Part shown: positions 1 through 64,000 of the stretch, in pieces | How the letters are laid out: every line of letters begins with the position of its first letter | Position numbering within the stretch: position 1 is the stretch's first letter | Source of the DNA: Chamaelirium japonicum | Taxonomy: Eukaryota > Streptophyta > Magnoliopsida > Liliales > Melanthiaceae | NCBI GenBank assembly: GCA_947650365.1 | Contig: OX393555.1 | Coordinates: 84,387,995-84,451,994, forward strand | DNA: 64,000 nucleotides | Reading direction: 5' to 3' | The notes under the pieces: model-generated | What the model saw: only the letters and a program-made list of their open reading frames with translations | What the model was told of the DNA's origin: nothing | The model's database searches: none | Made by a program: the position numbers and the translations under genes

Positions 1-942
1 TTTTAATCCATTCGTACGATCCATTCTAATTCATTCGCATTAATGTAACCATTCTAATTCATTCATTTGATCCATTCTAATTCTTTTGTACGATCCATTC
101 TAATTCATTCGTCCGATCCATTCTAATTCATTCGCACGAATGTATCCATTCTAAACCATTCATACGATCCATTCTAATTTATTCGTACGATCCATTCTAA
201 TTCATTCGTATGATCCATTCTAATTCATTCGTACGATCCATTCTAATTCATTCATACGATCAATTCTAATTCATTCGTAAGATCCATTCTAATTCATTCG
301 TATGATCCATTGTAATTCATTCGTACAATCCATTCTAATTCATTCGCACGAATGTATCCATTCTAGTTCATTCGTACGATCCATTCTAATTCATTCGTAC
401 GATCCATTCTAATTCATTCGCACGATCCATTCTAATTCATTCTTACGATCCATTCTAATTCATTCAGACGATCAATTCTAATTCATTCGTATGATCCATT
501 CTAATTCATTCGCACAAATGTATCCATTCTAATTCATTCGTACGATCCATTCTAATTCATTCGCACGATCCATTCTAACTCATTCGTACGATCCATTCTA
601 ATTCTTTCACACGATCCATTCTAATTCATTCGTACGATCCATTCTAATTCATTCGCACGATCCATTCAAATTCATTCGTACGATCTATTCTAATTCATTC
701 ATACGATCTATTCTAATTCATTCGTACGATCTATTCTAATTCATTCGCACAAATGTATCCATTCTAATTCATTCGTACGATCCATTCTAATTCATTCGCA
801 CGATCCATTCTAATTCATTCGTACGATCCATTCTAATTCATTCGCACGATCTGTTCTTATTCATTCGCACAATCCATTCTAATTCATTTGCACGAATATA
901 TCCATTCTAATTTATTCGTACGATCCATTCTAATTCATTCGT
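1..942 (+). repeat. Satellite block, + orientation
   Basis: Tandem + monomers running in from beyond the window. It contains several 28-bp units and a CTAAACC variant near 153 that recurs at 50234, 50501 and (as CTAAACT) near 55104. It ends at a GTAGAATG junction where a + monomer abuts a - monomer with no spacer. Confidence 0.93.
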
Positions 943-1783
943 AGAATGAATTAGAATGGATCCTACGAATGAATTAGAATAGATCGTGTGAAAGAATTAG
1001 AATGGATTGTATGAATGAATTAGAATGGATCGTACGAATGAATTAGAATGGATCGTACGAAGGAATTAGAATGGATCGTGCGAATGAATTAGAATGGATC
1101 GTATGAATGAATTAGAATAGATCGTACGAATGAATTAGAATGGATCGTACGAATGAATTAGAATGGATATATTCGTGCAAATGAATTAGAATGGATCGTA
1201 TGAATGTATTAGAATGGATCGTACGAATGAATTAGAATGGATCGTGTGAAAGAATTAGAATGGATTGTACGAATGAATTAGAATGGATCGTGCGAATGAA
1301 TTAGAATGGATCGTACGAATGAATTAGAATGGATACATTTGTGCGAATGAATTAGAATGGATCGTACGAATGAATTAGAATGGATCGTATGAATGAATTA
1401 AAATGGATACATTCGTGCGAATGAATTAGAATGGACCGGACGAATGAATTAGAATGGATCGTATGAATGAATTAGAATGGATCAAATGAATGAATTAGAA
1501 TGGTTACATTCATGCGAATGAATTAGAATGGATCGTACGAATGGATTAGAATGGATCGTACGAATGGATTAGAATGGATACATTCGAGCGAATGAATTAG
1601 AATGGATCGTACGAATGAATTAGAATGGATCGTACGAATGGATTAGAATGGATCCTACGAATGGATTAGAATGGATACCTTTGTGCATATGAATTAGAAT
1701 GGATCGTACGAATGAATTAGAATGGATCATATTAATGAATTAGAATGGATCGTACGAATGAATTAGAATGGATACATTCGTGC
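943..1783 (-). repeat. Satellite block, - orientation
   Basis: Reverse-oriented monomers directly facing the preceding + block, so about 0.84 kb on each side forms an inverted repeat with no loop. It ends in the palindrome GTGCAC. Confidence 0.93.
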
Positions 1784-2502
1784 ACGATCCATTCTAATTC
1801 ATTCGCACGAATGTATCCATTCTAATTCATTTGTACGATCCATTCTAATTCATTCGTACGATCCATTCTAATTCATTAGTAAGATCCATTCTAATTCATT
1901 CGTATGATCCATTCTAATTCATTCATACAATCCATTCTAATTCTTTCACACGATCCATTCTAATTCATTCGCACGATCCATTCTAATTCATTCGTACGAT
2001 CCATTCTAATTCATTCGTCCGATCCATTCTAATTCATTCGCACGAATGTATCAATTCTAATTCATTCGTACGATCCATTCTAATTCATTCGTACGATCCA
2101 TTCTAATTCATTCGTAAGATCCATTCTAATTCATTCGTACGATCCATTCTAATTCATTCGTACGATCCATTCTAATTCATTCGCACGAATGTATCCATTC
2201 TAGTTCATTCGTACGATCCATTCTAATTCATTCGTACGATCCATTCTAATTCATTCGCATGATCCATTCTAATTCATTCGTACGATCCATTCTAATTCAT
2301 TCATACGATCCATTCTAATTCATTCGTACGATCCATTCTAATTCATTCGCACAAATGTATCCATTCTAATTCATTCGTACGATCCATTCTAATTCATTCG
2401 CACGATCCATTCTTACTCAATCGTATGATCCATTCTAATTCATTCGGACGAATATATCCATTCTAATTTATTCGTACGATCCATTCTAATTCATTCGTAA
2501 GA
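1784..2502 (+). repeat. Satellite block, + orientation
   Basis: Plus monomers with 28-bp units spaced by several 23-bp units. It begins at the GTGCAC switch and ends at an unusual GTAAGATGGAATGG join in which part of a monomer is missing. Confidence 0.92.
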
Positions 2503-3115
2503 TGGAATGGATCATACGAATGAATTAGAATGGATCGTACGAATGAATTAGAATGGATCGTACGAATGAATTAGAATGGATATATTCGTGCGAATGAATT
2601 AGAATGGATACATTCATGCGAAAGAATTAGAATAGATCGTATGAATGAATTAGAATGGATCCTATGAATGAATTAGAATGGATCGTGCGAATGAATTAGA
2701 ATGGATTGTACGAATGAATTAGAATGGATCGTTTGAAAGAATTAGAATGGATCGTACGAATGAATTAGAATGGATCGTGTGAATGAATTAGAATGGATCG
2801 TACGAATGAATTAGAATGGATACATTTGTGCGAATGAATTAGAATGGATCGTACGAATGAATTAGAATGGATCGTGCTAATGAATTAGAATTGATCGAAC
2901 GAATGAATTAGCATGGATCGTGCTAATGAATTAGAATGGATCGTACGAATGAATTAGAATGGATCGTGCGAATGAATTTGAATGGATCGTACGAATGAAT
3001 TAGAATGGATATATTTGTGCGAATGAATTAGAATGGATCGTACGAATGAATTAGAATGGATCGTATGAATGAATTAGAATGGATCGTGCGAATAAATTCG
3101 AATGGATCGTACGAA
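2503..3115 (-). repeat. Satellite block, - orientation
   Basis: Minus monomers including GCTAATG and GATCGAACG variants. It ends at the GAATTC switch (3113-3118), the first of the recurrent class described in the findings. Confidence 0.93.
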
Positions 3116-3645
3116 TTCATTATAATTCATTCATACAATCCATTCTAATTCTTTCACACGATCCATTCTAATTCATTCATACGTTCCATTCTAATTCATT
3201 AGCACGATCCATGCTAATTCATTCGTTCGATCAATTCTAATTCATTAGCACGATCCATTCTAATTCATTCGTACGATCCATTCTAAGTCATTCGCACGAT
3301 CCATTCTCATTCATTCGCACGAATGTATCCATTCTAATTCATTCGTACGATCCATTCTAATTCATTCGTACGATCCATTCTAATTCAATTGTACGATCCA
3401 TTCTAATTCATTCATACGATCTATTCTAATTCATTCATACAATCCATTCTAATTCTTTCACACGATCCATTCTAATACATTCGTACGATCCATTCTAATT
3501 CATTCGTACGATCTATTCTAATTCATTCGTACGATCCATTCTAATTCATTCGTACGATCCATTCTAATTCCTTCGTAAGATCCATTCTAATTCATTCGTA
3601 CGATCCATTCTAATTCATTCGTACAATCTATTCTAATTCATTCGT
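3116..3645 (+). repeat. Satellite block, + orientation
   Basis: Starts with the diagnostic right flank of the GAATTC junction (TCATACAATCC followed by a CTTTCACACG monomer). It ends inside the palindrome TTCGTACGAA at 3641-3650, a switch repeated near 42220 and 53026. Confidence 0.93.
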
Positions 3646-3850
3646 ACGAATGGATACATTCATGTGAATGAATTAGAATGGATCGTACGAATGAGTAAGA
3701 ATGGATCGTACGGATGAAATAGAATGGATTGCACGAATGAATTAGAATGGATCGTACGAATGAATTAGAATGGATCGTGTGAAAGAATTAGAATGGATTG
3801 TATGAATGAATTAGAATGGATCGTACGAATGAATTAGAATGGATCGTACT
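3646..3850 (-). repeat. Short satellite block, - orientation
   Basis: About nine minus units beginning with a 28-bp form, closed by an ACTAGGATCC join. Confidence 0.9.
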
Positions 3851-4403
3851 AGGATCCATTCTAATTCATTCATACAATCTATTCTATTTCATTCGTACGA
3901 TCCATTCTTACTCATTCGTATGATCCATTCTAATTCATTCGGACGAATGTATCCATTCTAATTCATTCGTACGATCCATTCTAATTCATTCGTACGATCC
4001 ATTCTTACTCATTCGTATGATCCATTCTAATTCATTCGTACGATCATTTCTAATTCATTCGTACGATCGATTCTAATTCATTCGCACTATCCATTCTAAT
4101 TCATTCGTACGATCCATTCTAATTCATTCGTATGATCCATTCTAATTTATTCATTCAGATATATCCATTCTAATTCATTCGTACGATCCATTCTAATTCA
4201 TTCGCACGATCCATTCTAATTCATTCGCACGAATGTATCCATTCTAATTCATTTGCACGATCCATTCTAATTCATTCCTATGATCTATTCTAATTCATTC
4301 GTACGATCCATTCTAATTCATTCTAATTCATTCGTACGATCCATTCTACGATCCATTCTAATTCATTCGTATATTCCATTCTAATTCATTAGCACGATCC
4401 ATG
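3851..4403 (+). repeat. Satellite block, + orientation
   Basis: Plus monomers with marker variants TCGCACTATCC (4081) and two truncated monomers near 4315-4360. The same markers recur exactly 16510 bp downstream, showing direct duplication. Confidence 0.92.
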
Positions 4404-4425
4404 CTAATGAATTAGAATGGATCGT
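4404..4425 (-). repeat. Single inverted monomer
   Basis: One minus monomer between plus monomers, flanked by ATGCTAATG on the left and CGTACG on the right. The same single-monomer inversion recurs at 20914 and, reverse-complemented, near 36920-36943. Confidence 0.9.
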
Positions 4426-5511
4426 ACGATCCAATCTAATTCATTCATACGATCCATTCTTACTCATTCGTATGATCCATTCTAATTCAATCATACGATC
4501 CATTCTAATTCATTCGTACGATCCATTCTAATTCCTTCGTACGATCCATTCTTAATCATTCGTACGATCCATTCTAATTCATTCGTACGATCCATTCTAA
4601 TTCCTTCGTACGATCCATTCTAATTCATTCGTACGATCCATTCTAATTCATTCGCGCAATCTATTCTAATTCATTCGTACGATCAATTGTAATTCATTCG
4701 TACGATCCATTCTAATTTATTCGCACGAATGTATCCATTCTAATTCATTCGTACCATCCATTCTAATTCATTCGCACAATCTATTCTAATTCATTCATAC
4801 GATCCATTCTAATTCATTCGCACGAATGTATCCATTCTAATTCATTCATATGATCCATTCTACTTCATTCGTACTATCCGTTCTAATTCACTCATACGAT
4901 CCATTCTAATTCATTCATACGATCCATTCTAATTCATTTGCACGAATATATCCATTCTAATTCATTCGTACGATCCATTCTAATTCCTTCGTACGATCCA
5001 TTCTAATTCCTTCGTATGATCCATTCTAATTCCTTCGTACGATCCATTCTATTTCATTCGTATGATCCATTCTAATTCCTTCGTACGATCCATTCTAATT
5101 CCTTCGTATCCATTCTAATTCACTCATACGATCCATTCTAATTCATTCGTACGATCCATTCTAATTCATTCATACAATCCATTCTAATTCATTCGCACGA
5201 ATGTATCCATTCTAATTCATTCGTGCGATCAGTTCTAATTCATTCACAAAATCTATTCTAATTCATTCATACGATCCAATCTAATTCATTCACACGAATG
5301 TATCCATTCTAATTCATTCATACGATCCATTCTAATTCATTCGTACGATCCATTCTAATTCACTCATACGATCCATTCTAATACATTCATACGATCCATT
5401 CTAATTCAATTGCACGAATATATCCATTCTAATTCATTCGTACGATCCATTCTAATTCCTTCGTACGATCCATTCTAATTCATTCGTACGATCCATTCTA
5501 ATTCATTCGTA
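4426..5511 (+). repeat. Satellite block, + orientation
   Basis: Plus monomers rich in the TTCCTTCG variant around 4980-5110. It includes one short unit (CTTCGTATCC) that lacks a few bases. It ends at a CGTATGAATGG join. Confidence 0.92.
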
Positions 5512-6195
5512 TGAATGGATTAGAATGAATTAGAATGGATCGTACGAATGAATTAAAATGGATCGTATGAGTGAATTAGAATGGATACGAAGGAATTAGA
5601 ATGGATCGTACGAAGGAATTAGAATGGATCATACGAATGAAAAAGAATGGATCGTACGAAGGAATTAGAATGGATCGTACGAAGGAATTAGAATGGATCG
5701 TACGAATGAATTAGAATGGATATATTCGTGCAAATGAATTAGAATGGATCGTATGAATGAATTAGAATGGATCGTATGAGTGAATTAGAACGGATAGTAC
5801 GAATACAGTAGAATGGATCGTATGAATGAATTAGAATGGATACATTCGTGCGAATGAATTAGAATGGATCGTATGAATGAATTAGAATAGATTTTGTGAA
5901 TGAATTAGAATGGATCGTATGAATGAATTAGAATGGATACATTCGTGCAAATGAATTAGAATGGATTGTATGAATGAATTAGAATGGATCGTACGAATGA
6001 ACTAGAATGGATACATTCGTGCGAATGAATTAGAATGGATCGTACGAATGAATTAGAATGGATCGTACGAATTAATTAGAATGGATCGTACGAATGAATT
6101 AGAATAGATTGCGCGAATGAATTAGAATGGATCGTGCGAATGAAATAGAATGGATACAAATGAATTAGAATGGATCATACAAATGAATTAGAATG
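5512..6195 (-). repeat. Satellite block, - orientation
   Basis: Minus monomers carrying the marker AGAACGGATAGTACG followed by GAAGTAG, shared with blocks near 10450, 19261, 37626 and 37981. It ends at GAATGACAATCC. Confidence 0.92.
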
Positions 6196-7634
6196 ACAAT
6201 CCGTTCTTACTCATTCGTATGATCCATTCTAATTTATTCGCACGAATGTATCCATTCTAATTCATTCGTACGTCTAATTCATTCGTACGGTCCATTCTAA
6301 TTCATTCGCACAATCCATTCTATTTCATTCCTACGATCCATTCTAATTCATTCGTACGATCCATTCTAATTCATTCGCACGAATGTATCCATTCTAGTTC
6401 ATTCGTACGATCCATTCTAATTCATTCGTACGATCCATTCTAATTCATTCGCATGATCCATTCTTATTCATTCCTACGATCCATTCTAATTCATTCGCAC
6501 GAATGTATCCATTCTAATTCATTTGTATAATCCATTCTATTTCATTCGTACGATCCATTCTTACTCATTCATATGATCCATTCTAATTCATTCGCACGAA
6601 TGTATCCATTCTAATTCATTCGTACGATCCATTCTAATTCATTCGCACTATCCATTTTAACTCATTCGTACGATCCATTCTAATTCATTAGTATGATCCA
6701 TTCTAATTTATTCGTTCAAATATATCCATTCTAATTCATTCGTACGATCCATTCTAATTCATTCGCACGATCCATTCTAATTCATTCGCACGAATGTATC
6801 CATTCTAATTCATTTGCACGATCCATTCTAATTCATTCCTATGATTTATTCTAATTCATTCGTATGATCCATTCTAATTCATTCGCTCGAATGTATCCAT
6901 TCTAATTCATTCGTACGATCCATTCTAATTCGTTCATGTGATCCATTCTAATTCGTTCGTACGATCCATTCTAATTAATTCATATGATCCATTCTAATTC
7001 ATTTGTACGATCCATTCTAATTCATTCATACAATCCATTTTAATTCATTTACACGAATGTATCCATTCTAATTAATTCGTACGATCTATTCTAATTCATT
7101 TGTATGATCCATTCTTATTCATTCGCACGATCCAGTCTAATGGATTCGCACGATCCATTCTAATTCATTCGCACGAATGTATCCATTCTAATTCATTCGT
7201 ACGATCCATTCTAATTCATTAATATGATCCATTCTAATTCATTCGCTCGATCCATTCTAATTCATTTGTACGATCAATTCTAATTCATACGTACGATCCA
7301 TTCTAATTCATTCGCACGATCCATTCTAATTCATTCATACAATCTATTCTATTTCATTCGTACGATCCATTCTTACTCATTCGTATGATCCATTCTAATT
7401 CATTCGGATGAATGTATCCATTCTAATTTATTCGTACGATCCATTCTAATTCATTCGTACGATCCATTCTATTTCATTCGTACGATCCATTCTAATTCAT
7501 TCGTCCGATCCATTCTAATTCATTCGCACGAATGTATCCATTCTAATTCATTCGTACGGTCTATTCTAATTCATTCGCACAATCCATTCTATTTCATTCG
7601 TACGATCTATTCTTACTCATTCGTATGATCCATT
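6196..7634 (+). repeat. Satellite block, + orientation
   Basis: Starts with a TTACTCATTCG unit and a truncated monomer (CGTACGTCTAATTC), a marker also seen near 10850, 19620 and 38390. It ends at the recurrent CATTATGGATAC switch. Confidence 0.93.
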
Positions 7635-7983
7635 ATGGATACATTCGTGCGAATGAATTAGAATGGATCATACGAATGAGTAAGAACGCATCGTACAAAT
7701 GAAATAGAATGGATTGTGCGAATGAATTAGAATGGATCGTACGAACGAATTAGAATGGATCGTGTGAAAGAATTAGAATGGATTGTATCAATGGATTAGA
7801 ATAGATCGTATGAATGAATTAGAATGGATCGTACGAATGAATTAGAATGGATCGTACGAATGAACTAGAATGGATACATTCGTGCGAATGAATTAGAATT
7901 GATCGTACGAATGAATTAGAATGGATCGTACAAATGAATTAGAATGGATCTTACGAATGAATTAGAATGGATCGTACGAATGC
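7635..7983 (-). repeat. Satellite block, - orientation
   Basis: Both edges of this block (CATTATGGATAC on the left, GAATGCACGATCC on the right) recur at 27579 and 27922, each exactly 19948 bp downstream, so the whole block is duplicated without net indels. Confidence 0.93.
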
Positions 7984-8597
7984 ACGATCCATACTAATTC
8001 ATTCGTTCGATCAATTCTAATTCATTAGCACCATCCATACTAATTCATTCGTACGATCCATTCTAATTCATTCGCATGATCCATTCTAATTCATTCGTAC
8101 GATCTATTCTAATTCTTTCACACGATCCATTCTAATTCATTCGTACGATCCATTCTAATTCATTCGTACGATCTATTCTAATTCATTCGTACGATCCATT
8201 CTAATTTCATTCATACGATCCATTCTAATTCATTCGCTCGAATATATACATTCTAATCCATTCGTACGATCCATTCTAATCCATTCGTACGATCCATTCT
8301 AATTCATTCGCATGAATGTAACCATTCTAATTCATTCATTTGATCCATTCTAATTCATTCGTACGATCCATTCTAATTCATTCGTCCGATCAATTCTAAT
8401 TCATTCGCACGAATGTATCCATTCTAATCCATTCGTAAGATCCATTCTAATTCATTCGTACGATCCATTCTAATTCATTCGTACGATCTATTCTAATTCA
8501 TTAATATGATCCATTCTAATTCATTCGTACGATCCATTCTAATTCATTTGCACAAAGGTATCCATTCTAATTCATTCGTACGATTCATTCTAATTCA
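7984..8597 (+). repeat. Satellite block, + orientation
   Basis: Plus monomers including 28-bp units and a CTTTCACACG unit. It ends at TAATTCAGGATCG, a switch repeated at about 10353. Confidence 0.91.
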
Positions 8598-9399
8598 GGA
8601 TCGTACGAATGAATTAGAGTGGATACATTCGTGCGAATGAATTAGAATTGGTTGTACCAATGAATTAGAATGGATCGTGCAAATGAATTAGAATGGATCG
8701 TACAAATGAATTAGAATGGATCGTACGAATGAACTAGAATGGATACATTCGTGCGAATGAATTAGAATGGATCGTACGAATGAATTAGAATGGATCGTAC
8801 GAATGAATTAGAATGGATCTTACGAATGAATTAGAATGGATCGTACGAATGAATTAGAATGGATACATTCGTGCGAATGAATTAGAATGGATCGGACGAA
8901 TGAATTAGAATGGATCGTACGAATAAATTAGAATGGATCAAATGAATGAATTAGAATGGTTACATTCATGCGAATGAATTAGAATGGATCGTACGAATGG
9001 ATTAGAATGGATCGTACGAATGGATTAGAATGGATACATTCGAGCGAATGAATTAGAATGGATCGTACGAATGAAATTAGAATGGATCGTACGAATGAAT
9101 TAGAATAGATCGTACGAATGAATTAGAATGGATCGTACGAATGAATTAGAATGGATCGTACGAATAAATTAGAATGGATACATTCGTCCGAATGACTTAG
9201 AATGGATCATACGAATGAGTAAGAATGGATCGTACGAATGAAATATAATAGATTGTACGAATGAATTAGAATGGATCCAACGAATGAATTAAAATGGATC
9301 GTGTGAAAGAATTAGAATGGATTGTATGAATGAATTAGAATGGATCGTATGAATGAATTAGAATGGATCGTGCGAATGAATTCGAATGGATCATACGAA
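8598..9399 (-). repeat. Satellite block, - orientation
   Basis: Minus monomers in which GGATACATTCGTGCG units sit exactly 120 bp apart (8742 and 8862), a higher-order period of four 23-bp units plus one 28-bp unit. It ends at GAATTC 9397-9402. Confidence 0.93.
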
Positions 9400-9722
9400 T
9401 TCATTCTAATTCATTCATACAATCCATTCTGATTCTTTCACACGATCCATTCTAATTCATTCGTACGTTCCATTCTAATTCATTAGCACGATCCATGCTA
9501 ATTCATTCGTTCGATCAATTCTAATTCATTAGCACGATCCATTCTAATTCATTCGTACGATCCATTCTAATTCCTTCGTACGATCCATTCTAATTCATTC
9601 GTACGATCTATTCTAATTCATTTGTACGATCCATTCTAATTCATTCGTACGATCCATTCTAATTAATTCGTATGATCCATTCTAATTCATTCGTACGAAT
9701 GTATCCATTCTAGTTCATTTGT
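9400..9722 (+). repeat. Satellite block, + orientation
   Basis: Begins with the standard right flank of the GAATTC switch and ends in a GTAC palindrome (9721-9724), after which minus monomers start. Confidence 0.92.
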
Positions 9723-10336
9723 ACGAATGAAATAGAATAGATTGTACGAATGAATTAGAATGGATTAGAATGAATTAGAATGGATCGTGTGAATGAATTA
9801 GAATGGATCGTACAAATGAATTAGAATGGATTAGAATGGATCGTGCGAATGAATTAGAATGGATCGTACGAATGAATTAGAATGGATTGTATGAATGAAT
9901 TAGAATGGATCTTACGAATGAATTAGAATGGATCGTACGAATGAATTAAAATGGATCGTACGAATGAATTAGAATGGATCTTACGAATGAATTAGAATGG
10001 ATCGTACGAATGAATTAGAATAGCTCATATGAATGAATTAGAATGAATCGTACGAATGAATTAGAATGGATCGTATGAATGAATTAGAATGGATACATTC
10101 GTGCGAATGAATTAGAATGGATCGTATGAATGAATTAGAATAGATTTTGTGAATGAATTAGAATGGATCGTACGAATGAATTAGAATAGATCCTATGAAT
10201 TAGAATGGATCGTACGAATTAATTAGAATGGATACATTCGTGCGAATAAATTATAATTAGAATGGATACATTCGTACGATCCTATGAATTAGAATGGATA
10301 CATTCGTACGAATTAATTAGAATGGATACATTCGTA
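9723..10336 (-). repeat. Satellite block, - orientation
   Basis: Minus monomers with several shortened units (GGATTAGAATG around 9765-9840, GATCCTATGAATTAG around 10190 and 10280). Confidence 0.9.
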
Positions 10337-10353
10337 CGATCCATTCTAATTCA
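10337..10353 (+). repeat. Tiny + insert in - array
   Basis: Less than one plus monomer between minus arrays. Its right edge is the same TAATTCAGGATCG join as at 8597. Confidence 0.85.
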
Positions 10354-10780
10354 GGATCGTACGAATGAATTAGAATGGATATATTCGTGCAAATGAATTA
10401 GAATGGATAGTATGAATGAATTAGAATGGATCATATAAGTGAATTAGAACGGATAGTACGAATGAAGTAGAATGGATCGTATGAATGAATTAGAATGGAT
10501 ATATTCGTGCAAATGAATTAGAATGGATCGTATGAATGAATTAGAATAGATTGTGCGAATGAATTAGAATGGATCATACGAATGAATTAGAATGGATACA
10601 TTCGTGCGAATAAATTATAATAGATTGTATGAATGAATTAGAATGGATCGTACGAATGAATTAGAATGGATCGTACGACTGAATTAGAATAGATTGCACG
10701 AATGAATTAGAATGGATTGTGCGAATGAAATAGAATGGATACAAATGAATTAGAATGGATCATACGAATGAATTAGAATG
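10354..10780 (-). repeat. Satellite block, - orientation
   Basis: Carries the AGAACGGATAGTACG marker and ends at GAATGACGATCC, as at 6195, 19544 and 38310. Confidence 0.92.
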
Positions 10781-10950
10781 ACGATCCATTCTTACTCAAT
10801 CGTATGATCCATTCTAATTTATTCGCACGAATGTATCCATTCTAATTCATTCGTACGTCTAATTCATTCGTACGGTCCATTCTAATTCATTCGCACAATC
10901 CATTCTATTTCATTCGTACGATCCATTCTTACTCATTCGTATGATCCATA
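10781..10950 (+). repeat. Short satellite block, + orientation
   Basis: About seven units: a TTACTCAATCG unit, a 28-bp unit, the truncated CGTACGTCTAATTC unit, then standard units. The order matches 19545-19714 and 38311-38482. It ends differently here, at GATCCATAAAG. Confidence 0.92.
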
Positions 10951-12054
10951 AAGAATTAGAATGGATATATTCGTGCGAATGAATTAGAATGGATACATTC
11001 GTGCGAAAGAATTAGAATAGATCGTATGAATGAATTAGAATGGATCCTATGAATGAATTAGAATGGATCGTGCGAATGAATTAGAATGGATCGTACGAAT
11101 GAATTAGAATGGATACATTCGTGCGAATGAATTAGAATGGATCGGACGAATGAATTAGAATGGATCGTACGAATGAATTAGAATGGATCAAATGAATGAA
11201 TTAGAATGGTTACATTCATGCGAATGAATTAGAATGGATCATACGAATGGATTAGAATGGATAGTACGAATGGATTAGAATGGATACATTCAAGCGAATG
11301 AATTAGAATGGATCGTACGAATGAATTAGAATGGACCGTACGAATGAATTAGAATGGATCGTACGAATAAATTAGAATGGATCGTGTGAAAGAATTAGAA
11401 TGGATTGTATGAATGAATTAGAATAGATCGTATGAATGAATTAGAATGGATTGTACGAATGAATTAGAATGGATCGTACGAATGAATTAGAATGGATACA
11501 TTCGTGCGAATGAATTAAAATGGATACATTCGTGCGAAAGAATTAGAATAGATCGTATGAATGAATTAGAATGGATCCTATGAATTAATTAGAATGGATC
11601 GTGCGAATGAATTAGAATGGATCGTACAAATGAATTAGAATGGATCGTGTGAAAGAATTAGAATGGATCGTACGAATGAATTAGAATGGATCGTGCGAAT
11701 GAATTAGAATGGATCGTACGAATGAATTAGAATAGATACATTTGTGTGAATGAATTAGAATGGATCGTACGAATGAATTAGAATGGATCGTACGAATGAA
11801 TTAGAATGGATCGTGCTAATGAATTAGAATTGATCGAACGAATGAATTAGCATGGATCGTGCTAATGAATTAGAATGGATCGTACGAATGAATTAGAATG
11901 GATCGTGCGAATGAATTAGAATGGATCGTACGAATGAATTAGAATGGATACATTTGTGCGAATGAATTAGAATGGATCGTACGAATGAATTAGAATGGAT
12001 CATATGAATGAATTAGAATGGATCGTGCGAATGAATTCGAATGGATCGTACGAA
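10951..12054 (-). repeat. Satellite block, - orientation
   Basis: Minus monomers containing GTGCTAATG, TTGATCGAACG and TTAGCATGG variants in the same order as at about 2870-2930. It ends at GAATTC 12052-12057. Confidence 0.93.
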
Positions 12055-12787
12055 TTCATTCTAATTCATTCATACAATCCATTCTAATTCTTTCACACAA
12101 TCCATTCTAATTCATTCGTACGTTCCATTCTAATTCATTAGCACGATCCATGCTAATTCATTCGTTCGATCAATTCTAATTCATTAGCACGATCCATTCT
12201 AATTCATTCGTACGATCCATTCTAATTCATTCGCACGATCCATTCTAATTCATTCATATGATCCATTCTAATTCATTCATACGATCTATTCTAATTCTTT
12301 CGCACGAATGTATCCATTCTAATTCATTCGCACGAATGTATCCATTCTAATTCATTCGTACGATCCATTCTAATCCATTCTATTTCATTAGCACGATCCA
12401 TTCTAATTTATTCGTACGATCCATTCTAATTCATTCGCACGATCCATTCTAATTCATACGTACGATCCATTCTAATTCTTTCACACGATCCATTCTAATT
12501 CATTCGTACGATCTATTCTAATTCATTCGTACGATCCATTCTAATTCATTTGTATGATCCATTCTAATTCCTTCGTACGATCCATTCTAATTCATTCATA
12601 CAATCTATTCTAATTCATTCATACAATCCATTCTAATTCGTTCACATGATCCATTCTAATTCATTCGTACGATCCATTATAATTCATTCGCACAATCCAT
12701 TCTAATTCATTCGCACGAATGTATCCATTCTAAATCATTCGTATAATCCATTCTATTTCATTCGTACAATCCATTCTTACTCATTGT
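12055..12787 (+). repeat. Satellite block, + orientation
   Basis: Plus monomers after a GAATTC switch. The right edge is a truncated TTACTCATTGTACG unit passing into minus monomers. Confidence 0.92.
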
Positions 12788-13110
12788 ACGAATGAATTAG
12801 AATGGATCCTACGGATGAATTAGAATGGATCGTGTGAAAGAATTAGAATGGATTGTACGAATGAATTAGAATGGATCGTACGAATGAATTAGAATGGATC
12901 GTACGAATGAATTAGAATGGATCGTACGAATAAATTAGAATGGATACATTCGTCCAAATGAATTAGAATGGATCATACGAATGAGTAAGAATGGATCGTA
13001 CGAATGAAATAGAATAGATTGTACGAATGAATTAGAATGGATCATACGAATGAATTAGAATAGATCGTGTGAAAGAATTAGAATGGATTGTATGAATGAA
13101 TTAGAATGAA
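12788..13110 (-). repeat. Satellite block, - orientation
   Basis: Minus monomers ending at GAATTT (13108-13113), a mutated copy of the inverted form of the GAATTC switch. Confidence 0.91.
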
Positions 13111-14260
13111 TTTGTACGATCCATTCGAATTCATTCGCACGATCCATTCTAATTCATTCATACGATCCATTCTAATTCATTCATACAATCCATTCTAATT
13201 CTTTCACACGATCCATTCTAATTCATTCGTAGGATCCATTCTAATTCATTCATACAATCTATTCTATTTCATTCGTACGATCCATTCTTACTCATTCGTA
13301 TGATCCATTCTAATTCATTTGGACGAATGTATCCATTCTAATTTATTCGTACGATCCATTCTAATTCATTCGTACGATCCATTCTAATTCATTCGTACGA
13401 TCCATTCTAATTCATTCATCCGATCCATTCTAATTTATTCGCACGAATGTATCCATTCTAATTCATTCGTACGATCCATTCTAATTCATTCGCACAATCT
13501 ATTCTAATTCATTCATACGATCCATTCTAATTCATTCGCCCGAATGTATCCATTCTAATTCATTCATACGATCCATTCTACTTCATTCGTACTATCCGTT
13601 CTAATTCACTCATACGATCCATTCTAATTCATTCATACGATCCATTCTAATTCATTTGCACGAATATATCCATTCTAATTCATTCGTACGATCCATTCTA
13701 ATTCCTTCGTACGATCCATTCTAATTCCTTCGTACGATCCATTCTATTTCATTCGTATGATCCATTCTAATTCCATCGTACGATCCATTCTAATTCCTTC
13801 GTATCCATTCTAATTCACTCATACGATCCATTCAAATTCATTCGTACGATCCATTCTAATTCATTCATACAATCCATTCTAATTCATTCGCACGAATGTA
13901 TCCATTCTAGTTCATTCGTACGATCCATTCTAATTCATTCGTACGATCCATTCTAATTCATTCGAACGATCCATTCTAATTCATTCGTATGATCCATTCT
14001 AATTCATTCATACGATCTATTCTAATTCATTTGTACGATCCATTCTAATTCATTCGCACAAATGTATCCATTCTAATTCATTCGTACGATCCATTCTAAT
14101 TCATTCATACAATCCATTCTAATTCTTTCACACGATCCATTCTAATTCATTCGTACGATCCATTCTAATTCATTCGTGCAATCCATTCTATTTCGTTCAT
14201 ACGATCCATTCTTACTTATTCGTACGATCCATTCTAATTCATTCACACGAATGTATCCAT
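13111..14260 (+). repeat. Satellite block, + orientation
   Basis: Plus monomers including TTCCTTCG units. It ends at ATCCATTCGTACAAATG, a join recurring at about 28359 and 34112. Confidence 0.92.
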
Positions 14261-16765
14261 TCGTACAAATGAATTAGAATAGATTGTACGAATGAATTAG
14301 AATGGATCGTATGAATGAATTAGAATGGATCGTACGAAGGAATTAGAATGGATCGTACGAATGAATTAGAATGGATCGTACGAATGAACTAGAATAGATC
14401 GTACGAATGAATTAGAATGGATCGTATGAAGGAATTAGAATGGATCGTACGAATGAATTAGAATGGATATATTCGTGCAAATGAATTAGAATGGATTGTA
14501 TGAATGTATTATAATGGATCGTATGAGTGAATTAGAATGGATCGTACGAATGAATTAGAATGGATTGTATGAATGAATTAGAATGGATCGTACGAATGAA
14601 TTAGAATGGATCGTATGAATGAATTAGAATGGATTGTACGAATGAATTACAATGGATCGTGCGAATGAATTAGAATGGATAGTACGAATGAATTAGAATG
14701 GATCGTATGAATGAACTAGAATGGATACATTCGTGCGAATGAATTAGAATAGATCGTACGAATGAATTAGAATGGATCGTAAGAATGAATTAGAATTGAT
14801 CGTACGAATGGATTAGAATGGATCATACGAATGAATTATAATAGATCGTGCGAATGAATTAGAATGGATCGAACGAATGAATTAGAATGGATATATTCGA
14901 GCGAATGAATTAGAATAGATCGTAGGAATGAATTAGAATGGATCATACTTTTGAATTAGAATGGATCGTACGAACGAATTAGAATGGATCGTACGAATGA
15001 ATTAGAATAAATACATTCGACCGAATGAATTAGAATGGATCGTACGAATGAATTAGAATAGATCATAGGAATGAATTAGAATGGATCGTGCAAATGAATT
15101 AGAATGGATACATTAGTGCGAATGAATTAGAATGGATCGTGCGAATGAATTAGAATGGATCGTACGAATGAATTAGAATGGATATATTTGAACGAATAAA
15201 TTAGAATAGATCATACGAATGAATTAGAATGGATCGTACGAATAAATTAGAATGGATAGTGCGAATGAATTAGAATCGATCGTACGAATGAATTAGAATG
15301 AATACATTCGTGCGAATGAATTAGAATGGATCATACGAATAAGTAAGAATGGATCGTACGAATGAAATAGAATGGATTATACAAATGAATTAGAATGGAT
15401 ACATTCATGCGAATGAATTAGAATGGATCGTATGTACGAATGAATTAGAATGGATACATTTGTGCGAATGAATTAGAATGGATCGTACGAATGAATTAGA
15501 ATGGATCGTGCGAATGAATTAGTATGGATCGTACGAATGAATTAGAATGGATCGTACGAATGAACTAGAATGGATACATTCGTGCGAATGAATTAGAATG
15601 GATCGTACGAATGAATTAGAATGGATCGTACGAATGAATTAAAATGGATCTTACGAATGAATTAGAATGGATTGTACGACTAAATTAGAATGGATCGTAT
15701 GAATGGTTTAGAATGGATACATTCGTGCGAATGAATTAGAATGGATCGAACGAATGAAATAGAATGGATCGTACGAATGAATTAGAATGGATCAAATGAA
15801 TGAATTAGAATGGTTACATTCATGCGAATGAATTAGAATGGATCGTACGAATGGATTAGAATGGATACATTCGTGCGAATGAATTAGAATGGATCATACG
15901 AATGATTAAGAATGGATCGTATGAATGAAATAGAATGGATTGTACGAATGAATTAGAATGGATCGTGCGAATGAATTTGAATGGATCGTACGAATGAATT
16001 AGAATGGATCGTGCTAATGAATTAGAATTGATCATACGAATGAAATAGAATGGATTGTACGAATGATTTAGAATGGATCATACGAATGAATTAGAATGGA
16101 TCGTACGAATGATTTAGAATGGATACATTCGTGCGAATGAATTAGAATGGATCATACGAATGAGTAAGAATGGATCGTACGAATGAAATAGAATGGATTG
16201 TACGAATGAATTAGAATGGATTCGTACGAATGAATTAGAATGGATACATTCGTGCGAATGAATTAGAATGGATTGTACCAATGAGTAAGAATGGATCGTA
16301 CGAATGAAATAGAATGGATTGTGCGAATGAATTAGAATGGATTGTACGAATGAATTAGAATGGATCGTGTGAAAGAATTAGAATGGATTGTATGAATGAA
16401 TTAGAATAGATCGTATGAATGAATTAGAATGGATCGTACGAATGAATTAGAAAGGATCGTACGAATGAATTAGAATGGATACATTAGTACGAATGAATTA
16501 GAATGGATACATTCGTGCGAAAGAATTAGAATAGATCGTATGAATTAATTAGAATGGATCCTATGAATGAATTAGAATGGATCGTGCGAAAGAATTAGAA
16601 TGGATCGTACGAATGAATTAGAATGGATCGTGCTAATGAATTAGAATTGATCGAACGAAAGAATTAGCATGGATCGTGCTAATGAATTAGAATGGAACGT
16701 ACGAATGAATTAGAATGGATCGTGTGAAAGAATTAGAATGGATTGTATGAATGAATTAGAATGAA
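14261..16765 (-). repeat. Long satellite block, - orientation
   Basis: About 2.5 kb of minus monomers. Markers GATATATTTGAACG (15181) and CGTATGTACG (15429) recur at 35125 and 35373, both 19944 bp downstream. It ends at GAATTC 16763-16768. Confidence 0.93.
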
Positions 16766-17861
16766 TTCGTACGATCCATTCAAATTCATTCGCACGATCC
16801 ATTCTAATTCATTCATACGATCCATTCTAATTCATTCATACAATCCATTCTAATTCTTTCACACGATCCATTCTAATTCATTCGTAGGATCCATTCTAAT
16901 TCATTCGTACAATCTATTCTATTTCATTCGTACGATCCATTCTTACTCATTCGTATGATCCATTCTAATTCATTCGGATGAATGTATCCATTCTAATTTA
17001 TTCGTACGATCCATTCTAATTCATTCGTACGATCCATTCTAATTCATTTGTACGATCCATTCTAATTCATTCGTCCGATCCATTCTAATTCATTCGCACG
17101 AATGTATCCATTCTAAATCATTCGTACGATCCATTCTAATTCATTCGTACGATCCATTCTAATTCATTCGTAAGATCTATTCTAATTCATTCGTACGATC
17201 CATTCTAATTCATTCATACGATCCATTCTAATTCATTCGCACGAATGTATCCATTCTAGTTCATTCGTACGATCTATTCTAATTCATTCGTACGATCCAT
17301 TCTAATTCATTCGCATGATCCATTCTAATTCATTCGTACGATCCATTCTAATTCATTCATACGATCCATTCTAATTCATTCGTATGATCCATTCTAATTC
17401 ATTCGCACAAATGTATCCATTCTAATTCATTCGTACGATCCATTCTAATTCATTCGCACGATCCATTCTAATTAATTCGTACAATCCATTCTAATTCATT
17501 CGCACGATCTGTTCTTATTCATTCGTACAATCCATTCTAATTCATTCGCACGAATGTATCCATTCTAATTCATTCGTACGATCCATTCTAATTCATTCGT
17601 ACGATCCATTCTAATTCATTCGTATGATCCATTCTAATTCATTCGTACGATCCATTCTAATTCATTCGTACGATCCATTCTAATTCATTCGTAAGATCCA
17701 TTCTAATTCATTCGTACGATCCATTCTAATTCATTCGCACGAATGTATCCATTCTAGTTCATTCGTACGATCCATTCTAATTCATTCGTACGATCCATTC
17801 TAATTCATTCGCACGATCCATTCTAATTCATTCGTACGATCAATTCTTATTCATTCGCACG
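16766..17861 (+). repeat. Satellite block, + orientation
   Basis: Plus monomers with 28-bp units spaced 143 bp (17100 to 17243) and with CGTAAG units. It ends where CGCAC meets GAATTAGAATGG. Confidence 0.92.
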
Positions 17862-18098
17862 AATTAGAATGGATTAGAATGGATCGTGCGAATGAATTAG
17901 AATGGATCGTATGAATGAATTAGAATGGATCGTAGAATGAATTAGAATGGATCATATGAAGGAATTAGAATGGATCATACGAATGAGTAAGAATGGATCG
18001 TACGAATGAAATAGAATGGATTGTACGAATGAATTAGAATGGATATATTCATGCAAATGAATTAGAATGGATCGGACGATTGAATTAGAATGGATCGT
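17862..18098 (-). repeat. Short satellite block, - orientation
   Basis: Ten or so minus units with several partial monomers near its left edge. It ends in CGTACG followed by ATTCATTC. Confidence 0.9.
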
Positions 18099-18880
18099 AC
18101 GATTCATTCTAATTCATTCGTACGATCCATTCTAATATATTCGTACGATTCATGCTAATTCATTCGCACGATCCATTCTAATTCATTCGTACGATCCATT
18201 CTTATTCATTCATACGATCCATTCTAATTCATTCAAACAATCCATTCTAATTCATTCGTACAATCCATTCTAATTCATTCGTATAATCCATTCTAACTCA
18301 TTCGGTAGATCCATTCTAATTCATTCGTACGATCCATTCTAATTCATTCCCACGATCCATTCTAATTTATTCGTACGATCCATTCTAATTCATTCGTACG
18401 ATCTATTCTAATTCATTCACACGAATGTAACCATTCTAATTCATTCATACGATTCATTCAAATTCATTCGTATGAGCTATTCTAATTCATTCGTACGATC
18501 CATTCTAATTCATTCGAACGATCCATTCTAATTCATTCGCACGATCCATTCTAATTCATTCGTACGATCCATTCTAATTCTTTCACACGATCCATTCTAA
18601 TTCATTCGTATGATCCATTCTAATTCATTCGCACGATCCATTCTAATTCATTCGTACGATCCATTCTAATTTATTCGTACGATCCATTCTAATTCATTCG
18701 TACGATCCATTCTAATTCATTCGTAAGATCCATTCTAATTCATTCGTACGATCCATTCTAATTCATTCGCACGAATGTATCCATTATAGTTCATTCGTAC
18801 GATCCATTCTAATTCATTCGTACGATCAATTCTAATTCATTCGCACGAATGTATCCATTCTAATTCATTCGTACGATCCT
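18099..18880 (+). repeat. Satellite block, + orientation
   Basis: Opening order of variants (CGATTCATTC, then a TACGATTCATGC unit) matches the block beginning at 48685. It ends at GATCCTGAATTAG, a join repeated at 39531. Confidence 0.92.
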
Positions 18881-19544
18881 GAATTAGAATGGATCGTACG
18901 AATGAATTAGAATGGATACCTTTGTGCATATGAATTAGAATGGATCGTGCGAATGAATTAAAATGGATTGTATGAATGAATTAGAATGGATCGTACGAAT
19001 GAATTAGAATGGATCGTATGAGTGAATTAGAATGGATACGAAGGAATTAGAATGGATCGTACGAAGGAATTAGAATGGATCATACGAATGAAATAGAATG
19101 GATCGTACGAAGGAATTAGAATTGATCGTACGAAGGAATTAGAATGGATCTTACGAAGGAATTAGAATGGATCGTACGAATGAATTAGAATGGATATATT
19201 CGTGCAAATGAATTAGAATGGATCGTATGAATGAATTAGAATGGATTGTATGAGTGAATTAGAACGGATAGTACGAATGAAGTAGAATGGATCGTATGAA
19301 TGAATTAGAATAGATTGTGCAAATGAATTAGAATGGATCGTATGAACGAATTAGAATGGATACATTCGTGCGAATAAATTAGAATGGATTGTATGAATGA
19401 ATTAGAATGGATCGTACGAATGAATTAGAATGGATCGTACGAATGAATTAGAATAGATTGCGCGAATGAATTAGAATGGATCGTGCAAATGAAATAGAAT
19501 GGATACAAATGAATTAGAATGGATCATACGAATGAATTAGAATG
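18881..19544 (-). repeat. Satellite block, - orientation
   Basis: Minus monomers with a GATACCTTTGTGCAT unit near the left edge, as at 39560, and the AGAACGGATAG marker at 19261. It ends at GAATGACGATCC. Confidence 0.92.
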
Positions 19545-19714
19545 ACGATCCATTCTTACTCATTCGTATGATCCATTCTAATTTATTCGCACGAATGTAT
19601 CCATTCTAATTCATTCGTACGTCTAATTCATTCGTATGGTCCATTCTAATTCATTCGCAAAATCCATTCTATTTCATTCGTACGATCCATTCTTACTCAT
19701 TCATATGATCCATT
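19545..19714 (+). repeat. Short satellite block, + orientation
   Basis: About seven units in the same order as 38311-38482 at an offset of 18768 bp. It ends at CATTATGGATAC. Confidence 0.93.
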
Positions 19715-20240
19715 ATGGATACATTCGTGCGAATGAATTAGAATGGATCATACAAATGAGTAAGAATGGATCGTACGAATGAAATAGAATGGATTGTGCG
19801 AATGAATTAGAATAGATCGTACGAATGAATTAGAATGGATCGTGTAAAAGAATTAGAATGGATTGTATAAATGAATTAGAATGGATCGTACGAATGAATT
19901 AGAATGGATCGTACGAATGAATTAGAATGGATCGTACGAATGAATTAGACTGGATACATTCGTGCGAATGAATTAGAATGGATACATTCGTGCGAAAGAA
20001 TTAGAATAGATCGTATGAATAAATTAGAATGGATCCTATGAATGAATTAGAATGGATCGTGTGAATGAATTAGAATGGATCGTACGAATGAATTAGAATG
20101 GATCATGCTAATGAATTAGAATTGATCGAACGAATGAATTAGCATGGATCGTGCTAATGAATTAGAATGGAACGTACGAATGAATTAGAATGGATCGTGT
20201 GAAAGAATTCGAATGGATTGTATGAATGAATTGGAATGAA
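19715..20240 (-). repeat. Satellite block, - orientation
   Basis: Matches 38483-39031; the offset changes from 18768 to 18791 across it, exactly one 23-bp monomer. It ends at GAATTC 20238-20243 in the inverted form of the junction. Confidence 0.93.
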
Positions 20241-20913
20241 TTCGTACGATCCATTCGAATTCATTCGCACGATCCATTCTAATTCATTAATACGATCCAT
20301 TCTAATTCATTCATATAATCCATTCTAATTCTTTCACACAATCCATTCTAATTCATTCGTAGGATCCATTCTAATTCATTCGTACAATCTATTCTATTCC
20401 ATTCGTACGATCCATTCTTACTCATTCGTATGATCCATTCTAATTCATTCGGACGAATGTATCCATTCTAATTTATTCGTAGGATCCATTCTAATTCATT
20501 TGTACGATCCATTCTAATTCATTCGTACGATCCATTCATACTCATTCGTATGATCCCTTCTAATTCATTCGTATGATCCATTCTAATTCATTCGCACTAT
20601 CCATTCTAATTCATTCGTACGATCCATTCTAATTCATTCGTATGATCCATTCTAATTTATTCGTTCAAATATATCCATTCTAATTCATTCGTACGATCCA
20701 TTCTAATTCATTCGCACGATCCATTCTAATTCATTCGCACGAATGTATCCATTCTAATTCATTTGCACGATCCATTCTAATTCATTCCTATGATCTATTC
20801 TAATTCATTCGTACGATCCATTCTAATTCATTCTAATTCATTCTTACGATCCATTCTACGATCCATTCTAATTTATTCGTATATTCCATTCTAATTCATT
20901 AGCACGATCCATG
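20241..20913 (+). repeat. Satellite block, + orientation
   Basis: Carries the TCGCACTATCC marker at 20591, 16510 bp after the copy at 4081, and the same pair of truncated monomers near 20820-20870. Confidence 0.92.
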
Positions 20914-20935
20914 CTAATGAATTAGAATGGATCGT
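20914..20935 (-). repeat. Single inverted monomer
   Basis: Duplicate of the one-monomer inversion at 4404, at the same 16510-bp offset and with the same flanks (ATGCTAATG left, CGTACG right). Confidence 0.9.
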
Positions 20936-21152
20936 ACGATCCAATCTAATTCATTCATACGATCCATTCTTACTCATTCGTATGATCCATTCTAATTCAA
21001 TCGTACGATCCATTCTAATTCATTCGTACGATCCATTCTAATTCCTTCGTACGATCCATTCTAATTCATTCGTACGATCCATTCTAATTCATTCGTACGA
21101 TCCATTCTAATTCCTTCGTACGATCCATTCTAATTCCTTCGTACGATCTATT
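20936..21152 (+). repeat. Short satellite block, + orientation
   Basis: Nine or so plus units matching 4426 onward, then broken by a CGATCTATTGAAATAG join not seen at the earlier copy, which continues in + orientation. The break is therefore private to this copy. Confidence 0.9.
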
Positions 21153-22719
21153 GAAATAGAATGGATTGCACGAATGAATTAGAATTGATCGTACGAATGA
21201 ATTAGAATGGATCGTGCGAATGAATTAGAATGGATCGTACGAATGAATTAGAATGGATCGTACGAATGAACTAGAATGGATACATTTGTGCGAATAAATT
21301 AGAATGGATCGTACGAATGAATTAGAATGGATCGTACGAATGAATTAGAATGGATCTTACGAATGAATTAGAATGGATCGTACGAATGAATTAGAATGGA
21401 TCGTACGAATGAATTAGAATGGATACATTCGTGCGAATGAATTAGAATGGATCGGACGAATGAATTAGAATGGATCGTACGAATGAATTAGAATGGATCA
21501 AATGAATGAATTAGAATGGTTACATTCATGCGAATGAATTAGAATGGATCGTACGAATGGATTAGAATGGATCGTACGAATGGATTAGAATGGATACATT
21601 CGAGCGAATGAATTAGAATGGATCGTACGAATGAATTAGAATGGATCGTACGAATGGATTAGAATCGATCCTACGAATGGATTAGAATGGATACCTTTGT
21701 GCATATGAATTAGAATGGATCGTACGAATGAATTAGAATGGATCATATTAATGAATTAGAATGGATCGTATGAATGAATTAGAATGGATCGTACGAATGA
21801 ATTAGAATGGATACATTCGTGCGAATGAATTAGAATGGATACATTCGTGCGAAAGAATTAGAATAGATCGTATGAATGAATTAGAATGGATCCAATGAAT
21901 GAATTAGAATGGATCGTGCGAATGAATTAGAATGGATCGTACGAATGAATTAGAATGGATCGTGCTAATGAATTAGAATTGATCGAACGAATGAATTAGA
22001 ATGGATACATTCGTGCGAATGAATTAGAATGGATCGGACAAATGAATTAGAATGGATCGTACGAATGAGTAAGAATGGATCGTACGAATGAAATAGAATA
22101 GATCGTACGAATGAATTAGAATGGATCGTACGAAGGAATTAGAATGGATCGTACGAATGAATTAGAATGGATATATTCGTGCAAATGAATTAGAATGGAT
22201 CGTATGAATGTATTAGAATGGATCGTATGAGTGAATTAGAATGGATCGTACGAATGAATTAGAATTGATCGTATGAATGAATTAGAATGGATACATTCGT
22301 GTGAATGAATTAGAATGGATCGTACGAATGAATTAGAATAGCTCATACGAATGAATTAGAATGAATCGTATGAATGAATTAGAATGGTTACATTCGTGCG
22401 AATGAATTAGAATAGATCGTACGAATGAATTAGAATGGATCGTACGAATAAATTAGAATGGATCGTGGGAATGAATTAGAATTGATCGTACGAATGAATT
22501 AGAATGAATCCACCGAATGAGTTAGAATGGATCATACGAATGAATTAGAATGGATTGTACGAATGAATTAGAATGGATTGTGCGAATGAATTAGAATGGA
22601 TCGTATGAATGAATAAGAATGGATCATACGAATGAATTAGAATGGATCGTGCGAATGAATTAGCATGAATCATACGAATGTATTAGAATGGATCGTACGA
22701 ATGATTTAGAATGAATCGT
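21153..22719 (-). repeat. Satellite block, - orientation
   Basis: Minus monomers with markers AGCTCATACG, GTGGGAATG and CCACCGAATGAG near 22330-22520 that recur in order after the LTR (47410-47600) and at 62910-63110. It ends in CGTACG. Confidence 0.93.
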
Positions 22720-23474
22720 ACGATCCATTCTAATTCAATCGTCCGATCCATTCTAATTCATTCGCATGAATGTATCCATTCTAATTCATTCGTACAATCC
22801 ATTCTATTTCATTCGTACGATCCATTCTTACTCATTCGTATGATCCATTCTAATTCATTCGTATGATCCATTCTAATTCATTCGTACGATCCATTCTAAT
22901 TCATTCGTACGATCCATTCTAATTCATTCGCACGATCCATTCTAATTCATTCATACGATCCATTCTAATTCATTCATACGATCCATTCTAATTCATTCCT
23001 ACAATCCATTCTAATTCATTCGCCCGATCCATTCTAATTCATTCATACGATCCATTCTATTCGAATGGATCATGCGGTCCATTCGAATTCATTCGCACGA
23101 TCCATTCTAATTCATTCATACGATCCATTCTAATTCATTCATACAATGCATTCTAATTCTTTCACACGATCCATTCTAATTCATTCGTACGATCCATTCT
23201 AATTCATTCGTACAATCCATTCTATTTCATTTGTACGATCCATTCTTACTCATTCGTATGATCCATTCTAATTCATTCGTACGATCCATTCTAATTCATT
23301 TGTACGATCCATTCTAATTCATTCGTACAATCCATTCTATTTCATTCGTACGATCCATTCTTACTCATTCGTATGATCCATTCTAATTCATTCGCACGAA
23401 TGTATCCATTCTAATTCATTCATACAATCCATTCTAATTCATTCCGTACGATCCATTCTAATTCATTCGTGCGA
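22720..23474 (+). repeat. Satellite block, + orientation
   Basis: Contains a tiny reversed piece, TTCGAATGGATCATGCG, at about 23060. It matches 43821 onward at an offset of 21101 bp. It ends in CGATCG (23472-23477). Confidence 0.92.
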
Positions 23475-23902
23475 TCGTACGAATGAATTAGAATGGATCG
23501 TACGAATGAATTAGAATAGATTGTGCGAATGAATTAGAATGGATCGTACGAATGAATTAGAATGGATCGTACGAATGAATTAGAATGGATCATACGAATG
23601 AGTAAGAATGGATCGTACGAATGAATTAGAATGGATCGTACGAATGAATTAGAATGGATCGTACGAATAAATTAGAATGGATACATTCGTCCGAATGAAT
23701 TAGAATGGATCATACGAATGAGTAAGAATGGATCGTACGAATGAAATAGAATAGATTGTACGAATGAATTAGAATGGATCCTACGGATGAATTAGAATGG
23801 ATCGTGTGAGAGAATTAGAATGGATTGTATGAATGAATTAGAATGGATCGTATGAATAAATTAGAATGGATCGTGCGAATGAATTCGAATGGATCGTACG
23901 AA
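23475..23902 (-). repeat. Satellite block, - orientation
   Basis: Minus monomers duplicated at 44576-45003. It ends at GAATTC 23900-23905. Confidence 0.93.
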
Positions 23903-25659
23903 TTCATTCTAATTCATTCATACAATCCATTCTAATTCTTTCACACGATCCATTCTAATTCATTCGTACGTTCCATTCTAATTCATTAGCACGATCCTTG
24001 CTAATTCATTCGTTCGATCAATTCTAATTCATTAGCACGATCCATTCTAATTCATTCGTACGATCCATTCTAATTCATTCGTACGATCCATTCTAATTCA
24101 TTCGCACGATCCATTCTAATTCATTCATAGGATCCATTCTAATTCATTCATACGATCTATTCTAATTCTTTCACACGAATGTATCCATTCTAATTCATTC
24201 GCACGAATGTATCCATTCTAATTCATTCGTACGATCCATTCTAATTCATTCGTACGATCCATTCTAATTCGTTCATACGATCTATTCTAATTCATTCATA
24301 CAATCCATTCTAATTGTTTCACAAGATCCATTCTAATTCATTCTTACGATCCATTCTAATTCATTCGCACAACCCATTCTATTTCATTCGTACGATCCAT
24401 TCTTATTCATTGGTACGATCCATTCTAATTCATTCGCACGAATGTATCCATTCTAATTCATTCATACGAATCCATTCTAATTCATTCGTACAATCTATTC
24501 TATTTCATTCGTACGATCCATTCTTACTCATTCGTATGATCCATTCTAATTCATTCGGACGAATGTATCCATTCTAATTTATTCGTATGATCCTTTCTAA
24601 TTCATTCGTACGATCCATTCTAATTCATTCGTACGATCCATTATAATTCATTCGTCCGATCCATTCTAATTCATTCGCACGAATGTATCCATTCTAATTC
24701 ATTCGTACGATCCATTCTAATTCATTCGTACGATCCATTCTAATTCATTCGTAAGATCCATTCTAATTGATTCGTACGATCCATTCTAATTCACTCATAC
24801 GATCCATTCTAATACATTCATACGATCCATTCTAATTCATTTGCACGAATATATCCATTCTAATTCATTCGTACGATCGATTCTAATTCCTTCGTACGAT
24901 CCATTCTAATTCATTCATACAATGCATTCTAATTCTTTCACACGATCCATTCTAATTCATTCGTACGATCCATTCTAATTCATTCGTACAATCCATTCTA
25001 TTTCATTTGTACGATCCATTCTTACTCATTCGTATGATCCATTCTAATTCATTCGTACAATCCATTCTAATTCATTTGTACGATCCATTCTAATTCTTTC
25101 ACACGATCCATTCTAATTCATTCGTAGGATCCATTCTAATTCATTCGTACAATCTATTCTAATTCATTCGTACGATCCCTTCTAATTCATTCGTACGATC
25201 CATTCTAATTCATTTGCACGAATATATCCATTCTAATTCATTCGTACGATCCATTCTAATTCCTTCGTACGATCCATTCTAATTCATTCGTACGATCTAT
25301 TCTATTTCATTCGTACGATCCATTCTTACTCATTCGTACGATCCATTCTAATTCATTCGTCCGATCCATTCTAATTCATTCGCACGAATGTATCCATTCT
25401 AATTCATTTGTTCGATCAATTCTAATTCATTAGCACGATCCATTCTAATTCATTCGTACGATCCATTCTAATTCATTCGCACGATCCATTCTAATTCATT
25501 CATTGGATCCATTCTAATTCATTCATACGATCTATTCTAATTCTTTCGCACGAATGTATCCATTCTAATTCATTCGTACGATCCATTCTAATTCATTCGT
25601 ACGATCCATTCTAATTCATTAATATGATCCATTCTAATTCATTCGTACGATCCATTCTA
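23903..25659 (+). repeat. Satellite block, + orientation
   Basis: Plus monomers. Against the copy starting at 45004 the offset drops from 21101 to 21078 between about 24050 and 24100, an indel of one monomer. The open frame at 24314-24577 is periodic satellite, not a gene. It ends at GATCCATTCTACAAATG. Confidence 0.92.
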
Positions 25660-27221
25660 CAAATGAAATAGAATGGATTGTACGAATTCATTCGTGCGAA
25701 TGAATTAGAATGGATCATACGAATGAGTAAGAATGGATCGTACGAATGAAATAGAATGGATTGTACGAATGAATTAGAATGGATCGTACGAAGGAATTAG
25801 AATGGATCGTACAAATGAATTAGAATGGATTCGTACGAATGAATTAGAATGGATTCGTGCGAATGAATTAGAATGGATCGTACCAATGAGTAAGAATGGA
25901 TCGTACGAATGAATTAGAATGGATCGTATGAATTAGAATGGATCGTACCAATGAGTAAGAATGGATCGTGCAAATGTATTAGAATGGATCGTATGAATGT
26001 ATTAGAATGGATCGTACGAATGAATTAGAATGGATTCGTACGAATGAATTAGACTGGATACATTCGTGCGAATGAATTAGAATAGATCGTACCAATGAGT
26101 AAGAATGGATCGTACGAATGAATTAGAATGGATCGTACGAATGAATTAGAATGGCGTCCGAATGAATTAGAATGGATCGTACGAATGAATTAGAATGGAT
26201 CATATTAATGAAATTGAATGGATCGTACGAATGAATTAGAATGGATACATTTGTGTGAATGAATTAGAATGGATCGTGCACGAATGAGTAAGAATAAATT
26301 AGAATGGATCATACGAATGAATTAGAATGGATCGTACGAATTAATTAGAATGGATATATTCGTGCAAATGAATTAGAATGGATTGTATGAATGTATTAGA
26401 ATGGATCGTATGAGTGAATTAGAATGGATCGTACGATTGAATTAGAATGGATCGTACGAATGAATTAGAATGGATACATTCGTGCGAATGAATTAGAATG
26501 GATACATTCGTGCGAAAGAATTAGAATAGATCGTATGAATGAATTAGAATGGATCCTATGACTGAATTAGAATGGATCGTTCGAATGAATTAGAATGGAT
26601 CGTACGAATGAATTAGAATAGATCGTACGAATGAATTAGAATGGATCGTACGAAGGAATTAGAATGGATCGTACGAAGGAATTAGAATGGATATATTCGT
26701 GCAAATGAATTAGAATGGATCGTATGAATGTATTAGAATGGATCGTGCGAATGAATTAGAATGGATCGTACGAATGAATTAGAATCGATCGTACGAATGA
26801 ATTAGAATGGATCTTACGAATGAATTAGAATGGATCGTACGAATGAATTAGAATGGATCCTACGAATGAATTAGAATGGAAACATTCGTGCGAATGAATT
26901 AGAATGGATCGGACGAATGAATTAGAATGGATCGTACGAATGAATTAGAATGGATCATACGAATGAATTAGAATGGATTGTACGAATAAATTAGAATGGA
27001 TACATTCGTCCGAATGAATTAGAATGGATCATACGAATGAATAAGAATGGATCGTACGAATGAAATAGAATAGATTGTACGAATGAATTAGAATGGATCC
27101 TACGAATGAATTAGAATGGATCGTGTGAAAGAATTAGAATGGATTGTATGAATGAATTAGAATGGATCGTATGAATGAATTAGAATGGATCGTGCAAATG
27201 AATTCGAATGGATCGTACGAA
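25660..27221 (-). repeat. Satellite block, - orientation
   Basis: Minus monomers with several partial units (GTACGAATTCATTCGTGCG at 25682, GTGCACGAATGAG near 26277). It ends at GAATTC 27219-27224. Confidence 0.92.
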
Positions 27222-27583
27222 TTCATTCTAATTCATTCATACAATCCATTCTAATTCTTTCACACGATCTATTCTAATTCATTCATAGGATCCATTCTAA
27301 TTCATTCGTACAATCTATTCTATTTCATTCGTACGATCCATTCTTACTCATTCGTATGATCCATTCTAATTCATTCGGACGAATGTATCCATTCTAATTC
27401 ATTCGTACGATCCATTCTAATTCATTCGTACGATCCATTCTAATTCATTCGTCCGATTCATTCTAATTCATTCGCACGAATGTATCCATTCTAATTCATT
27501 CGTACGGTCCATTCTAATTCATTCGCACAATCCATTCTATTTCATTCGTACGATCCATTCTTACTCATTCGTATGAACCATTA
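27222..27583 (+). repeat. Satellite block, + orientation
   Basis: Begins with the GAATTC right flank and ends at CATTATGGATAC, as at 7634, 19714, 38482 and 60025. Confidence 0.93.
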
Positions 27584-27930
27584 TGGATACATTCGTGCGA
27601 ATGAATTATAATGGATCATACGAATGAGTAAGAATGGATCGTACGAATGCAATAGAATGGATTGTGCGAACGAATTAGAATGGATCGTACGAATGAATTA
27701 GAATGGATCGTGTGAAAGAATTAGAATGGATTGTATGAATGAATTAGAATAGATCGTATGAATGAATTAGAATGGATCGTACGAATGAATTAGAATGGAT
27801 AATACGAATGAACTAGAATGGATACATTCGTGCGAATGAATTAGAATGGATCGTACGAATGAATTAGAATGGATCGTACGAATGAATTAGAATGGATCTT
27901 ACAAATGAATTAGAATGGATCGTACGAATG
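27584..27930 (-). repeat. Satellite block, - orientation
   Basis: Direct duplicate of 7635-7983 at a constant offset of 19948 bp at both edges. Confidence 0.93.
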
Positions 27931-28359
27931 CACGATCCATGCTAATTCATTCGATCAATTCTAATTCATTAGCACGATCCATTCTAATTCATTCGTACGA
28001 TCCATTCTAATTCATTCGCACGATCCATTCTAATTCATTCGTACGATCCATTCTAATTCTTTCACACGATCCATTCTAATTCATTCGTACGATCCATTCT
28101 AATTCATTCGTACGATCTATTCTAATTCATTCGTACGATCCATTATAATTCATTCGTACGATCCATTCTAATTCCTTCGTACGATCCATTCTAATTCATT
28201 CATACAATCCATTCTAATTCTTTCACACGATCCATTCTAATTCATTCGTACGATCCATTCTAATTCATTCGTGCAATCCATTCTATTTCATTCGTACGAT
28301 CCATTCTTACTCATTCGTACGATCCATTCTAATTCATTCACACGAATGTATCCATTCGT
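27931..28359 (+). repeat. Satellite block, + orientation
   Basis: Begins like 7984 but one unit is shortened (TTCGATCAATTC, four bases missing). It ends in TTCGTACGAA (28355-28364). Confidence 0.92.
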
Positions 28360-29174
28360 ACGAATGAATTAAAATAGATTGTACGAATGAATTAGAATGG
28401 ATCATACGAATGAATTAGAATGGATCGTATGAATGAATTAGATGGATCGTACGAATGAAATAGAATGGATCGTGCGAATGAATTAGAATGGATCGTACGA
28501 ATGAATTAGAATGGATCGTACGAATGAACTAGAATGGATACATTCGTGCGAATGAATTAGAATGGATCGTACGAATGAATTAGAATGGATCGTACGAATG
28601 AATTAGAATGGATCGTACGAATGAATTAGAATGGATCATACGAATGAATTAGAATGGATCATACGAATGAGTAAGAATGGACCGTACGAATGAAATAGAA
28701 TGGATTGTACGAATGAATTAGAATGGATCGTACGAATGAATTAGAATGGATCGTGTGAAAGAATTAGAATGGATTGTATGAATGAATTAGAATGGATCAT
28801 ATGAATGAATTAGAATGGATCGTGAGAATGAATTCGAATGGATCGTACAAATGAATTAGAATGGATCGTACGAATGAATTAGAATGGATACATTCGTGCG
28901 AATGAATTAGAATGGATACATTCGTACGAAAGAATTAGAATAGATCATATGAATGAATTAGAATGGATCCTATGAATGAATTAGAATGGGTCGTGCGATT
29001 GAATTAGAATGGATCGTACGAATGAATTAGAATGGATCGTGCTAATGAATTAGAATTGATCAAACGAATGAATTAGCATGGATCGTGCTAATGAATTAGA
29101 ATGGAACGTACGAATGAATTAGAATGGATCGTGTGAAAGAATTAGAATGGATTGTACGAATGAATTAGAATGAA
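28360..29174 (-). repeat. Satellite block, - orientation
   Basis: Minus monomers including the GTGCTAATG, TTGATCAAACG and TTAGCATGG variant series. It ends at GAATTC 29172-29177 in the inverted form. Confidence 0.93.
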
Positions 29175-29602
29175 TTCGTACGATCCATTCGAATTCATTC
29201 GCACGATCCATTCTAATTAATTCATACGATCCATCCTAATTCATTCATACAATCCATTCTAATTCTTTCACACGATCCATTCTAATTCATTCGTAGGATC
29301 CATTCTAATTCATTCGTACAATCTATTCTATTTCATTCGTACGATCCATTCTTACTCATTCGTATGATCCATTCTAATTCATTCGGATGAATGTATCCAT
29401 TCTAATTTATTCGTACGATCCATTCTAATTCATTCGTACGATCCATTCTAATTCATTCGTACGATCCATTCTTACTCATTCGTATGATCCATTCTAATTC
29501 ATTCGTACGATCCATTCTAATTCATTCGTACGATCCATTCTAATTCATTCGCACAATCTATTCTAATTCATTCGTACGATCCATTCTAATTCATTCGTAC
29601 GA
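29175..29602 (+). repeat. Satellite block, + orientation
   Basis: Plus monomers whose right edge is the left arm of a perfect 60-bp palindrome centred at 29602/29603. Confidence 0.93.
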
Positions 29603-29632
29603 TCGTACGAATGAATTAGAATGGATCGTACG
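29573..29632. repeat. Perfect 60-bp palindrome at a block switch
   Basis: Two 30-base arms with no spacer, centred on GATC at 29601-29604. Symmetry stops because the right side has an extra G (CGTACGGAATG). Confidence 0.9.
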
Positions 29633-32600
29633 GAATGAATTAGAGTGGATTGTATGAATGAATTAGAATGGATACATTCGCGCGAATGAATTAGAATGGA
29701 TCATACGAATGAGTAAGAATGGATCGTACGAATGAAATAGAATGGATTGTACGAATGAATTAGAATGGATCGTACAAATGAATTAGAATGGATCGTACGA
29801 ATGAATTAGAATGGATCATACGAATGAGTAAGAATGGATCGTACAAATGAAATAGAATGGATTGTACGAATGAATTAGAATAGATCGTACGAATGAATTA
29901 GAATGGATCGTGCGAATGAATTAGAATGGATCGCATGATCCATTCGAATAGAATGGATCGTATGAATGAATTAGAATGGATCGTACGAATGAAATAGAAT
30001 AGATTGTACGAATGAATTAGAATGGATCCTACGAATGAATTAGAATGGATCGTGTGAAAGAATTAAAATGGATTGTATGAATGAATTAGAATGGATCGTA
30101 TGAATGAATTAGAATGGATCGTACGAATGGATTTGAATGGATCGTACGAATGAATTAGAATGGATTGTACGAATGAACTAGAATGGATACATTCGTGCTA
30201 ATGAATTAGAATGGATCGTACGAATGAATTAGAATGGATCGTACGAATGAATTAGAATGGATCTTACGAATGAATTAGAATGGATCGTACGAATGAATTA
30301 GAATGGATTGTACGAATGAATTAGAATAGATCGTAAGAATGAATTAGAATGGATCGTACGAAGGAATTAGAATGGATCGTACGAAGGAATTAGAATGGAT
30401 CGTATGAATGAATTAGAATGGATACATTCGTGCGAATGAATTAGAATGGATTGTACGAATGAATTAGAATGGATCGTACGAATGAATTAGAATGGATCGT
30501 GTGAAAGAATTAGAATGGATTGTATGAATGAATTAGCATGGATCATATGAATGAATTAGAATGGATAAATTCGTGCGAATGAATTAGAATGGATCGTACG
30601 AGTGAATTAGAATGGATCGCACGAATGAATTAGAAAGGATCGTACGAATGAATTAGAATGGATCGTATGAATGAATTAGAATGGTTACATTCATGCGAAT
30701 GAATTAGAATGGATCGTACGAATGGATTAGAATGGATACCTTTGTGCATAAGAATTAGAATGGATCGTACGAATGAATTAGAATGGATCATATGAATGAA
30801 TTAGAATGGGTCGTGTGAAAGAATTAGAATGGATTGTATGAATGAATTAGAATGGATCGTACGAAAGAATTAGAATGGATCGTACGAATGAATTAGAATG
30901 GATACATTCGTGCGAATGAATTAGATTGGATACATTCGTGCGAAAGAATTAGAATAGATCGTATGAATGAATTAGAATGGATCCTATAAATGAATTAGAA
31001 TGGATCGTGCGAATGAATTAGAATGGATCGTACGAATAAATTAGAATGGATCGTGCTAATGAATTAGAATTGATCGAACGAATGAATTAGCATGGATCGT
31101 GCTAATGAATTAGAATGGATCGTGCGAATGAATTAGAATGGATCGTACGAATGAATTAGAATGGATCATATGAATGAACTAGAATGGATACATTCGTGCG
31201 AATGAATTAGAATGGATCGTACGAATGGATTAGAATGGATCGTACGAATGAATTAGAATGGATCGTACGAATGAATTAGAATGGATACATTCGTGCGAAT
31301 GAATTAGAATGGATCGTACGAATGAATAAGAATGGATCGTGCGAATGAATTAGAATGGATCGTACGAATGAATTAGAATGGATTCGTACGAATGAATTAG
31401 AATGGATACATTCGTGCGAATGAATTAGAATGGATCGTACCAATGAGTAAGAATGGATCGTACGAATGAAATAGAATGGATCGTAAGAATGAATCGTATG
31501 AATTAGAATGGATCGTACGAATGGATTAGAATGGTTTGTACGAATGGATTAGAATGGATACATTCGAGCGAATGAATTAGAATGGATCGTACGGAATGAA
31601 TTAGAATGGATTGTATGAATCAATTAGAATGGATCGTACGAATTAATTAAATGGATATATTCGTGCAAATGAATTAGAATGGATTGTATGAATGAATTAG
31701 AATGGATCGTACGAATGAATTAGAATGGATCAGACGAATTAATTAGAATGGATCATACGAATGAATTAGAATGGATCGTACGAATGAATTAGAATGGATC
31801 GTACGAATGAATTAGAATGGATCGTACGAATAAATTAGAATGGATACATTCGTCCGAATGAATTAGAATGGATCATACCAATGAGTAAGAATGGATCGTA
31901 CGAATGAAATAGAATAGATTGTGCGAATGAATTAGAATGGATCGTGCGAATGAATTAGAATGGATTCATACGAATGAATTAGAATGGATACATTCGTGCG
32001 AATGAATTAGAATGGATCGTACGAATGAAATACAATGGATTGCACGAATGAATTAGAATGGATCGTACGAATGAATTAGAATGGATCGTGTGAAAGAATT
32101 AGAATGGATTGTATGAATGAATTAGAATGGATCGTATGAAGGAATTAGAATGGATCGTGCGAATGAATTAGAATGGATCGTACGAATGAGTAAGAATGTA
32201 TCGTACGAATGAAACATAATGGATTGTGCGAATGAATTAGAATGGATCGTACGAATGAATTAGAATGGATCGTGTGAAAGAATTAGAATGGATTGTATGA
32301 ATGAATTAGAATAGATCGTATGAATGAATTAGAATGGATCGTACGAATGAATTAGAATGGATCGTACGAATGAATTAGAATGGATCGTACGAATGAATTA
32401 GAATGGATACATTCGAACGAATGAGTTAGAATGGATACATTCGTGCGAAAGAATTAGAATAGATCGTATGAATGAATTAGAATGGATCCTATGAATGAAT
32501 TAGAATGGATCGTGCGAACGAATTAGAATGGATCGTACGAATGAATTAGAATGGATTGTGCTAATGAATTAGAATTGATCGAACGAATGAATTAGCATGG

Positions 32601-33818
32601 ATCGTGCTAATGAATTAGAATGGATCGTGCGAATGAACTAGAATGGATCGTACGAATGAATTAGAATGGATCGTACGAATGAACTAGAATGGATACATTC
32701 GAGCGAATGAATTAGAATGGATCGTACGAATGAATTAGAATGGATCGTACGAATGAAATAGAATGAATCGTACGAATGAATTAGAATGGATACATTCGTG
32801 CGAATGAATTAGAATGGATCGTACGAATGAATTAGAATGGATCGTGCGAATGAATTAGAATGGATCGTACGAATGACTTAGAATGTTTTCGAACGAATGA
32901 ATTAGAATGGATACATTCGTGCGAATGAATTAGAATGGATCGTACCAATGAGTAAGAATGGATCGTACGAATGAAATAGAATGGATCGTAAGAATGAATC
33001 GTATGAATTAGAATGGATCGTACGAATGGATTAGAATGGATCGTACGAATGGATTAGAATGGATACATTCGAGCGAATGAATTAGAATGGATCGTACGGA
33101 ATAAATTAGAATGGATTATATGAATGAATTAGAATGGATCGTACGAATTAATTAGAATGGATACATTCGTGCGAATGAATTAGAATGGATTGTATGAATG
33201 AATTAGAATGGATCGTACGAATGAATTAGAATGGATCATACGAATTAATTAGAATGGATCATACGAATGAATTAGAATGGATCGTATGAATGAATTAGAA
33301 TGGATCGTACGAATGAATTAGAATGGATCGTACGAATAAATTAGAATGGATACATTCGTCCGAATGAATTAGAATGGATCATACGAATGAGTAAGAATGG
33401 ATCGTACAAATGAAATAGAATAGATTGTGCGAATGAATTAGAATGGATCGTGCGAATGAATTAGAATGGATTCGTACGAATGAATTGGAATGGATACATT
33501 CGTGCGAATGAATTAGAATGGATCGTACCAATGAGTAAGAATGGATCGTACGAATGAAATAGAATGGATCATATGAATGCATTAGAATGGATCATACGGA
33601 ATGAATTAGAATGGATTGTATGAATGAATTAGAATGGATCGTACGAAGTAATTAGAATGGATCATACGAATTAATTAGAATGGATCATACGAATGAATTA
33701 GAAAGGATCGTACGAATGGATTAGAATGGATCATACCAATGAGTAAGAATGGATCGTGCGAATGAATTAGAATGGATCGGACGAATGAATTAGAATGAAT
33801 CGTATGAATTAGAATGAA
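29603..33818 (-). repeat. Longest - satellite block
   Basis: About 4.2 kb in one direction. It contains one tiny reversed piece at 29938-29947 (GATCCATTCG), the reverse complement of the insert seen near 23060 and 44161. The reverse-strand open frame 33379-33582 is periodic satellite. It ends at GAATTC 33816-33821. Confidence 0.92.
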
Positions 33819-34112
33819 TTCGTACGATCCATTCGAATTCATTCACACGATACATTCTAATTCATTCATACGATCCATTCTAATTCATTCATACAATCCA
33901 TTCTAATTCTTTCACATGATCCATTCTAATTCATTCGTAGGATCCATTCGCACAAATGTATCCATTCTAATTCCTTCGTACGATCCATTCTAATTCATTC
34001 ATACAATCCATTCTAATTCTTTCACACGATCCATTCTAATTCATTCGTACGATCCATTCTTATTCATTCGTACGATCCATTCTAATTCATTCACACGAAT
34101 GTATCCATTCGT
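33819..34112 (+). repeat. Satellite block, + orientation
   Basis: Short plus block between a GAATTC switch and TTCGTACGAA (34108-34117). Confidence 0.93.
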
Positions 34113-36919
34113 ACGAATGAATTAGAATAGATTGTACGAATGAATTAGAATGGATCGTACGAATGAATTAGAATGGATCGTACGAAGGAATTAGAATGGA
34201 TCGTACGAATGAATTAGAATGGATCATACGAATGAATTCTATAGATCGTACGAATGAATTAGAATGGATCGTACGAAGGAATTAGAATGGATCGTACGAA
34301 TGAATTAGAATGGATATATTCGTGCAAATGAATTAGAATGGATCGTATGAATGTATTAGAATGGATCGTATGAGTGAATTAGAATGGATCGTACGAATGA
34401 ATTAGAATGGATTGTATGAATGAATTAGAATGGATCATACAAATGAATTAGAATGGATCGTATGAATGAATTAGAATTGATCGTACGAATGAATTAGAAT
34501 GGATTGTGTGAATGAATTAGAATGGATCATACGAATAAATTAGAATGGATCGTACGAATGAACTAGAATTGATACATTCGTGTGAATGAATTAGAATGGA
34601 TCGTACGAATGAATTAGAATGGATCGTACGAATGAATTAGAATGGATCGTACGAATGGATTAGAATGGATCATACGAATAAATTAGAATGGATCGTGCGA
34701 ATGAATTAGAATGGATCGAACGAATGAATTATAACGGATATATTCGAGCGAATGAATTAGAATAGATCGTAGGAATGAATTAGAATGGATCATACGAATG
34801 AATTAGAATGGATCGTACGAACGAATTAGAATGGATCATACGAACGAATTAGAATGGATCGTACGAACGAATTAGAATGGATCGTACGAATGAATTAGAA
34901 TGGATAAATTCTAGCGAATGAATTAGAATGGATCGTACGAATGAATTAGAATGGATAAATTCTAGCGAATGAATTAGAATGGATCGTACGAATGAATTAG
35001 AATAGATCATAGGAATGCATTAGAATGGATCGTGCAAATGAATTAGAATGGATACATTCGTGCGAATAAATTAGAATGGATCGTGCAAATGAATTAGAAT
35101 GGATCGTACGAATGAATTAGAATGGATATATTTGAACGAATAAATTAGAATGGATCATACAAATGAATTAGAATGGATCGTACGAATGAATTAGAATGGA
35201 TAGTGCTAATGAATTAGAATGGATCGTACGAATGAATTAGAATGGATACATTCGTGCGAATGAATTAGAATGGATCATACGAATGAGTAAGAATGGATCG
35301 TACGAATGAAATAGAATGGATTATACAAATAAATTAGAATTGATACATTCGTGCGAATGAATTAGAATGGATCGTATGTACGAATGAATTAGAATGGATA
35401 CATTCGTGCGAATAAATTAGAATGGATCGTACGAATGAATTAGAATGGATCGTGCGAATGAATTAGAATGGATCGTACGAAAGAATTAGAATGGATACAT
35501 TCGTGCGAATGAATTAGAATGGATCGTACGAATGAATTAGAATGGATCTTACGAATGAATTAGAATGGATCGTACGAATAAATTAGAATGGATCGTATGA
35601 ATGGTTTAGAATGGATACATTCGTGCGAATGAATTAGAATGGATCGGACGAATGAATTAGAATGGATCGTACGAATGAATTAGAATGGATCAAATGAATG
35701 AATTAGAATGGTTACATTTATGCGAATGAATTAGAATAGATCGTACGAATGGATTAGAATGGATCGTACGAATGGATTAGAATGGATACATTCGTGCGAA
35801 TGAATTAGAATGGATCATACGAATGAGTAAGAATGGATCGTACGAATGAAATAGAATGGATTGTACGAATGAATTAGAATAGATCGTGCGAATGAATTTG
35901 AATGGATCGTACGAATGAATTAGAATGGATCGTGCTAATGAATTAGAATTGATCTTACGAATGAAATAGAATAGATATTACGAATGATTTAGAATGGATC
36001 GTATGAATGAATTAGAATGGATCTTACGAATGATTTAGAATGGATACATTTGTGCGAATGAATTAGAATGGATCATACGAATGAATTAGAATGGATCGTA
36101 TGAATGAAATAGAATGGATTGTACGAATGAATTAGAATGGATTCGTATGAATGAATTAGAATGGATACATTCGTGCGAATGAATTAGAATGGATCTTACA
36201 AATGAGTAAGAATGGATCGTACGAATGAAATAGAATGGATTGTGCGAATGAATTAGAATGGATCGTATGAATGAATTAGAATGGATCGTGTGAAAGAATT
36301 AGAATGGATTGTATGAATGAATTAGAATGGATCATACGAATGAGTAAGAATGGATCGTACGAATGAATTAGAATGGATCGTACGAATGAATTAGAATGGA
36401 TCGTACGAATAAATTAGAATGGATACATTCGTCCGAATGAATTAAAATGGATAATACGAATGAGTAAGAATGGATCGTATGAATGAAATAGAATAGATTG
36501 TACGAATGAATTTGAATGGATCCTACGAATGAATTAGAATGGATCGTACGAATGAATTAGAATGGATCATATTAATGAATTAGAATGGATCGTACGAATG
36601 AATTAGAATGGATACATTCGTGCGAATAAATTAGAATGGATTGTATGAATGAATTAGAATGGATCGTACGAATGAATTAGAATGGATCGTACAAATGAAT
36701 TAGAATAGATTGCGCAAATGAATTAGAATGGATCGTACTAATGAATTAGAATGGATCGTACGAATGAATTAGAATGGATCGTACGAATGAATTAGAATGG
36801 ATCGTACGAAGGAATTAGAATGGATCGTACGAATAAATTAGAATAGATCGTACGATTGAATTAGAATGAATCATACGAATGAGTAAGAATAGATCATATG
36901 AATGAATTAGATTGGATCG
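34113..36919 (-). repeat. Long satellite block, - orientation
   Basis: Parallels 14261-16765 at an offset of 19852 bp at the left edge and 19944 bp by 35125; the change of 92 is four 23-bp units. It holds a private 51-bp tandem duplication near 34903-35004. Confidence 0.93.
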
Positions 36920-36943
36920 TACGATCCATTCTAATTCATTAGC
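36920..36943 (+). repeat. Single + monomer in - array
   Basis: One plus monomer whose left edge is CGTACG and right edge CATTAGCATGG. With its flanks it is the reverse complement of the single-monomer inversion at 4404. Confidence 0.9.
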
Positions 36944-38310
36944 ATGGATCGTGCTAATGAATTAGAATGGAATATACGAATGAATTAGAATGGATCGTAG
37001 AATGGATCATACGAATGAATTAGAATGGATCATACGAATGAGTAAGAATGGATCGTATGAATGAATTAGAATGGATTAGAATGGATCGTACGAATGAAAT
37101 AGAATATATTGTACGAATGAATTAGAATGGATTCGTACGAATGAATTAGAATGGATACATTCGTGCGAATGAATTAGAATGGATCGTACCAATGAGTAAG
37201 AATGGATCATACGAATGAAATAGAATGGATTATGCGAATGAATTAGAATGGATCGTACGAATGAATTAGAATGGATCGTGTGAAAGAATTAGAATGGATT
37301 GTATGAATGAATTAGAAAAGATCGTATGAATGAATTAGAATGGATCGTACGAATGAATTAGAATGGATCGTGCGAATAAATTAGAATGGATCGTACGAAT
37401 GAATTAGAATGGATACATTCGTGCGAATGAATTAGAATGGATCGGACGAATGAATTAGAATGGATCGTACGAATGAATTAGAATGGATCAAATGAATGAA
37501 TTAGAATGGATCGTACGAATGAATTAGAATGCATCGTACGAAAGAATTAGAATGGATATATTTGTGCGAATGAATTAGAATGGATCGTATGAATGAATTA
37601 GAATGGATCATATGAGTAAATTAGAACGGATAGTACGAATGAAGTAGAATGGATCGTATGAATGAATTAGAATAGATCGTATGAATGAATTAGAATGGAT
37701 CGTACGAATGAATTAGAATGGATCGTGCGAATGAATTAGAATGGATCGTACGAATGAATTAGAATGGATACATTCGTGGGAATGAAATAGAATGGATCGG
37801 ACGAATGAATTAGAATGGATCGTACGAATGAATTAGAATGGATCAAATGAATGAATTAGAATGGATCGTACGAATGAATTAGAATGCATCGTACGAAAGA
37901 ATTAGAATGGATATATTCGTGCGAATAAATTAGAATGGATCGTATGAATGAATTAGAATGGATCGTATGAGTGAATTAGAACGGATAGTACGAATGAAGT
38001 AGAATGGATCGTATGAATGAATTAGAATGGATACATTTGTGCGAATGAATTAGAATGGATCGTATGAATGAAATAGAATAGATTGTGCGAATGAATTAGA
38101 ATGGATCGTACGAATGAATTAGAATGGATACATTCGTGCGAATAAATTAGAATGGATTGTATGAATGAATTAGAATGGATCGTACGAATGAATTAGAATG
38201 GATCATACGAATGAATTAGAATAGATTGCGCGAATGAATTAGAATGGATCGTGCGAATGAAATAGAATGGATACAAATGAATTAGAATGGATCATACGAA
38301 TGAATTAGAA
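36944..38310 (-). repeat. Satellite block, - orientation
   Basis: Contains a 355-bp direct tandem duplication (about 37310-37664 and 37665-38019) and ends at GAATAACGATCC, a variant of the junction at 6195, 10780 and 19544. Confidence 0.92.
37310..38019 (-). repeat. 355-bp tandem duplication
   Basis: Landmarks at 37321/37676, 37441/37796, 37531/37886 and 37626/37981 are all 355 bp apart, which equals thirteen 23-bp and two 28-bp units. Confidence 0.88.
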
Positions 38311-38482
38311 TAACGATCCATTCTTACTCATTCGTATGATCCATTCTAATTTATTCGCATGAATGTATCCATTCTAATTCATTCGTACGTCTAATTCATT
38401 CGTACGGTCCATTCTAATTCATTCGCACAATCCATTCTATTTCATTCGTACGATCCATTCTTACTCATTCGTATGATCCATT
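38311..38482 (+). repeat. Short satellite block, + orientation
   Basis: Same order of units as 19545-19714, including the truncated CGTACGTCTAATTC unit. It ends at CATTATGGATAC. Confidence 0.93.
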
Positions 38483-39031
38483 ATGGATACATTCGTGCGA
38501 ATGAATTAGAATGGATCATACGAATGAGTAAGAATGGATCGTACGAATAAAATAGAATGGATTGTGCGAATAAATTAGAATGGATCGTACGAATGAATTA
38601 GAATTGATCGTGTGAAAGAATTAGAATGGATTGTATGAATGAATTAGAATAGATCGTATGAATGAATTAGAATGGATTGTACGAATGAATTAGAATGGAT
38701 CGTACGAATGAATTAGAATGGATCATACGAATGAATTAGAATGGATACATTCATGCGAATGAATTAGAATGGATACATTCATGCGAAAAAATTAGAATAG
38801 ATCGTATGAATGAATTAGAATGGATCCTATGAATGAATTAGAATGGATCGTGCGAATGAATTAGAATGGATCGTACGAATGAATTAGAATGGATCGTGCT
38901 AATAAATTAGAATTGATCGAACGAATGAATTAGCATGGATCGTGCTAATGAATTAGAATGGAACGTACGAATGAATTAGAATGGATCGTGTGAAAGAATT
39001 AGAATGGATTGTATGAATGAATTAGAATGAA
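38483..39031 (-). repeat. Satellite block, - orientation
   Basis: Duplicate of 19715-20240 with one extra monomer. It ends at GAATTC 39029-39034. Confidence 0.93.
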
Positions 39032-39531
39032 TTCGTACGATCCATTCGAATTCATTCGCACGATCCATTCTAATTCATTCATACGATCCATTCTAATTCA
39101 TTCATATAATCCATTCCAATTCTTTCACATGATCCATTCTAATTCATTCGTAGGATCCATTCTAATTCATTTGTACAATCTATTCTATTTCATTCGTACG
39201 ATCTATTCTTACTCATTCGTATGATCCATTCTAACTCATTCGGACGAATGTAACCATTCTAATTTATTCGTACGATCCATTCTAATTCATTCGTACAATC
39301 CATTCTTACTCATTCGTATGATCCATTCTAATTCATTCGTACGATCCATTCTAATTCATTCGTACGATCGATTCTAATTCATTCGCACTATCCATTCTAA
39401 TTCATTCGTACAATCCATTCTAATTCATTCGTATGATCTATTCTAATTTATTCGTTCAAATATATTCATTCGTACGATCAATTCTAATTCATTCGCACGA
39501 ATGTATCCATTCTAATTCATTCGTACGATCC
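39032..39531 (+). repeat. Satellite block, + orientation
   Basis: Plus monomers including a TCGCACTATCC unit. The open frame 39027-39224 is periodic satellite. It ends at GATCCTGAATTAG, 20652 bp after the same join at 18880. Confidence 0.92.
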
Positions 39532-39698
39532 TGAATTAGAATGGATCATACGAATGAATTAGAATGGATACCTTTGTGCTTATGAATTAGAATGGATCGT
39601 ACGAATGAATTAGAATGGATCATATTAATGAATTAGAATTGATCGTACGAATGAATTAGAATGGATACATTCGTGCGAATGAATTAGAATGGATCGTG
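39532..39698 (-). repeat. Short satellite block, - orientation
   Basis: Seven or so units including the GATACCTTTGTGC unit. It ends in GTGCAC 39696-39701 followed by GAATGTATCC, a join repeated at 53234. Confidence 0.92.
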
Positions 39699-42220
39699 CA
39701 CGAATGTATCCATTCTAATTCATTCGTACGATCCATTCTAATTCATTAATATGATCCATTCTAATTCATTCGTACGATCCATTCTGATTCATATGCATAT
39801 ATTCTAATCCATTCGTACGATCCATTCTAATCCATTCGTGCGATCCATTCTAATTCATTCGCATGAATGTAACCATTCTAATTCATTCATTTGATCCATT
39901 CTAATTCATTCGTACGATCCATTCTAATTCATTCGTCCGATTCATTCTAATTCATTCGCACGAATGTATCCATTCTAATTCATTCGTACGATCCATTCTA
40001 ATTCATTCGTACGATCCATTCTAATTCATTCGTAAGATCCATTCTAATTTATTCGTACGATCCATTCTAATTCATTCGTACAATCCATTATAATTCTTCG
40101 CACGAATGTATCCATTCTAGTTCATTCGTACGATCCATTCTAATTCATTCGTACGATCAATTCTAATTCATTCGCACGAATGTATCCATTCTAATTTATT
40201 CATACGATCCATTCTAATTCATTCGTACGATCCATTCTAATTTATTCGTACGATCCATTCTAATTCATTCGTCCGATCCATTCTAATTCATTCGCACGAA
40301 TATATCCATTCTAATTCATTCGTACGATCCATTCTAATTAATTCGTACGATCTATTCTAATTCATTCGCACAAATGTATTCATTCTAGTTCATTCGTACG
40401 ATCCATTCTAATTTATTCGTACGATCCATTCTAATTCATTCACACTATCCATTCTAATTCATTCGTACGATCAATTCTAATTCATTCGTACGATCCATTC
40501 TAATTCACTCATACGATCCATTCTAATACATTCATACGATCCATTCTAATTTATTTGCACAAATATATCCATTCTAATTCATTCGTACGATCCATTCTAA
40601 TTCATTCGCACGATCCATTCTTACTCATTCGTATGATCCATTCTAATTCATTCGGACGAATGTATCCATTCTAATTCATTCGCACGATCCATTCTAATTC
40701 ATTCGCACGATCCATTCTAATTCATTCATAGGATCCATTCTAATTCATTCGTACAATCAATTCTATTTCATTCGTACGATCCATTCTTACTCATTCGTAT
40801 GATCCATTCTAATTCATTCGGACGAATGTATCCATTCTAATTTATTCGTACGATCCATTCTAGTTCATTCGTACGATCCATTCTAGTTCATTCATACGAT
40901 CCATTCTAATTCATTCATACGATCCATTCTAATTCCTTCGTACGATCCATTCTAATTCATTCATACAATCTATTCTAATTCATTCGTACGATCCATTCTA
41001 ATTCATTCGTACGATCCATTCTAATTCATTCGTCCGATCATAAAGGTATCCATTCTAATCCATTCGTAGGATCCATTCTAATCCATTTGTACGATCCATT
41101 CTAATTCTTTCGTACGATCCATTCTAATTCTTTCGTACTATCCATTCTAATTCATTCGCTCGAATGTATCCATTATAATCCATTCGTACGATCCATTCTA
41201 ATTCATTCGCATGAATGTAACCATTCTAATTCATTCATTTGATCCATTCTAATTCATTCATACGATCCATTCTAATTCATTCGTCCGATCCATTCTAATT
41301 CATTCGCATGAATGTATCCATTGTAATTCATTCGTACGATCCATTTAATTCATTCGTACGATCCATTCTAATTCATTCGTACGATCCATTCTGATTCATT
41401 CGCACGATCTGTTCTTATTCATTCGCACAATCCATTCTAATTCATTCGCACGAATGTATCCATTCTAATTCATTCGTACGATCCATTCTAATTCATTCGC
41501 ACGAATGTATCCATTTTAGTTCATTCGTACGATCCATTCTAATTCATTCGTACGATCCATTCTAATTCATTCGCACGATCCATTCTAATTTATTCGTACG
41601 ATCCATTCTAATTCATTCATACGATCCATTCAAATTCATTCGTACGATCCATTCTTACTCATTGGTACGATCCATTCTAATTCATTCGTACGATCCATTC
41701 GAATTCATTCGCACGATCCATTCTAATTCATTCATACGATCCATTCTAATTCATTCGCACGATCCATTCTAATTCATTCGCACGAATGTATCCATTCTAA
41801 TTCATTCGTACGATCCATTCTAATTCATTCGCACGATCCATTCTAATTCATTCGTACGATCCATTCTAATTCTTTCCCACGATCCATTCTAATTCATTCG
41901 TACGATCCATTCTAATTCATTCGCACGATCCATTCTAATTCATTCGTACGATCCATTCTAATTCATTCATACGATCCATTCTAATTCATTCGTACGATCC
42001 ATTCTAATTCATTCGCACAAATGTATCCATTCTAATTCATTCGTACGATCCATTCTAATTCATTCTAATTCATTCGCACGAATGTATCCATTCTAATTCA
42101 TTCGTACGATCCATTCTAATTCATTCGTACGATCCATTCTAATTCCTTCGTATGATCCATTCTAATTCATTCGTACGATCCATTCTAATTCATTCGTACA
42201 ATCTATTCTAATTCATTCGT
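39699..42220 (+). repeat. Long satellite block, + orientation
   Basis: About 2.5 kb of plus monomers with truncated units near 39790, 41037 (CGATCATAAAGG) and 42060. It ends in TTCGTACGAA (42216-42225). Confidence 0.92.
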
Positions 42221-43331
42221 ACGAATGGATACATTCGTGTGAATGAATTAGAATGGATCGTACGAATGAGTTAGAACGGATCGTACGAATGAAATAGAAT
42301 GGATTGCACGAATGAATTAGAATGGATCGTACGAATGAATTAGAATGGATCGTGTGAAAGAATTAGAATGGATTGTATGAATGAATTAGAATGGATCGTA
42401 CGAATGAATTAGAATGGATCGTACGAAGGAATTACAATGGATCGTACGAATGAATTAGAATGGATCGTATGAATGAATTAGAATAGATCGTACGAATGAA
42501 TTAGAATGGATCGTACGAATGAATTAGAATGGATATATTCGTGCAAATGAATTAGAATAGATCGTATGAATGTATTAGAATGGATCATATGAGTGAATTA
42601 GAATGGATCGTACGAATGAATTAGAATGGATCGTATGAATGAATTAGAATGGATACATTCGTGTGAATGAATTAGAATGGATCGTATGAATGAATTAGAA
42701 TAGATTTCGTGAATGAATTAGAACTGATCGTACGAATGAATTAGAATGGATACATTCGTGCGAATGAATTAGAATGGATTGTATGAATGAATTAGAATGG
42801 ATCGTACGAATGAACTAGAATGGATACATTAGTGCGAATGAATTAGAATGGATCGTACGAATGAATTAGAATGGATCGTACGAATGAATTAGAATGGATC
42901 GTACGAATGAATTAGAATGGATCTTACGAATGAATTAGAATGGATCGTACGAATGAATTAGAATGGATCGTACGAATGAATTAGAATGGATACATTCGTG
43001 CGAATGAATTAGAATGGATCGGACGAATGAATTAGAATGGATCGTACGAATGAATTAGAATGGTTCGTACGAATGAATTAGAATGGATCGTACGAATAAA
43101 TTAGAATGGATACATTCGTCCGAATGAATTAGAATGGATCATACGAATGAGTAAGAATGGATCGTACGAATGAAATAGAATAGATTGTACGAATGAATTA
43201 GAATGGATCCTACGAATGAATTAGAATGGATCGTGTGAAAGAATTAGAATGCATTGTATGAATGAATTAGAATGGATCGTATAAATGAATTAGAATGGAT
43301 CGTGCGAATGAATTCGAATCGATCGTACGAA
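42221..43331 (-). repeat. Satellite block, - orientation
   Basis: Minus monomers ending at GAAGTC (43329-43334), a one-base variant of the GAATTC switch with the usual flanks. Confidence 0.92.
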
Positions 43332-44575
43332 GTCATTCTAATTCATTCATACAATCCATTCTAATTCTTTCACACGATCCATTCTAATTCATTCGTACGT
43401 TCCATTCTACTTCATTAGCACGATCCATGCTAATTCATTCGTTTGATCAATTCTAATTCATTAGCATGATCCATTCTAATTCATTCGTACGATCCATTCT
43501 AATTCATTCGCACGATCCATTCTAATTCATTCATAGGATCCATTCTAATGCATTCATACAATCCATTCTAATTCATTCGCACGAATGTACCCATTCTAAT
43601 TCATTCGTACGATCAGTTCTAATTCATTCACAAAATCTATTCTAATTCATTCATACGATCCATTCTAATTCATTCACACGAATGTATCCATTCTAATTCA
43701 TTTATACGATCCATTCTAATTCATTCGTCCGATCCATTCTAATTCATTCGCACGAATGTATCCATTCTAATTCATTTATACGATCCATTCTAATTCATTC
43801 GTACGATCCATTCTAATTCATTCGTAAGATCCATTCTAATTCATTCATACGATCCATTCTAATTCATTCGTACGATCCATTCTAATTCATTCGTACCATC
43901 CATTCTATTTCATTCGTACGATCCATTCTTACTCATTCGTATGATCCATTCTAATTCATTCGTATGATCCATTCTAATTCATTCGTACGATCCATTCTAA
44001 TTCATTCGTACGATCCATTCTAATTCATTCGCACGATCCATTCTAATTCATTCATACGATCCATTCTAATTCATTCATACGATCCATTCTAATTCATTCC
44101 TACAATCCATTCTAATTCATTCGCCCGATCCATTCTAATTCATTCATACGATCCATTCTATTCGAATGGATCATGCGATCCATTCGAATTCATTCGCATG
44201 ATCCAGTCTAATTCATTCATACGATCCATTCTAATTCATTCATACAATGCATTCTAATTCTTTCACACGATCCATTCTAAATCATTCGTACGATCCATTC
44301 TAATTCATTCGTACAATTCATTCTATTTTATTTGTACGATCCATTCTTACTCATTTGTATGATCCATTCTAATTCATTCGTACGATCCATTCTAATTCAT
44401 TTGTACGATCCATTCTAATTCATTCGTACAATCCATTCTATTTCATTCGTACGATCCATTCTTACTCATTCGTATGATCCATTCTAATTCATTCGCACGA
44501 ATGTATCCATTCTAATTTATTCATACAATCCATTCTAATTCATTCCGTACGATCCATTCTAATTCATTCGTACGA
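43332..44575 (+). repeat. Satellite block, + orientation
   Basis: Contains the TTCGAATGGATCATGCG mini-inversion at 44161. It ends in the left arm of a 60-bp perfect palindrome centred at 44575/44576. Confidence 0.92.
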
Positions 44576-44605
44576 TCGTACGAATGAATTAGAATGGATC
44601 GTACG
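44546..44605. repeat. Perfect 60-bp palindrome at a block switch
   Basis: Same palindrome as 29573-29632, centred on GATC 44574-44577. Here the extra base lies on the left (CATTCCGTACG), so this copy is inverted relative to the other. Confidence 0.9.
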
Positions 44606-45003
44606 AATGAATTAGAATAGATCGTGCGAATGAATTAGAATGGATCGTACGAATGAATTAGAATGGATCGTATGAATGAATTAGAATGGATCATACGAAT
44701 GAGTAAGAATGGATCGTACGAATGAATTAGAATGGATCGTACGAATGAATTAGAATGGATCGTTCGAATAAATTAGAATGGATACATTCGTCCGAATGAA
44801 TTAGAATGGATCATACGAATGAGTAAGAATGGATCGTATGAATGAAATAGAATAGATTGTACGAATGAATTAGATTGGATCCTACAAATGAATTAGAATG
44901 GATCGTGTGAAAGAATTAGAATGGATTGTATGAATGAATTAGAATGGATCGTATGAATGAGTTAGAAGGGATCATGCGATTGAATTCGAATGGATCGTAC
45001 GAA
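44576..45003 (-). repeat. Satellite block, - orientation
   Basis: Duplicate of 23475-23902 at 21101 bp. It ends at GAATTT (45001-45006), a mutated GAATTC switch. Confidence 0.93.
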
Positions 45004-46166
45004 TTTATTCTAATTCTTTCATACAATCCATTCTAATTCTTTCACACGATCCATTCTAATTCATTCGTACGTTCCATTCTAATTCATTAGCACGATCCAT
45101 GCTAATTAATTCGTTCGATCAATTCTAATTCATTAGCACGTTCCATTCTAATTCATTCGTACGATCCATTCTAATTCATTCGCACGATCCATTCTAATTC
45201 ATTCATAGGATCCATTCTAATTCATTCATACGATCTATTCTAATTCTTTCGCACGAATGTATCCATTCTAATTCATTCGCACGAATGTCCATTCTAATTC
45301 ATTCGTACGATCCATTCTAATTCATTCGTACGATCCATTCGAATTCATTCGCACGATTCATTCTAATTCATTCATATGATCCATTCTAATTCATTCATAC
45401 AATCCATTCTAATTCTTTCACATGATCAATTCTAATTCATTCGTACGATCCATTCTAATTCATTCGTACAATCCATTCTATTTCATTCTTACGATCCATT
45501 CTTACTCATTCGTATGATCCATTCTAATTCATTCGTATGATCCATTCTAATTCATTCGTACGATCCATTCTAATTCATTCGTACGATCCATTCTAATTCA
45601 TTCGTACAAATGTATCCATTCTAATTCATTTGCACGATCCATTCTAATTCATTCCTATGATCTATTCTAATTCATTCGTACGATCCATTCTAATTCATTC
45701 TAATTCAATCGTACGATTCATTCTACGATCCATTCTAATTCATTCATACGATCCATTCTAATTCATATGCACAAAGGTATCCATCCATTCTAATCTATTC
45801 GTAGGATCCTTTCTAATCCATTCGTACGATCCATTCTAATTCATTCGTACGATCCATTCTAATTCATTCGCTCGAATGTATCCATTCTAATCCATTCGTA
45901 CGATCCATTCTAATCCATTCGTACGATCCATTCTAATTCATTCGCATGAATGGAACCATTCTAATGAATTCATATGATCCATTCTAATTCATTCGTACGA
46001 TCCATTCTAATTCATTCGTCCAATCCATTCTAATTCATTCGCACGAATGTATCCATTCTAATTCATTCGTCCGATCCATTCTAATTCATTCGTACGATCC
46101 ATTCTAATTCATTCATAAGATCCATTCTAATTCATTCGTACGATCCATTCTAATTCATTCGTACGA
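45004..46166 (+). repeat. Satellite block, + orientation
   Basis: Plus monomers ending in the left arm of the 60-bp palindrome centred at 46166/46167. Truncated units occur near 45290 (GAATGTCCATTC), 45700 and 45780. Confidence 0.92.
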
Positions 46167-46196
46167 TCGTACGAATGAATTAGAATGGATCGTACG
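46137..46196. repeat. Perfect 60-bp palindrome near the LTR
   Basis: Third copy, centred on GATC 46165-46168, with the extra G on the right as at 29633. It lies 140 bp from the LTR start. Confidence 0.9.
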
Positions 46197-46336
46197 GAAT
46201 GAACTAGAGTGGATCGTACGAATGAATTAGAATGGATCGTACGAATGAACTAGAATGGATACATTCGTGCGAATGAATTAGAATGGATCGTACGAATGAA
46301 TTAGAATGGATTGTATGAATGAATTAGAATGGATCT
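46167..46336 (-). repeat. Satellite block, - orientation, left of LTR
   Basis: Seven or so minus units broken by the LTR insertion; the same block and phase continue at 47133. Only 170 bp separate the palindrome from the LTR. Confidence 0.93.
46332..46336. repeat. Target-site duplication, left copy
   Basis: GATCT immediately before the LTR. It matches GATCG after the LTR in four of five bases; the satellite consensus at this place is GATCG, so the left copy has probably mutated. Confidence 0.75.
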
Positions 46337-46370
46337 TGTGGGTGCAAATTTTGGCAGAAGTTTACCAACT

Positions 46371-46628
46371 ACCACGGGACCCACTGGCCCTGCCTGGTGG
46401 GCCCACGAAGACTACCACGGGACCCACCGGCCCTGCCTGGTGGGCCCACGAAGACTACCACGGGACCCACCAGCCTTGCCTGGTGGGCCCACGAAGACTA
46501 CCACGGGACCCACCGGCCCTGCCTGGTGGGCCCACGAAGACTACCGCGGGACCCACCGACTCTGCCGGATGGGCCCACGAGGACCACCGCGAGATCCACC
46601 GGCCCTGCCCAGTAGACCCACGAGCCTG
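46371..46628 (+). repeat. Six 43-bp tandem repeats in U3
   Basis: Units start at 46371, 46414, 46457, 46500, 46543 and 46586, exactly 43 bp each, with GGGACCCACCGG and GGTGGGCCCACGAAGAC as landmarks. The first four are nearly identical and the last two have diverged. They lie about 110-365 bp before the TATA box, where LTR enhancers usually sit. Because 43 is not a multiple of three, the same peptides reappear in shifted frames on both strands; frames at 46306-46740, 46329-46631, 46397-46615 and on the reverse strand are by-products of this. Confidence 0.93.
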
Positions 46629-46735
46629 TAGAATCCCACAGAAGATGGTAGCGGAGCCCACCAGCTTTACCTGGAGGATCCCCAGATACGACAGCAGAAA
46701 CCGCCATTTACCCCGGAATTCCTCCCAGAGAAGCC

Positions 46736-46743
46736 TATAAATA
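46736..46743 (+). promoter_or_regulatory. TATA box of the LTR
   Basis: TATAAATA in the context CCTATAAATAGCAG, a strong match to the plant TATA consensus. Transcription would be expected to start about 25-35 bases downstream (near 46765-46770), marking the U3/R boundary, and to run rightwards out of the LTR into satellite. The start site is inferred. Confidence 0.75.
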
Positions 46744-46809
46744 GCAGAGCCTTCGAATGTAAAAAGATCGAACTCTCAGTTCTAAAACCCGAGCTCTGAG
46801 ATTTCCAAC

Positions 46810-46850
46810 TTCCCATCTACCATCTCTCTTTGATCTTCTTCTCTCCTTCG
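46810..46850 (+). other. CT-rich leader in R/U5
   Basis: Pyrimidine-rich stretch containing CATCTCTCTTTG and CTTCTTCTCTCC, 70-115 bases after the TATA box, as in many plant 5' leaders. It supports the + strand orientation of the LTR. No clear AATAAA polyadenylation signal was found. Confidence 0.5.
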
Positions 46851-46870
46851 AAGAGATCAGAGTGTTTCTA

Positions 46871-46895
46871 GTGATACTCGGCCTGTCGAGATCAC
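46871..46895 (+). other. Stem-loop in U5
   Basis: GTGAT and CTCG (46871-46880, one bulged A) pair with CGAG and ATCAC (46887-46895) around a 6-base loop. It would form in the transcript; function unknown. Confidence 0.45.
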
Positions 46896-47060
46896 TTCGA
46901 CATAAGTGTTAGTGAATTCGGGTTGCTCCCTATAGCACGGAGACGTAGGCTTCGGCTGAACTCCGAGATCACCTCTCGTGTCTACTCTCTGATTGCATAT
47001 CGCTTTCTATTGACATATCAAAAGGCTTCAACTTCAATCAACAGATCGACCAACGATCTT

Positions 47061-47068
47061 TGACGTCA
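47061..47068. promoter_or_regulatory. TGACGTCA bZIP-type motif
   Basis: Perfect 8-bp palindrome TGACGTCA, the core recognised by bZIP factors such as the plant TGA family. It lies downstream of the promoter in U5, so a regulatory role is only possible; one 8-mer can also occur by chance. Confidence 0.35.
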
Positions 47069-47096
47069 ACTTCAACTCCAATTGACTGGTGCTGCG

Positions 47097-47124
47097 AAAG
47101 TCTTCGGGTCGGCACGAAGATTTT
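47097..47124 (+). other. Stem-loop at LTR 3' end
   Basis: AAAGTCTTCG (47097-47106) pairs with CGAAGATTTT (47115-47124) with one G-U pair and an 8-base loop, eight bases before the LTR end. It could affect RNA end formation or reverse transcription in the parent element; this is inferred. Confidence 0.45.
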
Positions 47125-47132
47125 CCCCCACA

Positions 47133-47137
47133 GATCG
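47133..47137. repeat. Target-site duplication, right copy
   Basis: GATCG directly after CCCACA. Removing the LTR and one copy restores an uninterrupted consensus minus monomer across the site. Confidence 0.78.
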
Positions 47138-47797
47138 TACGAATGAATTAGAATGGATCGTACGAATGAATTAGAATGGATCAAATGAATGAATTAGATT
47201 GGATCGTACGAATGAATTAGAATGCATCGTACGAAAGAATTAGAATGGATATATTCGTGCGAATGAATTAGAATGGATCGTACGAATGAATTAGACTGGA
47301 TCGTACGAATGAATTTGAATGGATACATTTGTGCGAATGAATCTAAATGGATTGTATGAATGAATTACAATGGATCGTACGAATGAATTAGAATGGATCG
47401 TACGAATAAATTAGAATAGCTCATACGAATGAATTAGAATGAATCGTATGAATGAATTAGAATGGTTACATTCGTACGAATGAATTAGAATAGATTGTAC
47501 GAATGAATTAGAATGGATCGTACGAATAAATTAGAATGGATCGTGGGAATGAATTAGAATGGATCGTACGAATGAATTAGAATGGATCCACCGAATGAGT
47601 TAGAATAGATCATACGAATGAATTAGAATGGATTGTACGAATGAATTAGAATGGATTGTGCGAATGAATTAGAATGGATCGTATGAATGAATAAGAATGG
47701 ATCGTACGAATGAATTAGAATGGATCGTGCGAATGAATTAGCATGAATCGTACGAATGTATTAGAATGGATCGTACGAATGAATTAGAATGAATCGT
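47133..47797 (-). repeat. Satellite block, - orientation, right of LTR
   Basis: Continuation of the block cut by the LTR. It carries the GAATGCATCG unit at 47224 (shared with 37531 and 37886) and the AGCTCATACG, GTGGGAATG, CCACCGAATGAG series shared with 22330-22520. It ends in CGTACG 47795-47800. Confidence 0.93.
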
Positions 47798-48141
47798 ACG
47801 ATCCATTCTAATTCATTCGTACGATCCATTCTAATTCATTCGCATGAATGTATCCATTCTAGTTCATTCGTACGATCCATTCTAATTCATTCGTACGATC
47901 CATTCTAATTCATTCGTATGATCCATTCTAATTCATTCGTACGATCCATTCTAATTCATTTATTTGATCCATTCTAATTCATTCGTATGATCCATTCTAA
48001 TTCATTCGTACGATCCATTCTAATTCATTCGTACGATCCATTCTAATTCATTCGTAAGATCCATTCTAATTAATTCGTACGATCCATTCTAATTCATTCG
48101 TACGATCCATTCTAATTCATACGCACGAATGTATCCATTCT
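47798..48141 (+). repeat. Satellite block, + orientation
   Basis: Plus monomers ending in the palindrome ATTCTAGAAT, centred at 48141/48142, a switch type seen nowhere else in the window. Confidence 0.92.
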
Positions 48142-48684
48142 AGAATGAATTAGAATGGATCGTATGAATGAATTAGAATGGTCCGTACGAATGAATTAGA
48201 ATGGATCGTGCGAATGAATTAGAATGGATCGTACGAATGAATTAGAATGGATCGTACGAATGAACTAGAATGGATACATTCGTGCGAATGAATTAGAATG
48301 GATCGTACGAATGAATTAGAATGGATCGTACGAATAAATTAGAATGGATCGTACGAATGGATTAGAATGGTTCATACGAATGAATTAGATTGGATCGTGC
48401 GAATGAATTAGAATGGATCGAACGAATGAATTAGAATGGATATATTCGAGCGAATGAATTAGAATAGATCGTAGGAATGAATTAGAATGGATCATACGAA
48501 TGAATTACAATGGATCGTACGAATGAATTAGAATGGATCGTACGAATGAATTAGAATGGATGGTGTGAAAGAATTAGAATGGATTGTATGAATGAATTAG
48601 AATAGATCGTATGAATGAATTAGAATGGATATATTCGTGCGAATGAATTAGAATGGATCGTACGAATGAATTAGAATGGATCGT
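48142..48684 (-). repeat. Satellite block, - orientation
   Basis: Minus monomers ending in CGTACG followed by ATTCATTC, the same join as at 18098. Confidence 0.92.
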
Positions 48685-51020
48685 ACGATTCATTCTAATT
48701 CATTCGTACGATCCATTCTAATACATTCGTACGATTCATGCTAATTCATTCGCACGATCCATTCTAATTCATTCGTACGATCCATTCTTATTCATTCATA
48801 CGATCCATTCTAATTCATTCGCACAATCCATTCTAATTCATTCGTACAATCTATTCTAATTCATTCGTATGATCCATTCTAACTCATTCGGTGGATCCAT
48901 TCTAATTCATTCGTACGATCCATTCTAAATCATTCCCACGATCCATTCTAATTTATTCGTACGATCCATTCTAATTCATTTGTACGATCTATTCTAATTC
49001 ATTCTCACGAATGTAACCATTCTAATTCATTCATACGATTCATTCTAATTCATTCATATGAGCTATTCTAATTTATTCGTACGATCCATTCTAATTCATT
49101 CGTACGATCCATTGTAATTCATTCATACAATCCATTTAGATTCATTCGCACAAATGTATCCATTCAAATTCATTCGTACGATCCAGTCTAATTCATTCGT
49201 ACGATCCATTCTAATTCATTCGCACGAATATATCCATTCTAATTCTTTCGTACGATGCATTCTAATTCATTCGTACGATCCATTCTAATTCATTCGTACG
49301 ATCCATTCTAATTCATTCATACGATCCATTCTAATTCATTCGCACGAATGTATCCATTCTAATTCATTCGTACAATCCATTCTATTTCATTCGTACGATC
49401 CATTCTTACTCATTCGTATGATCCATTCTAATTCATTCATATGATCCATTCGTATGATTCGTACGATCCATTCTAATTCATTCGCACGATCCATTCTAAT
49501 TCATTCATATGATCCATTCTAATTCATTCATACAATCCATTCTAATTCTTTCACACGATCCATTCTAATTCATTCATACGATCCATTCTAATTCATTCAT
49601 ACAATCCATTCTATTTCATTCGTACGATCCATTCTTACTCATTCGTATGATCCATTCTAATTCATTCGTACGATACATTCTAATTCATTCGTACGATCCA
49701 TTCTAATTCATTCGTACGATCCATTCTAATTCATTCGCACGATCCATTCTAATTCATTCGCACGATCCATTCTAATTCATTCATAGGATCCATTCTAATT
49801 CATTCATACGATCTATTCTAATTCTTTCGCACGAATGTATCCATTCTAATTCATTCGCACGAATGTATCCAATCTAATTCATTTGTACGATCCACTCTAA
49901 TTCATTCGTACGATCCATTCTAATTCATTCGTACGATCCATTCTAATTCATTCGTACGATCCATTCAAATTCATTCGCACGATCCATTCTAATTCATTCG
50001 TACAATCCATTCTATTTCATTCGTACGATCCATTCTTACTCATTCGTATGATCCATTCTAATTCATTCGCACGAATGTATCCATTCTAATCCATTCGTAC
50101 GATCCATTCTAATTCATTCGCATGAATATAACCATTCTAATTCATTCATTTGATCCATTCTAATTCATTCGTACGATCCATTCTAATTCATTCGTCCGAT
50201 CCATTCTAATTCATTCGCACGAATGTATCCATTCTAAACCATTCATACGATCCATTCTAATTTATTCGTACGATCCATTCTAATTCATTCGTAAGATCCA
50301 TTCTAATTCATTCGTACGATCCATTCTAATCCATTCTAATTTATTCGTACGATCCATTCTAATTCCTTCGTACGATCCATTCTAATTCCTTCGTACGATC
50401 CATTCTATTTCATTCGTATGATCCATTCTAATTCATTCGTACGATCCATTCTAATCATTCGTCCGATCCATTCTAATTCATTCGCACGAATGTATCCATT
50501 CTAAACCATTCATACGATCCATTCTAATTTATTCGTACGATCCATTCTAATTCATTCGCAAGATCCATTCTAATTCATTCGTACGATCCATTCTAATCCA
50601 TTCTAATTTATTCGTACTATCCATTCTAATTCCTTCGTACGATCCATTCTAATTCCTTCGTACGATCCATTCTATTTCATTCGTATGATCCATTCTAATT
50701 AATTCGTACGATCCATTCTAATTCATTCATATGATCCATTATAATTCATTCGTACGATCCATTCTTACTCATTCGTACGATCCATTCTAATTCATTCATA
50801 CAATCCATTCTAATTCATTCGTACGATCCATTCTTACTCATTCGTATGATCCATTCTAATTCATTCGTACGATCCATTCTAATTCATTCGCACGAATGTA
50901 TCCATTCCATTCGTACGATCCATTCATACAATCCATTCTAATTCATTCATACAATCCATTCTAATTCTTTCACACGATCCATTCTAATTCATTCGTACGA
51001 TCCATTCTAATTCATTAGCA
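48685..51020 (+). repeat. Long satellite block, + orientation
   Basis: About 2.3 kb of plus monomers. The first 400 bp match 18099 onward. It contains a 267-bp tandem duplication (50194-50727). It ends at CATTAGCATGG, the inverted form of the join at 4404. Confidence 0.92.
50194..50727 (+). repeat. 267-bp tandem duplication
   Basis: GTCCGAT at 50194 and 50461 and CTAAACC at 50234 and 50501 give the same 267-bp spacing; the order of variants matches throughout. A related third copy lies near 55068. Confidence 0.85.
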
Positions 51021-51456
51021 TGGATCGTGCTAATGAATTAGAATGGAATATACGAATGAATTAGAATGGATCGTAGAATGGATCGTAGAATGGATCGTAC
51101 GAATGAATTAGAATGAATTAGAATGGATCGTACGAATGAATTAGAATGGATCGTACGAATGAATTAGAATGGATCGTACGAATGAAATAGAATGGATCGT
51201 GTGAAAGAATTAGAATGGATTGTATGAATGAATTAGAATTGATCGTATGAATGGATCGTACGAATGGAATGGATATATTCGTGTGAATGAATTAGAATGG
51301 ATCGTACGAATGAATTAGAATGGATCATACGAATGAGTAAGAATGGATCGTACGAATGAATTAGAATGGATCGTACGAATGAATTAGAATGGATCGTACG
51401 AATAAATTAGAATGGATACATTCGTCCGAATGAATTAGAATGGATCATACGAATGC
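51021..51456 (-). repeat. Satellite block, - orientation
   Basis: Starts GGATCGTGCTAATG, then GGAATATACG and truncated GGATCGTAGAATGG units, the reverse complement of 4320-4400. It ends at GAATGCATACTAATTCC. Confidence 0.92.
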
Positions 51457-53026
51457 ATACTAATTCCTTCGTACGATCCATTCTAATTCCTTCGTACGAT
51501 CCATTCTATTTCATTCGTATGAACCATTCTAATTCCTTCGTACGATCCATTCTAATTCCTTCGTATCCATTTTAATTCACTCATACGATCCATTCTAATC
51601 CATTCGTACGATCCAATCTATTTCATTCACATGAATGTAACCATTCTAATTCATTCATTTGATCCATTCTAATTCATTCGTACGATCCATTCTAATTCAT
51701 TCGTACGATCCATTGTAATTCATTCATACAATCCATTTAGATTCATTCACACAAATGTATCCATTCAAATTCGTTCGTAGGATCCAGTCTAATTCATTCG
51801 TACAATCCATTCTAATTCATTCGCACGAATATATCCATTCTAATTCTTTCATACGATGCATTCTAATTCATTCGTACGATCCATTCTAATTAATTCGTAC
51901 GATCCACTCAAATTCATTCGCATGAATGTATCCATTCTAATTCATTCGTACAATCCATTCTATTTCATTCGTACGATCCATTCTTTCTCATTCGTATGAT
52001 CTAATTCATTCGTAAGATCCATTCTAATTCATTCGTACGATCCATTCTAATTCATTCGTACGATCCATTCTAATTCATTCGCATGATCCATTCTAATTCA
52101 TTCATACAATCCATTCTAATTCATTCATACGATCCATTCTAATTCATTCGCCCGGTCCATTCTAATTCATTCATACGATCCATTCAATTCGAATGGAACC
52201 TGCGATCCGTTCGAATTCATTCGCATGATCCATTCTAATTCATTCATACGATCCATTCTAATTCATTCATACAATGCATTCTAATTCTTTCACATGATCC
52301 ATTCTAATTCATTCGTACAATCCATTCTAATTCATTAATATGATCCATTCTAATTCATTCGTACGATCCATTCTAATTCATATGCACAAAGCTATCCATT
52401 CTAATCCATTCGTAGGATCCATTCTAATCCATTCGTACGATCCATTCTAATTCATTCGTACGATCCATTCTAATTCATTCACTCGAATGTATCCATTCTA
52501 ATCCATTCGTATGATCCATTCTAATCCATTCGTACGATCCATTCTAATTCATTCGCATGAATGTAACCATTCTAATTCATTCATTCTATCCATTCTAATT
52601 CATTCGTACGATCCATTCTAATTCATTCGCACGATCCATTCTAATTCATTCATAGGATCCATTCTAATTCATTCGTACAATCCATTCTAATTCTTTCACA
52701 CGATCCATTCTAATTCATTCGTATGATCCATTCTAATTCATTCATACAATCCATTCTAATTCATTCGTACGATCCATTCTAATTCACTCATACGATCCAT
52801 TCTAATACATTCACACGATCCATTCTAATTCATTTGCACGAATATATCCATTCTAATTCATTCGTACGATCCATTCTAATTCATTCGTACGATCTATTCT
52901 AATTCATTCGTACGATCCATTCTAATTCATTCGTACGATCCATTCTAATTCCTTCGTACTATCCATTCTAATTCATTCGTACGGTCCATTCTAATTCATT
53001 CGTACAATCTATTCTAATTCATTCGT
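51457..53026 (+). repeat. Satellite block, + orientation
   Basis: Plus monomers with a diverged copy of the mini-inversion at 52189-52205 (TTCGAATGGAACCTGCG). It ends in TTCGTACGAA (53022-53031). Confidence 0.92.
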
Positions 53027-53234
53027 ACGAATGGATACATTCGTGTGAATGAATTAGAATGGATCGTACGAAAGAGTAAGAATGGATCGTACGAATGAAG
53101 TAGAATAGATTGTACGAATGAATTAGAATGGATCGTACGAATGAATTAGAATGGATTATATTAATGAATTAGAATGGATCGTACGAATGAATTAGAATGG
53201 ATACATTCGTGCGAATGAATTAGAATGGATCGTG
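53027..53234 (-). repeat. Short satellite block, - orientation
   Basis: About nine minus units between TTCGTACGAA and GTGCAC (53232-53237), both recurrent switches. Confidence 0.92.
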
Positions 53235-56200
53235 CACGAATGTATCCATTCTAATTCATTCGTACGATCCATTCTAATTCATTAATATGATCCATTCTAA
53301 TTCATTCGTACGATCCATTCTAATTCATATGCACAAAGGTATCCATTCTAATCCATTCGTAGGATCTATTCTAATCCATTCGTATGATCCATTCTAATTC
53401 ATTCGTACGATCCATTCTAATTCATTCGCTCGAATGTATCCATTCTAATCCATTCGTACGATCCATTCTAATTCATTCGCATGAATGTAACCATTCTAAT
53501 TCATTCATTTGATCCATTTTAATTCATTCATATGATCCATTGTAATTCATTCGTCCGATCCATTCTAATTCATTCGCACGAATGTAACCATTCTAATTCA
53601 TTCGTACGATCCATTCTAATTCATTCATACGATCCATTCTAATTCATTCGTAAGATCCATTCTAATTTATTCGTACGATCCATTCTAATTCATTCGTACG
53701 ATCCATTCTAATTCATTCGCACGAATGTATCCATTCTAGTTCATTCGTACGATCCATTCTAATTCATTCGCACGATCCATTCTAATTCATTCGTACGATC
53801 AATTCTAATTCATTCGCACGAATGTATCTATTCTAATTCATTCATACGATCCATTCTAATTCATTCGTACGATCCATTCTAATTCATTCGTACGATCCAT
53901 TCTAATTCATTCGTCCGATCCATTCTAATTCATTCGCACGAATGTATCCATTCCAGTTCATTTGTACGATCCATTCTATTTCATTCGTACGATCCGTTCT
54001 TACTCCTTCGTATGATCCATTCTAATTCATTCGGACGGATGTATCCATTCTAATTTATTCGTACGATCCATTCTAATTCATTCGTACGATCCATTCTAAT
54101 TCATTCGTACGATCCATTCTAATTCATTTGCACGAATGTATCCATTCTAATTCATTTGTACGATCCATTCTAATTCATTCGTACAATCCATTCTAATTCA
54201 TTCGTAAGATCCATTCTAATTCATTCGTACGATCCATTCTAATTCATTCGCACGAATGTATCCATTCTAATTCATTTGTACGATCCATTCTAATTCATTC
54301 GTACAATCCATTCTAATTCATTCGTAAGATCCATTCTAATTCATTCGTACGATCCATTCTAATTCATTCGCACGAATGTATCCATTCTAGTTCGTTCGTA
54401 CGATCCATTCTAATTCATTCGTACGATCCATTCTAATTCATTCGCACGATCCATTCTAATTCATTCGTACGATCAATTCTAATTCATTCGCACAAATGTA
54501 TCCATTCTAATTCATTCGTACGATCCATTCTAATTCATTCGTACAATCCATTCTAATTCTTTCACACGATCCATTCTAATTCATTCGTAGGATCCATTCT
54601 AATTCATTCGTACAATCTATTCTATTTCATTCGTACGATCCATTCTTACTCATTCGTATGATCCATTCTAATTCATTCGCACGAATGTATCCATTCTAAT
54701 TCATTCGTACGAATCCATTCTAATTCATTCGTACAATCCATTCTATTTCATTCGTACGATCCATTCTTACTCATTCGTACGATCTATCTAATTCATTCGT
54801 AAGATCCATTCTAATTCATTCCTACGATCCATTCTAATTCATTCGCACGATCCATTCAAATTCATTCATACAATCCATTCTAATTCTTTCCGTACGATCC
54901 ATCCTAATTCATTCGCTCGAATGTATCCATTCTAATCCATTCGTACGACCCATTCTAATCCATTCGTACGATCCATTCTAATTCATTCGCATGAATGTAA
55001 CCATTCTAATTCATTCATTTCATCCATTCTAATTCATTCGTACAATCCATTCTAATTCATTCGTCCGATCCATTCTAATTCATTCGCACGAATGTATCCA
55101 TTCTAAACTTTTCATACGATCCATTCTAATTTATTCGTACGATCCATTCTAATTCATTCGTAAGATCCATTCTAATTCATTCGTACGATCCATTCTAATC
55201 CATTCTAATTTATTCGTACGATCCATTCTAATTCCTTCGTACGATCCATTCTAATTCCTTCGTACGATCCATTCTATTTCATTCGTATGATCCATTCTAA
55301 TTAATTCGTACGATCCATTCTAATTCATTAGCACAATCCATTCTAATTCATTCGTACGATCCATTCGAATTCATTCGCACGATCCATTCTAATTCATTCA
55401 TAGGATCCATTCTAATTCATTCATACGATCTATTCTAATTCTTTTGCACGAATGTATCCATTCTAATTCATTCGCACGAATGTATCCATTCTAATTCATT
55501 CGCACGAATCAATTCTAATTCATTCATACAATCTATTCTATTTCATTCGTACGATCCATTCTAGTTCATTCGTACGATCCATTCTAATTCATTCGTACGA
55601 TCCATTCTAATTCATTCGTATGATCCATTCTAATTAATTCGTATGATCCAGTCTAATTCATTCGTACGATCCATTCTAATTCATTCATACAATCCATTCT
55701 AATTGATTCGCACGAATGTATCCATTCTAATTAATTCGTACGATCCATTCTTATTCATTCGTATGATCCATTCTTATTCATTCGCACGATCCAGTCTAAT
55801 GGATTCGCACGATCCATTCTAATTCAGTCACACGAATGTATCCATTCTAATTCATTCATACGATCCATTCTAATTCATTCGTACGATCCATTCTAATTCA
55901 TTCGCACAAATGTATCCATTCTAATTCATTCGTACGATCCATTCTAATTCATTCGTACGATCAGTTCTAATTCATTCACAAAATCTATTCTAATTCATTC
56001 GTACGATCCATTCTAATTCATTCGCACGATCCATTCTAATTCATTCGTACGATCCATTCTAATTCATTCGTACGATCCATTCTAATTCTTTCACACGATC
56101 CATTCTAATTCATTCGTACGATCCATTCTAATTCATTTGCACGATCCATTCTAATTCATTCGTACGATCCATTCTAATTCATTCATACGATCCATTCTAA

Positions 56201-57087
56201 TTCATTCGTACGATCCATTCTAATTCATTCGCACAAATGAAACCATTCTAATTCATTCGTACGATCCATTCTAATTCATTCGCACGATCCTTTCTAATTC
56301 ATTCGTACAATCCATTCTAATTCATTCGTATGATCCATTCTAATTCATTCGTACGATCCATTCTAATTCATTTGTACGATCAGTTCTGATTCATTCACAA
56401 AATCTATTCTAATTCATTCGTACGATCCATTCTAATTCATTCGCACGATCCATTCTAATTCATTCGTACGATCCATTCTAATTCTTTCACACGATCCATT
56501 CTAATTCATTCGTATTATCCATTCTAATTCATTCGCACGATCCATTCTAATTCATTCGTACGATCCATTCTAATTCATTCATGCGATCCATTCTAATTCA
56601 TTCGTACGATCCATTCTAATTCATTCGCACAAATATATCCATTCTAATTCATTCGTACGATCCATTCTAATTCATTCGCACGATCCATTCTAATTCATTC
56701 GTACGATCCATTTTAATTCATTCGTACGATCCATTCTAATTCATTCGTATGATCCATTCTAATTAATTCGTATGATCCATTCTAATTCATTCGTACGATC
56801 CATTCTAATTCATTCATACAATCCATTCTAATTCATTCGCACGAATGTATCCATTCTAATTAATTCGTACGATCCATTCTAATTCATTCGTATGATCTAT
56901 TCTTATTCATTCGCACGATCCAGTCTAATTGATTCGCACGATCCATTCTAATTCATTCGCACGAATGTATCCATTCTAATTCATTCGTACTATCCATTCT
57001 AATTCATTAATATGATCCATTCTAATTCATTCGTACGATCCATTCTAATTCATATGCACAAAGGTATCCATTCTAATTCATTCGCAC
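53235..57087 (+). repeat. Longest + satellite block
   Basis: About 3.85 kb in one direction. It contains a nearly perfect 120-bp tandem duplication (54121-54360), a third CTAAACT-type copy near 55104, and a repeat spaced about 400 bp (55962 and 56381). It ends at GCACGAAAGAATTAG, repeated at 63612. Confidence 0.93.
54121..54360 (+). repeat. 120-bp tandem duplication
   Basis: 54121-54240 and 54241-54360 differ at about one base. The unit is four 23-bp monomers plus one 28-bp monomer. A third copy starts at 54361 but diverges. Confidence 0.92.
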
Positions 57088-57999
57088 GAAAGAATTAGAA
57101 CGGATTGTATGAAAGAATTAGAATGGATTGTATGAATGAATTAGAATGGATCGTACGAATGAATTAGAATGGATCGTACGAATAAATTAGAATGGATACA
57201 TTCGTCCGAATGAATTAGAATGGATCATACGAATGAGTAAGAATGGATCGTACGAATGAAATAGAATGGATTGTGCGAATGAATTAGAATGGACCGTACG
57301 AATGAATTAGAATGGATACATTCGTGCGAATGAATTAGAATGGATCGGACGAATGAATTAGAATGGATCGTACGAATGAATTAGAATGGATCGTACGAAT
57401 GAATTAGAATGGATTGTACGAATAAATTAGAATGGATACATTCGTCCGAATGAATTAGAATGGATCATACGAATGAGTAAGAATGGATCGCACGAATGAA
57501 ATAAAATAGATTGTACGAATGAATTAGAATGGATCCTACGAATGAGTTAGAATGGATCATGTGAAAGAATTAGAATGGATTGTATGAATGAATTAGAATG
57601 GATCGTATGAATGAATTAGAATGGATCGTGCGAATGAATTAGAATGGATCGTACGAATGAATTAGAATGGATACATTCGTGCGAATGAATTAGAATGGAT
57701 CATACGAATGAGTAAGAATGGATCGTACGAATGAAATAGAATGGATTATACAAATGAATTAGAATGGATACATTCGTGCGAATGAATTAGAATGGATCGT
57801 ATGTACGAATGAATTAGAATGGATACATTCGTGCGAATGAATTATAATGGATCGTACGAATGAATTAGAATGGATCGTGCGAATGAATTAGAATGGATCG
57901 TATGAATGAATTAGAATGGATCATACGAATGAACTAGAATGGATACATTCGTGTGAATGAATTAGAATGGATCATACGAATGAATTAGAATGGATCGTA
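57088..57999 (-). repeat. Satellite block, - orientation
   Basis: Minus monomers with a CGTATGTACG unit near 57799, a third copy of the marker at 15429 and 35373. Confidence 0.92.
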
Positions 58000-58015
58000 C
58001 GTATGATCTATTCTA
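58000..58015 (+). repeat. Tiny + insert in - array
   Basis: GTATGATCTATTCTAA, less than a monomer, between minus units. Edges are uncertain by a few bases. Confidence 0.8.
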
Positions 58016-58149
58016 ATGGATACATTTGTGCGAATGAATCTAAATGGATTGTATGAATGAATTACAATGGATTGTACGAAGGAATTAGAATGGATCATAC
58101 GAATGAATTAGAATGGATCGTGCTAATGAATTAGAATTGATCGAACGAA
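58016..58149 (-). repeat. Short satellite block, - orientation
   Basis: Five or six minus units ending GATCGAACGAATTC. The right flank is the standard GAATTC switch but the left monomer differs from all other copies. Confidence 0.91.
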
Positions 58150-60025
58150 TTCATTCTAATTCATTCATACAATCCATTCTAATTCTTTCACAAGATCCAT
58201 TCTAATTCATTCGTACGATCCATTCTTACTCATTGGTACGATCCATTCTAATTCATTCGCACGAATGTATCCATTCTAATTCATTCGTACGAATCCATTC
58301 TAATTCATTCGTACAATCTATTCTATTCCATTCTAATTCATTCGTACGATCCATTTTTACTCATTCGTACGATCCATTCTAATTCATTCGTACGATCCAT
58401 TCTTATTTATTCTTACTCATTCGTATGATCCATTCTAATTCATTCGGACGAATGTATCCATTCTAATTTATTCGTACGATCCATTCTAATTCATTCGTAC
58501 GATCCATTCTAATTCATTCGTAAGATCCATTCTAATTCACTCGTACGATCCATTCTAATTCATTCGTATGATCCATTCTAATTCATTCGTACGATCCATT
58601 CTAATTCATTCGTACGATCCATTCTAATTAATTCATACGATCTATTCTAATTCATTCATTCGTATGATCCATTCTAATACATTCGTACGATTCATACTAA
58701 TTCATTCGCACGATCCATTCTAATTCATTCGTATGATCCATTCTTATTCATTCATACGATCCATTCTAATTCTTTCACACGATCCATTCTAATTCATTCG
58801 TACGATCCATTCTAATTCATTCGTACGATCTATTCTAATTCATTCGTACGATCCATTCTAATTCATTCGTACGATCCATTCTAATTCCTTCGTACGATCC
58901 ATTCTAATTCATTCATACAATCCATTCTAATTCTTTCATATGATCCATTATAATTCAATCGCATGAATGTATCCATTCTAATTCATTCGCACGATCTATT
59001 CTAATTCATTCATACAATCCATTCTAATTCTTTCACACGATCCATTCTAATTCATTCGTACGATCCATTCTAATTCATTCGCACAATCCATTCTAATTCA
59101 TTCGTACGATCTATTCTTACTCATTCGTACGATCCATTCTAATTCTTTCATACAATCCATTCTAATTCATTCCGTACGATCCATTCTAATTCACTCATAC
59201 AATCCATTCTAATTCAATCATAGGATCCATTCTAATTCATTCATACGATCTATTCTAATTCTTTCGCACGAATGTATCCATTCTAATTCATTCGCACGAA
59301 TGTATCCATTCTAATTCATTCGCACGAATGTATCCATTCTAATTCATTCGTACGATCCATTCTAATTCATTCATAGGATCCATTCTAATTCATTCATACA
59401 ATCCATTCTAATTCATTCGCTCGAATGTATCCATTCTAATCCATTCGTACGATCCATTCTAATCCATTAGTACGATCCATTCTAATTCATTCGCATGAAT
59501 GTAACCATTCTAATTTATTCATACGATCCATTCTAAGTCATTCGTACGATCCATTCTAATTCATTCGTACGATCCATTCTAATTCATTCGTACGATCTAT
59601 TCTAATTCATTCGCACGAATGTATTCATTCTAGTTCATTCGTACGATCCATTCTAAATCATTCGTACGATACATTCTAATTCATTCATACAATCCATTCT
59701 AATTCTTTCACACGATCCATTCTAATTCATTCGTACGATCCATTCTAATTCATTCGTACGATCCATTCTAATTCATTCGTACGATCCATTCTAATTTATT
59801 CGTAAGATCCATTCTAATTCATTCGTACGATCCATTCTAATTCATTCGTACGATCCATTCTAATTCCTTCGAACGAATGTATCCATTCTAGTTCATTCGT
59901 ACGATCCATTCTAATTCATTCGTACGATCCATTCTAATTCATTCGCACGATCCATTCTAATTCATTCGTACAATCCATTCTATTTCATTCGTACGATCCA
60001 TTCTTACTCATTCGTATGATCCATT
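58150..60025 (+). repeat. Satellite block, + orientation
   Basis: About 1.9 kb of plus monomers with truncated units near 58320, 58410 and 58650. It ends at CATTATGGATAC. Confidence 0.92.
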
Positions 60026-60232
60026 ATGGATACATTCGTTTCGTGCGAATGAATTAGAATGGATCATACGAATGAGTAAGAATGGATCGTACGAATGAAA
60101 TAGAATGGATTGTGCGAATGAATTAGAATGGATCATAGAATGGATCAGAATAGATCGTGTGAAAGAATTAGAATGGATCGTATGAATGAATTAGAATGGA
60201 TCGTGCGAATGACTTCGAATGGATCGTACGAA
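60026..60232 (-). repeat. Short satellite block, - orientation
   Basis: Starts with a 28-bp unit holding four to five extra bases (CATTCGTTTCGTGCG) that other copies lack, then truncated units near 60135. It ends at GAATTC 60230-60235. Confidence 0.92.
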
Positions 60233-60403
60233 TTCATTCTAATTCATTCATACAATCCATTCTAATTCTTTCACACGATCTATTCTGATCCATTCTACGA
60301 TCCATTCTAATTCATTCGCACAATCCATTCTATTTCATTCGTACGATCCATTCTTACTCATTCGTATGATCCACTCTAATTCATAAGCATGAATGTATCC
60401 ATA
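60233..60403 (+). repeat. Short satellite block, + orientation
   Basis: About seven plus units beginning with the GAATTC right flank, with deletions near 60285. It ends at CCATAATGGATG. Confidence 0.91.
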
Positions 60404-61248
60404 ATGGATGATACGAATGAGTAAGAATGGATCGTACGAATGAAATACGTACGAATGAATTAGAATGGATCGTACGAATGACCTAGAATGGATCGTACGA
60501 ATGAAATAGAATAGATTGTACGAATGAATTAGAATGGATTCGTACGAATGAATTAGAATGGATACATTCGTGCGAATGAATTAGAATGGATACATTCGTG
60601 CGAAAGAATTAGAATAGATCGTATGAATGAATTAGAATGGATCCTATGAATGAATTAGAATGGATCGTGCGAATGAATTAGAATGGATCGTACGAATGAA
60701 TTAGAATAGATCATATGAATGAATTAGAATGGATGTACGAAGGAATTAGAATGGATCGTACGAATGAATTAGAATGGATATATTCGTGCAAATGAATTAG
60801 AATGGATCGTGCGACTGAATTAGAATGGATCGTACGAATGAATTAGAATGAATCGTACGAATGAATTAGAATGGATCTTACGAATGAATTAGAATGGATC
60901 GTACGAATGAATTAGAATGGATCGTACGAATTAATTAGAATGGATACATTCGTGCGAATGAATTAGAATGGATCAGACGAATGAATTAGAATGGATCGTA
61001 CGAATGAATTAGAATGGATCAAATGAATGAATTAGAATGGTTGCATTCATGCGAATGAATTAGAATGGATCGTACGAATGAATTAGAATGGATCGTATGA
61101 ATGAATTAGAATGGATCGTACGAATGAATTAGAATGGATCAAATGAATGAATTAGAATGGTTACATTCATGCGAATGAATTAGAATGGATCGTACGAATG
61201 GATTAGAATGGATCGTACGAATGGATTAGAATGGATACATTCGAGCGT
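60404..61248 (-). repeat. Satellite block, - orientation
   Basis: Minus monomers with a 120-bp spaced duplication around GATCAAATG units (61021 and 61141). It ends in CGTACG 61246-61251. Confidence 0.92.
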
Positions 61249-62370
61249 ACGATCCATTCTAATTCATTCGTCCGATCCATTCTAATTCATTCGCACGAAT
61301 GTATCCATTCTAATTCATTCGTACGATCCATTCTAATTCATTCGTACGATCCATTCTAATTCATTCGTAAGATCCATTCTAATTCATTCGTACGATCTAT
61401 TCTAATTCATTCGTACGATCCATTCTAATTCATTCGCACGAATGTATCCATTCTAGTTCATTCGTACGATCCATTCGAATTCATTCGTACGATCCATTCT
61501 AATTCATTCGCACGATCCATTCTAATTCATTCATACGATCCATTCTAATTCATTCGTACGATCCATTCTAATTCATTCGCACAAATGTATTCATTCTAAT
61601 TCATTCGTACGATCCATTCTAATTCATTCGCACGATCCATTCTAATTCATTCGTACGATCCATTCTAATTCTTTCACACGATCCATTCTAATTCATTCAT
61701 ACGATCCATTCTAATTCATTTGCACGATCCATTCTAATTCATTCGTACGATCCATTCTAATTCATTCCTACGATCCATTCTAATTCATTCGTACGATCCA
61801 TTCTAATTCATTCGCACAAATGTATCCATTCTAATTCATTCGTACGATCCATTCTAATTCATTCGCACGATCCTTTCTAATTCATTCGTACGATCCATTC
61901 TAATTCATTCGTACGATCCATTCTAATTCATTCGTATGATCCATTCTAATTAATTCGTACGATCCATTCTAATTCATTCCCACGAATGTATGCATTCTAA
62001 TTCATTCGTACAATCCATTCTATTTCATTCGTACGATCCATTCTTGCTCATTCGTATGATCCATTCTAATACATTCGTACGATTCATGCTATTTCATTCG
62101 CACGATCCAATCTAATTCATTCGTACGATCCATTCTTATTCATTCATACGATCAATTCTAATTCATTCGCACAATCCATTCTAATCCATTCTAATCCATT
62201 CTAATTCATATGTAAGATCCATTCTAATTCATTCGTACGATCCATTCTAATTCATTCATACAATCCATTCTAATTCTTTCACACGATCCATTCTAATTCT
62301 TTCGTACGATCCATTCTAAATCATTCGTGCAATCCATTCTATTTCATTCGTACGATCAATTCTAATTCAT
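61249..62370 (+). repeat. Satellite block, + orientation
   Basis: Plus monomers including a tripled CCATTCTAAT piece near 62175-62205. It ends at CTAATTCATTAGAATGG. Confidence 0.92.
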
Positions 62371-63113
62371 TAGAATGGATCGTACGAATGAATTAGAATG
62401 GATCATATTAATGAATTAGAATGGATCATACGAATGAATTACAATGGATCGTACGAACGAATTAGAATGGATCGTACGAAGGAATTAGAATGGATCGTAC
62501 GAATGAATTAGAATGGATATATTCATGCAAATGAATTAGAATGGATCGTATGAATGAATTAGAATGGATCGTACTAATGAATTAGAATGGATATATTCGT
62601 GCAAATGAATTAGAATGGATCGTATGAATGTATTAGAATGGATCGTATGAGTGAATTAGAATGGATCGTACGAATGAATTAGAATGGATCGTACGAATGA
62701 ATTAGAATGGATCGTGTGAAAGAATTAGAATGGATTGTATGAATGAATTAGAATAGATCGTATGAATGAATTAGAATGGATCATACGAATGAATTAGAAT
62801 GGATCGTACGAATGAATTTGAATGGATACATTTGTGCGAATGAATCTAAATGGATTGTATGAATGAATTACAATGGATCGTACGAATGAATTAGAATGGA
62901 TCGTACGAATGAATTAGAATAGCTCATACGAATAAATTAGAATGAATCGTATGAATGAATTAGAATGGTTACATTCGTGCGAATGAATTAGAATAGATCG
63001 TACGAATGAATTAGAATGGATCGTACAAATAAATTAGAATGGATCGTGGGAATGAATTAGAATGGATCGTACGAATGAATTAGAATGGATCCACCGAATC
63101 AGTTAGAATGGAT
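62371..63113 (-). repeat. Satellite block, - orientation
   Basis: Minus monomers with the AGCTCATACG, GTGGGAATG, CCACCGAATC series (third copy of 22330-22520 and 47410-47600). It ends at GGATCATTCTAATTC. Confidence 0.92.
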
Positions 63114-63612
63114 CATTCTAATTCATTCGTACGATCCATTCTAATTCATTCGCACAAATGTATCCATTCTAATTCATTCGTACGATCCATTCTAATTCAT
63201 TCGCACGATCCATTCTAATTCATTCGTACGATCCATTCTAATTCATTCGTACGATCCATTCTAATTCATTCGTATGATCCATTCTAATTAATTCGTATGA
63301 TCCATTCTAATTCATTCGTACGATCCATTCTAATTCATTCATACAATCCATTCTAATTCATTCGCACGAATGTATCCATTCTAATTAATTCGTACGATCC
63401 ATTCTAATTCATTCGTATGATCTATTCTTATTCATTCGCACGATCAAGTCTAATTGATTCGCACGATCCATTCTAATTCATTCGCACGAATGTATCCATT
63501 CTAATTCATTCGTACGATCCATTCTAATTCATTAATATGATCCATTCTAATTCATTCGTACGATCCATTCTAATTCATATGCACAAAGGTATCCATTCTA
63601 ATTCATTTGCAC
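63114..63612 (+). repeat. Satellite block, + orientation
   Basis: Duplicate of about 56590-57087 at an offset of 6525 bp, measured at the AAGGTATCC unit (57061 and 63586), including the shared right-hand switch. Confidence 0.93.
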
Positions 63613-63927
63613 GAAAGAATTAGAATGGATTGTATGAAAGAATTAGAATGGATCGTGAGAATGAATTAGAATGGATCGTACGAAGGAATTAGAATGGATC
63701 GTACGAAGGAATTAGAATGGATCATACGAATGAGTAAGAATGGATCGTAAGAATGGATCGTACGAATGAAATAGAATAGATTGTACGAATGAATTAGAAT
63801 GGATCCTACGAATGAATTAGAATGGATCGTGTGAAAGAATTAGAATGGATTGTATGAATGAATTGGAAGGGATCGTATGAATGAATTAGAATGGTTCGTG
63901 CGAATGAATTAGAATGGATCGTACGAA
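63613..63927 (-). repeat. Satellite block, - orientation
   Basis: Minus monomers ending at GAATTC 63925-63930 with the standard flanks. Confidence 0.92.
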
Positions 63928-64000
63928 TTCATTCTAATTCATTCATACAATCCATTCTAATTCTTTCACACGATCCATTCTAATTCATTCGTACGTTCCA
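63928..64000 (+). repeat. Satellite block, + orientation, cut by window end
   Basis: Standard right flank of the GAATTC switch (TCATACAATCC, then a CTTTCACACG unit), leaving the window in + orientation. Confidence 0.92.

What the first reader, a model, noticed from the sequence alone, without database searches (positions are those of the whole stretch)
1..64000. Satellite array whose orientation flips 76 times
Most tandem satellites run head-to-tail for long distances. Here one 23-bp satellite alternates direction every 16 bp to 4.2 kb, and the two directions are nearly balanced (about 32.7 kb against 30.5 kb by hand sum). Every neighbouring pair of blocks is an inverted repeat with almost no loop. 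This is seen directly. What makes or keeps it (template switching, break repair, fold-back replication) is inference.
Basis: partly seen in the sequence, partly recalled or inferred. Interest (0 to 1): 0.78.

Follow-up and report, generated by a model that had tools for sequence, protein, structure and literature searches.

The report
Flipping plant centromere satellite, copied wholesale
This is the centromere repeat of a plant whose centromeres are spread along the chromosome; its many direction flips are real but mostly copies of a few old flips, spread in large blocks between places and, if the assembly is right, between chromosomes.

Summary
The window is 63.2 kb of a 23/28-bp satellite that changes direction 66 times on the strictest count, 74-76 at moderate settings and 86 at the loosest. 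It is almost certainly the Chio1/Chio2 satellite of the holocentric lily relative Chionographis japonica, whose mixed orientation is published.

The new part is history. 74 switches fall into about 31 junction sequences. One has 19 copies in the window, and its exact 42-mer occurs 11,892 times in the genome, evenly on both strands. Ten other places carry the same retrotransposon insertion. To its left all ten share the window's switch map for 4.4 kb (three of three for 14.4 kb) at 0.5-0.8% divergence; to its right five of ten do. A rare junction 45 kb away has exact matches only at the window and nine of those ten. Switches are therefore mostly inherited by block copying. Founding junctions carry slight microhomology, do not prefer the monomer's dyads, and a minority have mirrored arms.

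The phenomenon is known. I found its genealogy, and this evidence of block copying, in none of the papers read.

The parts
1..64000 (.). Mixed-orientation array of a 23-bp monomer (TTCATTCGTACGATCCATTCTAA) and a 28-bp variant (TTCATTCGCACGAATGTATCCATTCTAA), Chio1/Chio2-like; about 1,376 forward and 1,279 reverse monomers, 364 of them the 28-bp type
   Evidence: match to the text description of Chio1/Chio2
46337..47132 (+). Solo LTR (TGTGGG...CCCACA, 796 bp, internal GC-rich 43-bp tandem repeat), target-site duplication GATCT/GATCG here and GATCT/GATCT in other copies
943..944 (.). Low-copy switch junction (u10); exact 42-mer at 10 places in the genome, the window and nine of the ten other places that carry the LTR insertion
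3114..3115 (.). One copy of junction class A (reverse-to-forward), 19 copies in the window, both orientations; the commonest 42-mer of the class occurs 7 times in the window and 5,918 + 5,974 times in the genome
42224..42225 (.). One copy of junction class B (forward-to-reverse), 6 copies at the 0.93 cut; an exact 42-mer of the class 3,818 + 3,782 times in the genome
22716..24514 (+). Switch-bearing block (two junctions) duplicated directly at 43822-45607 (94.9%) and in inverse at 28356-30308 (92.4%, hit 22774-24733)
12830..13446 (.). Mirrored arms of a class A junction: 282 nt arms, 96% complementary, 53-nt spacer; the like at 26909-27479 (259 nt, 53-nt spacer) and 60040-60393 (162 nt, 30-nt spacer)
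47140..49342 (.). Local inverted duplication (47140-48116 against 48361-49342, 95.3%) that carries a class A junction twice and a third switch between
21152..21153 (.). Edited junction (u21): about 82 bp that hold an older junction in a related copy (L039) are absent here; the second copy (L038) starts inside those 82 bp but has their end
25215..25688 (.). 474-bp stretch (445 bp forward, 29 bp reverse) standing where two other copies have about 79 bp around a palindromic junction (CGTACGATC/GTACGAATG); makes junction u22 at 25659, whose exact 42-mer occurs once in the genome; nearest held relative of the 445 bp is the inverse of 21734-22183 (97.1%), donor unresolved

Best explanation
This is a stretch of a Chio1/Chio2 centromere unit of Chionographis japonica. 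Its direction changes form a mosaic that is mostly inherited, not continuously generated. SHOWN: 74 switches reduce to about 31 junction sequences. Ten of these are multi-copy and eight of the ten occur in both orientations. Half of the junctions lie inside longer duplicated blocks, direct and inverse. Two junction sequences occur thousands of times genome-wide on both strands. A block tagged by one retrotransposon insertion sits at eleven assembled places (the window included) with the same switch map on its left side, and about 45 kb away it is tagged by a rare junction whose exact matches are the window and nine of the other ten places. INFERRED: (1) founding flips were rare events joined through short microhomology (break repair or replication template switching), some as inverted duplications with a short spacer. 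(2) They were multiplied by homologous recombination: tandem amplification, ectopic conversion or break-induced copying between arrays. Recombination between forward and reverse stretches moves and inverts existing junctions without making new ones. (3) Later deletion or ectopic copying at a junction alters its sequence, so some classes that look unique are edited old flips.
For: Junction classes: 31 at 93% identity, a level above the highest of 1,770 artificial junction pairs (0.926); sizes 19, 6, 6, 4, 4, 3, 3, 3, 3, 2 and 21 singles. Flanks 40-140 bp and 100-250 bp away are also more alike within than between classes. 61 self-duplications score more than 10 above the best of two monomer-shuffled nulls, 35 direct and 26 inverse; 37 of 74 junctions lie in them. 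Genome counts: class A 11,892, class B 7,600, u10 10, u22 1 (4 of 31 classes tested). LTR tag: the same flank on the left in 10 of 10 other places and on the right in all nine solo copies plus the outer end of the full-length copy, the latter with an LTR at each end and the same GATCT duplication. All 5 switches within 4.4 kb left shared in 10 of 10, all 14 within 14.4 kb in 3 of 3 read that far, no aligned base there with a different direction. Microhomology of 2 bp or more in 14 of 31 classes against 16% in re-called artificial junctions. Examples of multiplication and editing: a unit with two switches repeated three times in L013; a 6.3-kb unit with four switches in L033, 98.0% over the 3.7 kb of its second copy that were read; edited junctions.
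Against: Flank likeness within classes vanishes at 250-450 bp (0.869 within, 0.886 between), so the older copying tracts are short or eroded. 21 of 31 classes are single in the window, and only two of those were counted genome-wide. Half of the junctions (37 of 74) lie in no duplication above the null. Right of the LTR, 5 of 10 copies depart or meet an insertion within 0.8-2.5 kb, so blocks are not always copied whole; in L018, 3 of the 7 junctions after the departure match no window junction at 0.93. In L034, 5 of 10 junctions match none either. Positions depend on a scaffolded assembly larger than the measured genome, so some of the eleven places may be haplotypic duplicates or misplaced. 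Eleven different sequences still need at least six loci if the plant is diploid.
Confidence: 0.78

Rival explanations
1. Ongoing fold-back: the monomer's dyads (GTAC, GATC, AATT) form hairpins, replication turns round on them, and each switch is an independent recent event.
For: The published monomers have dyads and a predicted hairpin. Class E is a perfect palindrome at GATC. Mirrored arms exceed chance in 12 of 74 junctions at P<0.05 and 3 at P<0.01, with three strong cases of 162-282 nt arms at 96%.
Against: Dyad registers 4 of 31 classes against 4.0 expected. Recurrent junction sequences with private variants. No switch gained or lost across 14 switches in three copies diverged by 0.6-0.7%.
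Confidence: 0.1
2. The recurrent junctions are kept by selection because they matter for centromere structure (loops, binding sites), as proposed for the conserved inversion sites of Tribolium madens.
For: Class A and B junctions are very abundant and nearly equal on both strands. Conserved inversion sites recur in an unrelated satellite.
Against: A presumably neutral passenger, the solo LTR, is copied together with its switches. Rare and unique junctions coexist with abundant ones in the same block. Junctions are deleted and overwritten in the window.
Confidence: 0.1
3. Assembly artefact: the switches are chimeric joins.
For: Satellite scaffolds are hard to assemble; the assembly is larger than the measured genome.
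Against: The same switch map recurs at ten other assembled places with 0.46-0.78% substitutions on the left side and different monomer indels. Blocks (median 723 bp) are far shorter than the HiFi libraries of 14-26 kb mean length described for the published assembly. Mixed orientation was published for this satellite.
Confidence: 0.02
4. In-place inversions by recombination between satellite stretches of opposite direction produce the alternation.
For: Junction classes occur in both orientations, near one another.
Against: Such crossing-over joins forward to forward, so it can flip existing junctions but cannot add any (reasoning from geometry). It can explain orientation of copies, not their number.
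Confidence: 0.1

Closest known systems
Chio1/Chio2 centromeric satellite of Chionographis japonica (Kuo et al. 2023, PMC10264360, abstract, passages and sections 8, 14, 29 read; Kuo et al. 2025, PMC12722358, passages and section 12 read)
   Same: 23- and 28-bp monomers that differ by 5 bp and one substitution; shared 9-mer TTCGTACGA (944 copies on both strands in the window); mixture of forward and reverse arrays; genome of about the same size
   Different: Nothing in the array itself. The text read gives no junction genealogy, copy numbers of junctions or LTR-tagged blocks; monomer letters were not in the main text, so the match is to the description
Conserved inversion sites and macro-dyad symmetries of TmSat1/TmSat2 in Tribolium madens (PMC13081366, passages read, part of the abstract among them)
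   Same: Satellite arrays switch direction at a few junction sequences that recur thousands of times (2,044 INV_1a, 3,486 INV_1b and 6,428 INV_2 there; 11,892 and 7,600 exact 42-mers here)
   Different: A plant, a 23-bp monomer, many more junction types per stretch, no two-armed cassette; here a passenger insertion shows that junctions travel by copying
Chama satellite of Chamaelirium luteum (PMC12722358, passages read)
   Same: Sister genus, shares the 9-mer TTCGTACGA
   Different: 60-bp monomer in consistently oriented arrays without retrotransposons

Membership tests
Chio1/Chio2 satellite of Chionographis japonica | 23-bp dominant and 28-bp minor monomer, the 23-bp form with a 5-bp deletion and one substitution | tested here: met
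   23-mer and 28-mer in the window differ by AATGT and T/C (text)
Chio1/Chio2 satellite of Chionographis japonica | 9-mer TTCGTACGA in the monomer | tested here: met
   944 exact copies on both strands in the window; named
Chio1/Chio2 satellite of Chionographis japonica | Mixture of forward and reverse arrays, both variants intermingled | tested here: met
Chio1/Chio2 satellite of Chionographis japonica | Exact published monomer letters | not testable with these tools
   no monomer letters in the main text (search for ATTC and GTACGA)
Chio1/Chio2 satellite of Chionographis japonica | CENH3 occupancy | not testable with these tools
   no ChIP data at hand
Chio1/Chio2 satellite of Chionographis japonica | Genome of the expected size | tested here: met
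   own genome 1,518,659,071 bp in 3,253 contigs; published primary assembly 1,526,137,861 bp in 3,786 contigs; close, not identical
Satellite arrays with conserved inversion sites (Tribolium type) | Few junction sequences recurring in high copy across the genome | tested here: met
   for classes A and B; rare and unique ones also exist
Satellite arrays with conserved inversion sites (Tribolium type) | Arrays mostly of two subarrays forming one large symmetric palindrome | tested here: not met
   dozens of blocks of uneven length in the window; mirrored arms in a minority
Fold-back (hairpin-primed) inverted duplication | Arms are mirror copies of each other | tested here: inconclusive
   12 of 74 junctions at P<0.05, 3 at P<0.01; old arms may have eroded
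Fold-back (hairpin-primed) inverted duplication | Axis at a dyad of the monomer | tested here: not met
   4 of 31 classes, 4.0 expected

The most novel reading that the evidence does not exclude
Orientation mosaics are the visible trace of how a holocentromere spreads. Blocks of 46 kb or more, switches and passengers included, are copied between centromere units of different chromosomes in a recent burst. The LTR tree is star-like, with 1-5 substitutions per copy from its centre. The LTR points to the nearer contig end in 8 of 9 placed copies, the window included (they lie in about five clusters, so they are not independent), as if units exchange while chromosome ends are aligned, rather than by random reinsertion of circles. 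Switch junctions would then serve as heritable barcodes that date every copying event.
Probability: 0.35. Interest if true: 0.8.

Novelty: new member of a known kind. Interest (0 to 1): 0.58.

Why it matters
How centromere units came to be spread along Chionographis chromosomes is stated as unknown in the 2025 paper. Here a single retrotransposon insertion and its neighbouring direction switches mark the same satellite block at eleven assembled places, three chromosome-scale contigs among them. That is direct sequence evidence for copying of large blocks between places, and between units if the scaffolds hold. Junction sequences give a set of barcodes from unique to more than ten thousand copies, so the tempo, length and orientation of such copying become measurable. 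It also offers a plain-descent reading of 'conserved inversion sites' that were read as possibly functional in Tribolium.

Tried and rejected
Rejected: chance or model artefact (controls); special balance of directions; dyad-centred switching; assembly artefact as a general cause.

Weak or flawed tests kept in view. The first self-BLAST at 95% and at least 400 bp found only 2 duplications; a laxer search with nulls replaced it. The first mirror-arm test found 0 of 61 and 1 of 43, but its null held same-class pairs; (800-bp arms) gave 9 of 74 and (350-bp arms) 12 of 74. The first microhomology null did not re-call the junctions; one search did. The RF microhomology result rests largely on two classes (values 8 and 14). 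Class members are not independent, so pair-based and per-junction P values are too small.

Sampling bias: L033 and L034 were chosen because class A or B hits lay there; 8 of their 12 matches to window junctions were those hits, 4 of the other 9 junctions matched. Of three further stretches, two were chosen in A/B-free gaps of C1 and one near the window; one was entirely and two mostly non-satellite, and 3 of 3 junctions found matched window classes. Chromosome-end stretches of C5, C6 and C7 (six of 600 bp) were read for telomere repeats; two read N, three had none, one had 6 scattered TTTAGGG, so the ends are not confirmed as telomeres.

Full report
What is there. The window is one array of a 23-bp monomer and a 28-bp variant (+AATGT, T to C), interrupted by one solo LTR at 46337-47132. 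A two-direction HMM finds 76 switches with the 23-mer alone. With both monomers it finds 66 to 86 depending on the switch penalty, 74 at the setting used below. Controls: no switch in two one-direction arrays sampled from forward monomers, 599 of 599 artificial switches recovered. Interior blocks have median 723 bp, range 166 to 4,212 bp at the strict setting. The near balance of the two directions is what permuted block lengths give.

What it is. [quoted passage not shown] The later paper speaks of their 'frequently alternating orientation' and names the 9-mer TTCGTACGA, which the window holds 944 times. The window lies at C7:84387995-84451994 of a genome of 1.519 Gb; the published primary assembly has 1.526 Gb. 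The species name is thus inferred; the monomer letters were not in the text I could read. The observation itself is therefore published in outline.

Switches are copies. Junctions of 80 bp were compared on both strands. At 93% identity, above the maximum of 1,770 artificial pairs, 74 junctions form 31 classes: 19, 6, 6, 4, 4, 3, 3, 3, 3, 2 and 21 singles (25 classes at 0.90, 20 at 0.88). Eight of the ten multi-copy classes occur in both orientations, though the margin is small for some members. Flanks at 40-140 bp and 100-250 bp are more alike within classes, but not at 250-450 bp. 61 self-alignments score more than 10 above the best of two monomer-shuffled nulls, 35 direct and 26 inverse, covering 42.0 kb of the window; 37 of 74 junctions lie inside them. 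For example 22716-24514 with two junctions recurs directly at 43822-45607 and in inverse at 28356-30308.

Genome-wide counts. An exact 42-mer over class A occurs 5,918 times forward and 5,974 reverse; class B 3,818 and 3,782; reversed controls 0. The junction at 943 occurs at 10 places and that at 25659 once. Four of 31 classes were counted, exact matches only.

A tagged block. The LTR search scored 40 of 7,174 candidates (so counts are lower bounds) and found eleven full-length matches of 98.9% or better, the window included. At the ten other places the left flank is the same satellite sequence, and the right flank is the same in the nine solo copies. On C44 there is an LTR at each end of an element about 12.6 kb long, whose middle was not read through, with GATCT on both outer sides: one insertion, later copied. 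Four further LTR relatives that I fetched (L019, L021, L022, L023) have other flanks. Left of the LTR, all five switches within 4.4 kb are shared by 10 of 10, and all 14 within 14.4 kb by the three read that far; no aligned base differs in direction; mismatches are 0.46-0.78%. On the right, five copies follow the window to the end of 4.4 kb and five depart or meet an insertion within 0.8-2.5 kb. The junction at 943, about 45 kb from the LTR, is found at the window and at nine of the ten other places (not C44), at 41-47 kb, once 62 kb. The placed copies lie on contigs C5, C6 and C7, with others on C32 and C44. Eleven different sequences in a diploid need at least six loci, whatever the scaffolding. 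LTR differences are nearly additive around one copy (1-5 substitutions in 796), a star-like tree; the two LTRs of the full-length copy differ at 10 sites and by one 43-bp unit. With a rate of 1.3e-8 per site and year, recalled and not calibrated here, this is a few hundred thousand years.

How junctions arise and change. Founding classes show more microhomology than re-called artificial junctions: 14 of 31 with 2 bp or more against 16%. They do not favour the registers of the monomer's dyads (4 of 31). Mirrored arms exceed chance in a minority (12 of 74 at P<0.05, 3 at P<0.01), clearest as arms of 162-282 nt at 96% with spacers of 30-53 nt. In two other copies of the block, read over the stretch of window 20.2-30 kb, the blocks follow the window's order: 11 of 13 switches in L039 and 9 of 10 in L038 lie at matching block lengths, with 98.4-99.6% identity where aligned. 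The rest are edits in the window. About 82 bp holding a junction are missing at 21152, and a 474-bp stretch, 445 bp of it forward, stands where the others have about 79 bp around a palindromic junction. The donor of the 445 bp is unresolved; the nearest held sequence is the inverse of 21734-22183 at 97.1%. Neither edit changes the number of switches. Multiplication is seen in L013, where a unit of about 1.6 kb with two switches recurs three times, and in L033, where a 6.3-kb unit with four switches repeats (98.0% over 3.7 kb). In L018 the right flank from about 0.8 kb has 7 further junctions, 4 of them of known classes, 3 not, which looks like recombination with another array.

Mechanism. The reading that fits best is rare founding flips through short microhomology, some as inverted duplications, then multiplication and dispersal by homologous copying between arrays. 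Once both directions exist, recombination between opposite stretches inverts existing junctions but cannot add any; this is geometry, not a result. Which pathway copies the blocks (conversion, break-induced replication, unequal exchange, circles) is not shown.

Compared with the known. The 2023 paper proposes interlocus conversion or circle reintegration for the spread of Chio, and the 2025 paper calls the mechanism unknown. The closest parallel is Tribolium madens, where a few inversion sites recur thousands of times and are read as possibly functional; its authors state that such symmetries were documented only in that genus. My searches bearing on a junction or LTR genealogy of such arrays (listings, with passages of the papers named) found none for Chio. 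That covers only the open library held here.

Noticed in passing
46368-46623: GC-rich 43-bp tandem repeat (about 6 copies) inside the solo LTR; the 3' LTR of the full-length element on C44 is one unit longer (839 against 796 bp).
   Followed up: partly
L009, right flank from about 2.5 kb: A non-satellite insertion begins 2.5 kb right of the LTR in the copy at C5:82274875; not identified.
   Followed up: no
G000 C5, C6 (LTR copies): Copies on one contig lie 0.89-1.07 Mb apart (C5:1635040/2703995, C5:81388851/82274875, C6:2005399/2985540), which may be megabase tandem duplication or haplotypes placed side by side.
   Followed up: no
L035, L036, L037: Two gaps free of the abundant junctions on C1, and a stretch 48 kb right of the window, are mostly or wholly non-satellite, so arrays are broken up by other DNA.
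   Followed up: partly
4409-4421, 20919-20931, 36917-36940: Micro-blocks of 13-24 bp in opposite direction; their junctions fall in the same two classes, in both orientations, so they look like copies of one event.
   Followed up: partly
28-bp monomers, for example 341-360: The 28-bp variant itself holds an inverted ATTCG-CA-CGAAT, like a miniature switch within one monomer.
   Followed up: no
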